This document shows, piece by piece, positions 1-64,000 of a stretch of 64,000 nucleotides of DNA. Position 1 is the first letter of the stretch. Each line of letters opens with the position of its first letter. A model generated the notes under the pieces. That model worked only from the letters and a program-made list of their open reading frames with translations, had not been told where the DNA came from and did no database searches. Made by a program: the position numbers and the translations under genes. This DNA is from Chamaelirium japonicum (lineage: Eukaryota > Streptophyta > Magnoliopsida > Liliales > Melanthiaceae). The stretch covers positions 124,001-188,000 of the forward strand of contig CANTAL010000004.1 of NCBI GenBank assembly GCA_947650365.1, written 5' to 3'.

Positions 1-834
1 ATTCTAATTCAATCCATTCTAATTCATTCGTACGATCCATTCTAATTCATTCGTACGATCCATTCTAATTCCTTCGTACGATCCATTCTAATTCCTTCGT
101 ACGATCCATTCTTATCGTACGATCCATTCTAATTCAATCCATTCTAATTCATTCGTACGATCCATTCTAATTCATTCGTACGATTCATTCTAATTCAATC
201 CATTCTAATTCATTCGTACGATCCATTCCAATTCATTCGTACAATCTATTCTAATTCATTCGTATGATCCATTCTAATTCAATCCATTCTAATTCATTCG
301 TACGATCCATTCTAATTCATTCGTACGATCCATTCTTACTCATTCGTACGATCCATTCTAATTCATTCGTACGATCCATTCTAATTCATTCGTACGATCC
401 ATTCTAATTCATTCGCACAATCTATTCTAATTCATTCGTACGATCCATTCTAATTCATTCGCACGATCCATTCTAATTCATTCATACGATCCATTCGATT
501 TCATTCGTACGATCCATTCTAATTCTTTTGCACGAATGTATCGAACGAATGAATTAGAATGGATCGTACGAATGAATTAGAATGGATCGAACGAATGAAT
601 TAGAATGGATTCGCACGAATGTATCCATTCTAATTCATTCGTACGATCCATTCTAATTCATTCGTATAGTCCATTCTAATTCATTCGCACGATCCATTCG
701 CATTCACTCAAACGATCCATTCTAATTCATTCATATGATCCATTCTAATTCATTCGTACGATCCATTCTAATTCATTCGTACGATCCATTCAAATTCATT
801 CGCACAATCTATTCTAATTCATTCGTACGATCCA
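1..834 (+). repeat. Plus-oriented satellite block with one 70-bp inverted insert
   Basis: Units read ATTCTAATTC... on the top strand from the window edge, so this block is cut on the left. About three units at 541-610 are inverted. Their left edge is the 28-bp-type end CACGAATGTATC, and they return to plus through GGATTCGCACGAATGTATCC near 609. The divergent monomer with CGCATTCACTCAAACG lies near 698-716. Confidence 0.85.
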
Positions 835-1542
835 TTAGAATGGATCGTACAAATGAGTAAGAATGGATCGTGCGAATGAATTAGAATGGATCATATGAAT
901 GAATTAGAATGGATCGTATGAATAAATTAGAAAGGATCGTGCGAATAAATTAGAATGGATCGTACGAATGAATTAGAATGGATCGTACGAATGAATTAGA
1001 ATGGATCGTACGAATGAATTAGAATGGATTCATTCGGGCGAATGAATTAGAATGGATCGTACGAATTAGTAAGAATGGATCGTACGAATGGATTAGAATG
1101 GATTGAATTAGAATGAATCGTACGAATGAATTAGAATGGATCGTACGAATGAATTAGAATGGATCGTACAAATGAATTAGAATGGATTGAATTAGAATGA
1201 ATCGTACGAATGAATTAGAATGAATCATACCGTACGAATGAATTAGAATGGATCATACGAAGGAATTAGAATAGATCGTGCGAATAAATTAGAATGGATC
1301 ATATGAATGAATTAGAATAGATTGTGCGAATGGATTAGAATGGATCATATGATTGAGTAAGAATGGATTGTACGAATGAAATAGAATAGATCGTACGAAT
1401 GAATTAGAATGGATCATGCGAATAAATTAGAATGGATCGTATGAATGAATTAGAATCGATCGTACGAATGAATTAGAATGGATCATGCGAATGAATTAGA
1501 ATGGATTGAATTAGAATGAATCGTACGAATGAGTAGGAATGG
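835..1542 (-). repeat. Minus-oriented satellite block
   Basis: It enters through CCATTAGAATGG (831-842) and leaves through GGATCC at 1541-1546, both simple palindromic joins. It contains two or more 15-bp core-less monomers (GGATTGAATTAGAATGAATCG, 1105-1200 and near 1503) and one GAATCATACCGTACG marker near 1220. Confidence 0.85.
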
Positions 1543-3126
1543 ATCCATTCTATTTCATTCGTACGATCCATTCTAATTCATTCATACGATCCTTTCTAAT
1601 TCCTTCGTACGAATTAATTAGACTGGATTGCATGACTGAATTAGAATAGATCGTACGAATGAATTAGAATGGATCGTACGAAATGTATCCATTCTACTTC
1701 ATTCGTACGATCCATTCTAATTCATTCGTATGATCCATTCTTACTCATTCGTACGATCCAATCTAATTCATTCATACGATCCATTCTACGATCCATTCTA
1801 ATTCATTCGTACGTTCCATTCTAATTCATTCGTACGATCCATTCAAATTCATTAATACGATCCATTCTAATTCATTCGCCCGATCCATTCTAATTCATTC
1901 ATACGATCCATTCTAATTCATTCGTACGATCCATTCTAATTCATTCGTACGATCCATTCTAATTCATTCGCACGAATGAATCCATTCTAATTCATTCGTA
2001 TGATCCATTCTAATTCATTCGCATGAATGCATCCATTCTAATTCATTCGCACGATCCATTCTAATTCATTCATACAATCTATTCTACTTCTTTTGCACGA
2101 ATGTATCAATTCTAATTCATTCGTACGATCCATTCTAATTCATTCGTACGATCCATTCTAATTCATTCGCACAATCCATTCTAATTCATTCACACTCATA
2201 CGATCCATTCTAATTCATTCGCACGAATGTATCTGTTCTTATTCATTCGTACGATCCATTCTAATTCATTCGCACAATCTATTCTAATTCATTCGAACGA
2301 TCCATTCTAAGTCATTCGTACGATCCATTCTAACTCATTCGCACGATCCATTCGCATTCACTCAAACGATCCATTCTAATTCATTCATATGATCCATTCT
2401 AATTTATTCGCACGAATGTATCCATTCTAATTCATTCGTACGATCCATTCTAATTCATTCGTACGATCCATTCTTAGTCATTCGTACGATCCATTCTAAT
2501 TCATTCGCACGATCCATTCTAATTCATTCATACAATCCATTCTACTTCTTTTGCACGAATGTATCCATTCTAATTCATTCGTATGATCCATTCTAATTCA
2601 TTCGTACGATCCATTCTAATTCATTCGCACAATCCATTCTAATTCATTCACACTCATACGATCCATTCTAATTCATTCGCACGAATGTATCCGTTCTAAT
2701 TCATTCGTACGATCCAATCTAATTCATTCGCACAATCTATTCTAATTCATTCGAACGAACCATTCTAAGTCATTCGTACGATCCATTCTAATTCATTCGC
2801 ACGATCCATTCTAATTCATTCATACGATCCATTCTATTTCATTCCTATGACCCATTCTAATTCATAAGTACGATCCATTCTAATTCATTCAAACGATCCA
2901 TTCTATTTCATTCGTACGATCCATTCTAATTCATTCGCACAATCTATTCTAATTCATTCGTACGAATGTATCCACTCTAATTCATTCGCACAATCCATTC
3001 TAATTCATTCACACTCATACGATCCATTCTAATTTATTCGCACGAATGTATCCGTTCTAACTCATTCGTACGATCCATTCTAATTCATTCGCACAATCTA
3101 TTCTAATTCATTCGAACGATCCATTC
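1543..3126 (+). repeat. Plus-oriented block with a short inverted insert at 1611-1682
   Basis: A 70-bp minus segment enters by CTTCGTACGAA near 1604-1612 and exits by CGTACGAAATGTATCC. Two marker strings recur inside the block at roughly 440-480 bp: CATTCACACTCATACG near 2190, 2648 and 3010, and CACGAATGTATC(C/T)GTTCT near 2226, 2685 and 3043. This suggests an internal tandem duplication of about twenty units. Confidence 0.8.
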
Positions 3127-4128
3127 TACGAATGAATTAGAATGAATCATACCGTACGAATGAAATAGAATGGATCATACGAAGGAATTAGAATGGATCG
3201 TACGAATGAATTAGAATGGATCGTACGAATGAATTAGAATGGATCGTACGAATGAATTAGAATGGATTGCATTAGAATGAATCGTACGAATGAATTAGAA
3301 TGAATCATACCGTACGAATGAATTAGAATGGATCATACGAAGGAATTAGAATGGATCGTGCGAATAAATTAGAATGGATCGTACGAATGAAATAGAATGG
3401 ATCGTTTGAGTGAATTAGAATAGATTGTGCGAATGAATTAGACTGGATCGTACGAATGAATTAGAATGGATCGTATGAATGAATTAGAAACGATCATGCG
3501 AATGAATTAGAATGGATCGTACGAATGAATTAGAATAGATTGTGCGAATGAATTAGAATGGATCGTGCGAAGGAATTAGAATGGATCGTACGAAGGAATT
3601 AGAATGGATCGTACGAAGGAATTAGAATGGATAGTACGAATGAATTAGAATGGATACCTTCGTGCAAATGAATTAGAATGGATCGTACGAATGAGTAAGA
3701 ATGGATCGTACGAATGAAATAGAATGGATCGTATGAATGAATTAGAATGGATCGTGCGAATGAATTAGAATGGATCGTACGAATGAATTAGAATGGATAG
3801 TACGAATGAATTAGAATGGATACCTTCGTGCAAATGAATTAGAATGGATCGTACGAATGAGTAAGAATGGATCGTACGAATGAAATAGAATGGATCGTAT
3901 GAATGAATTAGAATGGATCGTGCGAATGAATTAGAATGGATCGTACGAATAAATTAGAATAGATTGTGCGAATGAATTAGAATGGATCGTACGAATGAAT
4001 TCGATTGGATCGTACGAATGAATTAGAATGGATCGTGCGAATGAATTAGAATGGATCGTAGGAATGAATTAGAATGGATCGTACGAAGGAATTAGAATGG
4101 ATCGTACGAATGAATTAGAAAGGATACA
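3127..4128 (-). repeat. Minus-oriented satellite block
   Basis: It begins at CCATTCTACGAATG and ends at GGATACATTCGAATTC, where TTCGAA is the turn. A string of about 190 bp running from GGATAGTACGAATG through ATACCTTCGTGCAAATG to the GTATGAATG units occurs at about 3629 and again at about 3796, a small local duplication. The last 170 bp belong to the 5.5 kb duplication. Confidence 0.83.
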
Positions 4129-5138
4129 TTCGAATTCATTCGTACGATCCATTCTAATTCCTTTGTACGATCCATATTCTAATTCATTCGCACGATCCAT
4201 TCTAATTCATTCATACGATCCATTCTAATTCATTCGTACGATCCATTCTAATTCATTCCCACAATCTATTCTAATTCATTCGAACGATCCATTCTAATTC
4301 ATTCATACGATCCATTCTAATTCATTCGTACGATCTATTCTATTTCATTCGTACAGTCCATTCTTACTCAATCGTATGATCCATTCTAATCCATTCGCAC
4401 AATCTACTCTAATTCATTCGTACGATCCATTCTATTTCATTTGCATGAAGGTATCCATTATAATTCATTCGTACTATCCGGTCTAATTCCTTCGTACGAT
4501 CCATTCTAATTCATTCGCACGATCCATTCTAATTCATTCGTACGATCCATTCTATTTCATTCATACGATCCATTCTAATTAATTCATACGATCCTTTCTA
4601 ATTCATTCGCACGATCCATTCTAATTCATTCGCATGATCCATTCTAATTCATTCGTACGATCGATTCTAATTCATTCATACGATCCATTCTAATTCATTC
4701 GCACGAATGTATCCATTCTAATTCATTTGTACGATCCATTCTAATTCATTCATACGATCCATCCTAATTCATTCGCACGAATGTATCCATTCTAATTCAT
4801 TCGTACAATCCATTCTATTTCATTCGTACGATCCATTCTTACTCATTCGTACGATCCATTCGTATCCATTCTAATTCATTCGTACGATCTATTCTAATTC
4901 ATTCGTACGATCCATTCTAATTCATTAATACGATCCAATCTAATTCATTCATACGATCCATTCTAATTCATTCGTACGATCCATTCTAATTCATTCGCAC
5001 GATCCATTCTAATTCATTCGCACGATCCATTCTAATTCATTCATACGATCCATTCTAATTCATTCATACGATCCATTCTAATTCATTCATACAATCCATT
5101 CTAATTCATTCATATGATCCATTCTAATTCATTCGTGC
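4129..5138 (+). repeat. Plus-oriented satellite block
   Basis: This is the first plus arm of the 5.5 kb duplication; its partner is 9647-10673. It holds the rare strings CAATCTACTCTAATTC and TTGCATGAAGGTATCC, and leaves through ATTCGTGCGAAGTAGAATGG at about 5131-5150. Confidence 0.84.
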
Positions 5139-5573
5139 GAAGTAGAATGGATACCTTCGTGCAAATGAATTAGAATGGATCGTATGAATGAATTAGAATG
5201 AATCGTACGAATGAATTAGAATGGATCGTACGAATGAATTAGAATGGATCATGCGAATCAATTAGAATAGATGGTACGAATGAATTAGAATGGATCGTAC
5301 GAAGGAATTAGAATGGATTGTACGAAGGAATTAGAATGGATAGTACGAATGAAGTAGAATGGATACCTTCGTGCGAATGAATTAGAATGGATCGTATGAA
5401 TGAATTAGATTGCATCGTATGCATGAATTAGAATGGATCGTGCGAATGAATTAGAATGGATCGTACGAATGAATTAGAATGGATCGAACGAATGAATTAG
5501 AATGGATCGTACGAATGAGTAAGAATGGATCGTACGAATGAATTAGAATGGATCGTACGAATGAATTAGAATG
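5139..5573 (-). repeat. Minus-oriented satellite block
   Basis: It contains two ATACCTTCGTGC(A/G)AATG monomers and ends at the junction GGATACATTCGTGCGAATCC (about 5574-5593). Its partner in the second duplicate is 10674-11233, which is longer by several units. Confidence 0.83.
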
Positions 5574-5593
5574 GATACATTCGTGCGAATCCA

Positions 5594-6561
5594 TTCTATT
5601 TCAATCGTACGATCCATTCTAATTTATTCGCACGATCCATACTAATTCATTCATACGATCCATTCTAATTCATTCGTACGATCCATTCTAATTCATTCGT
5701 ACGATCCATTCTAATTCATTCGCACGATCCATACTAATTCATTCATACGATCCATTCTAATTCATTCATACGATCAATTCTAATTCATTCGTACGATCCA
5801 TTCTAATTCATTCGTACGATCCATTCTAATTCATTCGCACAATCTATTCTAATTCATTCGTACGATCCATTCTAATTCATTCGCACGATCCATTCTAATT
5901 CATTCATACGATCCATTCTATTTCATTCGTACGATCCATTCTTACTCATTCGTATGATCCATTCTAATTCATTTGCACGAAGGTATCCATTCTAATTCAT
6001 TCTTACTATCCATTCTAATTCCTTCGTACGATCCATTCTAATTCCTTCGTACGATCCATTCTAATTCATTCGTACGATCCATTCTAATTCATTCGTACGA
6101 TCCATTCTAATTCCTTCGTATGATCCATTCTAATTCATTCGTACGGTATGATTCATTCTTATTCATTCGTACGATTCTTTCTAATTCAATCCATTCTAAT
6201 TCATTCATACGATCCATTCTATTTCATTCGTACAATCCATTCTAATTCTTTCGCACGATCCATTCGCATTCACTCAAACGATCCATTCTAATTCATTCAT
6301 ACGATCCATTCTATTTCATTTGCACGAAGGTATCCATTCTAATTCATTCGTACTATCCATTCTAATTCATTTGTACGAATGTATCCTTTCTAATTCATTC
6401 GTACGATCCATTCTAATTCATTCGCACGATCTATTCTAATTCATTCATACGATCCATTCTAATTCATTAATACGATCCAATCTAATTCATTCATACGATC
6501 CATTCTAATTCATTCGTACGATCCATTCTAATTCATTCATATGATCCTATTCTTACTCTAA
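5594..6561 (+). repeat. Plus-oriented satellite block
   Basis: It has a CGTACGGTATGATTCATTC marker near 6142 and the CGCATTCACTCAAACG monomer near 6265. It ends in the palindrome TCTAATTAGA at 6557-6566, which is conserved at 12078-12087 in the duplicate. Confidence 0.85.
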
Positions 6562-6911
6562 TTAGAATAGATTGTGCGAATAAATTAGAATGGATCGTAC
6601 GAATGAATTAGAATGGATCGTAGTAATGAATTAGAATGGATCCTACGAATGAATTAGAATAGATTGTGCGAATGAATTAGAATGATACATTCGTACGAAG
6701 GAATTAGAATGGATCATACGAAAGGAATTAGAATGGATAGTATGAATGAATTAGAATGGATACGAATGAATTAGAATGGATTGAATTAGAATGAATCGTA
6801 CGAATGAATTAGAATGGATCATACAAAGAAATTAGAATGGATCGTATGAATGAATTAGAATGGATCGTACGAATGAATTAGAATGGATCGTACGATAAGA
6901 ATGGATCGTGT
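6562..6911 (-). repeat. Minus-oriented satellite block
   Basis: A short minus arm between TCTAATTAGA and GGATCGTGTATCC. It has one core-less 15-bp monomer near 6778. The matching arm in the duplicate is 12083-12424. Confidence 0.83.
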
Positions 6912-7875
6912 ATCCATTCTAATTCATTCGTACGATCAATTCTAATTCCTTCGTATGATCCATTCGTACGATCCATTCTAATTCATTCGCACGATCCATT
7001 CTAATTCATTCGTACGATCCATTCTATTTCATTCGTATGACCCATTCTAATTCATAAGTACGATCCATTCTAATTCATTCGCACGATCCATTCTAATTCA
7101 TTCATACGAATCCATTCTATTTCATTCGTACGATCTATTCTATTTCATTCGTACAATCTATTCTAATTCATTCATACGATCCATTCTAATTCATTCGTAC
7201 GATCCATTCTAATTCATACAATCTATTCTAATTCATTCGTACGATCCATTCTAATTCATTCGCACAATCTATTCTAATTCATTCTAATTCATTCGCACGA
7301 TCCATTCTAATTCATTCATACGATCCATTATAATTCATTCGCACGAATGTATCCATTCTAATTCATTCGCACGATCCATTCTAATTCATTCATACAATCC
7401 ATTCTTACTCATTCGTATTATCCATTTTAATTCATTCACACGATTGTATCAACTCTAATTCATTCGTACGATTCATTCTAATTCAATCCATTCTAATTCA
7501 TTCGTACGATCCATTCTAATTCATTCATACGATCCATTCTAATTCATTCGTACGATCCATTCTAATTCATTCGTACGATCCATTCTAATACATTCGTACA
7601 ATCCATTCTAATTCATTCGCACGATCCATTCGCATTCACTCAAACGATCCATTCTAATTCATTCATATGATCCATTCATTCGTACGATCCATTCTTACTC
7701 ATTCGTACGATCCATTCTAATTCATTTGCACGAAGGTATCCATTCTAATTCATTCATACTATTCGTGCGATCCATTCATTCGTACAACCCATTCTAATTC
7801 ATTCGTACGATCCATTCTAATTCATTCGCATTCTAATTCATTCGCACGATCCATTCTAATTCATTCATACAATCC
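6912..7875 (+). repeat. Plus-oriented satellite block
   Basis: It carries the unusual string GTATGACCCATTCTAATTC followed by ATAAGTACG near 7032-7060, and a shortened CTAATTCATTCTAATTCATT near 7280. In the duplicate this stretch is present twice (12.5 and 13.1 kb). The block ends at CATACAATCCAATGAATTAG. Confidence 0.84.
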
Positions 7876-8197
7876 AATGAATTAGAATGGATCGTACGAA
7901 TGAATTAGAATGGATCGTACGAATGAATTAGAATAGATTGTGCGTACGAATGAATTAGAATGGATCGTACGAATGAATTAGAATGGATCGTGCTAATGAA
8001 TTAGAATGGATCGTGCGAATGAATTAGAATGGATCGTGCGAATGAATTAGAATGGATCGTACGAATGAATTAGAATGGAAACATTCGTGCGAATGAATTA
8101 GAATGGATCGTGCGAATGAATTAGAATGGATCGTACGAATGAATTAGAATAGATTGTGCTAATGAATTAGAATGGATCGTATGAATGAATTAGAATG
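7876..8197 (-). repeat. Minus-oriented satellite block
   Basis: It runs from AATCCAATGAATTAG to GGATACATTCGTGCGAATCC (about 8198-8217). The copy at 14057-14377 is nearly base-for-base the same, at an offset of 6,180. Confidence 0.85.
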
Positions 8198-8215
8198 GAT
8201 ACATTCGTGCGAATC

Positions 8216-9068
8216 CATTCTATTTCATTCGTACGATCCATTCTAATTCATTCGCACGATCCATTCTAATTCATTCATACGATCCATTCTAATTCCTTCC
8301 TACGATCCATTCTAATTCATTCGTACGATCCATTCTAATTCCTTCGTATGATCCATTCTAATTCATTCGTACGGTATGATTCATTCTAATTCATTCGTAC
8401 GATTCATTCTAATTCAATCCATTCTAATTCATTCGTATGATCCATTCTAATTTCTTCGTATGATCTATTCTAATTCCTTCGTACGATCCATTCTATTTCA
8501 TTCGTATGATCCATTCTAATTCATTCGTACGATCCATTCTAATTCATTCGTACGATCCATTCTAATTCATTCGTACGATTCATTCTAATTCAATCCATTC
8601 TAATTCATTTGCACGATCCATTCGCATTCACTCAAACGATCCATTCTAATTCAGTCATACAATCCATTCTAATTCTTTTGCACGAATGTATCCATTCTAA
8701 TTCATTCGTACGATCCATTCTAATTCATTCGTATGATCTATTCTAATTCATTCGCATGATCCATTCTAATTCCTTCGTACGATCCATTTTAATTCATTCG
8801 CACGATCCATTCTAATTCATTCATACGATCCATTCTAATTCATTCGTACGATCCATTCTAATTTCTTCGTATGATCTATTCTAATTCCTTCGTACGATCC
8901 ATTCTAATTCATTAGCACGATCCATTCTAATTCATTCATATGATCCATTCTAATTCATTCGTATGATCCATTCTAAGTCCTTCGTATGATCCATTCTAAC
9001 TCATTCGCACGATCGATTCTAATTCATTCACACAATCTATTCTAATTCATTCGTATGATCCATTCTAA
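8216..9068 (+). repeat. Plus-oriented satellite block ending in a 24-bp perfect palindrome
   Basis: Its right edge is a perfect 24-bp palindrome at 9057-9080: GATCC, then ATTCTAATTAGAAT, then GGATC. The same palindrome is at 15229-15252 in the duplicate. The block contains a CGTACGGTATGATTC marker near 8370 and the CACTCAAACG monomer near 8630. Confidence 0.86.
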
Positions 9069-9646
9069 TTAGAATGGATCGTATGAATGAATTAGAATGG
9101 ATCGTGCGAATGAATTAGAATGGATCGTACGAATGAAATAGAATGGATACATTCGTGCAAATGAATTAGAATGGATCATATGAATGAATTAGAATGGATC
9201 ATTTGAGTGAATGCGAATGGATCGTGCGAATGAATTAGAATGGATTGTACAAATGAATTAGAATGGATCGTACGAATGAATTAGAATGGATACATTGGTG
9301 CGAATGAATTAGAATGGATCATATGAATGAATTAGAATGGATCGTGCGAATAAATTAGAAAGGATCGTATGAATGAATTAGAATTGATCGTGCGAATGAA
9401 TTAGAATGGATCGTATGAATGAATTAGAATGGATCGTGCGAATGAATTAGAATGGATCATACGAATGAATTAGAATAGATTGTGCGAATGAATTAGAATG
9501 GATCGTACGAATGAATTCGATTAGATCGTGCGAATGAATTAGAATGGATCGTGCGAATGAATTAGAATGTATCGTACGAATGAATTAGAATGGATCGTAC
9601 GAAGGAATTAGAATGGATCGTACGAATGAATTAGAAAGGATACATT
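9069..9646 (-). repeat. Minus-oriented block spanning the boundary between the two 5.5 kb copies
   Basis: The first duplicate can be followed to about 9330, after the rare GGATACATTGGTGCG at 9289. The second starts by about 9470, shown by GAATTCGATT at 9513 matching 3997. It ends with AAAGGATACATTCGAATTC, as at 4120. Confidence 0.82.
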
Positions 9647-10673
9647 CGAATTCTTTCGTACGATCCATTCTAATTCCTTTGTACGATCCATATTCTAATT
9701 CATTCGCACGATCCATTCTAATTCATTCATACGATCCATTCTAATTCATTCGTACGATCCATTCTAATTCATTCGCACAATCTATTCTAATTCATTCGAA
9801 CGATCCATTCTAATTCATTCATACGATCCATTCAAATTCATTCGTACGATCTATTCTATTTCATTCGTACAGTCCATTCTTACTCAATCGTATGATCCAT
9901 TCGAATCCATTCGCACAATCTACTCTAATTCATTCGTACGATCCATTCTATTTCATTTGCACGAAGGTATCCATTCTAATTCATTCGTACTATCCATTCT
10001 AATTCCTTCGTACGATCCATTCTAATTCATTCGTATGATCCATTCTAATTCATTCGCACGATCCATTCTAATTCATTCGTACGATCCATTCTATTTCATT
10101 CATACGATCCATTCTAATTCATTCATACGATCCTTTCTAATTCATTCGCACGATCCATTCTAATTCATTCGCATGATCCATTCTAATTCATTCGTACGAT
10201 CGATTCTAATTCATTCATACGATCCATTCTAATTCATTCGCACGAATATATCCATTCTAATTCATTCGTACGATCCATTCTAATTCATTCATACGATCTA
10301 TCCTAATTCATTCGCACGAATGTATCCATTCTAATTCATTCGTACAATCCATTCTATTTCATTCGTACGATCCATTCTTACTCATTCGTACGATCCATTC
10401 GTATCCATTCTAATTCATTCGTACGATCTATTCTAATTCATTCTTACGATCCATTCTAATTCATTAATACGATCCAATCTAATTCATTCATACGATCCAT
10501 TCTAATTTATTCGTACGATCCATTCTAATTCATTCGCACGATCCATTCTAATTCATTCGCACGATCCATTCTAATTCATTCATACGATCCATTCTAATTC
10601 ATTCGTACAATCCATTCTAATTCATTCATACAATCCATTCTAATTCATTCATATGATCCATTCTAATTCATTC
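9647..10673 (+). repeat. Plus-oriented satellite block
   Basis: Duplicate of 4129-5138 with scattered base changes, for example TTGCACGAAGG where copy one has TTGCATGAAGG. It ends at ATTCGTGCGAAGTAGAATGG. Confidence 0.84.
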
Positions 10674-11233
10674 GTGCGAAGTAGAATGGATACCTTCGAG
10701 CAAATAAATTAGAATGGATCGTATGAATGAATTAGAATAAATCGTACGAATGAATTAGAATGGATCGTACGAATGAATTAGAATGGATCGTACGAATGAA
10801 TTAGAATAGATGGTATGAATGAATTAGAATGGATCGTACGAAGAAATTAGAATGGATCGTACGAAGGAATTAGAATGGATAGTACGAATGAAGTAGAATG
10901 GATACCTTCGTGCGAATGAATTAGAATGGATCGTATGAATGAATTAGATTGGATCGTATGCATGAATAAGAATGGATCGTGCGAATGAATTAGAATGGAT
11001 CGTACGAATGAATTAGAATGGATCGTACGAATGTGTAAGAATGGATCGTACGAATGAATTAGAATGGATCGTACGAATGAATTAGAATGGATACATTCGT
11101 GCGAATGAATTAGAATGGATCGTACGAATGAATTAGAATGGATCGTTTGAGTGAATACGAATGGATCGTGCGAATGAATTAGAATGGATTATACGAATGA
11201 ATTAGAATGGATCGTACGAATGAATTAGAATGG
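10674..11233 (-). repeat. Minus-oriented satellite block
   Basis: It is longer than its partner at 5139-5573 by about 120 bp, including a CGTTTGAGTGAATACGAATGG monomer near 11145 that the partner lacks. It ends at GGATACATTCGTGCGAATCC (about 11233-11252). Confidence 0.82.
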
Positions 11234-11251
11234 ATACATTCGTGCGAATCC

Positions 11252-12082
11252 ATTCTATTTCATTCGTACGATCCATTCTAATTCATTCGCACGATCCATT
11301 CTAATTCATTCGTACGATCCATTCTAATTCATTCGTACGATCCATTCTAATTCATTCGTACGATCCATTCTAATTCATTCGCACAATCTATTCTAATTCA
11401 TTCGTACGATCCATTCTAATTCATTCGCACGATCCATTCTAATTCATTTATACGATCTATTCTATTTCATTCGTACGATCCATTCATATTCATTCGTACG
11501 ATCCATTCTAATTCATTTGCACGAAGGTATCCATTCTAATTCATTCGTACTATCCATTCTAATTCCTTCGTACGATCCATTCTAATTCCTTCGTACGATC
11601 CATTCTAATTCATTCGTACGATCCATTCTAATTCCTTCGTATGATCCATTCTAATTTATTCGTACGGTATGATTCATTCTAATTCATTCGTACGATTCTT
11701 TCTAATTCAATCCATTCTAATTCATTCATACGATCCTTTCTATTTCATTCGTACAATCCATTCTAATTCATTCGCACGATCCATTCGCATTCACTCAAAC
11801 GATCCATTCTAATTCATTCATACGATCCATTCTATTTCATTTGCACGAAGGTATCCATTCTAATTCATTCGTACTATCCATTCTAATTCATTTGTACGAA
11901 TGTATCCTTTCTAATTCATTCGTACGATCCATTCTAATTCATTCACACGATCTATTCTAATTCATTCATACGATCCATTCTAATTCATTAATACGATCCA
12001 ATCTAATTCATTCATACGATCCATTCTAATTCATTCGTACGATCCATTCTAATTCATTCATACGATCCTATTCTTACTCTAA
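11252..12082 (+). repeat. Plus-oriented satellite block
   Basis: Partner of 5594-6561. It keeps the CGTACGGTATGATTCATTC marker (near 11660) and the CACTCAAACG monomer (near 11797), and ends in TCTAATTAGA at 12078-12087. Confidence 0.84.
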
Positions 12083-12424
12083 TTAGAATAGATTGTGCGA
12101 ATGAATTAGAATGGATCGTACGAATGAATTAGAATGGATCGTAGTAATGAATTAGAATGGATCCTACGAATGAATTAGAATAGATTGTGCGAATGAATTA
12201 GAATAGATTGTGCGAATGAATTAGAATAGATTGTGCGAAGGAATTAGAATGGATAGTACGAATGAATTAGAATGGATACAAATGAATTAGAATGGATTGA
12301 ATTAGAATGAATCGTACGAATGAATTAGAATGGATCATACGAAGGAATTAGAATGGATCGTACGAATGAATTAGAATGGATCGTACGAATGAATTAGAAT
12401 GGATCGTACGATAAGAATGGATTG
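12083..12424 (-). repeat. Minus-oriented satellite block
   Basis: It opens with GAATAGATTGTGCG and closes with AATGGATTGTGTATCC. It matches 6562-6911, but with GAATTAGAATAGATTGTGCG repeated three times near 12176-12240. Confidence 0.82.
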
Positions 12425-13804
12425 TGTATCCATTCTAATTCATTCGTACGATCCATTCTAATTCCTTCGTATGATCCATTCGTACGATCCATTCTAATAC
12501 ATTCGCACGATCCATTCTAATTCATTCGTACGATCCATTCTATTTCATTCGTATGACCCATTCTAATTCATAAGTACGATCCATTCTAATTCATTCGCAC
12601 GATCCATTCTAATTCATTCATATGAATCCATTCTATTTCATTCGTACGATCTATTCTATTTCATTCGTACAATCTATTCTAATTCATTCATACGATCCAT
12701 TCTAATTCATTCGTACGATCCATTCTAATTCATACGATCTATTCTAATTCATTCGTACGATCCATTCTAATTCATTCGCACAATCTATTCTAATTCATTC
12801 TAATTTATTCGCACGATCCATTCTAATTCATTCATACGATCCATTCTAATTCATTCGCACGAATGTATCCATTCTAATTCATTCGCACGATCCATTCTAA
12901 TTCATTCATACAATCCATTCTAACTCATTCGTACGATTCATTCTAATTCAATCCATTCTAATTCATTCGTACGATCCATTCTAATTCATTCATAAGATCC
13001 ATTCTAATTCATTCGTACGATCCATTCTAATTCATTCGTACGATCCATTCTAATTCATTCGCACGATCCATTCTAATTCATTCGTACGATCCATTCTATT
13101 TCATTCGTATGACCCATTCTAATTCATAAGTACGATCCATTCTAATTCATTCGCACGATCCATTCTAATTCATTCATACGAATCCATTCTATTTCATTCG
13201 TACGATCTATTCTATTTCATTCGTACAATCTATTCTAATTCATTCATACGATCCATTCTAATTCATTCGTACGATCCATTCTAATTCATACGATCTATTC
13301 TAATTCATTCGTACGATCCATTCTAATTCATTCGCACAATCTATTCTAATTCATTCTAATTCATTCGCACGATCCATTCTAATTCATTCATACTATCCAT
13401 TCTAATTCATTCGCACGAATGTATCCATTCTAATTCATTCGCACGATCCATTCTAATTCATTCAAACAATCCATTCTTACTCATTCGTACGATTCATTCT
13501 AATTCAATCCATTCTAATTCATTCGTACGATCCATTCTAATTCATTCGTACGATCCATTCTAATTCATTCGTACGATCCATTCTAATTCATTCGTACGAT
13601 CCATTCTAATTCATTCGTACAATCCATTCTAATTCATTTGCACGATCCATTCGCATTTACTCAAACGATCCATTCTAATTCATTCATATGATCCATTCAT
13701 TCGTACGATCCATTCTTACTCATTCGTACGATCCATTCTAATTCATTTGCACGAAGGTATCCATTCTAATTCATTCGTACTATTCGTGCGATCCATTCAT
13801 TCGT
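12425..13804 (+). repeat. Plus-oriented block containing a 556-bp tandem duplication
   Basis: The string TATTTCATTCGTATGACCC occurs at 12541 and at 13097, and CAATCTATTCTAATTCATTC at 12781 and 13337, both at an offset of 556. The homologous block in the first copy (6912-7875) has this stretch only once. 556 is 24 units plus 4 bp, so the exchange was not exactly in monomer register. Confidence 0.85.
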
Positions 13805-14377
13805 ACGAAAGAATTAGAATGGATTGTATGAATGAATTAGAATGGATCGTGCGAATGAATTAGAATGCGAATGAATTAGAATGGATCGTACGAATGAATT
13901 AGAATAGATTGTGCGAATGAATTAGAATGGATCTGGATCGTGTATCCATTCTAATTCATTCGTACGACCCATTCTAATTCATTCGTACGATCCATTCTAA
14001 TTTATTCGCATTCTAATTCATTCGCACGATCCATTCTAATTCATTCATACAATCCAATGAATTAGAATGGATCGTACGAATGAATTAGAATGGATCGTAC
14101 GAATGAATTAGAATAGATTGTGCGTACGAATGAATTAGAATGGATCGTACGAATGAATTAGAATGGATCGTGCTAATGAATTAGAATGGATCGTGCGAAT
14201 GAATTAGAATGGATCGTGCGAATGAATTAGAATGGATCGTACGAATGAATTAGAATGGATACATTCGTGCGAATGAATTAGAATGGATCGTGCGAATGAA
14301 TTAGAATGGATCGTACGAATGAATTAGAATAGATTGTGCTAATGAATTAGAATGGATCGTATGAATGAATTAGAATG
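13805..14377. repeat. Short alternating blocks (minus, plus, minus)
   Basis: Minus 13805-13928, the junction element 13929-13947, plus 13948-14056, minus 14057-14377. The first two are extra relative to copy one and account for part of the growth of the offset from about 5,516 to 6,180. Confidence 0.83.
13929..13947 (-). repeat. 19-bp junction element (reverse form) at a minus-to-plus switch
   Basis: Reads GGATCTGGATCGTGTATCC, flanked by TTAGAAT on the left and ATTCTAA on the right. First complete copy in the window. Confidence 0.85.
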
Positions 14378-14395
14378 GATACATTCGTGCGAATC

Positions 14396-15240
14396 CATTC
14401 TATTTCATTCGTACGATCCATTCTAATTCATTCGCACGATCCATTCTAATTCATTCATACGATCCATTCTAATTCCTTCGTACGATCCATTCTAATTCAT
14501 TCGTACGATCCATTCTAATTCCTTCGTATGATCCATTCTAATTCATTCGTACGGTATGATTCATTCTAATTCATTTGTACGATTCATTCTAATTCAATCC
14601 ATTCTAATTCATTCGTACGATCCATTCTAATTTCTTCGTATGATCTATTCTAATTCCTTCGTACGATCCATTCTATTTCATTCGTACGATCCATTCTAAT
14701 TCATTCGTACGATCCATTCTAATTCATTCGTACGATTCATTCTAATTCAATCCATTCTAAATCATTCCATTCTAATTCATTCGCACGATCTATTCGCATT
14801 CACTCAAACGATCCATTCTAATTCAGTCATACAATCCATTCTAATTCTTTTGCACGAATGTATCCATTCTAATTCATTCGTACGATCCATTCTAATTCAT
14901 TCGTATGATCTATTCTAATTCATTCGCATGATCCATTCTAATTCCTTCGTACGATCCATTTCAATTCATTCGCACGATCCATTCTAATTCATTCATACGA
15001 TCCATTCTAATTCATTCGTACGATCCATTCTAATTTCTTCGTATGATCTATTCTAATTCCTTCGTACGATCCATTCTAATTCATTCGCACGATCCATTCT
15101 AATTCATTCATATGATCCATTCTAATTCATTCGTACGATCCATTCTAAGTCCTTCGTATGATCCATTATAACTCATTCGCACGATCCATTCTAATTCATT
15201 CACACAATCTATTCTAATTCATTCGTATGATCCATTCTAA
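14396..15240 (+). repeat. Plus-oriented satellite block
   Basis: Partner of 8216-9068, entered through GGATACATTCGTGCGAATCC. It includes a small local variant, CCATTCTAAATCATTCCATTC near 14752. It ends in the 24-bp palindrome at 15229-15252. Confidence 0.84.
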
Positions 15241-17271
15241 TTAGAATGGATCGTATGAATGAATTAGAATGGATCGTGCGAATGAATTAGAATGGATCGT
15301 ACGAATGAAATAGAATGGATACATTCGTGCAAATGAATTAGAATGGATCATATGAATGAATTAGAATGGATCGTTTGAGTGAATGCGAATGGATCGTGCG
15401 AATGAATTAGAATGGATTGTACAAATGAATTAGAATGGATCGTACGAATGAATTAGAATGGATACATTGGTGCGAATGAATTAGAATGGATCATATGAAT
15501 GAATTAGATTGGATCGTATGAATGAATTAGAATGGATTGTATGAATTAGAATGGATACCTTAGTGCAAATGAAATAGAATGGATCGTACGAATGAATTAG
15601 AGTAGATTGTGAGAATGGATTAGAATGGATCATACGATTGAGTAAGAATGGATTGTATGAATGAAATAGAATAGATCGTATGAATGAATTAGAATGGATC
15701 GTACGAATGGATTAGAATGGATCGTTCGAATGAATTAGAATAGATTGTGCGAATGAATTAGAATGGATCGTACGAATGAATTAGAATGGATCGTACGAAT
15801 GAATTAGAATGGATCGTGCGAATGAATTAGAATGGATCGTACGAATGAATTAGAATGGATCGTATGAATGAATTAGAATGGATCGTACGAATGAATTAGA
15901 ATGGATACATTCGTGCGAATGAATTAGAATGGATCGTATGAATGAATTAGAATCGATCGTACGAATGAATTAGAATGGATCATGCGAATGAATTAGAATA
16001 GATCGTGCGAATGAATTAGAATGGATCGTACGAATGAAATAGAATGGATTGTACGAATGAGATAGAATGGATCGTACGAATGAATTAGTATGAATCGTAT
16101 GAATGAATTAGAATTTATCGTGCGAATGAATTAGAATGGATCGTACGAATGAATTAGAATGGATCGTACGAAGGAATTAGAATGGATCGTACGAAGGAAT
16201 TAGAATGGATCGTACAAATGAATTAGAATGGATCGTACGAAGGAATTAGAATGGATCGTACGAAGGAATTAGAATGGATACCTTCGTGCAAATGAATTAG
16301 GATGGATCGTACGAATGAGTAAGAATGGATCGTACGAATGAAATAGAATGGATCGTATGAATGAATTAGAATGGATCGTGCGAATGAATTAGAATGGATC
16401 GTACGAAAGAATTAGAATGGATACATTCGTGCGAATGAATTAGAATGGATCGTATGAATGAATTAGAATCGATCGTATGAATGAATTAGAATGGATCCTG
16501 CGAATGAATTAGAATGGATCGTGCGAATGAAGTAGAATAGATTGTGCGAATGGATTAGAATGGATCATACGATTGAGTAAGAAAGGATTGTACGACTGAA
16601 TTAGAATGAATTAGAATGGAGTCATTCGTGCGAATGAATTAGAATGGATCATACGGTTGAGTAAGAATGGATTGTACGAATGAAATAGAATAGATCGTAC
16701 GAATGAATTAGAATGGATCATGCTAATGAATTAGAATTGATCGTACGAATGAATTAGAATAGATTGTGCGAATTTATTAAAATGGATCGTATAAATGAAT
16801 TAGAATGGATCGTATGAATGAATTAGAATGGATGGTGCGAATGAATTAAAATGGATCGTATGAATGAAATAGAATGGATCGTACGAATGAAATAGAATGG
16901 ATCGTACGAATGAAATAGAATGGATCGTATGAATGAATTAGAATGGATCGTGCGAATGAATTAGAATGGATCGTACGAAGGAATTAGAATGGATCGTACG
17001 AAGGAATTAGAATGGATAGTACGAATGAATTAGAATGGATACCTTCGTGCAAATGAATTAGAATGGATCGTACGAATAAGTAAGAATGGATCGTACGAAT
17101 GAAATAGAATGGATCGTATGCATGAATTAGAATGGATCGTGCGAATGAATTAGAATGGATCGTACGAATGAATTAGAATGGATCGTACGAAGGAATTAGA
17201 ATGGATCGTATGAATGAATTAGAATGGATCGTGCGAATGAATTAGAATGGATCGTACGAATGAAATAGAAT
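15241..17271 (-). repeat. Long minus-oriented block (2.0 kb)
   Basis: The 5.5 kb duplication fades near 15505. From about 15.66 to 16.9 kb the block is shared with 23.7-24.9 kb at an offset of 8,020. It ends at GGATTCGCACGAATGTATCC (17272-17291). Confidence 0.85.
15660..16900 (-). repeat. 1.2-kb shared segment, copy 1
   Basis: It matches 23.7-24.9 kb at an offset of 8,020. Both have ATACCTTCGTGCAAATG (16279/24299), GAAGTAGAATAGATTGTGCG (16529/24549), and a short unit GAATGAATTAGAATGGA(G/T)TCATTCGTG. Confidence 0.85.
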
Positions 17272-17291
17272 GGATTCGCACGAATGTATCC

Positions 17292-17937
17292 ATTCTAATT
17301 CATACATACGATCCATTCTATTTCATTCGTACGATCCATTCTATTTCATTCGTATGATCCATTCTTACTCATTCGTACGATCCATTCTAATTCATTTGCA
17401 CGAAGGTATCCATTCTAATTCATTCGTACTATCCATTCTAATTCCTTCGTACGATCCATTCTAATAAATTAATACGATCCATTTTAATTCATTCGCACGA
17501 ATGTATCCATTCTAATTCATTCATACGATCCATTCTAATTCATTCATACGATCTATTCTAATTCTACGATCCATTCTTACTCATTCGTATTATCCATTTT
17601 AATTCATTCACACGAATGTATCAACTCTAATTCATTCGTACGATTCAATCTAATTCAATCCATTCTAATTCATTCGTACGATCCATTCTAATTCATTCGT
17701 ACGATCCATTCTAATTCATTCATACGATCCATTCTAATTCATTCGTACGATCCATTCTAATTCATTCGTACAATCCATTCTAATTCATTCGCACGATCTA
17801 TTCGCATTCACTCAATCGATCCATTCTAATTCATTCATATGATCCATTCATTCGTACGATCCATTCTTACTCATTCGTACGATCCATTCTTATTCATTTG
17901 CACGAAGGTATCCATTCTAATTCATTCGTACTATTCG
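17292..17937 (+). repeat. Plus-oriented satellite block
   Basis: It is unusually rich in CTATTTC and CTTACTC monomers at its left end, which removes the TAA stop and leaves a chance 64-codon frame at 17270-17464. It exits at CGTACTATTCGTGCGAATG. Confidence 0.84.
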
Positions 17938-18606
17938 TGCGAATGAATTAGAATAGATCATATGGTTGAGTAAGAATGGATTGTACGAATGAAATAGAAT
18001 AGATCGTACGAATGAATTAGAATGGATCATGCTAATGAATTAGAATTGATCGTACGAATGAATTAGAATAGATTGTGCGAATGAATTAAAATGGATACAT
18101 TCGTGCGAATGGATTAGAATGGATCGTATGAATGAATTAGAATGGATCGTATGAATTAGAATGGATCGTATGAATGAATTAGAATGAATCGTATGAATGA
18201 AATAGAATGGATCGTACGGATTAATTAGAATGGATCGTGCGAATGAATTAGAATGGATCGTGCGAATGAGTAAAATACATCGTACGAATGAAATAGAATG
18301 GATCGTATGAATGAATTATATTGGATCGTATTAATGAATTAGAATGGATCGTACGAATGAATTAGAATAGATCGTACGAATGAATTAGAATAGATACGAA
18401 TGGATCGTATGAATGAATTAAAATGGATAGTACGAATGTATTAGAATGGATCGTACAAATGAATTAGAATGGATTGAATTAGAATGAATCGTACGAATGA
18501 ATTAGAATGAATCATACCGTACGAATGAATTATAATGGATCATATGAATGAATTAGAATGGATCGTATGAATGAATTAGAATGGATCGTACGAATGAATT
18601 AGAATG
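17938..18606 (-). repeat. Minus-oriented satellite block
   Basis: The GAATGAATCATACCGTACG marker is near 18505, next to a core-less 15-bp monomer near 18472. It turns to plus at AGAATGTATCCATTC. Confidence 0.83.
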
Positions 18607-19367
18607 TATCCATTCTAATTCATTCGTACGATCCATTCTAATTCATTCGTATGATCTATTCTAATTCATTCGCATGATCCATTCTAATTTCTTCGTACGA
18701 TCCATTTTAATTCATTCGCACGATCCATTCTAATTCATTCATACGATCCATTCTAATTCATTCGTACAATCCATTCTAATTTCTTCGTATGATCTATTCT
18801 AATTCCTTCGTACGATCCATTCTAATTCATTCGCACGATCCATTCTAATTCATTCGTACGATCCATTCTATTTCATTCGTACGATCCATTCTAATTCATT
18901 CGTACGATCCATTCTAATTCATTCGCACAATCTATTCTAATTCATTCGTATGATCCATTCAAATTCATTCGCACGATCCATTCTAATTCATTCGCACAAT
19001 CTATTCTAATTCATTCGTACGTTCCATTCTAATTCATTCGCACGATCCATTCTAATTCATTCATACGATCCATTCTATTTCATTCGTACGATCCATTCTA
19101 ATTCATTCGTACGATCCATTCTAATTCATTTGTACGATCCATTCTAATTCATTCGCACAATCTATTCTAATTCATTCGTACGATCCATTCTAATTCATTC
19201 GCACGATCCATTGTAATTCATTCATACGATCCATTCTATTTCATTCGTACGATCCATTCTTACTCATTCGTACGATCCATTCTAATTCATTTGCACGAAG
19301 GTATCCATTCTAATTCATTCGTACTATCCATTCTAATTCCTTCGTACGATCCATTCTAATTACTTCG
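18607..19367 (+). repeat. Plus-oriented satellite block
   Basis: The order CGCACGATCC, CATACGATCC, CTATTTCATTCGTACG recurs near 18830-18880, 19030-19090 and 19200-19250, suggesting local amplification at a spacing of about 180 bp. It exits at TACTTCGTACGAATAAATTAG. Confidence 0.82.
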
Positions 19368-19993
19368 TACGAATAAATTAGAATGGATCGTACGAATGAA
19401 TTAGAATGGATACATTCGTGCAAAAGAATTAGAATGGATTGTATGAATGAATTAGAATGGATCGTGCGAATGAATTAGAATGGATCGTGCGAATGAATTA
19501 GAATAGATCATATGAATGAATTAGAATGGATCGTGCGAATGAATTAGAATGGATCGTACGAATGAATTAGAATGGATCGTACGAATGAATTAGAATGGAT
19601 CATATGAATGAGTAAGAATGGATCGTACGAATGAAATAGAATGGATCGTATGAATGAATTAGAATGGATACGTGCGAATGAATTAGAATTGATCGTACGA
19701 ATGAATTAGAATAGATTGTGCGAATGAATTAGAATGGATCGTACGAATGAATTGGAATGGATACATTCGTGCGAATGAAATAGAATGGATCGTATAAATG
19801 AATTAGAATGGATCGTGCGAATGAATTAGAATGGATCGTACGAATGAATTAGAATAGATTGTGCGAATGAATTAGAATGGATCGTACGAATGAATTAGAA
19901 TGGATCGTTCGAATGAATTAGAATGGATCGTATGAATGAATTAGAATGGATCGTGCGAATGAATTAGAATGGATCGTATGAATGAAATAGAAT
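19368..19993 (-). repeat. Minus-oriented satellite block
   Basis: It ends with GGATTCGCACGAATGTATCC at 19994-20013. It contains a TACATTCGTGCAAAAG monomer near 19410, a rare string repeated at 20545, 33963 and 58241. Confidence 0.83.
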
Positions 19994-20013
19994 GGATTCG
20001 CACGAATGTATCC

Positions 20014-20540
20014 ATTCTAATTCATTCGTACGATCCATTCTAATTCATTCGTACAATCCATTCTAATTCATTCGCACGATCCATTCGCATTCACTCAAAT
20101 GATCCATTCTAATTCATTCATATGATCCATTCTAATTCATTCGCACGAATGTATCCATTCTAATTCATTCGTACGATCCATTCTAATTCATTCGTACGAT
20201 CCATTCTTACTCATTCGTACGATCCATTCAAATTCATTCGTTCGATCCATTCTAATTCATTCGTACGATCCATTCTAATTCATTCGCACGATCCATTCTA
20301 ATTCATGCATACGATCCAATCTAATTCATTCATACGATCCATTCTAATTCATTCGCACGAATGTATCCATTCTAATTCATTCACACGATCCATTCTAATT
20401 CATTCATACAATCCATTCTAATTCATTCGTATTATCCATTTTAATTCATTCACACGAATGTATCAACTCTAATTCATTCGTACGATTCATTCTAATTCAA
20501 TCCATTCTAATTCATTCGTACGATCCATTCTAATTCATTC
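20014..20540 (+). repeat. Plus-oriented satellite block
   Basis: Its first roughly 230 bp match the start of the block at 22284 closely, including CGTACAATCC, CGCACGATCC and CGCATTCACTCAAA in the same order. It turns at CATTCTAATGGATAC. Confidence 0.84.
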
Positions 20541-22263
20541 TAATGGATACATTCGTGCAAAAGAATTAGAATGGATTTTATGAATGAATTAGAATGGATC
20601 GTGCGAATGAATTAGAATGGATACATTCGTACGAATGAATTAGAATGGATCGTATGAATGAATTAGATTGGATCGTATGAATGAATTAGAATGGATCATA
20701 CGAATGAATTAGAATGGATACCTTCGTGCAAATGAATTAGAATGGATCGTACGAATGAGTAAGAATGGATCGTACGAATGAAATAGAATGAATCGTATGA
20801 ATGAATTAGAATGGATCGTACGAATGAATTAGAATGGATTGTACAAATGAATTAGAATGGATCGTACGAATGAAATAGAATGGATCGTACGAATGAAATA
20901 GAATGGATCGTACGAATGAATTAGAATAGATTGTGCGAATGGATTAGAATGGATCATACGATTGAGTAAGAATGGATTGTACGAATGAAATAGAATAGAT
21001 CGTACGAATGAATTAGAATGGATCGTATGAATGAATTAGAATGGATCGTACGAATGAATTAGAATGGATCGTACGAAGGAATTAGAATGGATCGTACGAA
21101 TGAATTAGAATGGATCGTACAAATGAATTAGAATGGATACGAATGGATCGTATGAATGAATTAGAATGGATCGTACGAATGAAATAGAATGGATCGTACG
21201 AAGGAATTAGAATGGATCATATGAATGAATTAGAATGGATTGTATGGATGAATTAGAATGGATCGTGCGAATAAATTAGAATGGATCGAATGAATGAATT
21301 AGAATGGATCGTACGAATGAATTAGAATGGATCGTGCGAATGAATTAGAATGGATCGTACGAAGGAATTAGAATGGATAGTACGAATGAATTAGAATGGA
21401 TACCTTCGTTCAAATGAATTAGAATTGATCGTACGAATGTATCCATTCTAATTAGGATGGATCATACGAATGAATTAGAATGAATCATACCGTACGAATG
21501 AATTAGAATGGATCATACGAAGGAATTAGAATGGATCGTACGAATGAATTAGAATGGATCGTACGAATGAATGTGAAAGGATACATTCGTGTGAATGAAT
21601 TAGAATGGATCGTATGAGTGTGAATGAATTAGAATGGATCGTGCGAATGAATTAGAATGGATCGTATTAATGAATTATAATGGATCGTGCGAATGAATTA
21701 GAATGGATCGTACGAATGAGTAAGAATGGATCGTGCGAATGAATTAGAATGGATTGTACTAATGAATTAGAATGGATCGTACGAATGAATTAGAATGGAT
21801 ACATTCGTGCGAATCCATTCGATTTCATTCGTATGATCCATTCTAATTCATTCGCACGATCCATTCTAATTCATTCGTATGAATGAATTAGAATGGATCG
21901 TGCGAATGAATTAGAATGGATCATACGAATGAATTAGAATGGATCGTATGAATGAATTAGAATGGATCGTGCGAATAAATTAAAATGGATCGTATGAATG
22001 AATTAGAATGGATCGTGCGAATGAAGTAGAATGGATCGTACGAATGAATTAGAATGGATCGTATGAATGAATTAGAATGGATCGTGCGAATGAATTAGAA
22101 TGGATCGTACGAATGAATTAGAATAGATTGTGCGAATGAATTAGAATCGATCGTACGAATGAATTAGAATGGATCGTACGAATGAATTAGAATGGATCGT
22201 ATGAATGAATTAGAATGGATCGTGCGAATTAATTAGAATGGATCGTACGAATGAAATAGAATG
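20541..22263 (-). repeat. Minus-oriented block with two small plus inserts
   Basis: Less than one plus unit sits at about 21438-21451 (CCATTCTAATTAG). A 60-bp plus insert at 21817-21879 is bounded by GGATACATTCGTGCGAATCC and CATTCGTATGAATG. GATCGTATGAGTGTGAATG near 21608 is a rare monomer shared with 49.7 and 53.2-53.7 kb. Confidence 0.82.
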
Positions 22264-22283
22264 GATTCGCACGAATGTATCCA

Positions 22284-23629
22284 TTCTAATTCATTCGTAC
22301 GATCCATTCTAATTCATTCGTACAATCCATTCTAATTCATTCGCACGATCCATTCGCATTCACTCAAACGATCCATTCTAATTCATTCATATGATCCATT
22401 CTAATTCATTCGCATGAATGTATCCATTCTAATTCATTCGTACGATCCATTCTAATTCATTCGTACGATCCATTCTTACTCATTCGTACGATCCATTCTA
22501 ATTCATTCGTTCGATCCATTCTAATTCATTCGTACGATCCATTCTAATTCATTCGCACGATCCATTCTAATTCATTAGCACGAAACATTCTAATTCATTC
22601 GTACGATCCATTCTAATTCATTTATACGATCCAATCTAATTCATTCATACGATCTATTCTAATTCTTTCGCACGAATGTATCCATTCTAATTCATTCGCA
22701 CAATATATTCTAATTCATTCGTACGATCAATTCTAATTCATTAGCATGATCCATTCTAATTCATTTGTATGATCTATTCTATTTCATTCGTACAATCCAT
22801 TCTTACTCAATCGTATGATCCATTCTAATCCATTCGCACAATCTATTCTAATTCATTCGTACGATCCATTCTATTTCATTCGTACGATCCATTCTAATTC
22901 ATACGATCCATTCTATTTCATTCATACGATCCATTTTAATTCAATCGCACGATCCATTCTAATTCATTCATACGATCCATTCTAATTCATTCGTACGATC
23001 CATTCTAATTTCTTCGTATGATCTATTCTAATTCCTTCGTACGATCCATTCTTACTCAATCGTATGATCCATTCTAATCCATTCGCACAATCTATTCTAA
23101 TTCATTCATACGATCCATTCTAATTTATTCGCACGATCTATTCTAATTCCTTCGTATGATCCATTCTTATTCATTCGTACGATCCATTCTAATTCATTCG
23201 TATGATCCATTCTAATTCATTCGCACAATCTATTCTAATTCATTCGTACGATACATTCTAATTCATTCGTACGATCCGTTCTAATTCATTCGCACGATCC
23301 ATTCTAAATCATTCATACGATCCATTCTATTTCATTCGTACGATCCATTCTTACTCATTCGTACGATCCATTCTAATTCATTTGCACGAAGGTATCCATT
23401 CTAATTCCTTCGTACGATCCATTCTAATTCCTTCGTACAATCCATTCTAATTCATTCGTACGATCCATTCTAATTCATTCGTAAGATCCATACTAATTCA
23501 TTCTAATTCCTTCGTACGATCCATTCTAATTCCTTCGTACAATCCATTCTAATTCCTTCGTACAATCCATTCTAATTCATTCGTACGATCCATTCTAATT
23601 CATTCGTACGATCCATTCTTATTCAATCG
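22284..23629 (+). repeat. Plus-oriented satellite block
   Basis: Entered by GGATTCGCACGAATGTATCC (22264-22283). The string CTTACTCAATCGTATGATCC followed by CATTCGCACAATCTATTC occurs twice, near 22802 and 23051. It ends by turning within CAATCGTACGAATGAATTAG. Confidence 0.84.
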
Positions 23630-25216
23630 TACGAATGAATTAGAATGGATCATACGATTGAATAAGAATGGATTGTACGAATGAATTAGAATGGATCATA
23701 CGATTGAATAAGAATGGATTGTACGAATGAAATAGAATAGATCGTACGAATGAATTAGAATGGATCGTACGAATGAATTAGAATGGATCGTTCGAATGAA
23801 TTAGAATAGATTGTGCGAATGAATTAGAATGGATCGTACGAATGAATTAGAATGGATCGTACGAATGAATTAGAATGGATCGTACGAATGAATTAGAATG
23901 GATCGTGCGAATGAATTAGAATGGATCGTACGAATGAATTAGAATGGATCGTATGAATGAATTAGAATGGATCGTACGAATGAATTAGAATGGATACATT
24001 CGTGCGAATGAATTAGAATGGATCGTATGAATGAATTAGAATCGATCGTACGAATGAATTAGAATGGATCATGTGAATGAATTAGAATGGATCGTGCGAA
24101 TGAGATAGAATGGATCGTACGAATGAGATAGAATGGATCGTACGAATGAATTAGAATGGATCGTACGAATGAATTAGAATGGATCGTACGAATGAATTAG
24201 AATGGGTCATACGAAGGAATTAGAATGGATCGTACGAAGGAATTAGAATGGATCGTACGAAGGAATTAGAATGGATAGTACGAATGAATTAGAATGGATA
24301 CCTTCGTGCAAATGAATTAAGATGGATCGTACGAATGAGTAAGAATGGATCGTACGAATGAAATAGAATGGATCATATGAATGAATTAGAATGGATCGTG
24401 CGAATGAATTAGAATGGATTGTACGAATGAATTAGAATGGAAACATTCGTGCGAATGAATTAGAATGGATCGTATGAATGAATTAGAATCGATCGTACGA
24501 ATGAATTAGAATGGATCCTGCGAATGAATTAGAATGGATCGTGCGAATGAAGTAGAATAGATTGTGCGAATGGATTAGAATGGATCATACGATTGAGTAA
24601 GAAAGGATTGTACGATTGAATTAGAATGAATTAGAATGGATTCATTCGTGCGAATGAATTAGAATGGATCATACGGTTGAGTAAGAATGGATTGTACGAA
24701 TGAAATAGAATAGATCGTACGAATGAATTAGAATGGATCATGCAAATGATTTCGAATTGATCGTACGAATGAATTAGAATAGATTGTGCGAATGAATTAA
24801 AATGGATCGTATAAATGAATTAGAATGGATCGTATGAATGAATTAGAATGGATCGTGCGAATGAATTAAAATGGATCGTATGAATGAAATAGAATGGATC
24901 GTATGAATTAGAATGGATCGTACGAATGAAATAGAATGGATTGTACGAATGAATTAGAATAGATTGTGCGAATGGATTAGAATGGATCATACGATTGAGT
25001 AAGAAAGGATTGTACGAATGAAATAGAATAGATCGTACGAATGAATTAGAATGGATCGTATGAATGAATTAGAATGGATCGTTCGAATGAATTAGAATAG
25101 ATTGTGCGAATGAATTAGAATGGATCGTACGAATGAATTAGAATGGATCGTGCGAATAAATTAGAATGGATCGTATGAATGAATTAGAATGGATCATGCG
25201 AATGAATTAGAATATG
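23630..25216 (-). repeat. Minus-oriented satellite block
   Basis: The segment from about 23.72 to 24.9 kb is the second copy of 15.7-16.9 kb. The rare GAAGTAGAATAGATTGTGCG is at 24549, matching 16529. It ends in ATGGATCCAT at 25214-25223. Confidence 0.84.
23680..24920 (-). repeat. 1.2-kb shared segment, copy 2
   Basis: Same orientation as the first copy, with unrelated arrangements between them. That makes it either a dispersed duplicate or one end of an 8-kb repeat whose remainder has been rearranged. Confidence 0.83.
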
Positions 25217-26087
25217 GATCCATTCTAATTCATTCATACAATCCATTCTAATTCTTTTGCACGAATGTATCCATTCTAATTCATTCGTACGATCCATTCT
25301 AATTCATTCGTACGATCCAATCTAATTCATTCGCACAATCCATTCTAATTCATTCACACTCATACGATCCATTCTAATTCATTCGCACAAATGTATCCTT
25401 TCTAATTCATTTGTACGATCCATTCTAATTCATTCGCACAATCTATTCTAATTCATTCGAACAATCCATTCTAAGTCATTCGTACGATCCATTCTAATTC
25501 ATTCATACGATCCATTCTAATTCATTCGCACGATCCATTCTATTTCATTCGTACGATCCATTCTAATTCATTCGCACGAATGTATCCATTCCAATTCATT
25601 CGTACGATCCATTCTAATTCATTCGCACAATCTATTCTAATTCATTCGTACGATCAACTCTAATTCATTCGCATGTATCCATTCTAATTCATTCATACGA
25701 TCCATTCTATTTCATTCGTACGATCCATTCTTACTCATTCGTACGATCCAATCTAATTCATTCGTACGATCTATTCTAATTCATTCGTACGATCCATTCT
25801 AATTCATTCGCACAATCTATACGTTCCATTCTAATTCATTCGTAAGATCCATTCTAATTCATTCGCACGATCCATTCTAATTCATTAATACGATCCAATC
25901 TAATTCATTCGTACGATCCATTCTAATCCATTCGTATTCATTCGCACAATCTATTCTAATTCATTCATACGATCCATCCTAATTCATTCGCACGAATGTA
26001 TCCATTCTAATTCATTCGTACAATCCATTCTATTTCATTTGTACGATCCATTCTTACTCATTCGTACGATCCATTCTTACTCATTCG
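25217..26087 (+). repeat. Plus-oriented satellite block
   Basis: The right half (about 25.55-26.04 kb) closely matches 56.57-57.08 kb, 31 kb away. Both have CACAATCTATACGTTCC followed by CGTAAGATCC and CATTCGTATTCATTCGCAC. It turns at CATTCGTGCAAAGGAATTAG. Confidence 0.84.
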
Positions 26088-27240
26088 TGCAAAGGAATTA
26101 GAATGGATCGTACGCAGGAATTAGAATGGTTTGTACGAAGGAATTAGAATGGATCGTACGAATGAATTAAAATGGATACATTCGTGCGAATGAATTAGAA
26201 TGGATCGTACGAATGAGTAAGAATGGATCATACGAATGAAATAGAATGGATCGTAAGGATGAATTAGAATGGATCGTGCGAATGAATTAGAATGGATCGT
26301 ACGAATGAGTAAGAATGGATCCTATGAATGAATTAAAATGGATCGTGCGAATAAATTAGAATGGATCGAAGGAATGAATTAGAATGGATCATACGAATGA
26401 ATTAGAATGGATCGTATGAATGAATTAGAATGGATCGTGCGAATGAATTAGAATGGATTATATGAATGAAATAGAATGGATTGTACGAATGAGGTAGAAT
26501 GGATCGTACGAATGCATTAGAATGGATAATTCATGCGAATGAAATAGAATGGATCATACGAATGAATTAGAATGGATTCATTCGTGTGAATGAATTAGAA
26601 TGGATCGTACGAATGAGTAAGAATGGATCGTACGAATGAATTAGAATGGATTGAATTAGAATGAATCGTACGAATGAATTAGAATGGATCGTACGAATAA
26701 ATTAGAATGGATCGTACGAATGAATTAGAATGGATTGAATTAGAATGAATCGTACGAATGAATTAGAATGAATCATACCGTACGAATGAATTAGAATGGA
26801 TCATATGAATGAATTAGAATGGATCGTATGAATGAATTAGAATGGATCGTACGAATGAATTAGAATGGATCGTACGAATGAATTAGAATGGATCGTACGA
26901 ATGAATTAGAATGAATACATTCGTGCGAATGAATTAGAATGGATCATACGAATGAATTAGAGTTGATACATTCGTGTGAATGAATTAAAATGGATAATAC
27001 GAATGAGTAAGAATGGATCGTAGAATTAGAATGGATCTTATGAATGAATTAGAATGGATACATACGAATGAATTAGAATGGATCGTATGAATGAATTAGA
27101 ATGCATCGTGCGAATGAATTAGAATGGATCGTACGAATGAATTAGAATGGATCGTATGAATGAATTAGAATGGATCATAGTAATGAATTAGAATGGATCC
27201 TATGAATGAATTAGAATAGATTGTGCGAATGAATTAGAAT
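26088..27240 (-). repeat. Minus-oriented satellite block
   Basis: It holds core-less 15-bp monomers near 26648 and 26732 and the CATACCGTACG marker near 26773. It ends at the 19-bp element 27241-27259. Confidence 0.83.
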
Positions 27241-27259
27241 GGATCTGGATCGTGTATCC
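27241..27259 (-). repeat. 19-bp junction element (reverse form)
   Basis: GGATCTGGATCGTGTATCC, minus units left and plus units right. It is followed by an approximately 300-bp module that recurs after the elements at 42344, 47000 and 63192. Confidence 0.85.
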
Positions 27260-28281
27260 ATTCTAATTCATTCGTACGACCCATTCTAATTCATTCGCAC
27301 GATCCATTCTAATTCATTCGTACGATCCATTCTAATTCATTCATACGATTCATTCTAATTCAATCCATTCTAATTCATTCGTACGATCCATTCTTACTCA
27401 TTCGTACGATCGATTCTAATTCATTCATACGATCCATTCTAATTCATTCGTATGATCTATTCTATTTCATTCGTACAATCCATTCTTATTCAATCGTATG
27501 ATCCATTCTAATCCATTCGCACAATCTAATCTAATTCATTCATACTATCCATTCTAATTCATTCGTACGATCCATTCTAATTCATTCGCACAATCTATTC
27601 TAATTCATTCGTACGATCCATTCTAATTCATTCGCACGATCCATTCTAATTCATTCGTACGATCCATTCTAATTCATTCGTACGATCCATTCTAATTCAT
27701 TTGCACAATCTATTCTAATTCATTCGTACGATCCATTCTAATTCATTCGCACGATCCATTCTAATTCATTCGCAGAATCTATTCTAATTCATTAGTACGA
27801 TCCATTCTAATTCATTCGCACGATCCATTCTAATTCATTCATACGACCCATTCTATTTCATTCGTACGATCCATTCTAATTCATTCGTACGATCCATTCT
27901 AATTCATTCGTACGATTCATTCTAATTCAATCCATTCTAATTCATTCGTACGATCCATTCTTACTCATTCGTACGATCCATTCTAATTCATTCGCACGAA
28001 TGAATCCATTCTAATTCATTCGTATGATCCATTCTAATTCATTCGCATGAATGTATCCATTCTAATTCATTCATACGATCCATTCTAATTCATTCATATG
28101 ATCCATTCTAATTCATTCGTATGATCCATTCTAATTCATTCGCATGAATGTATCCATTCTAATTCATTCGTACGATCCATTCTAATTCATTCGCACAATC
28201 TATTCTAATTCATTCATACGATCCATTCTAATTTATTCGCACGATCCATTCTAATTCATTCATACGATCCATTCTAATTCG
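27260..28281 (+). repeat. Plus-oriented satellite block
   Basis: It begins with the ordered run CGTACGACCC, CGATCGATTC, CTTA(T/C)TCAATCGTATGATCC, CGCACAATCTA. The right half has repeated CGCATGAATGTATCC 28-bp monomers near 28045 and 28140. It turns at CTAATTCGTAGAATGG. Confidence 0.84.
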
Positions 28282-29382
28282 TAGAATGGATCGTACGAAT
28301 GAATTAGAATGGATACATTCGTGTGAATGAATTAGAATGGATTGTACGAATAAATTAGAATGGATAGTACGAATGAATTAGAATATGGATCGTACGAAGG
28401 AATTAGAATGGATCGTACGAATGAATTAGAATGGATACATTCGTGCGAAAGAATTAGAATAGATCGTATGATTGAATTAGAATGGATCGTACGAAGGAAT
28501 TAGAATAGATCATACGAAGAAATTAGAATGGATCGTACGAATGAATTAGAATGGATCGTATGAATGAATTAGAATGGATCGTGCGAATGAATTAGAATGG
28601 ATCGTACGAATGAATTAGAATAGATTGTGCGAATGAATTAGAATGGTTCGTACGAATGAAATAGAATGGATCGTACGGATGAATTAGAATGGATCGTGAG
28701 AATGAATTAGAATGGATCGTACGAATGAGTAAGAATGGATCGTATGAATGAATTATAATGGATCGTGCGAATGAATTAAATTGGATCGTATGAATGAAAT
28801 AGAATGGATCGTATGAATTAGAATGGATCGTACGAATGAAATAGAATGGATCGTACGAATGAATTAGAATAGATTGTGCGAATGGATTAGAATGGATCAT
28901 ACGATTGAGTAAGAATGGATTGTACGAATGAAATAGAATAGATCGTACGAATGAATTAGAATGGATCGTATGAATGACTTAGAATGGATCGTGCGAATGA
29001 ATTAGAATGGATCGTACGAATGAATTAGAATGGATCGTATGAATGAATTAGAATGGATCGTACGAATGAAATAGACTGGATTGTACAAATGAGATAGAAT
29101 GGATCGTACGGATGAATTAGAATGGATACATTCATACGAATGAATTAGAATGGATCATACGAATGAATTAGAATGGATTCATTCGTGCGAATGAATTAGA
29201 ATGGATCGTACGAATGAGTAAGAATGGATCGTACGAATGAATTAGAATGGATTGAATTAGAATGAATCGTACGAATGAATTAGAATGGATCGTACGAATG
29301 AATTAGAATGGATCGTATGAATGAATTAGAATGGATCATGCGAATGAATTAGAATGGATCGATCGTACGAATGAAATAGAAT
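28282..29382 (-). repeat. Minus-oriented satellite block
   Basis: It contains the longest chance reading frame of the window (complement 28592-28900, 102 codons), which exists because AAATAG, GAGTAAG and similar variants replace several TTAGAAT sites. It exits by GGATTCGCACGAATGTATCC (29383-29402). Confidence 0.84.
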
Positions 29383-29402
29383 GGATTCGCACGAATGTAT
29401 CC

Positions 29403-29936
29403 ATTCTAATTCATTCGTACGATCCATTCTAATTCATTTGTACGATCCATTCGTACGATCAATTCTATTTCATTCGTACGATCCATTCTAATTCATTCGC
29501 ATGATCCATTCGCATTCACTCAAACGATCCATTCTAATTCATTCATATGATCCATTCTAATTCATTCGCACGAATGTATCCATTCTATTTCATTCGTACG
29601 ATCCATTCTAATTCATTCGTACGATCCATTCTAATTCATTCGCACAATCTATTCTAATTCATTAGTACGATCCATTCTAATTCATTCGTACGATCCATTC
29701 TAATTCATTCGTACGATCCATTCTAATTCATTCGTACGATCAATTCTAATTCATTCGTACGATCCATTCTAATTCATTCGCACAATCTATTCTAATTCAT
29801 TCGAACGATCCATTCTAATTCATTCGTACGATCCATTCTAATTCATTCGTACGATCTATTCTATTTCATTCGTACAATCCATTCTTACTCAATCGTATGA
29901 TCCATTCTAATCCATTCGCACAATCTACTCTAATTC
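29403..29936 (+). repeat. Plus-oriented satellite block
   Basis: From ATTAGTACGATCC at 29661 onward it matches 35447 onward. It ends with CAATCTACTCTAATTCGAATGG, where TTCGAA is the turn. Confidence 0.84.
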
Positions 29937-30282
29937 GAATGGATCGTACGAATGAAATAGAATGGATTCGCACGAATGTATCCGAATGGATCGTACGAAG
30001 GAATTAGAATGGATCGTACGAAGGAATTAGAATGGATAGTACGAATAAATTAGAATGGATAGTACGAATGAATTAGAATTGATACTACGAATGAATTAGA
30101 ATGGATCGTACGAATGAATTAGAGTGGATCATATGAATGAATTAGAATGGATCGTATGAATGAATTAAAATGGATCGTGCGAATGAATTAGAATGGATCG
30201 TGCGAATGAATTAAAATGGATCGTACGAATGAATTAGAATGGGTCGTACGAATGAATTAGAATGGATACACGATCCAGATCC
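29661..30282. repeat. 0.6-kb shared segment, copy 1
   Basis: ATTAGTACGATCC through CAATCTACTCTAATTCG, the footprint GGATTCGCACGAATGTATCC followed by GAATGG, and on to the 19-bp element. Matches 35447-36022. Confidence 0.86.
30264..30282 (+). repeat. 19-bp junction element
   Basis: GGATACACGATCCAGATCC between minus units on the left and a 40-bp plus block that ends in CGTAGGATCGTGCG. The same composite occurs at 51993, 52511, 61923 and 62365. Confidence 0.85.
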
Positions 30283-30632
30283 ATTCTAATTCATTCGCAC
30301 AATCTATTCTAATTCATTCGTAGGATCGTGCGAATGAATTAGAATGGATCGTGCGAATGAGTTAGAATGGATCGTACGAATGAATTAGAATGGATCGTAC
30401 GAATGAATTAGAGTGGATACATACGTACAAATGAATTAGAATGGATCATACGAATGAATTAGAATGGATACATTCGTGCGAATGAAATAGAATGGATTCG
30501 TATGAATGAATTAGAAAGGATCGTGCGAATGAATTAGAATGGATCGTACTTATGAATTAGAATGGGTCATACGAATGAAATAGAATGGATCGTACGAATG
30601 AATTAGAATGGATCGTGCGAATGAATTAGAGT

Positions 30633-30651
30633 GGATCTGGATCGTGTATCC
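30633..30651 (-). repeat. 19-bp junction element (reverse form)
   Basis: GGATCTGGATCGTGTATCC, only about 370 bp from the forward copy at 30264. The two form an inverted pair around the minus block 30323-30632. Confidence 0.85.
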
Positions 30652-31590
30652 ATTCTAATTCATTCGTACGACCCATTCTAATTCATTCGCACGATCCATT
30701 CTAATTCATTCGCACGATCCATTCTAATTCATTCATACGATCCATTCTAATTCATTCATACGATCCACTCTAATTCATTCGTACGATCCATTCTAATTCA
30801 TTCGTAGTATCCATTCTAATTCATTCGTACTATCCATTCTAATTCATTCGTACTATCCATTCTAATTCCTTCGTACGATCCATTCTAATTCCTTCGTACG
30901 ATCCATTCGGATACATTCGTGCGAATCCATTCTATTTCATTCGTACGATCCATTCGAATTAGAGTAGATTGTGCAAATGGATTAGAATGGATCATACGAT
31001 TGAGTAAGAATGGATTGTACGAATGAAATAGAATAGATCGTACGAATGAATTAGAATGGATCGTACGAATGAATTAGAATGGATCGTTCGAATGAATTAG
31101 AATAGATTGTGCGAATGAATTAGAATGGATCGTACGAATGAATTAGAATGGATCGTACGAATGAATTAGAATGGATCGTACTAATGAATTAGAAAATAGA
31201 ATGGATCGTATGAATGAATTAGAAAGGATCGTGCGAATGAATTAGAATGGATCGTACGAATGAATTAGAATAGATTGTGCGAATGAATTAGAATGGATCG
31301 TGCGAATGAATTAGAATGGATCGTACGAATGAATTAGAATAGATTGTGCGAATGAATTAGAATGGATCGTACGAATGAATTAGAATGGATCGTACAAATG
31401 AATTAGAATGGATCGTATGAATGAATTAGAATGGATCGTGCGAATGAATTAGAATGGATCGTACGAATGAATTACAATAGATTGTGCGAATGAATAAGAA
31501 TAGATCATACGAAGAAATTAGAATGGATCGTACGAATGAATTCGAATGGATCGTATGAATGAATTAGAATGGATACATTCGTGCGAATCC

Positions 31591-31720
31591 ATTCTATTTC
31601 ATTCGTATGATCCATTCTAATTCATTCGCACGATCCATTCTTACTCATTCGTACGATCCATTCTAATTCATTCGTACGATCCATTCTAATTCATTCGTAC
31701 GATCCATTCTAATTCAATCC
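31591..31720 (+). repeat. Short plus-oriented block
   Basis: Five to six units ending with AATTCAATCCATGCGAATG, a join that keeps part of the core-less monomer. Confidence 0.82.
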
Positions 31721-32808
31721 ATGCGAATGAATACGAATGGATTAGAATGGATCGTACGAATGAATTAGATTGGATCAAATTAATGAATTAGAATGGATCG
31801 TACGAATGAATTAGAATGGATCGTACGAATGAATTAGAATGGATCGTACGAATGAATTAGAATGGATCGTGCGAATGAATTAGAATGGATCGTGCGAATG
31901 AATTAGAATGGATCGTACGAATGAATTAGAATGGATCGTATGAATGAATTAGAATGGATCGTACGAATGAATTAGAATGGATACATTCGTGCTAATGAAT
32001 TAGAATGGATGGTATGAATGAATTAGAATCGATCGTACAAATGAATTAGAATGGATTCGTGCGAATGAATTAGAATGGATCGTATGAATGAATTAGAGTG
32101 GATACATTCGTACAAATGGATTAGAATGGATCGTACGAATGAATTAGAATAGATACATTCGTGCGAATGAATTAGAATGGATCGTATGAATGAATTAGAA
32201 TGGATTGTATGAATTAGAATGGATACCTTCGTGCAAATGAAATAGAATGGATCGTTCGAATGAATTAGAGTAGATTGTGCGAATGGATTAGAATAGATCG
32301 TACGAAGGAATTAGAATGGATAGTACGAATGAATTAGAATGGATACCTTCGTGCAAATGAATTAGAATGGATCGTACGAATGAGTAAGAATGGATCGTAC
32401 GAATGAAATAGAATGGATCGTACGAATGAATTAGAATAGATTCTGCGAATGGACTAAATGGATCATACGATTGAGTAAGAATGGATTGTACGAATGAAAT
32501 AGAATAGATCGTACGAATGAATTAGAATGGATCGTATGAATGAATTAGAATGGATTGAATTAGAATGGATCGTACGAATGAATTAGAATGGATCGTACGA
32601 ATGAATTAGAATGGATTGAATTAGAATGAATCGTACGAATGAATTAGAATGAATCATACCGTACGAATGAATTAGAATGGATCATACGAAGGAATTAGAA
32701 TGGATCGTACGAATGAATTAGAATGGATTGAATTAGAATGAATCGTGCGAATGAATTAGAATGGATCGTGCGAATGAATTAGAATGAATCGTACGAATGA
32801 ATTAGAAT

Positions 32809-34056
32809 GGATACATTCGTGCGAAAGAATTAGAATAGATCTTATGAATGAATTAGAATGGATCGTATGAATGAAATAGAATGGATCATACGAATGAATT
32901 AGAATGGATCGTGCGAATGAATTAGAATGGATCGTACGAATGAATTAGAATGGATCGTACAAACGAATTAGAATGGATCGTACGAATGAATTAGAATAGA
33001 TCGTACGAATGAATTAGAACGGATACGAATGGATCGTACGAATGAGTAAGAATGGATCGTACGAATGAAATAGAATGGATCGTACGAATGAATTAGAATG
33101 GATTGAATTAGAATGAATCGTACGAATGAATTAGAATGGATCGTACTAATGAATTAGAATGGATCGTACGAATGAATTAGAATGGATTGAATTAGAATGG
33201 ATCGTACGATAAGAATGGATCGTACGAATGAAATAGAATAGATCGTATGAATGAATTAGAATGGATCGTACGATAAGAATGAATTAGAATGGATACGAAT
33301 GGATCGTACGAATGAGTAAGAATGGATCGTACGAATGAAATAGAATGGAATGTACGAATGAATTAGAATGGATATATTCGTGCGAATGAATTAGGATGGA
33401 TCATATGAATGAATTAGAATGGATCGTACGAATGAATTAGAATGGATACATTCGTGCGAATGAATTAGAATGGATCGTATGAATGAATTAGAATCGATCG
33501 TACGAATGAATTAGAATGGATCATGCGAATGAATTAGAATGGATCATGCGAATGAATTAGAATGGATCGTATGAATGAATTAGAATGGATCGTATGAATG
33601 TAATAGAATGGATCGTATGAAAGAATTAGAATGGATCGTGCGAATGAATTAGAATGGATCGTACAAATGAATTTGAATGGATTGTATGAAGGAATTAGAA
33701 TGGATAGTACGAATGAATTAGAATGGATACCTTCATGCAAATGAAATAGAATGGATCGTACGAATGAATTAGAATGGTTCGTTTGAGTGAATGCGAATGG
33801 ATCGTGCGAATAAATTAGAATGGATCGTATGAATGAATTAGAATAGATCGAACGAATGAATTAGAATGGATCGTACGAATGAGTAAGAATGGATCGTGCG
33901 AATGAATTAGAATGGATCGTACGAATGAATTAGAATGGATCGAACGAATGAATTAGAATGGATACATTCGTGCAAAAGAATTAGAATGGATTGTATGAAT
34001 GAATTAGAATGGATCGTGCGAATGAATTAGAATGGATCGTACGAATGAATTAGAAT
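32809..34056 (-). repeat. 1.25-kb tandem unit, copy 1
   Basis: Anchors: GGATACATTCGTGCGAAAG 32809/34057 (offset 1,248), GGATACGAATGG 33021/34246 and GAATCGATCG 33491/34716 (offset 1,225). One 23-bp monomer was lost between the first two anchors. Confidence 0.84.
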
Positions 34057-34960
34057 GGATACATTCGTGCGAAAGAATTAGAATAGATCGTATGAATGAA
34101 TTAGAATGGATCGTATGAATGAAATAGAATGGATCGTACGAATGAATTAGAATGGATCGTGCGAATGAATTAGAATGGATCGTACGAAGGAATTAGAATG
34201 GATCGTACGAATGAATTAGAATAGATCGTACGAATGAATTAGAATGGATACGAATGGATCGTACGAATGAGTAAGAATGGATCGTACGAATAAAATAGAA
34301 TGGATCGTACGAATGAATTAGAATGGATTGAATTAGAATGAATCGTATGAATGAATTAGAATGGATCGTACGAATGAATTAGAATGGATCGTACGAATGA
34401 ATTAGAATGGATTGAATTCGAATGGATCGTATGATAAGAATGGATCGTACGAATAAAATAGAATAGATCGTATGAATGAATTAGAATGGATCGTACTATA
34501 AGAATGAATTAGAATGGATACGAATGGATCGTAAGAATGAGTAAGAATGGATCGTACGAATGAAATAGAATGGATTGTACGAATGAATTAGAATGGATAC
34601 ATTCGTGCGAATGAATTAGGATGAATCGTATGAATGAATTAGAATGGATCGTACGAATGAATTAGAATAGATACATTCGTGCGAATGAATTAGAATGGAT
34701 CGTATGAATGAATTAGAATCGATCGTACGAATGAATTAGAATGGATCATGCGAATGAATTAGAATGGATCGTGCGAATGAATTAGAATGGATCGTATGAA
34801 TGAATTAGAATAGATCGTATGAATGAAATAGAATGGATCGTACGAATAAATTAGAATGGATCGTGCGAATGAATTAGAATGGATCATACGAGTGAATTAG
34901 AATGGATCGTATGAAGGAATTAGAATGGATAGTACGAATGAATTAGAATGGATTGAACGA
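34057..34960 (-). repeat. 1.25-kb tandem unit, copy 2 (incomplete)
   Basis: It follows copy 1 until about 34.95 kb (GGATAGTACGAATG), where it continues with ATTGAACGAATG instead of ATACCTTCATGCAAATG. The last part of the unit is therefore missing or replaced. Confidence 0.82.
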
Positions 34961-35061
34961 ATGAATTAGAATGGATCGTACGAATGAGTAAGAATGGATC
35001 GTGCGAATGAATTATAATGGATTGTACGAATGAAATAGAATGGATTCGCACGAATGTATCC

Positions 35062-35699
35062 ATTCTAATTCATTCATACAATCCATTCTAATTCATTCGT
35101 ACGATCCATTCTAATTTCTTCGTATGATCTATTCTTATTCATTCGCACAATCTATTCTAATTCATTCGTACGATCCATTCTAATTCATTCGCACGATCCA
35201 TTCTAATTCATTCATATGATCCATTCTAATTCATTCGTACGATCCATTCTAATTCATTCGTATGATCCATTCTAATTCATTCGCACAATCTATTCTAATT
35301 CATTCGTACGATCCATTCTAATTCATTCGCACGATCCATTCTAATTCATTCGCACAATCTATTCTAATTCATTCGTACGATCCATTCTAATTCATTCGCA
35401 CGATTCATTCTAATTCATTCATACGATCCATTCTATTTTCTAATTCATTAGTACGATCCATTCTAATTCATTCGTACGATCCATTCTAATTCATTCGTAC
35501 GATCCATTCTAATTCATTCGTACGATCCATTCTAATTCATTCGCACAATCTATTCTAATTCATTCGAACGATCCATTCTAATTCATTCGTACGATCCATT
35601 CTAATTCATTCGTACGATCTATTCTATTTCATTCGTACAATCCATTCTTACTCAATCGTATGATCCATTCTAATCCATTCGCACAATCTACTCTAATTC
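35062..35699 (+). repeat. Plus-oriented satellite block
   Basis: CTATTTTCTAATTCATTAG near 35435 is an irregular join. To its right the sequence copies 29661-29936. It ends at TAATTCGAATGG. Confidence 0.84.
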
Positions 35700-36022
35700 G
35701 AATGGATCGTACGAATGAAATAGAATGGATTCGCACGAATGTATCCGAATGGATCGTACGAAGGAATTAGAATGGATCGTACGAAGGAATTAGAATGGAT
35801 AGTACGAATGAATTAGAATGGATAGTACGAATGAATTAGAATGGATACTACGAATGAATTAGAATGGATCGTACGAATGAATTAGAGTGGATCATATGAA
35901 TGAATTAGAATGGATCGTATGAATGAATTAGAATGAATCGTGCAAATGAATTAGAATGGATCGTGCGAATGAATTAGAATGGGTCGTACGAATGAATTAG
36001 AATGGATACACGATCCAGATCC
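35447..36022. repeat. 0.6-kb shared segment, copy 2
   Basis: The offset to copy 1 drops in steps of 23 (5,786, 5,763, 5,740), showing two single-monomer deletions relative to the first copy. Confidence 0.86.
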
Positions 36023-36714
36023 ATTCTAATTGATTCGCACGATCCATTCTAATTCATTCGTACGATCCATTCTATTTCATTCGTATGACCCATTCTAATT
36101 CATAAGTATGATCCATTCTAATTCATTCGCACGATCCATTCTAATTCATTCATACGAATCCATTCTATTTCATTCGCACGAATGGATTGAACAAATGAAT
36201 TAGAATGGATCGTTTGAGTGAATGCGAATGGATCGTGCGAATGAATTAGAATGGATTGTACGAATGAAATAGAATGGATCGTATGAATGAATTAGAATGG
36301 ATTGAATTAGAATGAATCGTACGAATGAATTAGAATGAATCATACCGTACGAATGAATTAGAATGGATCATACGAAGGAATTAGAATGGATCGGACGAAT
36401 GAATTAGAATGGAACGTACGAATGAATTAGAATGGATCGTACGAAGAAATTAGAATGGATCGTATGAAGGAATTAGAATGGATAGTACGAATGAATTAGA
36501 ATGGATACCTTCGTGCAAATGAAATAGAATGGATCGTACGAATGAGTAAGAATGGATCGTACGAATGAAATAGAATGGATCGTATGAATGAATTAGAATG
36601 GATCGTGCGAATGAATTAGAATGGATCGTACGAATGAATTAGAATGGATCGTATGAATGAATTAGAATGGATCGTGCGAATGAATTAGAATGGATCGTAT
36701 GAATGAAATAGAAT
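35700..36714. repeat. Minus, plus, minus blocks around a 19-bp element
   Basis: Minus 35700-36003, element 36004-36022, plus 36023-36180, minus 36181-36714. The plus arm carries the GTATGACCC / ATAAGTATG string otherwise seen at 7.0, 12.5 and 13.1 kb. The last minus arm has CGTTTGAGTGAATGCG near 36212 and CATACCGTACG near 36341. Confidence 0.82.
36004..36022 (+). repeat. 19-bp junction element
   Basis: GGATACACGATCCAGATCC. It is the partner of 30264 in the roughly 0.6 kb shared segment, at an offset of 5,740. Confidence 0.85.
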
Positions 36715-36734
36715 GGATTCGCACGAATGTATCC

Positions 36735-37663
36735 ATTCTAATTCATTCGTGCGATCCATTCTAATTCATTCGTACAATCCATTCTAATTCATTCGCACGA
36801 TCCATTCTAATTCATTCGCACGAATGAATCCATTCTAATTCATTCGTATGATCCATTCTAATTCATTAGCATGAGTGTATCCATTCTAATTCATTCTAAT
36901 TCATTCGTACGATCCATTCTAATTCATTCGCACAATCCATTCTAATTCATTCGTACGATCCATTCTAATTCATTCGTACGATCCATTCTAATTTATTCGC
37001 ACGATCCATTCTAATTCATTCATACGATCCATTCTAATTCATTCATATGATCCATTCTAATTCATTCGCACGATCCATTCTTACTCATTCGTACGATCCA
37101 TTCTAATTCATTCGCACGATCCATTCTAATTCATTCGTACGATCCATTTTAATTCATTCGCGCGATCCATTCTAATTCATTCATACGATCCATTCTAATT
37201 CATTCGTACGATCCATTCTAATTCATTTGTACTATCCATTCTAATTCCTTCGTACGATCCATTCTAATTCCTTCATACGATCCATTCTAATTCATTCGTA
37301 CGATCCATTCTAATTCATTCGTACGATCCATTCTAATTCATTCGTATGATCCATTCTAATTCATTCGCATGATCCATTCTCCATTCTAATTCCTTCGTAC
37401 GATCCATTCTAATTCCTTCGTATCCATTCTAAGTCACTCATACGATCCATTCTAATTCATTCATACGATCCATTCTAATTCATTCATACGATCCATTCTA
37501 ATTCATTCGTACGATCCATTCTAATTCATTCGCACAATCTATTCTAATTCATTCATACGATCCATTCTAATTCATTCATACGATCCATTCTAATTCATTC
37601 GCATGAATGTATCCATTCTAATTCATTCGTACGATCCATTCTAATTCATTCGTACGATCCATT
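36735..37663 (+). repeat. Plus-oriented satellite block
   Basis: Entered by GGATTCGCACGAATGTATCC (36715-36734). Irregular joins CATTCTCCATTC near 37376 and CGTATCCATTCTAAGTCACTC near 37418 mark small deletions. It turns at CCATTAAATTAGAATGG. Confidence 0.84.
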
Positions 37664-39092
37664 AAATTAGAATGGATCATACGAAGGAATTAGAATGGAT
37701 CGTACGAATGAATTAGAATGGATCGTACGAATGAATTAGAATGGATCATACGAAGGAATTAGAATGGATAGTACAAATGAATTAGAATGGATCGTACGAA
37801 TGAATTAGAATGGATCGTACGAATGAATTAGAATGGATCGTACGAATGAATTAGAATGGATCGTACGAAGGAATTAGAATGGATCGTACGAAGGAATTAG
37901 AATGGATAGTACGAAGGAATTAGAATGGATTGTACGAATGAATTAGAATGGATCGTATGAATGAATTAGAATGGATCGTGCGAATGAATTAGAATGGATC
38001 GTGCGAATGAAATAGAATGGATCGTACGAATGAATTAGAATGGATTGAATTAGAATGAATCGTACGAATGAATTAGAATGGATCGTACGAATGAATTAGA
38101 ATGGATCGTACGAATGAATTAGAATGGATTGAATTAGAATGGATCGTACGATAAGAATAAATCGTACGAATGAAATAGAATAGATCGTACGGATAATTAG
38201 AATGGATAGTACGAATGAATTAGAATGGATACCTTCGTGCAAATGAATTAGAATGGATCGTACGAATGAGTAAGAATGGATCGTACGAATGAAATAGAAT
38301 GGATCGTATGAATGAATTAGAATGGATCGTGGGAATGAATTAGAATGGATCGTATGAATGAATTAGAATAGATTGTGCGAATGAATTAGAATGGATCGTA
38401 CGAATGAACTAGAATGGATCGTACGAATGAATTAGAATGGATCGTATGAATGAATTAGAATGGTTCGTGCGAATGAATTAGAATGGATACCTTCGTGCAA
38501 ATGAATTAGGATGGATCGTACAAATGAGTAAGAATGGATCGTACGAATGAAATAGAATGGATTGTATGAACGAATTAGAATGGATCGTACGAATGAATTA
38601 GAATGGATTGTACGAATGAATTAGAATGGATCGTATGAATGAATTAGAATATATCGTTTTGAGTGAATGCGAATGGATCGTGCGAATGAATTAGAATGGA
38701 ATGAATTAGAATGGATTGAATTAGAATGAATCGTACGAATGAATTAGAATGGATCGTACGAATGAATTAGAATGGATCGTACGAATGAATTAGAATGGAT
38801 CGTACGAATGAAATAGAATGGATCGTACGAAGGAATTAGAATAGATCATACGAAGAAATTAGAATGGATCGTACGAATGAATTAGAATGGATTGAATTAG
38901 AATGAATCGTACGAATGAATTAGAATGAATCATACCGTACGAATGAATTAGAATGGATCATACGAAGGAATTAGAATGGACCGTACGAATGAATTAGAAT
39001 GGATCGTACGAAGGAATTAGAATGGATCGTATGAATGAATTAGAATGGATCGTGCGAATGAATTAGAATGGAACATATGAATGAAATAGAAT
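37664..39092 (-). repeat. Minus-oriented satellite block
   Basis: CGTTTTGAGTGAATGCG near 38657 is a one-base-longer form of the divergent monomer. The CATACCGTACG marker is near 38932. It ends in GGATTTGCACGAATGTATCC (39093-39112), a C-to-T form of the usual junction. Confidence 0.84.
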
Positions 39093-39112
39093 GGATTTGC
39101 ACGAATGTATCC

Positions 39113-39953
39113 ATTCTAATTCATTCATACGATCCATTCAAATTCTTTAGCACAATCTATTCTAATTCATTCGTACGATCCATTCTAATTCATTCGCACG
39201 ATCCATTCTAATTCATTCGCACGAATGTATCCATTCTAATTCATTTGTACGAATGTATCCACTCTAATTCATTCGTACGATCCATTCTAATTCATTAGCA
39301 CGATCCATTCTAATTCGTTCGTACGATCCATTCTAATTCATTTATACGATCCAATCTAATTCATTCATACGATCCATTCTAATTCATTCGTACGATCCAT
39401 TCTAATTCATTCGTACGATCCATTCTAATTCGTACGAATGTATCCATTCTAATTCATTCGTACGATCAATTCTAATTCATTCGTACGAATGTATCCATTC
39501 TAATTCATTTGTACGAATGTATCCACTCTAATTCATTCGTACGATCCATTCTAATTCATTAGCACGATCCATTCTAATTAATTCGTACGATCCATTCTAA
39601 TTCATTTATACGATCCAATCTAATTCATTCATACGATCCATTCTAATTCATTCGTACGATCCATTCTAATTCATTCGTACGATCCATTCTAATTCATTCG
39701 TACGATCCATTCTAATTCGTGCGAATGTATCCATTCTAATTCATTCGTACGATCCATTCTAATTCATTCGTACAATCCATTCTAATTCATTCGCACGATC
39801 CATTCTAATTCATTCGCATGATCCATTGTAATTCATTCGTACGATCGATTCTAATTCATCCATTCTAATTCATTCGTACTATCCATTCTAATTCCTTCGT
39901 ACGATCTATTCTAATTCATTCGCACGAATGTATCCATTCTAATTCATTCGTAC
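39113..39953 (+). repeat. Plus-oriented block with an internal tandem duplication of about 300 bp
   Basis: CATTTGTACGAATGTATCC followed by ACTCTAATTC occurs near 39242 and near 39508. The units after it (AGCACGATCC, TTATACGATCC, CATACGATCC) follow in the same order both times. It turns at CATTCGTACGAATGG. Confidence 0.83.
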
Positions 39954-40386
39954 GAATGGATCGTATGAATGAATTAGAATGGATCTTACGAATGAATTAG
40001 AATGGATCGTGCTAATGAATTAGAATGGATCGTACGAATGAATTAGAATAGATTGTGCGAATGAATTAGAATGGATCGTACGAATGAATTAGAATGGATC
40101 GTACGAATGAATTAGACTAGATTGTGCGAATGGATTAGAATGGATCATACGATTGAGTAAGAATGGATTGTACGAATGAAAAAGAATAGATCGTACGAAT
40201 GAATTAGAATGGATCGTATGAATGAATTAGAATCGATTGTACGAATGAGTAAGAATGGATCGTACGAATGAATTAGAATGGATTGAATTAGAATGAATCG
40301 TACGAATGAATTAGAATGGATCGTACGAATGAATTAGAATGGATCGTGCGAATGAATTAGAATGGGTCGTACGAATGAATTAGAAT
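39954..40386 (-). repeat. Minus-oriented satellite block
   Basis: Last block before the 4,656-bp tandem pair. The final 20 bp before the element (CGTACGAATGAATTAGAAT) also agree with 45,020-45,042, but further left the match is lost. Confidence 0.83.
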
Positions 40387-40405
40387 GGATACACGATCCA
40401 GATCC
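40387..40405 (+). repeat. 19-bp junction element, left edge of the 4,656-bp repeat
   Basis: GGATACACGATCCAGATCC. It coincides with the point where similarity at a 4,656 bp offset starts. Confidence 0.87.
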
Positions 40406-42343
40406 ATTCTTATTCATTCACACAATCTATTCTCATACGATCCATTCTAATTCATTCGCACGAATGTATCCATTCTAATTCATTCGTACGATCCATTCTA
40501 ATCCATTTGTACGAATGTATTCACTCTAATTCATTCATACGATCCATTCTAATTCATTCGCACGAATGTATCCATTCTAATTCATTCGTACGATCCATTC
40601 TAATTCATTCGCACAATCTATTCTAATTCATTCGTACGATCAATTCTAATTCATTAGCATGATCCATTCTAATTCATTCGTACGATCTATTCTATTTCAT
40701 TCGTACAATCCATTCTAATTCATTCGTACTATCCATTCTAATTCCTTCGTACTATCCATTCTAATTCATTCATACGATCCATTCTAATTCATTCGCACGA
40801 TCCATTCAAATTCATGCATACGATCCATTCTAATTCATTACTACGATCCATTCTAATTCATTCGTACGATCCATTCTAATTCCGTCGTATGATCCATTCT
40901 AATTTATTCGCACGATCCATTCTAATTCATTCGTACGATCCATTCTATTTCATTCGTACGATCCATGCTAATTCATTCGCACAATCTATTCTAATTCATT
41001 CATACGATCCATTCTAATTCATTCGTACGATCCATTCTAATTCATTCGTACGATCCATTCTAATTCATTCGCACGATCCATTCTAATTCATTCGTACGAT
41101 CCATTCTATTTCATTCGTACGATCCATTCGATTTTATTCGTACGATCCATTCTTACTCATTTGTACGATCCATCATTCGTGCGATACCTTCATGCAAATG
41201 AATTAGGATGGATCGTACGAATGAGTAAGAATGGATCGTACGAATGAAATAGAATGGATCGTATGAATGAATTAGAATGGATCGTACGAATGAGTAAGAA
41301 TGGATCGTGCGAATAAATTAGAATGGATCGTATGAATGAATTAGAATGGATCGTGCGAATGAATTAGAATATGGATCGTACGAAATAATTAGAATGGATC
41401 GTACAAATGAATTCGAATGTATCCTTTCTAATTCATTCGTACGATCCATTCTAATTCATTCGTACGATCCATTCTAATTCATTCGCAGGATCTATTCTAA
41501 TTCATTCGCACAATCTATTCTAATTCATTCGTACGATCCATTCTAATTCATTCGTACGATCCATTCTAATTCATTCGCACGCTATTCTAATTCATTCGTA
41601 CGATCCATTCTAATTCATTCGTACGATCCATTCTAATTCATTCGTACGATCCATTCTTACTCATTCGTACGATCCATTCTTACTCCTTCGTACGATCCAT
41701 TCTAATTCATTGATACGATCCATTCTTACTCATTCGTACGATCCATTCGTATCCATTCTAATTCATTCGTACAAATGGATTAGAATGGATCGTACGAATG
41801 AATTAGAATGGATACATTCGTGCGAATGAATTAGAATGGATCGTATGAATGAATTAGATTGGATCGTATGAATGAATTAGAATGGATTGTATGAATTAGA
41901 ATGGATACCTTCGTGCAAATGAAATAGAATGGATCGTACGAATGAATTAGAGTAGATTGTGCGAATGGATTAGAATGGATCATACGATTGAGTAAGAATG
42001 GATTGTACGAATGAAATAGAATAGATCGTACGAATGAATTAGAATGAGTCGTACGAATGAATTAGAATGGATCGTTCGAATGAATTAGAATAGATTGTGC
42101 GAATGAATTAGAATGGATCGTACGAATGAATTAGAATGGATCCTACGAATGATTTAGAATGGATCGTACGAAAGAATTAGAATGGATCATATGAATGAAT
42201 TAGAATGGATCGTGCGAATAAATTAGAATGGATCGTACGAATGAATTAGAATGGATCTACGAATGAATTAGAATGGATCGTATTAATGAATTAGAATGGA
42301 TCCTACGAATGAATTAGAATAGATTGTGCAAATGAATTAGAAT

Positions 42344-42362
42344 GGATCTGGATCATGTATCC
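42344..42362 (-). repeat. 19-bp junction element (reverse form, one CpG lost)
   Basis: Reads GGATCTGGATCATGTATCC. The copy-2 partner at 47000 keeps CGTG, so the C-A change here is private, consistent with CpG decay. Confidence 0.83.
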
Positions 42363-45042
42363 ATTCTAATTCATTCGTACGACCCATTCTAATTCATTCG
42401 CACGATCCATTCTAATTCATTCGTACGATCCATTCTAATTCATTCGTACGATTCATTCTAATTCAATCCATTCTAATTCATTCGTACGATCCATTCTTAC
42501 TCAATCGTACGATCGATTCTAATTCATTCATACGATCCATTCTAATTCATTCGTATGATCTATTCTATTTCATTCGTACAATCCATTCTTACTCAATCGT
42601 ATGATCCATTCTAATCCAGTCGCACAATCTAGTCTAATTCATTCGTACGATCCATTCTAATTCATTCGTACGATCCATTCTAATTCATTCACACAATCTA
42701 TTCTAATTCATTCGTACGATCCATTCTAATTCATTCGCACGATCCATTCTAATTCATTCGTACGATCCATTCTAATTCATTTATACGATCCAATCTAATT
42801 CATTCATACGATCCATTCTAATTCATTCGTACGATCCATTCTAATTCATTTGTACGATCCATTCTAATTCTTGCGAATGTATCCATTCTAATTCATTCGT
42901 ACGATCCATTCTAATTCATTCGTACAATCCATTCTAATTCATTCGTACGATTCATTCTAATTCATTCGCACGATCCATTCTAATTCATTCATACGATCCA
43001 TTCTAATTCTACGATCCATTCTTACTCATTCGTATTATCCATTTTAATTCATTCACACGAATGTATCAACTCTAATTCATTCGTATGATCCATTCTAATT
43101 CATTCGCACGAATGTATCCATTCTAATTCAATCCATTTGAATTCATTCGTACGATCCATTCTTACTCATTCGTACGATCCATTCTAATTCATTCGCACGA
43201 ATGAATCCATTCTAATTCATTCGTACGATCCATTCTAATTCATTCGTACGATCCATTCTAATTCATTCGTACGATCCATTCTAATTTATTCGCACAATCC
43301 ATTCTAATTCATTCATACGATCCATTCTAATTCATTCATATGATCCATTCTAATTCATTCACAAGATCCATTCTAATTCATTCGTACGATCCATTCTATT
43401 TCATTCATACGATCCATTAGAATCGATACCTTCGTGCAAATGAATTAGAATGGATCGTACGAATAAGTAAGAATGGATCGTACGAATGAAATAGAATGGA
43501 TCGTATGAATGAAATAGAATGGATCGTATGAATGAATTAGATTGGATACATTCGTGCGAATCCATTCTACTTCATTTGTACGATCCATTCTAATTCATTC
43601 GCACGATCCATTCTAATTCATTCATATGATCCATTCTAATTCCTTCGTACGATCCATTCTAATTCATTCGTACGATCCATTCTAATTCATTCGCACGATC
43701 CATTCTAATTCATGCATACGATCCATTCTAATTCATTCGTACGATCCATTCTAATTCATTCGTACGATCCATTCTAATTCATTCGCACAATCTATTCTAA
43801 TTCATTCATACGATCCATTCTAATTCATTCGCACGATCCATTCTAATTCATTCATACGATCCATTCTATTTCATTCGTACGATCCATTCTTACTCATTCG
43901 TACGATCCATTCTAATTCATTTGCACGAAGGTATCCATTCTAATTCATTCGTACTATCCATTCTAATTCCTTCGTACGATCCATTCTAATTCCTTCGTAC
44001 GATCCATTCGGATACATTCGTGCGAATCCATTCTATTTCATTCGTACGATCCATTCTAATTCATTCGCACGATCCATTCTAATTCATTCATACGATCCAT
44101 TCTAATTCATTCGTACGATCCATTCTAATTCATTCGTACGATCCATTCTAATTCATTCGCACAATCTATTCTAATTCATTCGTACGATCCATTCTAATTC
44201 ATTCGCACGATCCATTCTTACTCATTCGTACGATCCATTCTAATTCATTCGCACGATCCATTCTAATTCATTAATATGAGTTAGAATAAATTAGAATGGA
44301 TCGTACGAATGAATTAGAATGGATCATACGAATGAATTAGAATGGATCGTACGAATGAATTAGAATGGATCGTACGAATGAATTAGAATGGATCGTACGA
44401 ATGAAATAGAATGGATTTGCACGAATGTATCCGAATGGATCGTACGAAGGAATTAGAATGGATCGTATGAAGGAATTAGAATGGATAGTACGAATGAATT
44501 AGAATTGATACCTTCATGCAAATGAATTAGAATGGATTGTACGAATGAGTAAGAATGGATCGTACGAATGAAATAGAATGGATCGTATGAATGAATTAGA
44601 ATGGATCGTGCGAATGAATTAGAAAGGAATAGAATGGATTCATTCTAATTCATACGATAGTACTAATGAATTAGAATAGATTGTGCGAATGAATTAGAAT
44701 GGATCGTACGAATGAATTAGAAAGGATATATTCGTGCGAATGAATTAGAATAGATCGTACGAATGAGATAGAATGGATCGTACGAATGAATTAGAATGGA
44801 TACATTCATGCGAATGAATTAGAATGGATCATACGAATGAATTAGAATGGATCGTACGAATGAAATAGAATGGATTGTACGAATGAGATAGAATGGATCG
44901 TTCTAATGAATTAGAATGGATACATTCATGTGAATGAATTAGCATGGATCGTACGAATGAATTAGAATGGCTACATTCGTGCGAATGAATTAGAATGGAT
45001 CATACGAAGGAATTAGAATGGATCGTACGAATGAATTAGAAT

Positions 45043-45061
45043 GGATACACGATCCAGATCC
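45043..45061 (+). repeat. 19-bp junction element between the two 4.6-kb copies
   Basis: GGATACACGATCCAGATCC at the head-to-tail boundary of the duplication. Confidence 0.87.
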
Positions 45062-46999
45062 ATTCTAATTCATTCGCACAATCTATTCTCATACGATCCA
45101 TTCTAATTCATTCGCACGAATGTATCCATTCTAATTTATTCGTACGATCCATTCTAATCCATTTGTACGAATGTATCCACTCTAATTCATTCATACGATC
45201 CATTCTAATTCATTCGCACGAATGTATCCATTCCAATTCATTCGTACGATCCATTCTAATTCATTCGCACAATCTATTCTAATTCATTCGTACGATCAAT
45301 TCTAATTCATTAGCATGATCCATTCTAATTCATTCGTACGATCTATTCTATTTCATTCGTACAATCCATTCTAATTCATTCGTACTATCCATTCTAATTC
45401 CTTCGTACGATCCATTCTAATTCATTCATACGATCCATTCTAATTCATTCGCACGATCAATTCTAATTCATGCATACGATCCATTCTAATTCATTACTAC
45501 GATCCATTCTAATTCATTCGTACGATCCATTCTAATTCCGTCGTATGATCCATTCTAATTTATTCGCACGATCCATTCTAATTCATTCGTACGATCCATT
45601 CTATTTCATTCGTACGAGCCATGCTAATTCATTCGCACAATCTATTCTAATTCATTCATACGATCCATTCTAATTCATTCGTACGATCCATTCTAATTCA
45701 TTCGCACGATCCATTCTAATTCATTCGTACGATCCATTCTATTTCATTCGTACGATCCATTCTATTTTATTCGTCCGATCCATTCTTACTCATTTGTACG
45801 ATCCATCATTCGTGCGATACCTTCGTGCAAATGAATTAGGATGGATCGTACGAATGAGTAAGAATGGATCGTACGAATGAAATAGAATGTATCGTATGAA
45901 TGAATTAGAATGGATCGTACGAATGAGTAAGAATGGATCGTGCGAATAAATTAGAATGGATCGTATGAATGAATTAGAATGGATCGTGCGAATGAATTAG
46001 AATATGGATCGTACGAAGGAATTAGAATGGATCGTACAAATGAATTCGAATGTATCCTTTCTAATTCATTCGTACGATCCATTCTAATTCCTTCGTACGA
46101 TCCATTCTAATTCATTCGCACGATCTATTCTAATTCATTCGCACAATCTATTCTAATTCATTCGTACGATCCATTCTAATTCATTCGTACGAACCATTCT
46201 AATTCATTCGCACGCTATTCTAATTCATTCGTAGGATCCATTCTAATTCATTCGTACGATCCATTCTAATTCATTCGTACGATCCATTCTAATTCATTCG
46301 TACGATCCATTCTTACTCATTCATACGATCCATTCTTACTCCTTCGTACGATCCGTTCTAATTCATTCATACGATCCATTCTTACTCATTCGTACGATCC
46401 ATTCGTATCCATTCTAATTCATTCGTACAAATGGATTAGAATGGATCGTACGAATGAATTAGAATGGATACATTCGTGCGAATGAATTAGAATGGATCGT
46501 ATGAATGAATTAGATTGGATCGTATGAATGAATTAGAATGGATTGTATGAATTAGAATGGATACCTTCGTGCAAATGAAATAGAATGGATCGTACGAATG
46601 AATTAGAGTAGATTGTGCGAATGGATTAGAATGGATCATACGATTGAGTAAGAATGGATTGTACGAATGAAATAGAATAGATCGTACGAATGAATTAGAA
46701 TGGATCGTACGAATGAATTAGAATGGATCGTTCGAATGAATTAGAATAGATTGTGCGAATGAATTAGAATGGATCGTACGAATGAATTAGAATGGATCGT
46801 ACGAATGAATTAGAATGGATCGTACGAATGAATTAGAATGGATCGTATGAATGAATTAGAATGGATCGTGCGATTAAATTAGAATGGATCGTACGAATGA
46901 ATTAGAATGGATCTACGAATGAATTAGAATGGATCGTAGTAATGAATTAGAATGGATCCTACGAATGAATTAGAATAGATTGTGCAAATGAATTAGAAT

Positions 47000-47018
47000 G
47001 GATCTGGATCGTGTATCC
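47000..47018 (-). repeat. 19-bp junction element (reverse form)
   Basis: GGATCTGGATCGTGTATCC, exactly 4,656 bp after the copy at 42344. Confidence 0.86.
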
Positions 47019-49652
47019 ATTCTAATTCATTCGTACGACCCATTCTAATTCATTCGCACGATCCATTCTAATTCATTCGTACGATCCATTCTAATTCATT
47101 CGTACGATTCATTCTAATTCAATCCATTCTAATTCATTCGTACGATCCATTCTTACTCAATCGTACGATCGATTCTAATTCATTCATACGATCCGTTCTA
47201 ATTCATTCGTACGATCTATTCTATTTCATTCGTACAATCCATTCTTACTCAATCGTATGATCCATTCTAATCCAGTCGCACAATCTAGTCTAATTCATTC
47301 GTACGATCCATTCTAATTCATTCGTACGATCCATTCTAATTCATTCGCACAATCTATTCTAATTCATTCGTACGATCCATTCTAATTCATTCGCACGATC
47401 CATTCTAATTCATTCGTACAATCCATTCTAATTCATTTATACGATCCAATCTAATTCATTCATACGATCCATTCTAATCCATTCGTACCATCCATTCTAA
47501 TTCATTCGTACGATCCATTCTAATTCGTGCGAATGTATCCATTCTAATTCATTCGTACGATCCATTCTAATTCATTCGTACAATCCATTCTAATTCATTC
47601 GTACGATTCATTCTAATTCATTCGCACGATCCATTCTAATTCATTCATACGATCCATTCTAATTCATTCGTATGTATCCATTCTAATTCATTCATACGAT
47701 CCATTCAAATTCTACGATCCATTCTTACTCATTCGTATTATCCATTTTAATTCATTCACACGAATGTATCAACTCTAATTCATTCGTATGATCCATTCTA
47801 ATTCATTCGCACGAATGTATCCATTCTAATTCAATCCATTCGAATTCATTCGTACGATCCATTCTTACTCATTCGTACGATCTATTCTAATTCATTCGCA
47901 CGAATGAATCCATTCTAATTCATTCGTACGATCCATTCTAATTCATTCGTACGATCCATTCTAATTCATTCGTACGATCCATTCTAATTTATTCGCACGA
48001 TCCATTCTAATTCATTCATACGATCCATTCTAATTCATTCATATGATCCATTCTAATTCATTCACACGATCCATTCTAATTCATTCGTACGATCCATTCT
48101 ATTTCATTCATACGATCCATTAGAATCGATACCTTCATGCAAATGAATTAGAATGGATCGTACGAATGAGTAAGAATGGATCGTACGAATGAAATAGAAT
48201 GGATCGTATGAATGAAATAGACTGGATCGTATGAATGAATTAGAATGGATAAATTCGTGCGAATCCATTCTATTTCATTCGTACGATCCATTCTAATTCA
48301 TTCGCACGATCCATTCTAATTCATTCATACGATCCATTCTAATTCCTTCGTACGATCCATTCTAATTCCTTCGTACGATCCATTCTAATTCATGCATACG
48401 ATCCATTCTAATTCATTCGTACGATCCATTCTAATTCATTCGTACGATCCATTCTAATTCATTCGCACAATCTATTCTAATTCATTCGTACGATCCATTC
48501 TAATTCATTCGCACGATCCATTCTAATTCATTCATACGATCCATTCTATTTCATTCGTACGATCCATTCTTACTCATTCGTACGATCCATTCTAATTCAT
48601 TTGCACGAAGGTATCCATTCTAATTCATTCGTACTATCCATTCTAATTCCTTCGTACGATCCATTCTAATTCCTTCGTACGATCCATTCGGATACATTCG
48701 TGCGAATCCATTCTATTTCATTCGTACGATCCATTCTAATTCATTCGCACGATCCATTCTAATTCATTCATACGATCCATTCTAATTCATTCGTACGATC
48801 CATTCTAATTCATTCGTACGATCCATTCTAATTCATTCGTACGATCCATTCTAATTCATTCGCACGATCCATTCTTACTCATTCGTACGATCCATTCTAA
48901 TTCATTCGCACGATCCATTCTAATTCATTAATATGAGTTAGAATGAATTAGAATGGATCGTACGGATGAATTAGAATGGATCGTACGAATGAATTAGAAT
49001 GGATCGTACGAATGAAATAGAATGGATTTGCACGAATGTATCCGAATGGATCGTACGAAGGAATTAGAATGGATCGTATGAAGTAATTAGAATGGATAGT
49101 ACGAATGAATTAGAATTGATACCTTCATGCAAATGAATTAGAATGGATCGTACGAATGAGTAAGAATGGATCGTACGAATGAAATAGAATGGATCGTATG
49201 AATGAATTAGAATGGATCGTGCGAATGAATTAGAAAGGAATAGAATGGATTCATTCTAATTCATACGATAGTAGTAATGAATTAGAATAGATTGTGCGAA
49301 TGAATTAGAATGGATCGTACGAATGAATTAGAAAGGATATATTCGTGCGAATGAAGTAGAATAGATCGTACGAATGAGATAGAATGGATCGTACGAATGA
49401 ATTAGAATGGATACATTCATGCGAATGAATTAGAATGGATCATACGAATGAATTAGAATGGATCGTACGAATGAAATAGAATGGATTGTACGAATGAGAT
49501 AGAATGGATCGTACTAATGAATTAGAATGGATACATTCATGTGAATGAATTAGCATGGATCGTACGAATGAATTAGAATCGCTACATTCGTGCGAATGAA
49601 TTAGAATGGATCATACGAAGGAATTAGAATGGATCGTACGAATGAATTAAAT

Positions 49653-49671
49653 GGATACACGATCCAGATCC
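49653..49671 (+). repeat. 19-bp junction element, right edge of the 4.6-kb repeat pair
   Basis: GGATACACGATCCAGATCC. After it the sequence turns at once through CATTCGTGCGAATG and no longer follows the repeat. Confidence 0.87.
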
Positions 49672-49686
49672 ATTCTAATTCATTCG

Positions 49687-51847
49687 TGCGAATGAATTAG
49701 AATGGATCGTATGAGTGTGAATGAATTAGAATGAATTGTGCGAATGAATTAGAATGGATCGTACGAATGAATTAGAATGGATCGTACGAATGAATTAGAA
49801 TGGATACATTCGTGCAAAAGAAGTAGAATGGATTGTATGAATGAATTAGAATGGATCGTGCGGATGAATTAGAATGGATCGTACGAATGAGTAAGAATGG
49901 ATCGTACGAATGAATTAGAATGGATCGTACGAATGAATTAGAATGGATCGTACGAATGAATTAGAATAGATCGTGCGAATGAATTAGAATAGATTGTGCG
50001 CACGAATTAGAATGGATCGTACGAATGAATTAGAATGGATCGTACGAATGAATTAGAATGGATCGTACGAATGAATTAGAATGGATCGTACGAATGAATT
50101 AGAATGGATCATAGTAATGAATTAGAATGGATCCTACGAATGAATTAGAATAGCGTGCGAATGAATTAGAATGGATCGTACGAATGAATTAGTATGGATC
50201 GTATGAATGAATTAGAATAGATTGTACGAATGAAATAGAATAGATCGTACGAATGAAATATAATGGATTCGTATGAATGAATTAGAATGGATCGTGCGAA
50301 TGAATTAGAATGGATCGTACTTATGAATTAGAATGGGTCATACGAATGAAATAGAATGGATCGTACGAATGAATTAGAATGGATCGTGCGAATGAATTAG
50401 AATGGATCGTACGAATGACTTAGAATGGTTCGTTCGAATGAATTAGAATAGATTGTGCGAATGAATTAGAATGGATTGTACGAATGAATTAGAATGGATC
50501 GTACGAAGGAATTAGAATGGATCATACGAATGAATTAGAATGGATCGTACGAATGAATTAGAATGGATTGAATTAGAATGAATCGTACGAATGAATTAGA
50601 ATGGATTGTACGAATGAATTAGAATGGATCGTACGAATGAAATAGAATGGATCGTATGAATGAATTAGAATGGATCGTACGAATGAATTAGAATGGATCG
50701 TACGAATGAATGAGAATAGATTGTGCGAATGAATTAGAATGGATCGTACGAATGAATTAGAATGGATCGTACGAATGAATTAGAAAGGATACATTCATGC
50801 GAATGAATTAGAATGGATCGTAGAATCCATTCTAATTCATTCGTACGATCCATTCTAATTCATTCGTACGATCCATTCTAATTCATTCGTACGATCCATT
50901 CTTACTTATTCGTATGATCTATTCTAATACATTCGTACGATCCATTCTAATTCATGCGAATGAATTAGCATGGATCGTACGAATGAATTAGAATGGATAC
51001 CTTCGTGCAAATGAATTAGAATGGATCGTACGAATGGATCGTACGAATGGATCGTACGAATGAAATAGAATTGATCGTATGAATGAATTAGAATGGATCG
51101 TGCGAATGAATTAGAATGGATCGTACGAATGAATTAGAATAGATTGTGCGAATGAATTAGAATGGATCGTACGAATGAATTAGAATGGATCGTACGAATG
51201 AATTAGAAAGGATAAATTCGTGCGAATGAATTAGAATGGATACCTTCGTGCAAATGAATTAGGATGGATCGTACGAATGAGTAAGAATGGATCGTACGAA
51301 TGAAATAGAATGGATCGTATGAATGAATTAGAATGGATCGCACGAATGAATTGGAATGGATACATTCGTGCGAATGAATTAGAATGGATCGTATGAATGA
51401 ATTAGAGTGGATACATTCGTACAAATGGATTAGAATGGATCGTACGAATGAATTAGAATGGATACATTCGTGCGAATGAATTAGAATGGATCGTACGAAT
51501 GAATTAGATTGGATCGTATGAATGAATTAGAATGGATTGTATGAATTAGAATGGATACCTTCGTGCGAATGAATTAGACTGGATCGTACGAATAAAATAG
51601 AATGGATTGTGTGAATGAATTAGAATGGATCGTGTGAATGAATTAGAATGGACATTTTAATGAATTAGAATGGATCGTGCGAATGAATTAGAATGGATCG
51701 TACGAATGAGTAAGAATGGATCGTACGAATGAATTAGAATGGATTGAATTAGAATGAATCGTACGAATGAATTATACTGGATCGTGCGAATGAATTAGAA
51801 TGGATCGTACGAATGAATTAGAATGGATCGTATGAATGAATTAGAAT
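49687..51847. repeat. Minus-oriented region with one short plus block
   Basis: Minus 49687-50824, plus 50825-50957, minus 50958-51847. It contains CGTATGAGTGTGAATG near 49709 and GTGCGCACGAATTAG near 49997. Three consecutive 13-bp mini-units (ATGGATCGTACGA) start at 51021, 51034 and 51047. A chance frame on the complement (51203-51424) has no usable ATG and begins at TTG. Confidence 0.83.
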
Positions 51848-51866
51848 GGATACACGATCCAGATCC
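51848..51866 (+). repeat. 19-bp junction element
   Basis: GGATACACGATCCAGATCC, first of two in the 518-bp unit. Confidence 0.86.
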
Positions 51867-51992
51867 ATTCTAATTCATTCGTACGATCCATTCTAATTCA
51901 TTCGTACGATCCATTCTAATTCATTCGCGCGATCCATTCTAATTCATTCGCACGATCCAGTCTAATTCATTCGCATGAATTAGAATTAGAAT

Positions 51993-52011
51993 GGATACAC
52001 GATCCAGATCC
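51993..52011 (+). repeat. 19-bp junction element
   Basis: GGATACACGATCCAGATCC, 145 bp after the previous element, preceded by only about 18 bp of minus repeat (GAATTAGAATTAGAAT). Confidence 0.86.
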
Positions 52012-52365
52012 ATTCTAATTCATTCGCACAATCTATTCTAATTCATTCATAGGATCGTGCGAATGAATTAGAATGGATCGTGCGAATGAATTAGAATGGA
52101 TCGTACGAATGAAATAGAATGGATTGTGTGAATGAATTAGAATGGATCGTGCGAATGAATTAGAATGGATCGTATTAATGAATTAGAATGGATCGTGCGA
52201 ATGAATTAGAATGGATCGTACGAATGAGTAAGAATGGATCGTACGAATGAATTAGAATGGATTGAATTAGAATGAATCGTACGAATGAATTAGACTGGAT
52301 CGTGCGAATGAATTAGAATGGATCGTACGAATGAATTAGAATGGATCGTATGAATGAATTAGAAT

Positions 52366-52384
52366 GGATACACGATCCAGATCC
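52366..52384 (+). repeat. 19-bp junction element
   Basis: GGATACACGATCCAGATCC, 518 bp after 51848. Confidence 0.86.
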
Positions 52385-52510
52385 ATTCTAATTCATTCGT
52401 ACGATCCATTCTAATTCATTCGTACGATTCATTCTAATTCATTCGCACGATCCATTCTAATTCATTCGCACGATCCAGTCTAATTCATTCGCATGAATTA
52501 GAATTAGAAT

Positions 52511-52529
52511 GGATACACGATCCATATCC
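52511..52529 (+). repeat. 19-bp junction element, variant
   Basis: Reads GGATACACGATCCATATCC (one G-to-T change against the family). Confidence 0.82.
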
Positions 52530-52630
52530 ATTCTAATTCATTCGCACAATCTATTCTAATTCATTCGTAGGATCGTGCGAATGAATTAGAATGGATCGTG
52601 CGAATGAGTTAGAATGGATCGTACGAATGA

Positions 52631-53734
52631 ATTAGAATGGATCGTGCGAATGAATTAGAATGGATCGTGCGAATGAGTTAGAATGGATCGTACGAATGAA
52701 TTAGAATGGATCGTACGAATGAATTAGAAAGGATACATTCGAATTCATTCGTACGATCCATTCTAATTCCTTCGTACGATCCATATTCTAATTCATTCGC
52801 ACGATCCATTCTAATTCATTCGTACGATCTATTCTAATTCATTCGTACGATCCATTCTAATTCATTCGTACGATCTATTCTAATTCATTCGTACGATCTA
52901 TTCTAATTCATTCGTACGATCTATTCTAATTCATTAGTACGATCCATTCTAATTAGAATAGATTGTATGAATTAGAATGGATCGTATGAATGAATTAGAA
53001 TAGATCGTACGAATGAATTAGAATGGATTGAATTAGAATGAATCGTACGAATGAATTAGAATGGATCGTGCGAATGAATTAGAATATGGATCGTACGAAG
53101 GAATTAGAATGATACACTCATACGAATAGATTGTGCGAAAGAATTAGAATGGATCGTACGAATAAATTAGAACGGATACATTCGTGCGAATGAATTAGAA
53201 TGGATCGTATGAGTGTGAATGAATTAGAATGGATTGTGCGAATGAATTAGAATGGATCGTACGAATGAATTAGAATGGATCGTACGAATGAATTAGAATG
53301 GATACATTCGTGCAAAAGAAGTAGAATGGATTGTATGAATGAATTAGAATGGATCGTGCGAATGAATTAGAATGGATCGTACGAATGAGTAAGAATGGAT
53401 AGTACGAATGAATTAGAATGGATCGTACGAATGAATTAGAATGGATACATTCGTGCGAATGAATTAGAATGGATCATATGAATGAATTAGAATGGATCGT
53501 TTGAGTGAATGCGAATGGATCGTGCGAATGAATTAGAATGGATCGTACGAATGACTTAGAATGGATCGTTCGAATGAATTAGAATAGATTGTGCGAATGA
53601 ATTAGAATGGATCGTACGAATGAATTAGAACGGATACATTCGTGCGAATGAATTAGAATGGATCGTATGAGTGTGAATGAATTAGAATGGATTGTGCGAA
53701 TAAATTAGAATGGATCGTACGAATGAATTAGAAT
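52631..53734. repeat. Satellite region with a 458-bp repeated segment
   Basis: A plus block 52741-52952 starts at GGATACATTCGAATTC and ends in the palindrome ATTCTAATTAGAAT (52946-52959); the rest is minus. CGGATACATTCGTGCG plus GTATGAGTGTGAATG occurs at 53173 and again at 53631, and TGCAAAAGAAGTAG at 53310 and 53770. The offset is about 458-460. Confidence 0.83.
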
Positions 53735-56170
53735 AGATCGTACGAATGAATTAGAATGGATACATTCGTGCAAAAGAAGTAGAATGGATTGTATGAATGA
53801 ATTAGAATGGATCGTGCGAATGAATTAGAATGGATCGTGCGAATGAATTAGAATGGATACATTCATGCGAATGAATTAGAATGGATCATACGAATGAATT
53901 AGAATGGATTCATTCGTGCGAATGAATTAGAATGGATCGTACGAATGAATTAGAATGGATCGTACGAATGAATTAGAATGGATCGTATGAACGAATTAGA
54001 ATGGATCGTGCGAATGAATTAGAATGGATCGTATTAATGAATTTGAATGGATCGTACGAATGAATTAGAATGGAACGTACGAATGAATTAGAATGGATCG
54101 TAGAATGGATCGTATGAATGAATTAGATTGGATCGTACGAATGAGTAAGAATGGATCATACGAATGAATTAGAATGGATCGTAAGAATGAATCAGAATGG
54201 ATACATTTCGTACGATCCATTCTAACTCATTCGTACGATCTATTCTAATTCATTCATGCAATCCAGTCTAATTCATTCGTACGAAGGAATTAGAAAGGAT
54301 CGTATGAATGAATTAGAATGGATCGTACGAATGAAATAGAATGGATCCACTCTTACTCATTCGTACGATTCATTCTAATTCAATCCATTCTAATTCATTC
54401 GCATGATCCATTCTAATTCATTCGTACAATCGATTCTAATTCATTCATACGATCCACTCTTCTAATTCATTCGTACGATTCATTCTAATTCATTAGTACG
54501 ATCCATTCGATCCAGATCCATTCTAATTCATTCGTACGACCCATTCTAATTCATTCGTACGATCCATTCTAATTAATTCATGCGATCCATTCTATTTCAT
54601 TCGTACGATCCATTCTTACTCATTCGTACGATCCATTCTAATTCATTTGCACGATCCATTCTAATTCATTCATATGATCCATTCTAATTCATTCGCACGA
54701 ATGTATCCATTCTAATTCATTCGTACGATCCATTCTAATTCATTTGTACGAATGTATCCACTCTAATTCATTCGTACGATCCATTCTAATTCATTTGTAC
54801 GAATGTATCCTTCCTAATTCATTCGTACGATCCATTCTAATTCATTCGTACGATCCATTCTAATTCATTCGTACGATCCATTCTAACTCATTCGCACGAT
54901 CCATTCTAATTCATTCGCACGATCCTACGAATGAATTAGAAAAGATTGTGCGAATGAATTAGAGTGGATCTGGATCGTGTATCCATTCTAATTCAGTCGT
55001 ACGACCCATTCTAATTCATTCGTACGATCCATTCTAATTCATTCGCACGATCCATTCTAATTCATTCGCACGATCCATTCTAATTCATTCATACGATCCA
55101 TTCTAATTCATTCATATGATCCACTCTAATTCATTCATACGATCCATTCTAATTCATTCGTACGATCCATTCTAATTTATTCGCACGATCCATTCTAATT
55201 CATTCGTACGATCTATTCTATTTCATTCGTACAATCCATTCTTACTCAATCGTATGATCCATTCTAATCCATTCGCACAATCTACTCTAATTCATTCGTA
55301 CGATCTATTCTAATTCATTCGTACAATCCATTCTAATTCATTCGCACAATTCATTCTAATTCATTCATACGATCCGTTCTAATTTATTCGCACGATCTAT
55401 TCTAATTCATTCATACGATCCATTCTAATTCATTCATATGATCCATTCTAATTCATTCGCACGATCCATTCTTACTCATTCGTACGATCCATTCTAATTC
55501 ATTTGCACGAAGGTATCCATTCTAATTCATTCGTACTATCCATTCTAATTCCTTCGTACGATCCATTCTAATTCCTTCATACGATCCATTCTAATTCATT
55601 CGAACGATCCTTTCTAATTCATTCGTATGATCCATTCTAATTCCTTCGTATGATCCATTCTAATTCATTCGTACGGTATGATTCATTCTAATTCATTCGT
55701 ACGATTCATTCTAATTCAATCCATTCTAATTCATTCGTACGATCCATTCTAATTCATTCGTACGATCCATTCTAATTCATTCATACGATCCATTCTAATT
55801 CATTCATACGATCCATTCTAATTCTTTTGCACGAATGTATCCATTCTAATTCATTCATACGATCCATTCTAATTCATTCGTATGATCCGAATTAGAATGG
55901 ATCATACGAAGGAATTAGAATGGATCGTGCGAATAAATTAGAATGGATCGTATGAATGAATTAGAATAGATTGTGCGAATGGATTAGAATGGATCATACG
56001 ATTGAGTAGGAATGGATTGTACGAATAAAATAGAATAGATCGTACGAATGAATTAGAATGGATCGTGCGAATAAATTAGAATGGATCGTATGAATGAATT
56101 AGAATGGATCGTGCGAATGAATTAGAATATAGATCGTACGAATGAATTAGAATAGATCGTATGAATGAAC
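53735..56170. repeat. Higher-order unit X, copy 1 (about 2.45 kb)
   Basis: Landmarks: TGCAAAAGAAGTAG at 53770, GGATACATTCATGCG at 53855, the reverse 19-bp element at 54966, and CGTACGGTATGATTC near 55672. All recur 4,476 bp later. It is made of minus to 54208, then short alternating blocks, then plus 54347-54928 and 54985-55891, then minus. Confidence 0.88.
54966..54984 (-). repeat. 19-bp junction element (reverse form) inside unit X
   Basis: GGATCTGGATCGTGTATCC, entered from a minus block of only about 37 bp (54929-54965). Confidence 0.86.
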
Positions 56171-57187
56171 AAGAATGGATCGTGCGAATGAATTAGAATG
56201 GATCGTACGAATGAAATAGAATTGATCGTACGAATGGATCGTACGAATGAATTAGAATGGATCGTACGAATGAATTAGAATGGATACATTCGTGCGAATC
56301 CATTCTATTTTATTCGTACGATCCATTCTAATTCATTCGCATGATCCATTCTAATTCATTCGTACGATCCATTCTAATTCATTCGTACGATCCATTCTAA
56401 TTCATTCGTACGATTCATTCTAATTCAATCCATTCTAATTCATTTGTACGATCCATTCTTACTCATTCGTACGATCCATTCTAATTCATTCGCACGAATG
56501 AATCCATTCTAATTCATTCGTATGATCCTATCTAATTCATTCGTACGATCCATTCTAATTCATTCGCACGATCCATTCTATTTCATTCGTACGATCCATT
56601 CTAATTCATTCGCACGAATGTATCCATTCCAATTCATTCGTATGATCCATTCTAATTCATTCGGACAATCGATTCTAATTCATCCGTACGATCAATTCTA
56701 ATTCATTCGCACGTATCCATTCTAATTCATTCATACGATCCATTCTATTTCATTCGTACGATCCATTCTTACTCATTCGTACGATCAATTCTAATTCATT
56801 CGTACGATCGATTCTAATTCATTCGTACGATCCATTCTAATTCATTCGCACAATCTATACGTTCCATTCTAATTCATTCGTAAGATCCATTCTAATTCAT
56901 TCGCACGATCCATTCTAATTCATTAATACGATCCAATCTAATTCATTCGTACGATCCATTCTAATCCATTCGTATTCATTCGCACAATCTATTCTAATTC
57001 ATTCATACGGTCCATCCTAATTCATTCGCACGAATGTATCCATTCTAATTCATTCGTACAATCCATTCTATTTCATTCGTACGAATGAATTAGAATGGAT
57101 ACCTTCTTGCAAATGAATTAGGATGGATCGTACGAATGAGTAAGAATGGATCGTACGAATGAAATAGAATGGATCGTATGAATGAAT
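56171..57187. repeat. Higher-order unit Y, copy 1 (1,017 bp)
   Basis: It contains a short minus arm, the junction GGATACATTCGTGCGAATCC at 56282, a plus arm of about 780 bp to 57082, and a minus arm. Private strings are CATTCGGACAATCGATTC, CATCCGTACGATCAATTC and ATACCTTCTTGCAAATG. Its plus arm also matches 25.55-26.04 kb. Confidence 0.9.
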
Positions 57188-58204
57188 TAGAATGGATCGT
57201 GCGAATGAATTAGAATGGATCGTACGAATGAAATAGAATTGATCGTACGAATGGATCGTACGAATGAATTAGAATGGATCGTACGAATGAATTAGAATGG
57301 ATACATTCGTGCGAATCCATTCTATTTTATTCGTACGATCCATTCTAATTCATTCGCATGATCCATTCTAATTCATTCGTACGATCCATTCTAATTCATT
57401 CGTACGATCCATTCTAATTCATTCGTACGATTCATTCTAATTCAATCCATTCTAATTCATTTGTACGATCCATTCTTACTCATTCGTACGATCCATTCTA
57501 ATTCATTCGCACGAATGAATCCATTCTAATTCATTCGTATGATCCTATCTAATTCATTCGTACGATCCATTCTAATTCATTCGCACGATCCATTCTATTT
57601 CATTCGTACGATCCATTCTAATTCATTCGCACGAATGTATCCATTCCAATTCATTCGTATGATCCATTCTAATTCATTCGGACAATCGATTCTAATTCAT
57701 CCGTACGATCAATTCTAATTCATTCGCACGTATCCATTCTAATTCATTCATACGATCCATTCTATTTCATTCGTACGATCCATTCTTACTCATTCGTACG
57801 ATCAATTCTAATTCATTCGTACGATCGATTCTAATTCATTCGTACGATCCATTCTAATTCATTCGCACAATCTATACGTTCCATTCTAATTCATTCGTAA
57901 GATCCATTCTAATTCATTCGCACGATCCATTCTAATTCATTAATACGATCCAATCTAATTCATTCGTACGATCCATTCTAATCCATTCGTATTCATTCGC
58001 ACAATCTATTCTAATTCATTCATACGGTCCATCCTAATTCATTCGCACGAATGTATCCATTCTAATTCATTCGTACAATCCATTCTATTTCATTCGTACG
58101 AATGAATTAGAATGGATACCTTCTTGCAAATGAATTAGGATGGATCGTACGAATGAGTAAGAATGGATCGTACGAATGAAATAGAATGGATCGTATGAAT
58201 GAAT
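57188..58204. repeat. Higher-order unit Y, copy 2 (1,017 bp)
   Basis: Direct tandem copy of 56171-57187 (anchor TGGATACATTCGTGCG 56281 to 57298). I saw almost no differences by eye in the plus arm, including all the private strings, so this duplication is recent. Confidence 0.91.
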
Positions 58205-60646
58205 TAGAATGGATCGTACGAATGAATTAGAATGGATACATTCGTGCAAAAGAAGTAGAATGGATTGTATGAATGAATTAGAATGGATCGTGCGAATGAA
58301 TTAGAATGGATCGTGCGAATGAATTAGAATGGATACATTCATGCGAATGAATTAGAATGGATCATACGAATGAATTAGAATGGATTCATTCGTGCGAATG
58401 AATTAGAATGGATCGTACGAATGAATTAGAATGGATCGTACGAATGAATTAGAATGGATCGTATGAACGAATTAGAATGGATCGTGCGAATGAATTAGAA
58501 TGGATCGTATTAATGAATTTGAATGGATCGTACGAATGAATTAGAATGGAACGTACGAATGAATTAGAATGGATCGTAGAATGGATCGTATGAATGAATT
58601 AGATTGGATCGTACGAATGAGTAAGAATGGATCATACGAATGAATTAGAATGGATCGTACGAATGAATCAGAATGGATACATTTCGTACGATCCATTCTA
58701 ACTCATTCGTACGATCTATTCTAATTCATTCATGCAATCCAGTCTAATTCATTCGTACGAAGGAATTAGAAAGGATCGTATGAATGAATTAGAATGGATC
58801 GTACGAATGAAATAGAATGGATCCACTCTTACTCATTCGTACGATTCATTCTAATTCAATCCATTCTAATTCATTCGCATGATCCATTCTAATTCATTCG
58901 TACAATCGATTCTAATTCATTCATACGATCCACTCTTCTAATTCATTCGTACGATTCATTCTAATTCATTAGTACGATCCATTCGATCCAGATCCATTCT
59001 AATTCATTCGTACGACCCATTCTAATTCATTCGTACGATCCATTCTAATTAATTCATGCGATCCATTCTATTTCATTCGTACGATCCATTCTTACTCATT
59101 CGTACGATCCATTCTAATTCATTTGCACGATCCATTCTAATTCATTCATATGATCCATTCTAATTCATTCGCACGAATGTATCCATTCTAATTCATTTGT
59201 ACGATCCATTCTAATTCATTTGTACGAATGTATCCACTCTAATTCATTCGTACGATCCATTCTAATTCATTTGTACGAATGTATCCTTCCTAATTCATTC
59301 GTACGATCCATTCTAATTCATTCGTACGATCCATTCTAATTCATTCGTACGATCCATTCTAACTCATTCGCACGATCCATTCTAATTCATTCGCACGATC
59401 CTACGAATGAATTAGAAAAGATTGTGCGAATGAATTAGAATGGATCTGGATCGTGTATCCATTCTAATTCAGTCGTACGACCCATTCTAATTCATTCGTA
59501 CGATCCATTCTAATTCATTCGCACGATCCATTCTTATTCATTCGCACGATCCATTCTAATTCATTCATACGATCCATTCTAATTCATTCATATGATCCAC
59601 TCTAATTCATTCATACGATCCATTCTAATTCATTCGTACGATCCATTCTAATTTATTCGCACGATCCATTCTAATTCATTCGTACGATCTATTCTATTTC
59701 ATTCGTACAATCCATTCTTACTCAATCGTATGATCCATTCTAATCCATTCGCACAATCTACTCTAATTCATTCGTACGATCTATTCTAATTCATTCGTAC
59801 AATCCATTCTAATTCATTCGCACAATCTATTCTAATTCATTCATACGATCCGTTCTAATTTATTCGCACGATCTATTCTAATTCATTCATACGATCCATT
59901 CTAATTCATTCATATGATCCATTCTAATTCATTCGCACGATCCATTCTTACTCATTCGTACGATCCATTCTAATTCATTTGCACGAAGGTATCCATTCTA
60001 ATTCATTCGTACTATCCATTCTAATTCCTTCGTACGATCCATTCTAATTCCTTCATACGATCCATTCTAATTCATTCGAACGATCCTTTCTAATTCATTC
60101 GTATGATCCATTCTAATTCCTTCGTATGATCCATTCTAATTCATTCGTACGGTATGATTCATTCTAATTCATTCGTACGATTCATTCTAATTCAATCCAT
60201 TCTAATTCATTCGTACGATCCATTCTAATTCATTCGTACGATCCATTCTAATTCATTCATACGATCCATTCTAATTCATTCATACGATCCATTCTAATTC
60301 TTTTGCACGAATGTATCCATTCTAATTCATTCATACGATCCATTCTAATTCATTCGTATGATCCGAATTAGAATGGATCATACGAAGGAATTAGAATGGA
60401 TCGTGCGAATAAATTAGAATGGATCGTATGAATGAATTAGAATAGATTGTGCGAATGGATTAGAATGGATCATACGATTGAGTAGGAATGGATTGTACGA
60501 ATGAAATAGAATAGATCGTACGAATGAATTAGAATGGATCGTGCGAATAAATTAGAATGGATCGTATGAATGAATTAGAATGGATCGTGCGAATGAATTA
60601 GAATATAGATCGTACGAATGAATTAGAATAGATCGTATGAATAAAC
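58205..60646. repeat. Higher-order unit X, copy 2
   Basis: It matches 53735-56170 at a constant 4,476 bp offset with scattered substitutions (for example CGTACGAATGAATCAG here against CGTAAGAATGAATCAG at 54181, and CTTATTC against CTAATTC near 59530). No indel is seen. Confidence 0.89.
59442..59460 (-). repeat. 19-bp junction element (reverse form) inside the second X
   Basis: GGATCTGGATCGTGTATCC, 4,476 bp after 54966. Confidence 0.86.
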
Positions 60647-61690
60647 AAGAATGGATCGTGCGAATGAATTAGAATGGATCGTACGAATGAAATAGAATTG
60701 ATCGTACGAATGGATCGTACGAATGAATTAGAATGGATCGTACGAATGAATTAGAATGGATACATTCGTGCGAATCCATTCTATTTTATTCGTACGATCC
60801 ATTCTAATTCATTCGCATGATCCATTCTAATTCATTCGTACGATCCATTCTAATTTATTCGTACGATCCATTCTAATTCATTCGTACGATTCATTCTAAT
60901 TCAATCCATTCTAATTCATTTGTACGATCCATTCTTACTCATTCGTACGATCCATTCTAATTCATTCGCACGAATGAATCCATTCTAATTCATTCGTATG
61001 ATCCTATCTAATTCATTCGTACGATCCATTCTAATTCATTCGCACGATCCATTCTATTTCATTCGTACGATCCATTCTAATTCATTCGCACGAATGTATC
61101 CATTCCAATTCATTCGTATGATCCATTCTAATTCATTCGGACAATCGATTCTAATTCATCCGTACGATCAATTCTAATTCATTCGCACGTATCCATTCTA
61201 ATTCATTCATACGATCCATTCTATTTCATTCGTACGATCCATTCTTACTCATTCGTACGATCAATTCTAATTCATTCGTACGATCGATTCTAATTCATTC
61301 GTACGATCCATTCTAATTCATTCGCACAATCTATACGTTCCATTCTAATTCATTCGTAAGATCCATTCTAATTCATTCGCACGATCCATTCTAATTCATT
61401 AATACGATCCAATCTAATTCATTCGTACGATCCATTCTAATCCATTCGTATTCATTCGCACAATCTATTCTAATTCATTCATACGGTCCATCCTAATTCA
61501 TTCGCACGAATGTATCCATTCTAATTCATTCGTACAATCCATTCTATTTCATTCGTACGAATGAATTAGAATGGATACCTTCTTGCAAATGAATTAGGAT
61601 GGATCGTACGAATGAGTAAGAATGGATCGTACGAATGAAATAGAATGGATCGTATGAATGAATTAGAATGGATCGTACGAATGAATTAGA
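60647..61690. repeat. Higher-order unit Y, copy 3
   Basis: Anchor TGGATACATTCGTGCG at 60757, with the same private strings as the other two Y copies. There is no fourth Y: after about 61690 the sequence changes to ordinary minus units. Confidence 0.89.
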
Positions 61691-61922
61691 ATGGATTGTA
61701 CGAATGAATTAGAATGGATCGTATGAATGAAATAGAATGGATCGTACGAATGAAATAGAATGGATCGTACGAATGAATTAGAATAGATTGTGCGAATGGA
61801 TTAGAATGGATCGTATGAATGAATTAGAGTGGATCATATGAATGAATTAGAATGGATTGTATGAATGAATTAGAATGGATCGTGCGAATGAATTAGAATG
61901 GATCGTACGAATGAATTAGAAT

Positions 61923-61941
61923 GGATACAGGATCCAGATTT
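61923..61941 (+). repeat. 19-bp junction element, variant
   Basis: Reads GGATACAGGATCCAGATTT; three bases differ from the family form. Confidence 0.75.
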
Positions 61942-62364
61942 ATTCTAATTCATTCGCACAATCTATTCTAATTCATTCGTAGGATCGTGCGAATGAATTA
62001 GAATGGATCGTGCAAATGAGTTAGAATGGATCGTACGAATGAATTAGAATGGATCGTACGAATGAATTAGAAAGGATACATTCGTACAAATGAATTAGAA
62101 TGGATCGTACGAATGAATTAGAGTGGATACATTCGTACAAATGAATTAGAATGGATCGTACGAATGAATTAGAATGGATACATTCATGCGAATGAATTAG
62201 AATGGATCATATGAATGAATTAGAATGGATCGTGCGAATGAATTAGAATGGATCGTACGAATGAGTAAGAATGGATCGTACGAATGAAATAGAATGGATC
62301 GTATGAATGAATTAGAATGGATCGTACGAATGAATTAGAATGGGTCGTACGAATGAATTAGAAT

Positions 62365-62383
62365 GGATACACGATCCAGATCC
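62365..62383 (+). repeat. 19-bp junction element
   Basis: GGATACACGATCCAGATCC followed by a 42-bp plus arm. Confidence 0.86.
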
Positions 62384-63191
62384 ATTCTAATTCATTCGCA
62401 CAATCTATTCTAATTCATTCGTAGGATCGTGCGAATGAATTAGAATGGATCGTGCGAATGCGTTAGAATGGATCGTACAAATGAATTAGAATGGATCGTA
62501 CGAATGAATTAGAATGGATCGTACAAATGAATTAGAAAGGATACATCCGAATTCATTCGTACGATCCATTCTAATTCCTTCTTACGATCCATAGTCTAAT
62601 TCATTCGCACGATCCATTCTAATTCATTCGTACGATTCATTCTAATTCAATCCATTCTAATTCATTCGTATGATCTATTCTAATTCATTCATACGATCCA
62701 TTCTAATTCATACAATCTATTCTAATTAGAATGGATCGTACTAATGAATTAGACTGGATCGTACGAATGAATTAGAATGGATCGTACGAATGAATTAGAA
62801 TGGATTGAATTAGAATGAATCGTACGAATGAATTAGAATGGATCGTGCGAAGGAATTAGAATGGATCGTACGAATGAATTAGAATGGATCGTACGAATGA
62901 ATTAGAATAGATCGTACGAATGAATTAGAATGGATCATGCTAATGAATTAGAATTGATCATACAAATGAATTAGAATAGATTGTCCGAATGAATTAGAAT
63001 GGATCGTACGAATGAATTGGAATGGATACATTCGTGCGAATGAATTAGAATAGATCGTATGAATGAATTAGAGTGGACACATTCGTACAAATGGATTAGA
63101 ATGGATCGTACGAATGAATTAGAATGGATACATTCGTGCGAATGAATTAGAATGGATCGTATGAGAATAGATTGTGCGAATGAATTAGAAT

Positions 63192-63210
63192 GGATCTGGA
63201 TCGTGTATCC
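63192..63210 (-). repeat. 19-bp junction element (reverse form)
   Basis: GGATCTGGATCGTGTATCC, followed by the same approximately 300-bp module as at 27241, 42344 and 47000. Confidence 0.86.
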
Positions 63211-63650
63211 ATTCTAATTCATTCGTACGACCCATTCTAATTCATTCGCACGATCCATTCTAATTCATTCGTACGATCCATTCTAATTCATTCGTACGTT
63301 TCATTCTAATTCAATCCATTCTAATTCATTCGTACGATCCATTCTTACTCATTCGTACGATCGATTCTAATTCATTCATACGATCCATTCTAATTCATTC
63401 GTAGGATCTATTCTATTTTATTCGTACAATCCATTCTTACTCAATCGTATGATCCATTCTAATCCATTCGCACAATCTAGTCTAATTAATTCGTACGATC
63501 CATTCTAATTCATTCGTACGATCCATTCTAATTCATTCGCACAATCTATTCTAATTCATTCGTACGATCTATTCTAATTCATTAGCACGATCCATTCTAA
63601 TTCATTCGTACGATCCATTATAATTCATTCATATGATCCATTCGTACGAA
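63211..63650 (+). repeat. Plus-oriented satellite block
   Basis: It starts with CGTACGACCC and continues through CGATCGATTC and CTTACTCAATCGTATGATCC to CACAATCTAGTC, matching 42363-42640. It turns at CCATTCGTACGAATG. Confidence 0.85.
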
Positions 63651-64000
63651 TGAATTAGAATGGATACATTCGTGCGAATGAATTAGAATGGATCGTACGA
63701 AGGAATTAGAATGGATAGTACGAATGAATTAGAATGGATGAATTAGAATCGATCATACGAATGAATTAGAATGGATCATGCGAATAAATTAGAATGGATC
63801 GTGCGAATGAATTAGAATGGATTGTACGAATGAATTAGAATGGATCGTACGAATGAATTAGAATGGATACATTCGCACGAATTAGAATGGATCGTACGAA
63901 TGAATTAGAATGGATCGTACGAATGAATTAGAATGGATCGTATGAATGAATTAGATTGGATCGTATAAATGAATTAGAATGGATCGTACGAATGAGTTAG
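63651..64000 (-). repeat. Minus-oriented satellite block, cut by the window edge
   Basis: Ordinary units plus a 14-bp short unit (GGATGAATTAGAAT near 63736) and CATTCGCACGAATTAG near 63871. The array clearly continues beyond 64000. Confidence 0.85.

Follow-up and report, generated by a model that had tools for sequence, protein, structure and literature searches.

A head-to-head junction in the Chio satellite of Chionographis japonica is very probably the multiplied scar of a single rearrangement

Why should one 19-bp sequence, here termed J1, recur where the units of a tandem array change strand? The earlier note, which described the sequence, offered two answers: a single old inversion junction spread by duplication and inversion, or a preferred break site. 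The stretch of DNA analysed (the window, positions 1 to 64000) consists of 64 kb of a 23/28-bp satellite that resembles the CENH3 satellite Chio1/Chio2 described from the holocentric plant Chionographis japonica (Kuo et al. 2023, PMC10264360), and a 23-mer in either orientation matches 92.9% of its bases. Units reading GAATGAATTAGAATGGATCGTAC on the top strand are referred to as G-units (the 'minus' units of the earlier note), and their reverse complements as C-units (its 'plus' units). The two orientations occupy about half of the window each, G-units covering 31.8 kb, and alternate through 111 strand switches that leave segments with a median length of 507 bp. A two-orientation alignment model assigned 55 of these as G-to-C switches, at which units GAATTAGAATGGAT meet their own reverse complement, and 56 as C-to-G; a k-mer method found 57 G-to-C switches in the window.

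Several features link this array to the published satellite. It has the 23-bp monomer, a 28-bp variant separated from it by a 5-bp indel plus a single substitution (consensus GAATGGATACATTCGTGCGAATGAATTA, 111 units in the window, against GAATGGATCGTACGAATGAATTA), intermixed forward and reverse arrays, and 997 occurrences of TTCGTACGA over both strands. The description in PMC10264360 likewise gives a 23-bp unit, a 28-bp variant 5 bp and one substitution apart, mixed forward and reverse arrays, and dyad symmetries within the unit, which the window also has. Set against this description of the monomer, the window satellite fits Chio1/Chio2.

J1 is composed of a G-arm GAATGGAT, a spacer ACACGATCCAG and a C-arm ATCCATTC. 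It was found at all 19 positions where it had been reported, with agreeing strands: 16 copies are exact, and those previously called variants, at 42344, 52511 and 61923, carry one, one and three mismatches respectively (Table 1). The window contains no further copies at up to three mismatches, and 100 dinucleotide shuffles give a chance expectation of 0.03 matches. All 19 copies lie at G-to-C switches, with minus units to the left and plus units to the right, as had been claimed. However, as a head-to-head junction remains head-to-head when reverse-complemented, finding this arrangement in both orientations of J1 is not independent evidence, and the observation that the element 'works in both directions' is a matter of geometry. 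The note's title, that the element marks minus-to-plus switches, holds in that every copy is at a switch, but overreaches because only 19 of the 55 G-to-C switches carry the 19-mer and 36 do not.

Table 1. Junction sequences, duplicated blocks and satellite array in the window.
Feature	Position	Strand	Basis or remark
23/28-bp satellite array (Chio1/Chio2-like)	1..64000	.	23-mer matching, 111 switches
J1	13929..13947	-	exact; GGGTCG left flank
J1	27241..27259	-	exact; GGGTCG
J1	30264..30282	+	exact; GGGTCG
J1	30633..30651	-	exact; GGGTCG
J1	36004..36022	+	exact; GGGTCG
J1	40387..40405	+	exact; GGGTCG
J1	42344..42362	-	one mismatch; GGGTCG
J1, differing left arm	45043..45061	+	exact; to 40387 left 77%, right 98%
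J1	47000..47018	-	exact; GGGTCG
J1	49653..49671	+	exact; neither diagnostic flank variant
J1	51848..51866	+	exact; neither diagnostic flank variant
J1, short 22-bp G arm	51993..52011	+	exact
J1, 518-bp repeat of 51848	52366..52384	+	exact; both arms 98% to 51848; neither flank variant
J1, 518-bp repeat of 51993	52511..52529	+	one mismatch; left 99%, right 96% to 51993
J1	54966..54984	-	exact; GGGTCG
J1, block duplicate of 54966	59442..59460	-	exact; arms 100% (rounded) to 54966
J1	61923..61941	+	three mismatches; right arm 96% to 30264
J1	62365..62383	+	exact; GGGTCG
J1	63192..63210	-	exact; GGGTCG; arms 98% and 97% to 40387
J1-prime	6899..6915	-	lacks 6-bp GATCCA tandem duplication
J1-prime, one change (CAATCC)	12415..12431	-	sequence match
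J2	607..626	-	sequence match
J2	5573..5592	+	sequence match
J2	8197..8216	+	sequence match
J2	11232..11251	+	sequence match
J2	14377..14396	+	sequence match
J2	17272..17291	-	sequence match
J2	19994..20013	-	sequence match
J2	21797..21816	+	sequence match
J2	22263..22282	-	sequence match
J2	29383..29402	-	sequence match
J2 core amid C-units (own orientation), no called switch	29964..29983	-	
J2 core amid C-units, no called switch	30909..30928	+	
J2	31571..31590	+	sequence match
J2	35042..35061	-	sequence match
J2 core amid C-units, no called switch	35727..35746	-	
J2	36715..36734	-	sequence match
J2, one change	39093..39112	-	sequence match
J2	43544..43563	+	sequence match
J2 core amid C-units, no called switch	44010..44029	+	
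J2 core amid C-units, no called switch	44413..44432	-	
J2, one change	48247..48266	+	sequence match
J2 core amid C-units, no called switch	48690..48709	+	
J2 core amid C-units, no called switch	49024..49043	-	
J2	56282..56301	+	sequence match
J2	57299..57318	+	sequence match
J2	60758..60777	+	sequence match
J3	4122..4137	+	sequence match
J3	9638..9653	+	sequence match
J3	41409..41424	-	sequence match
J3	46042..46057	-	sequence match
J3	52731..52746	+	sequence match
J3, one change	62539..62554	+	sequence match
J4	1671..1690	-	sequence match
J4	54199..54218	+	sequence match
J4	58675..58694	+	sequence match
J5	18596..18611	-	sequence match
Duplicated block, copy one, holds J1 54966	53612..57298	+	98.8% to 58094-61784
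Duplicated block, copy two, holds J1 59442	58094..61784	+	98.8% to 53612-57298
Duplicated block, copy one, holds J1 42344	41208..43009	+	95.7% to 45864-47665
Duplicated block, copy two, holds J1 47000	45864..47665	+	95.7% to 41208-43009

Genome-wide, an assembly of 1,518,659,071 bases in 3,253 contigs contains 4,516 exact copies of J1, split about equally between the strands (2,299 versus 2,217, p = 0.23), and no copy of the reversed 19-mer used as a control. All 39 of the copies read outside the window are at G-to-C switches, these being less than 1% of the genomic copies: 34 come from one region of contig C2, at loci picked for holding the 19-mer, and five from tiles of contig C16 chosen independently of it. 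Hence no copy away from a switch was found among the 19 inside the window or these 39. Assembling long satellite arrays is difficult, yet an assembly or read fold-back artefact is hardly credible as the source of the junction, given that J1 recurs with the same flanks on a second, chromosome-scale contig, that the arms of switches are not copies of themselves, and that the published assembly resembling the present genome (primary assembly of 1,526,137,861 bp in 3,786 contigs, genome near 1.52 Gb) is described as built with HiFi reads (PMC10264360).

The flanks of J1 point to a common history. Of the 15 occurrences of the rare variant GGGTCG in the window, 12 lie within 40 bp to the left of J1; the variant thereby marks 12 of the 19 copies in the window, being absent from the other seven, and 29 of the 39 outside. 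Three copies (49653, 51848 and 52366) lack both flank markers, so that for them the case for descent depends on the core and on an exchange of arms presumed to have followed. Left flanks of J1 copies in the window are more alike than J1 is to background at 23-46 bp (0.89 versus 0.80) and 46-69 bp (0.84 versus 0.72), the excess having gone by 115 bp; comparisons of window with C2 copies decay similarly, and among the C2 copies themselves the excess persists to around 200 bp. On the right, the window copies have a clear excess solely in the first 23 bp (0.90 versus 0.82) and no clear one at 23-69 bp, in a comparison whose power is reduced by the strong internal similarity of the satellite that forms the background. 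The two pairs of duplicated blocks in the window each carry J1 in both copies.

The left and right arms of J1 group the copies differently. Against a background identity of 81% (s.d. 4%), the copies at 40387 and 45043 have near-identical right arms (98%) and dissimilar left ones (77%), whilst between 27241 and 40387 this pattern is reversed, the left arm being shared (98%) and the right not (79%). Such differences suggest that recombination has reshuffled each arm independently of the other. Exchange of this kind, together with age, may also have erased the mirror signal expected had fold-back (inverted duplication), an established route to head-to-head junctions, made each switch with arms that were originally mirror copies. 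That origin is distinctly unlikely, as mirror-image arms were not found at the switches of the window: the two arms of a G-to-C switch match at 0.854, against 0.861 for arms of different switches (39 of 55 being long enough, two above the 95th percentile), and those of a C-to-G switch at 0.843 against 0.837 (41 of 56, three above).

Among the 12 copies with GGGTCG, one of 228 core sites has diverged, the neighbouring left flank having two diverged sites out of 276. The J1 core is hence conserved no better than the flank inherited with it, as expected for hitchhiking. This counts against the junction being a selected functional element, such as a hairpin or cruciform aiding centromeric chromatin, as does its patchiness, with 16 exact copies in the 64-kb window and none in three 10-kb C2 tiles. 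Within a 60-nt strand, each of the 55 G-to-C junctions does fold into a single hairpin (mean -16.1 kcal/mol, compared with -3.6 where the array is uniform), on average slightly more stable than the C-to-G junctions (-14.0, p = 0.01); moreover, a function has been proposed by the authors describing similar conserved inversion sites in beetles. However, every inverted-repeat switch can fold in this manner, the C-to-G junctions being nearly as stable, and seven of the 26 copies of a second junction sequence, J2, are not at any called switch. Selection for function is accordingly a very improbable explanation.

We consider it very probable that J1 is instead the inherited scar of one rearrangement, subsequently multiplied passively within the Chio satellite. 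In a single event close to the left part of the 28-bp Chio2 unit (GGATACATTCG), error-prone joining or a switch of template would have placed a G-unit array head-to-head with a C-unit array, giving the ancestral junction. A 6-bp tandem duplication of GATCCA may then have converted a shorter form, J1-prime (GGATACACGATCCATTC), into J1; blocks of approximately 0.5 to 4 kb bearing J1 would have been duplicated and pasted elsewhere in either orientation, and recombination between similar repeats would have swapped its arms. The first of the two answers originally offered is therefore well supported for J1 by the flank variants, the blocks and the presence of copies on both strands. J1-prime, which lacks the GATCCA duplication, could alternatively have arisen separately at the half-site it shares with J1, contrary to single descent. 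Its two copies in the window, at 6899 and 12415, had not been listed previously.

The 19-mer can be accounted for without the second answer, a preferred break site, but this answer is possible one level up, because J1 and four other junction sequences, J2 (GGATACATTCGTGCGAATCC; 26 copies in the window), J3 (GGATACATTCGAATTC), J4 (GGATACATTTCGTACGATCC) and J5 (GGATACATTCTAATTC), all start at the half-site GGATACA. Strand flips might recur in the left portion of the 28-bp Chio2 repeat, J1 to J5 being separate events at one hinge; this concerns the origin of the whole junction family, and is compatible with single descent within J1. In the window GGATACA is near 49 of 55 G-to-C switches, although just 7% of GGAT sites extend to it; in the tiles it is at 33 of 44 (C16) and 11 of 21 (C2). 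At C-to-G switches the respective figures are one of 56, four of 41 and one of 22. Rightward of the half-site the five sequences diverge, but an alternative reading makes them small-indel derivatives of one ancestral junction, and the uniform details and shared flanks within J1 and within J2 make each family look like one event. The phase classes of C-to-G junction types have longer consensus microhomology than uniform choice predicts (3.45 versus 2.04, p = 5e-5, 31 clusters), whereas those of G-to-C junctions have no such excess (2.1 versus 2.04, p = 0.45, 10 clusters). The pattern is also regional, GGATACA being absent from the switches of two of eight 10-kb tiles, L034 (none of six) and L051 (none of five), despite L051 holding 11 exact Chio2 units. 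Recurrent breakage is consequently an explanation we entertain only tentatively for the family as a whole.

More doubtful is a specific form of hinge, in which the 28-bp Chio2 variant would be strand-neutral through the 14-bp near-palindrome CATTCGTGCGAATG. Being nearly its own reverse complement, this sequence resembles both orientations; it could offer opposite arrays a shared patch, at which breaks or stalled copying would rejoin the other strand. If real, such a hinge would account for GGATACA being the starting point of most head-to-head switches in the region, and could be the reason that Chio continues to flip when the arrays of its sister genus do not.

The text of PMC10264360 covers how the two orientations are mixed; what is said here of the switch junctions, of their families and of their descent comes from the present analysis. 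The Chama satellite of Chamaelirium luteum, in the sister genus, has the 9-bp TTCGTACGA in common with Chio but, as described in PMC12722358, a 60-bp unit in uniform orientation over hundreds of kilobases. In another holocentric plant, Cuscuta europaea, CUS-TR24 similarly undergoes segmental duplications and inversions, though its arrays are broken up by simple repeats and LINEs, unlike those here, and its description in PMC8091179 names no recurrent inversion junction. Strand-switch junctions provide natural lineage tags in satellite DNA, where single repeats are too alike to trace. With its thousands of exact copies in a holocentric genome, J1 could reveal exchange of DNA between the centromere units of chromosomes, for which the authors of PMC10264360 leave the route open between gene conversion, inversions and circular DNA. 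The nearest parallel found is with the conserved inversion sites of beetle (Tribolium-type) satellites, which are described as (peri)centromeric and flip, like J1, at non-unit junctions present in thousands of near-identical copies. The beetle satellites are of unrelated sequence and from another kingdom, with subunits of around 110 bp arranged mostly as two subarrays of several kilobases; the window lacks such paired multi-kilobase mirror subarrays, its 23-bp unit flipping approximately every 580 bp through several junction families. Nevertheless, as J1 is distinct from the repeat unit and conserved over many copies, it may be regarded by analogy as a plant counterpart of these beetle sites.

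J1, the 19-mer junction element under study, has the sequence GGATACACGATCCAGATCC. All 19 window positions listed for it in the earlier note were recovered: 16 copies match exactly, two have a single mismatch and the remaining one has three; the chance expectation is 0.03 copies. Strand switches were called with an alignment model of both orientations of the satellite, the G-unit (GAATGAATTAGAATGGATCGTAC) and its reverse complement, the C-unit, which correspond to that note's minus and plus units. The model matched 92.9% of the window's bases and called 111 strand switches, 55 G-to-C (head-to-head) and 56 C-to-G (tail-to-tail), segments being 507 bp long in the median; a second caller, based on k-mers, returned 116 segments with 57 G-to-C and 58 C-to-G switches. 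Each of the 19 J1 copies lies at a G-to-C switch, just as the note had described for minus-to-plus transitions. Its further statement that the element works in both directions holds in that J1 marks the same switch type on both strands, but this reflects geometry, not biology, since a G-to-C switch read on the opposite strand is again a G-to-C switch.

The genome searched (1,518,659,071 bases in 3,253 contigs; the published Chionographis japonica primary assembly is 1,526,137,861 bp (Kuo et al., PMC10264360)) contains 4,516 exact copies of J1, 2,299 on one strand and 2,217 on the other, whilst a reversed J1 control string had no matches genome-wide. Of the copies outside the window, 39 were placed relative to switches, 34 of them from loci on a second, chromosome-scale contig (C2) picked for holding J1 and five from tiles of the window's own contig (C16) that were not so picked; all 39, in the loci retrieved, are likewise at switches. 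Taking the figure of approximately 17% centromeric DNA from the Chio paper (PMC10264360), J1 averages one copy in about 57 kb of array, compared to 16 exact copies in the 64 kb window, which therefore represents a local enrichment.

The window, C16 124001-188000, carries a repeat consistent with Chio1 and Chio2, the satellites bound by CENH3 in this holocentric plant, as judged by their published description rather than letter for letter. The Chio units are 23 and 28 bp long, are set apart by 5 bp and a single substitution, and are found in mixed forward and reverse arrays (PMC10264360); in the window, ACATT and a single A/G change separate the 28-bp consensus GAATGGATACATTCGTGCGAATGAATTA from GAATGGATCGTACGAATGAATTA. 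The 9-bp TTCGTACGA, common to Chio and the satellite of the sister genus (PMC12722358), is also present in the window's repeat. Among the matches listed, the names Chio1 and Chio2 occur together in PMC10264360 alone, Chio1 being mentioned once in PMC12295485; none of five sequence strings was found in literature text. A two-unit satellite pattern had no exact matches in either the prokaryote or the viral contig collection, and 1 kb of the array had no match in the plasmid collection; these three collections may not include the genome from which the window comes.

J1 is composed, in order, of GAATGGAT, ACACGATCCAG and ATCCATTC, and a shorter relative found twice in the window has a single GATCCA where J1 has two in tandem. 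A small insertion or deletion in a hypothetical GGATA-CATTCGTRCGATCC could account for each junction family; this form has no occurrences in the window or in 31 array loci. The GGATACA motif, which also forms the left portion of the 28-bp unit, is found near 49 of the 55 G-to-C switches in the window and only one of the 56 C-to-G switches (Fisher p = 1.5e-23, although related copies are not independent).

Junction families, flank markers and J1-bearing sites, with positions in the window
Feature	Sequence	Position	Remark
J1 arm markers	GGGTCG / CGCACAATCT		GGGTCG on left
Shorter relative of J1	GGATACACGATCCATTC	6899, 12415	one with a single change
J2	GGATACATTCGTGCGAATCC		starts with GGATACA, like J1
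J3	GGATACATTCGAATTC		starts with GGATACA
J4	GGATACATTTCGTACGATCC		starts with GGATACA
J5	GGATACATTCTAATTC		starts with GGATACA
Candidate uninterrupted junction forms	GGATACATTCGTRCGATCC, GAATGGATCGTACGATCCATTC
J1 + C-to-G two-junction sites		30264-30340, 51993-52070, 52511-52590, 54900-54984, 59380-59460, 61923-62000, 62365-62440
J1-bearing block duplication		53612-57298, 58094-61784	98.8%
J1-bearing block duplication		41208-43009, 45864-47665	95.7%

The earlier note had proposed either an old junction that spread or a preferred break site, and had asked whether the J1 flanks have a common history; as far as could be seen, they do. The rare variant GGGTCG occurs 15 times in the window, 12 of these within 40 bp to the left of J1, and is present in 29 of the 39 copies outside it; both flank markers are absent from three of the 19 window copies. 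Because the left and right arms of J1 differ in history, flanks were compared through pairwise matrices and distance-decay profiles instead of a full tree of 200-bp flanks, the profiles comprising 46 copies after omission of those lying too close to a sequence end to have 260-bp flanks, those with duplicate flanks and those with mismatches. On the left, the mutual likeness of window copies is about 0.1 above background in the second and third 23-bp bins, with the excess gone by 115 bp, whereas for C2 copies it persists to around 200 bp. On the right, window copies score 0.90 against a background of 0.82 in the first 23 bp, with no excess at 23-69 bp and a slight one at 69-115 bp, whilst C2 copies are above background throughout.

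The two arms group the copies differently: over 200 bp, the copies at 40387 and 45043 are 98% alike in the right arm and 77% in the left, whereas those at 27241 and 40387 are 98% alike in the left and 79% in the right, unrelated sites having a mean of 81% (s.d. 4%). Blocks bearing J1 have also been duplicated within the window. Across the 12 GGGTCG copies, there is one change in 228 sites of the core, two in 276 of the adjacent left flank and 13 in 324 of the right 27 bp, with no sign that the core is better conserved than its left flank. Seven J1 copies have a C-to-G junction of one common type, around GTAGGATCGTGCG, approximately 40-60 bp away, and in these the pair of junctions looks like a cassette that was copied as a unit. 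Elsewhere in the window, 980-2911 matches 52967-54925, 50 kb away, in inverted orientation at 89%; the other long matches listed are mostly around 81-86%.

J2 looks like one event too. Its core is followed by CCATTCTATTTC in 20 of 26 window copies, the whole window having 144 such sites and 1,582 of CCATTCTAATTC (p = 1e-17). In the 42 copies with G-units on their left, the left flanks are about 0.05 above background in the first two bins and the right flanks remain similar further out; an apparent lack of any left-flank excess was an artefact of including the six copies, of 48, with C-units on the left, and disappeared once these were removed. Unlike J1, seven of the 26 window copies of J2 are flanked by C-units on both sides with no switch called, hence a junction can outlive its switch.

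In the window, G-to-C switches fall into four phase classes and C-to-G switches into 14, or 12 and 34 junction clusters respectively (similarity of 0.8 in 40 bp). Comparison with other stretches left out the 17 of 48 loci matching the unit at below 85%, and tile counts omitted switches lying 40 bp or less from the end of a locus. The C16 tiles have eight G-to-C and 13 C-to-G classes, with effective numbers of 2.43 and 7.54, but in the three C2 tiles these numbers are 4.45 (21 switches) and 4.32 (22 switches). A general rule of few head-to-head and many tail-to-tail origins, true of the window and C16 tiles, thus fails in C2, and the contrast is therefore taken as regional history. In five C16 tiles, GGATACA accompanies 33 of the 44 G-to-C switches and four of the 41 C-to-G switches; for the three C2 tiles the figures are 11 of 21 and one of 22. 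Two of these eight 10-kb tiles have it at none of their head-to-head switches, C16:850,001-860,000 (0/6) and C2:2,800,001-2,810,000 (0/5). The former is a diverged array, with an 87% match to the unit and variants such as GGCTACATTC, and has no exact 28-bp unit, J1 or J2; the latter has the CGTACG phase class at four of its five head-to-head switches, despite 11 exact 28-bp units. The left edge of this centromere unit was found at C16 ~26,570 (~6571 in locus L029); immediately outside it lie tandem repeats of 119 bp and 43 bp. The junction patterns are regional lineages, with no rule for the whole satellite.

A few junctions were probably first made by rare error-prone joins, and then copied through ordinary satellite turnover. 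At C-to-G clusters, the phase classes allow longer consensus microhomology than a uniform choice would (3.45 vs 2.04, p = 5e-5, 31 clusters), a measure of what phase permits in the consensus rather than of the overlap really used; the ten G-to-C clusters had no such excess (2.1, p = 0.45). The two arms of a switch had no mirror likeness beyond background, in a test omitting switches with arms below 90 bp (16/55 G-to-C and 15/56 C-to-G), which speaks against both recent fold-backs and fold-back errors in reads. Folding indicates that hairpins are possible at both kinds of switch, as for inverted repeats generally. A higher fragility of tail-to-tail hairpins was rejected as the cause of the asymmetry, as loop sizes overlap widely and these hairpins have, if anything, a slightly lower stability (-14.0 vs -16.1, p = 0.01). 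The action of a site-specific recombinase on J1 was also considered; the arms show free variation, and the whole window consists of satellite. CATT is the reverse complement of AATG, and, on the model of quasi-palindrome mutations, the ACATT insertion of the 28-bp unit may have been made by a hairpin-copying error.

Switch junctions are not described in the parts consulted of the Chio papers PMC10264360 and PMC12722358. The satellites of Tribolium madens contain conserved inversion sites that number in the thousands, at approximately 98-99% similarity (PMC13081366). The plant satellite resembles these, as far as they are described there, in that a distinct junction recurs where the orientation flips; however, the plant segments are much shorter, and the two satellites are unrelated.
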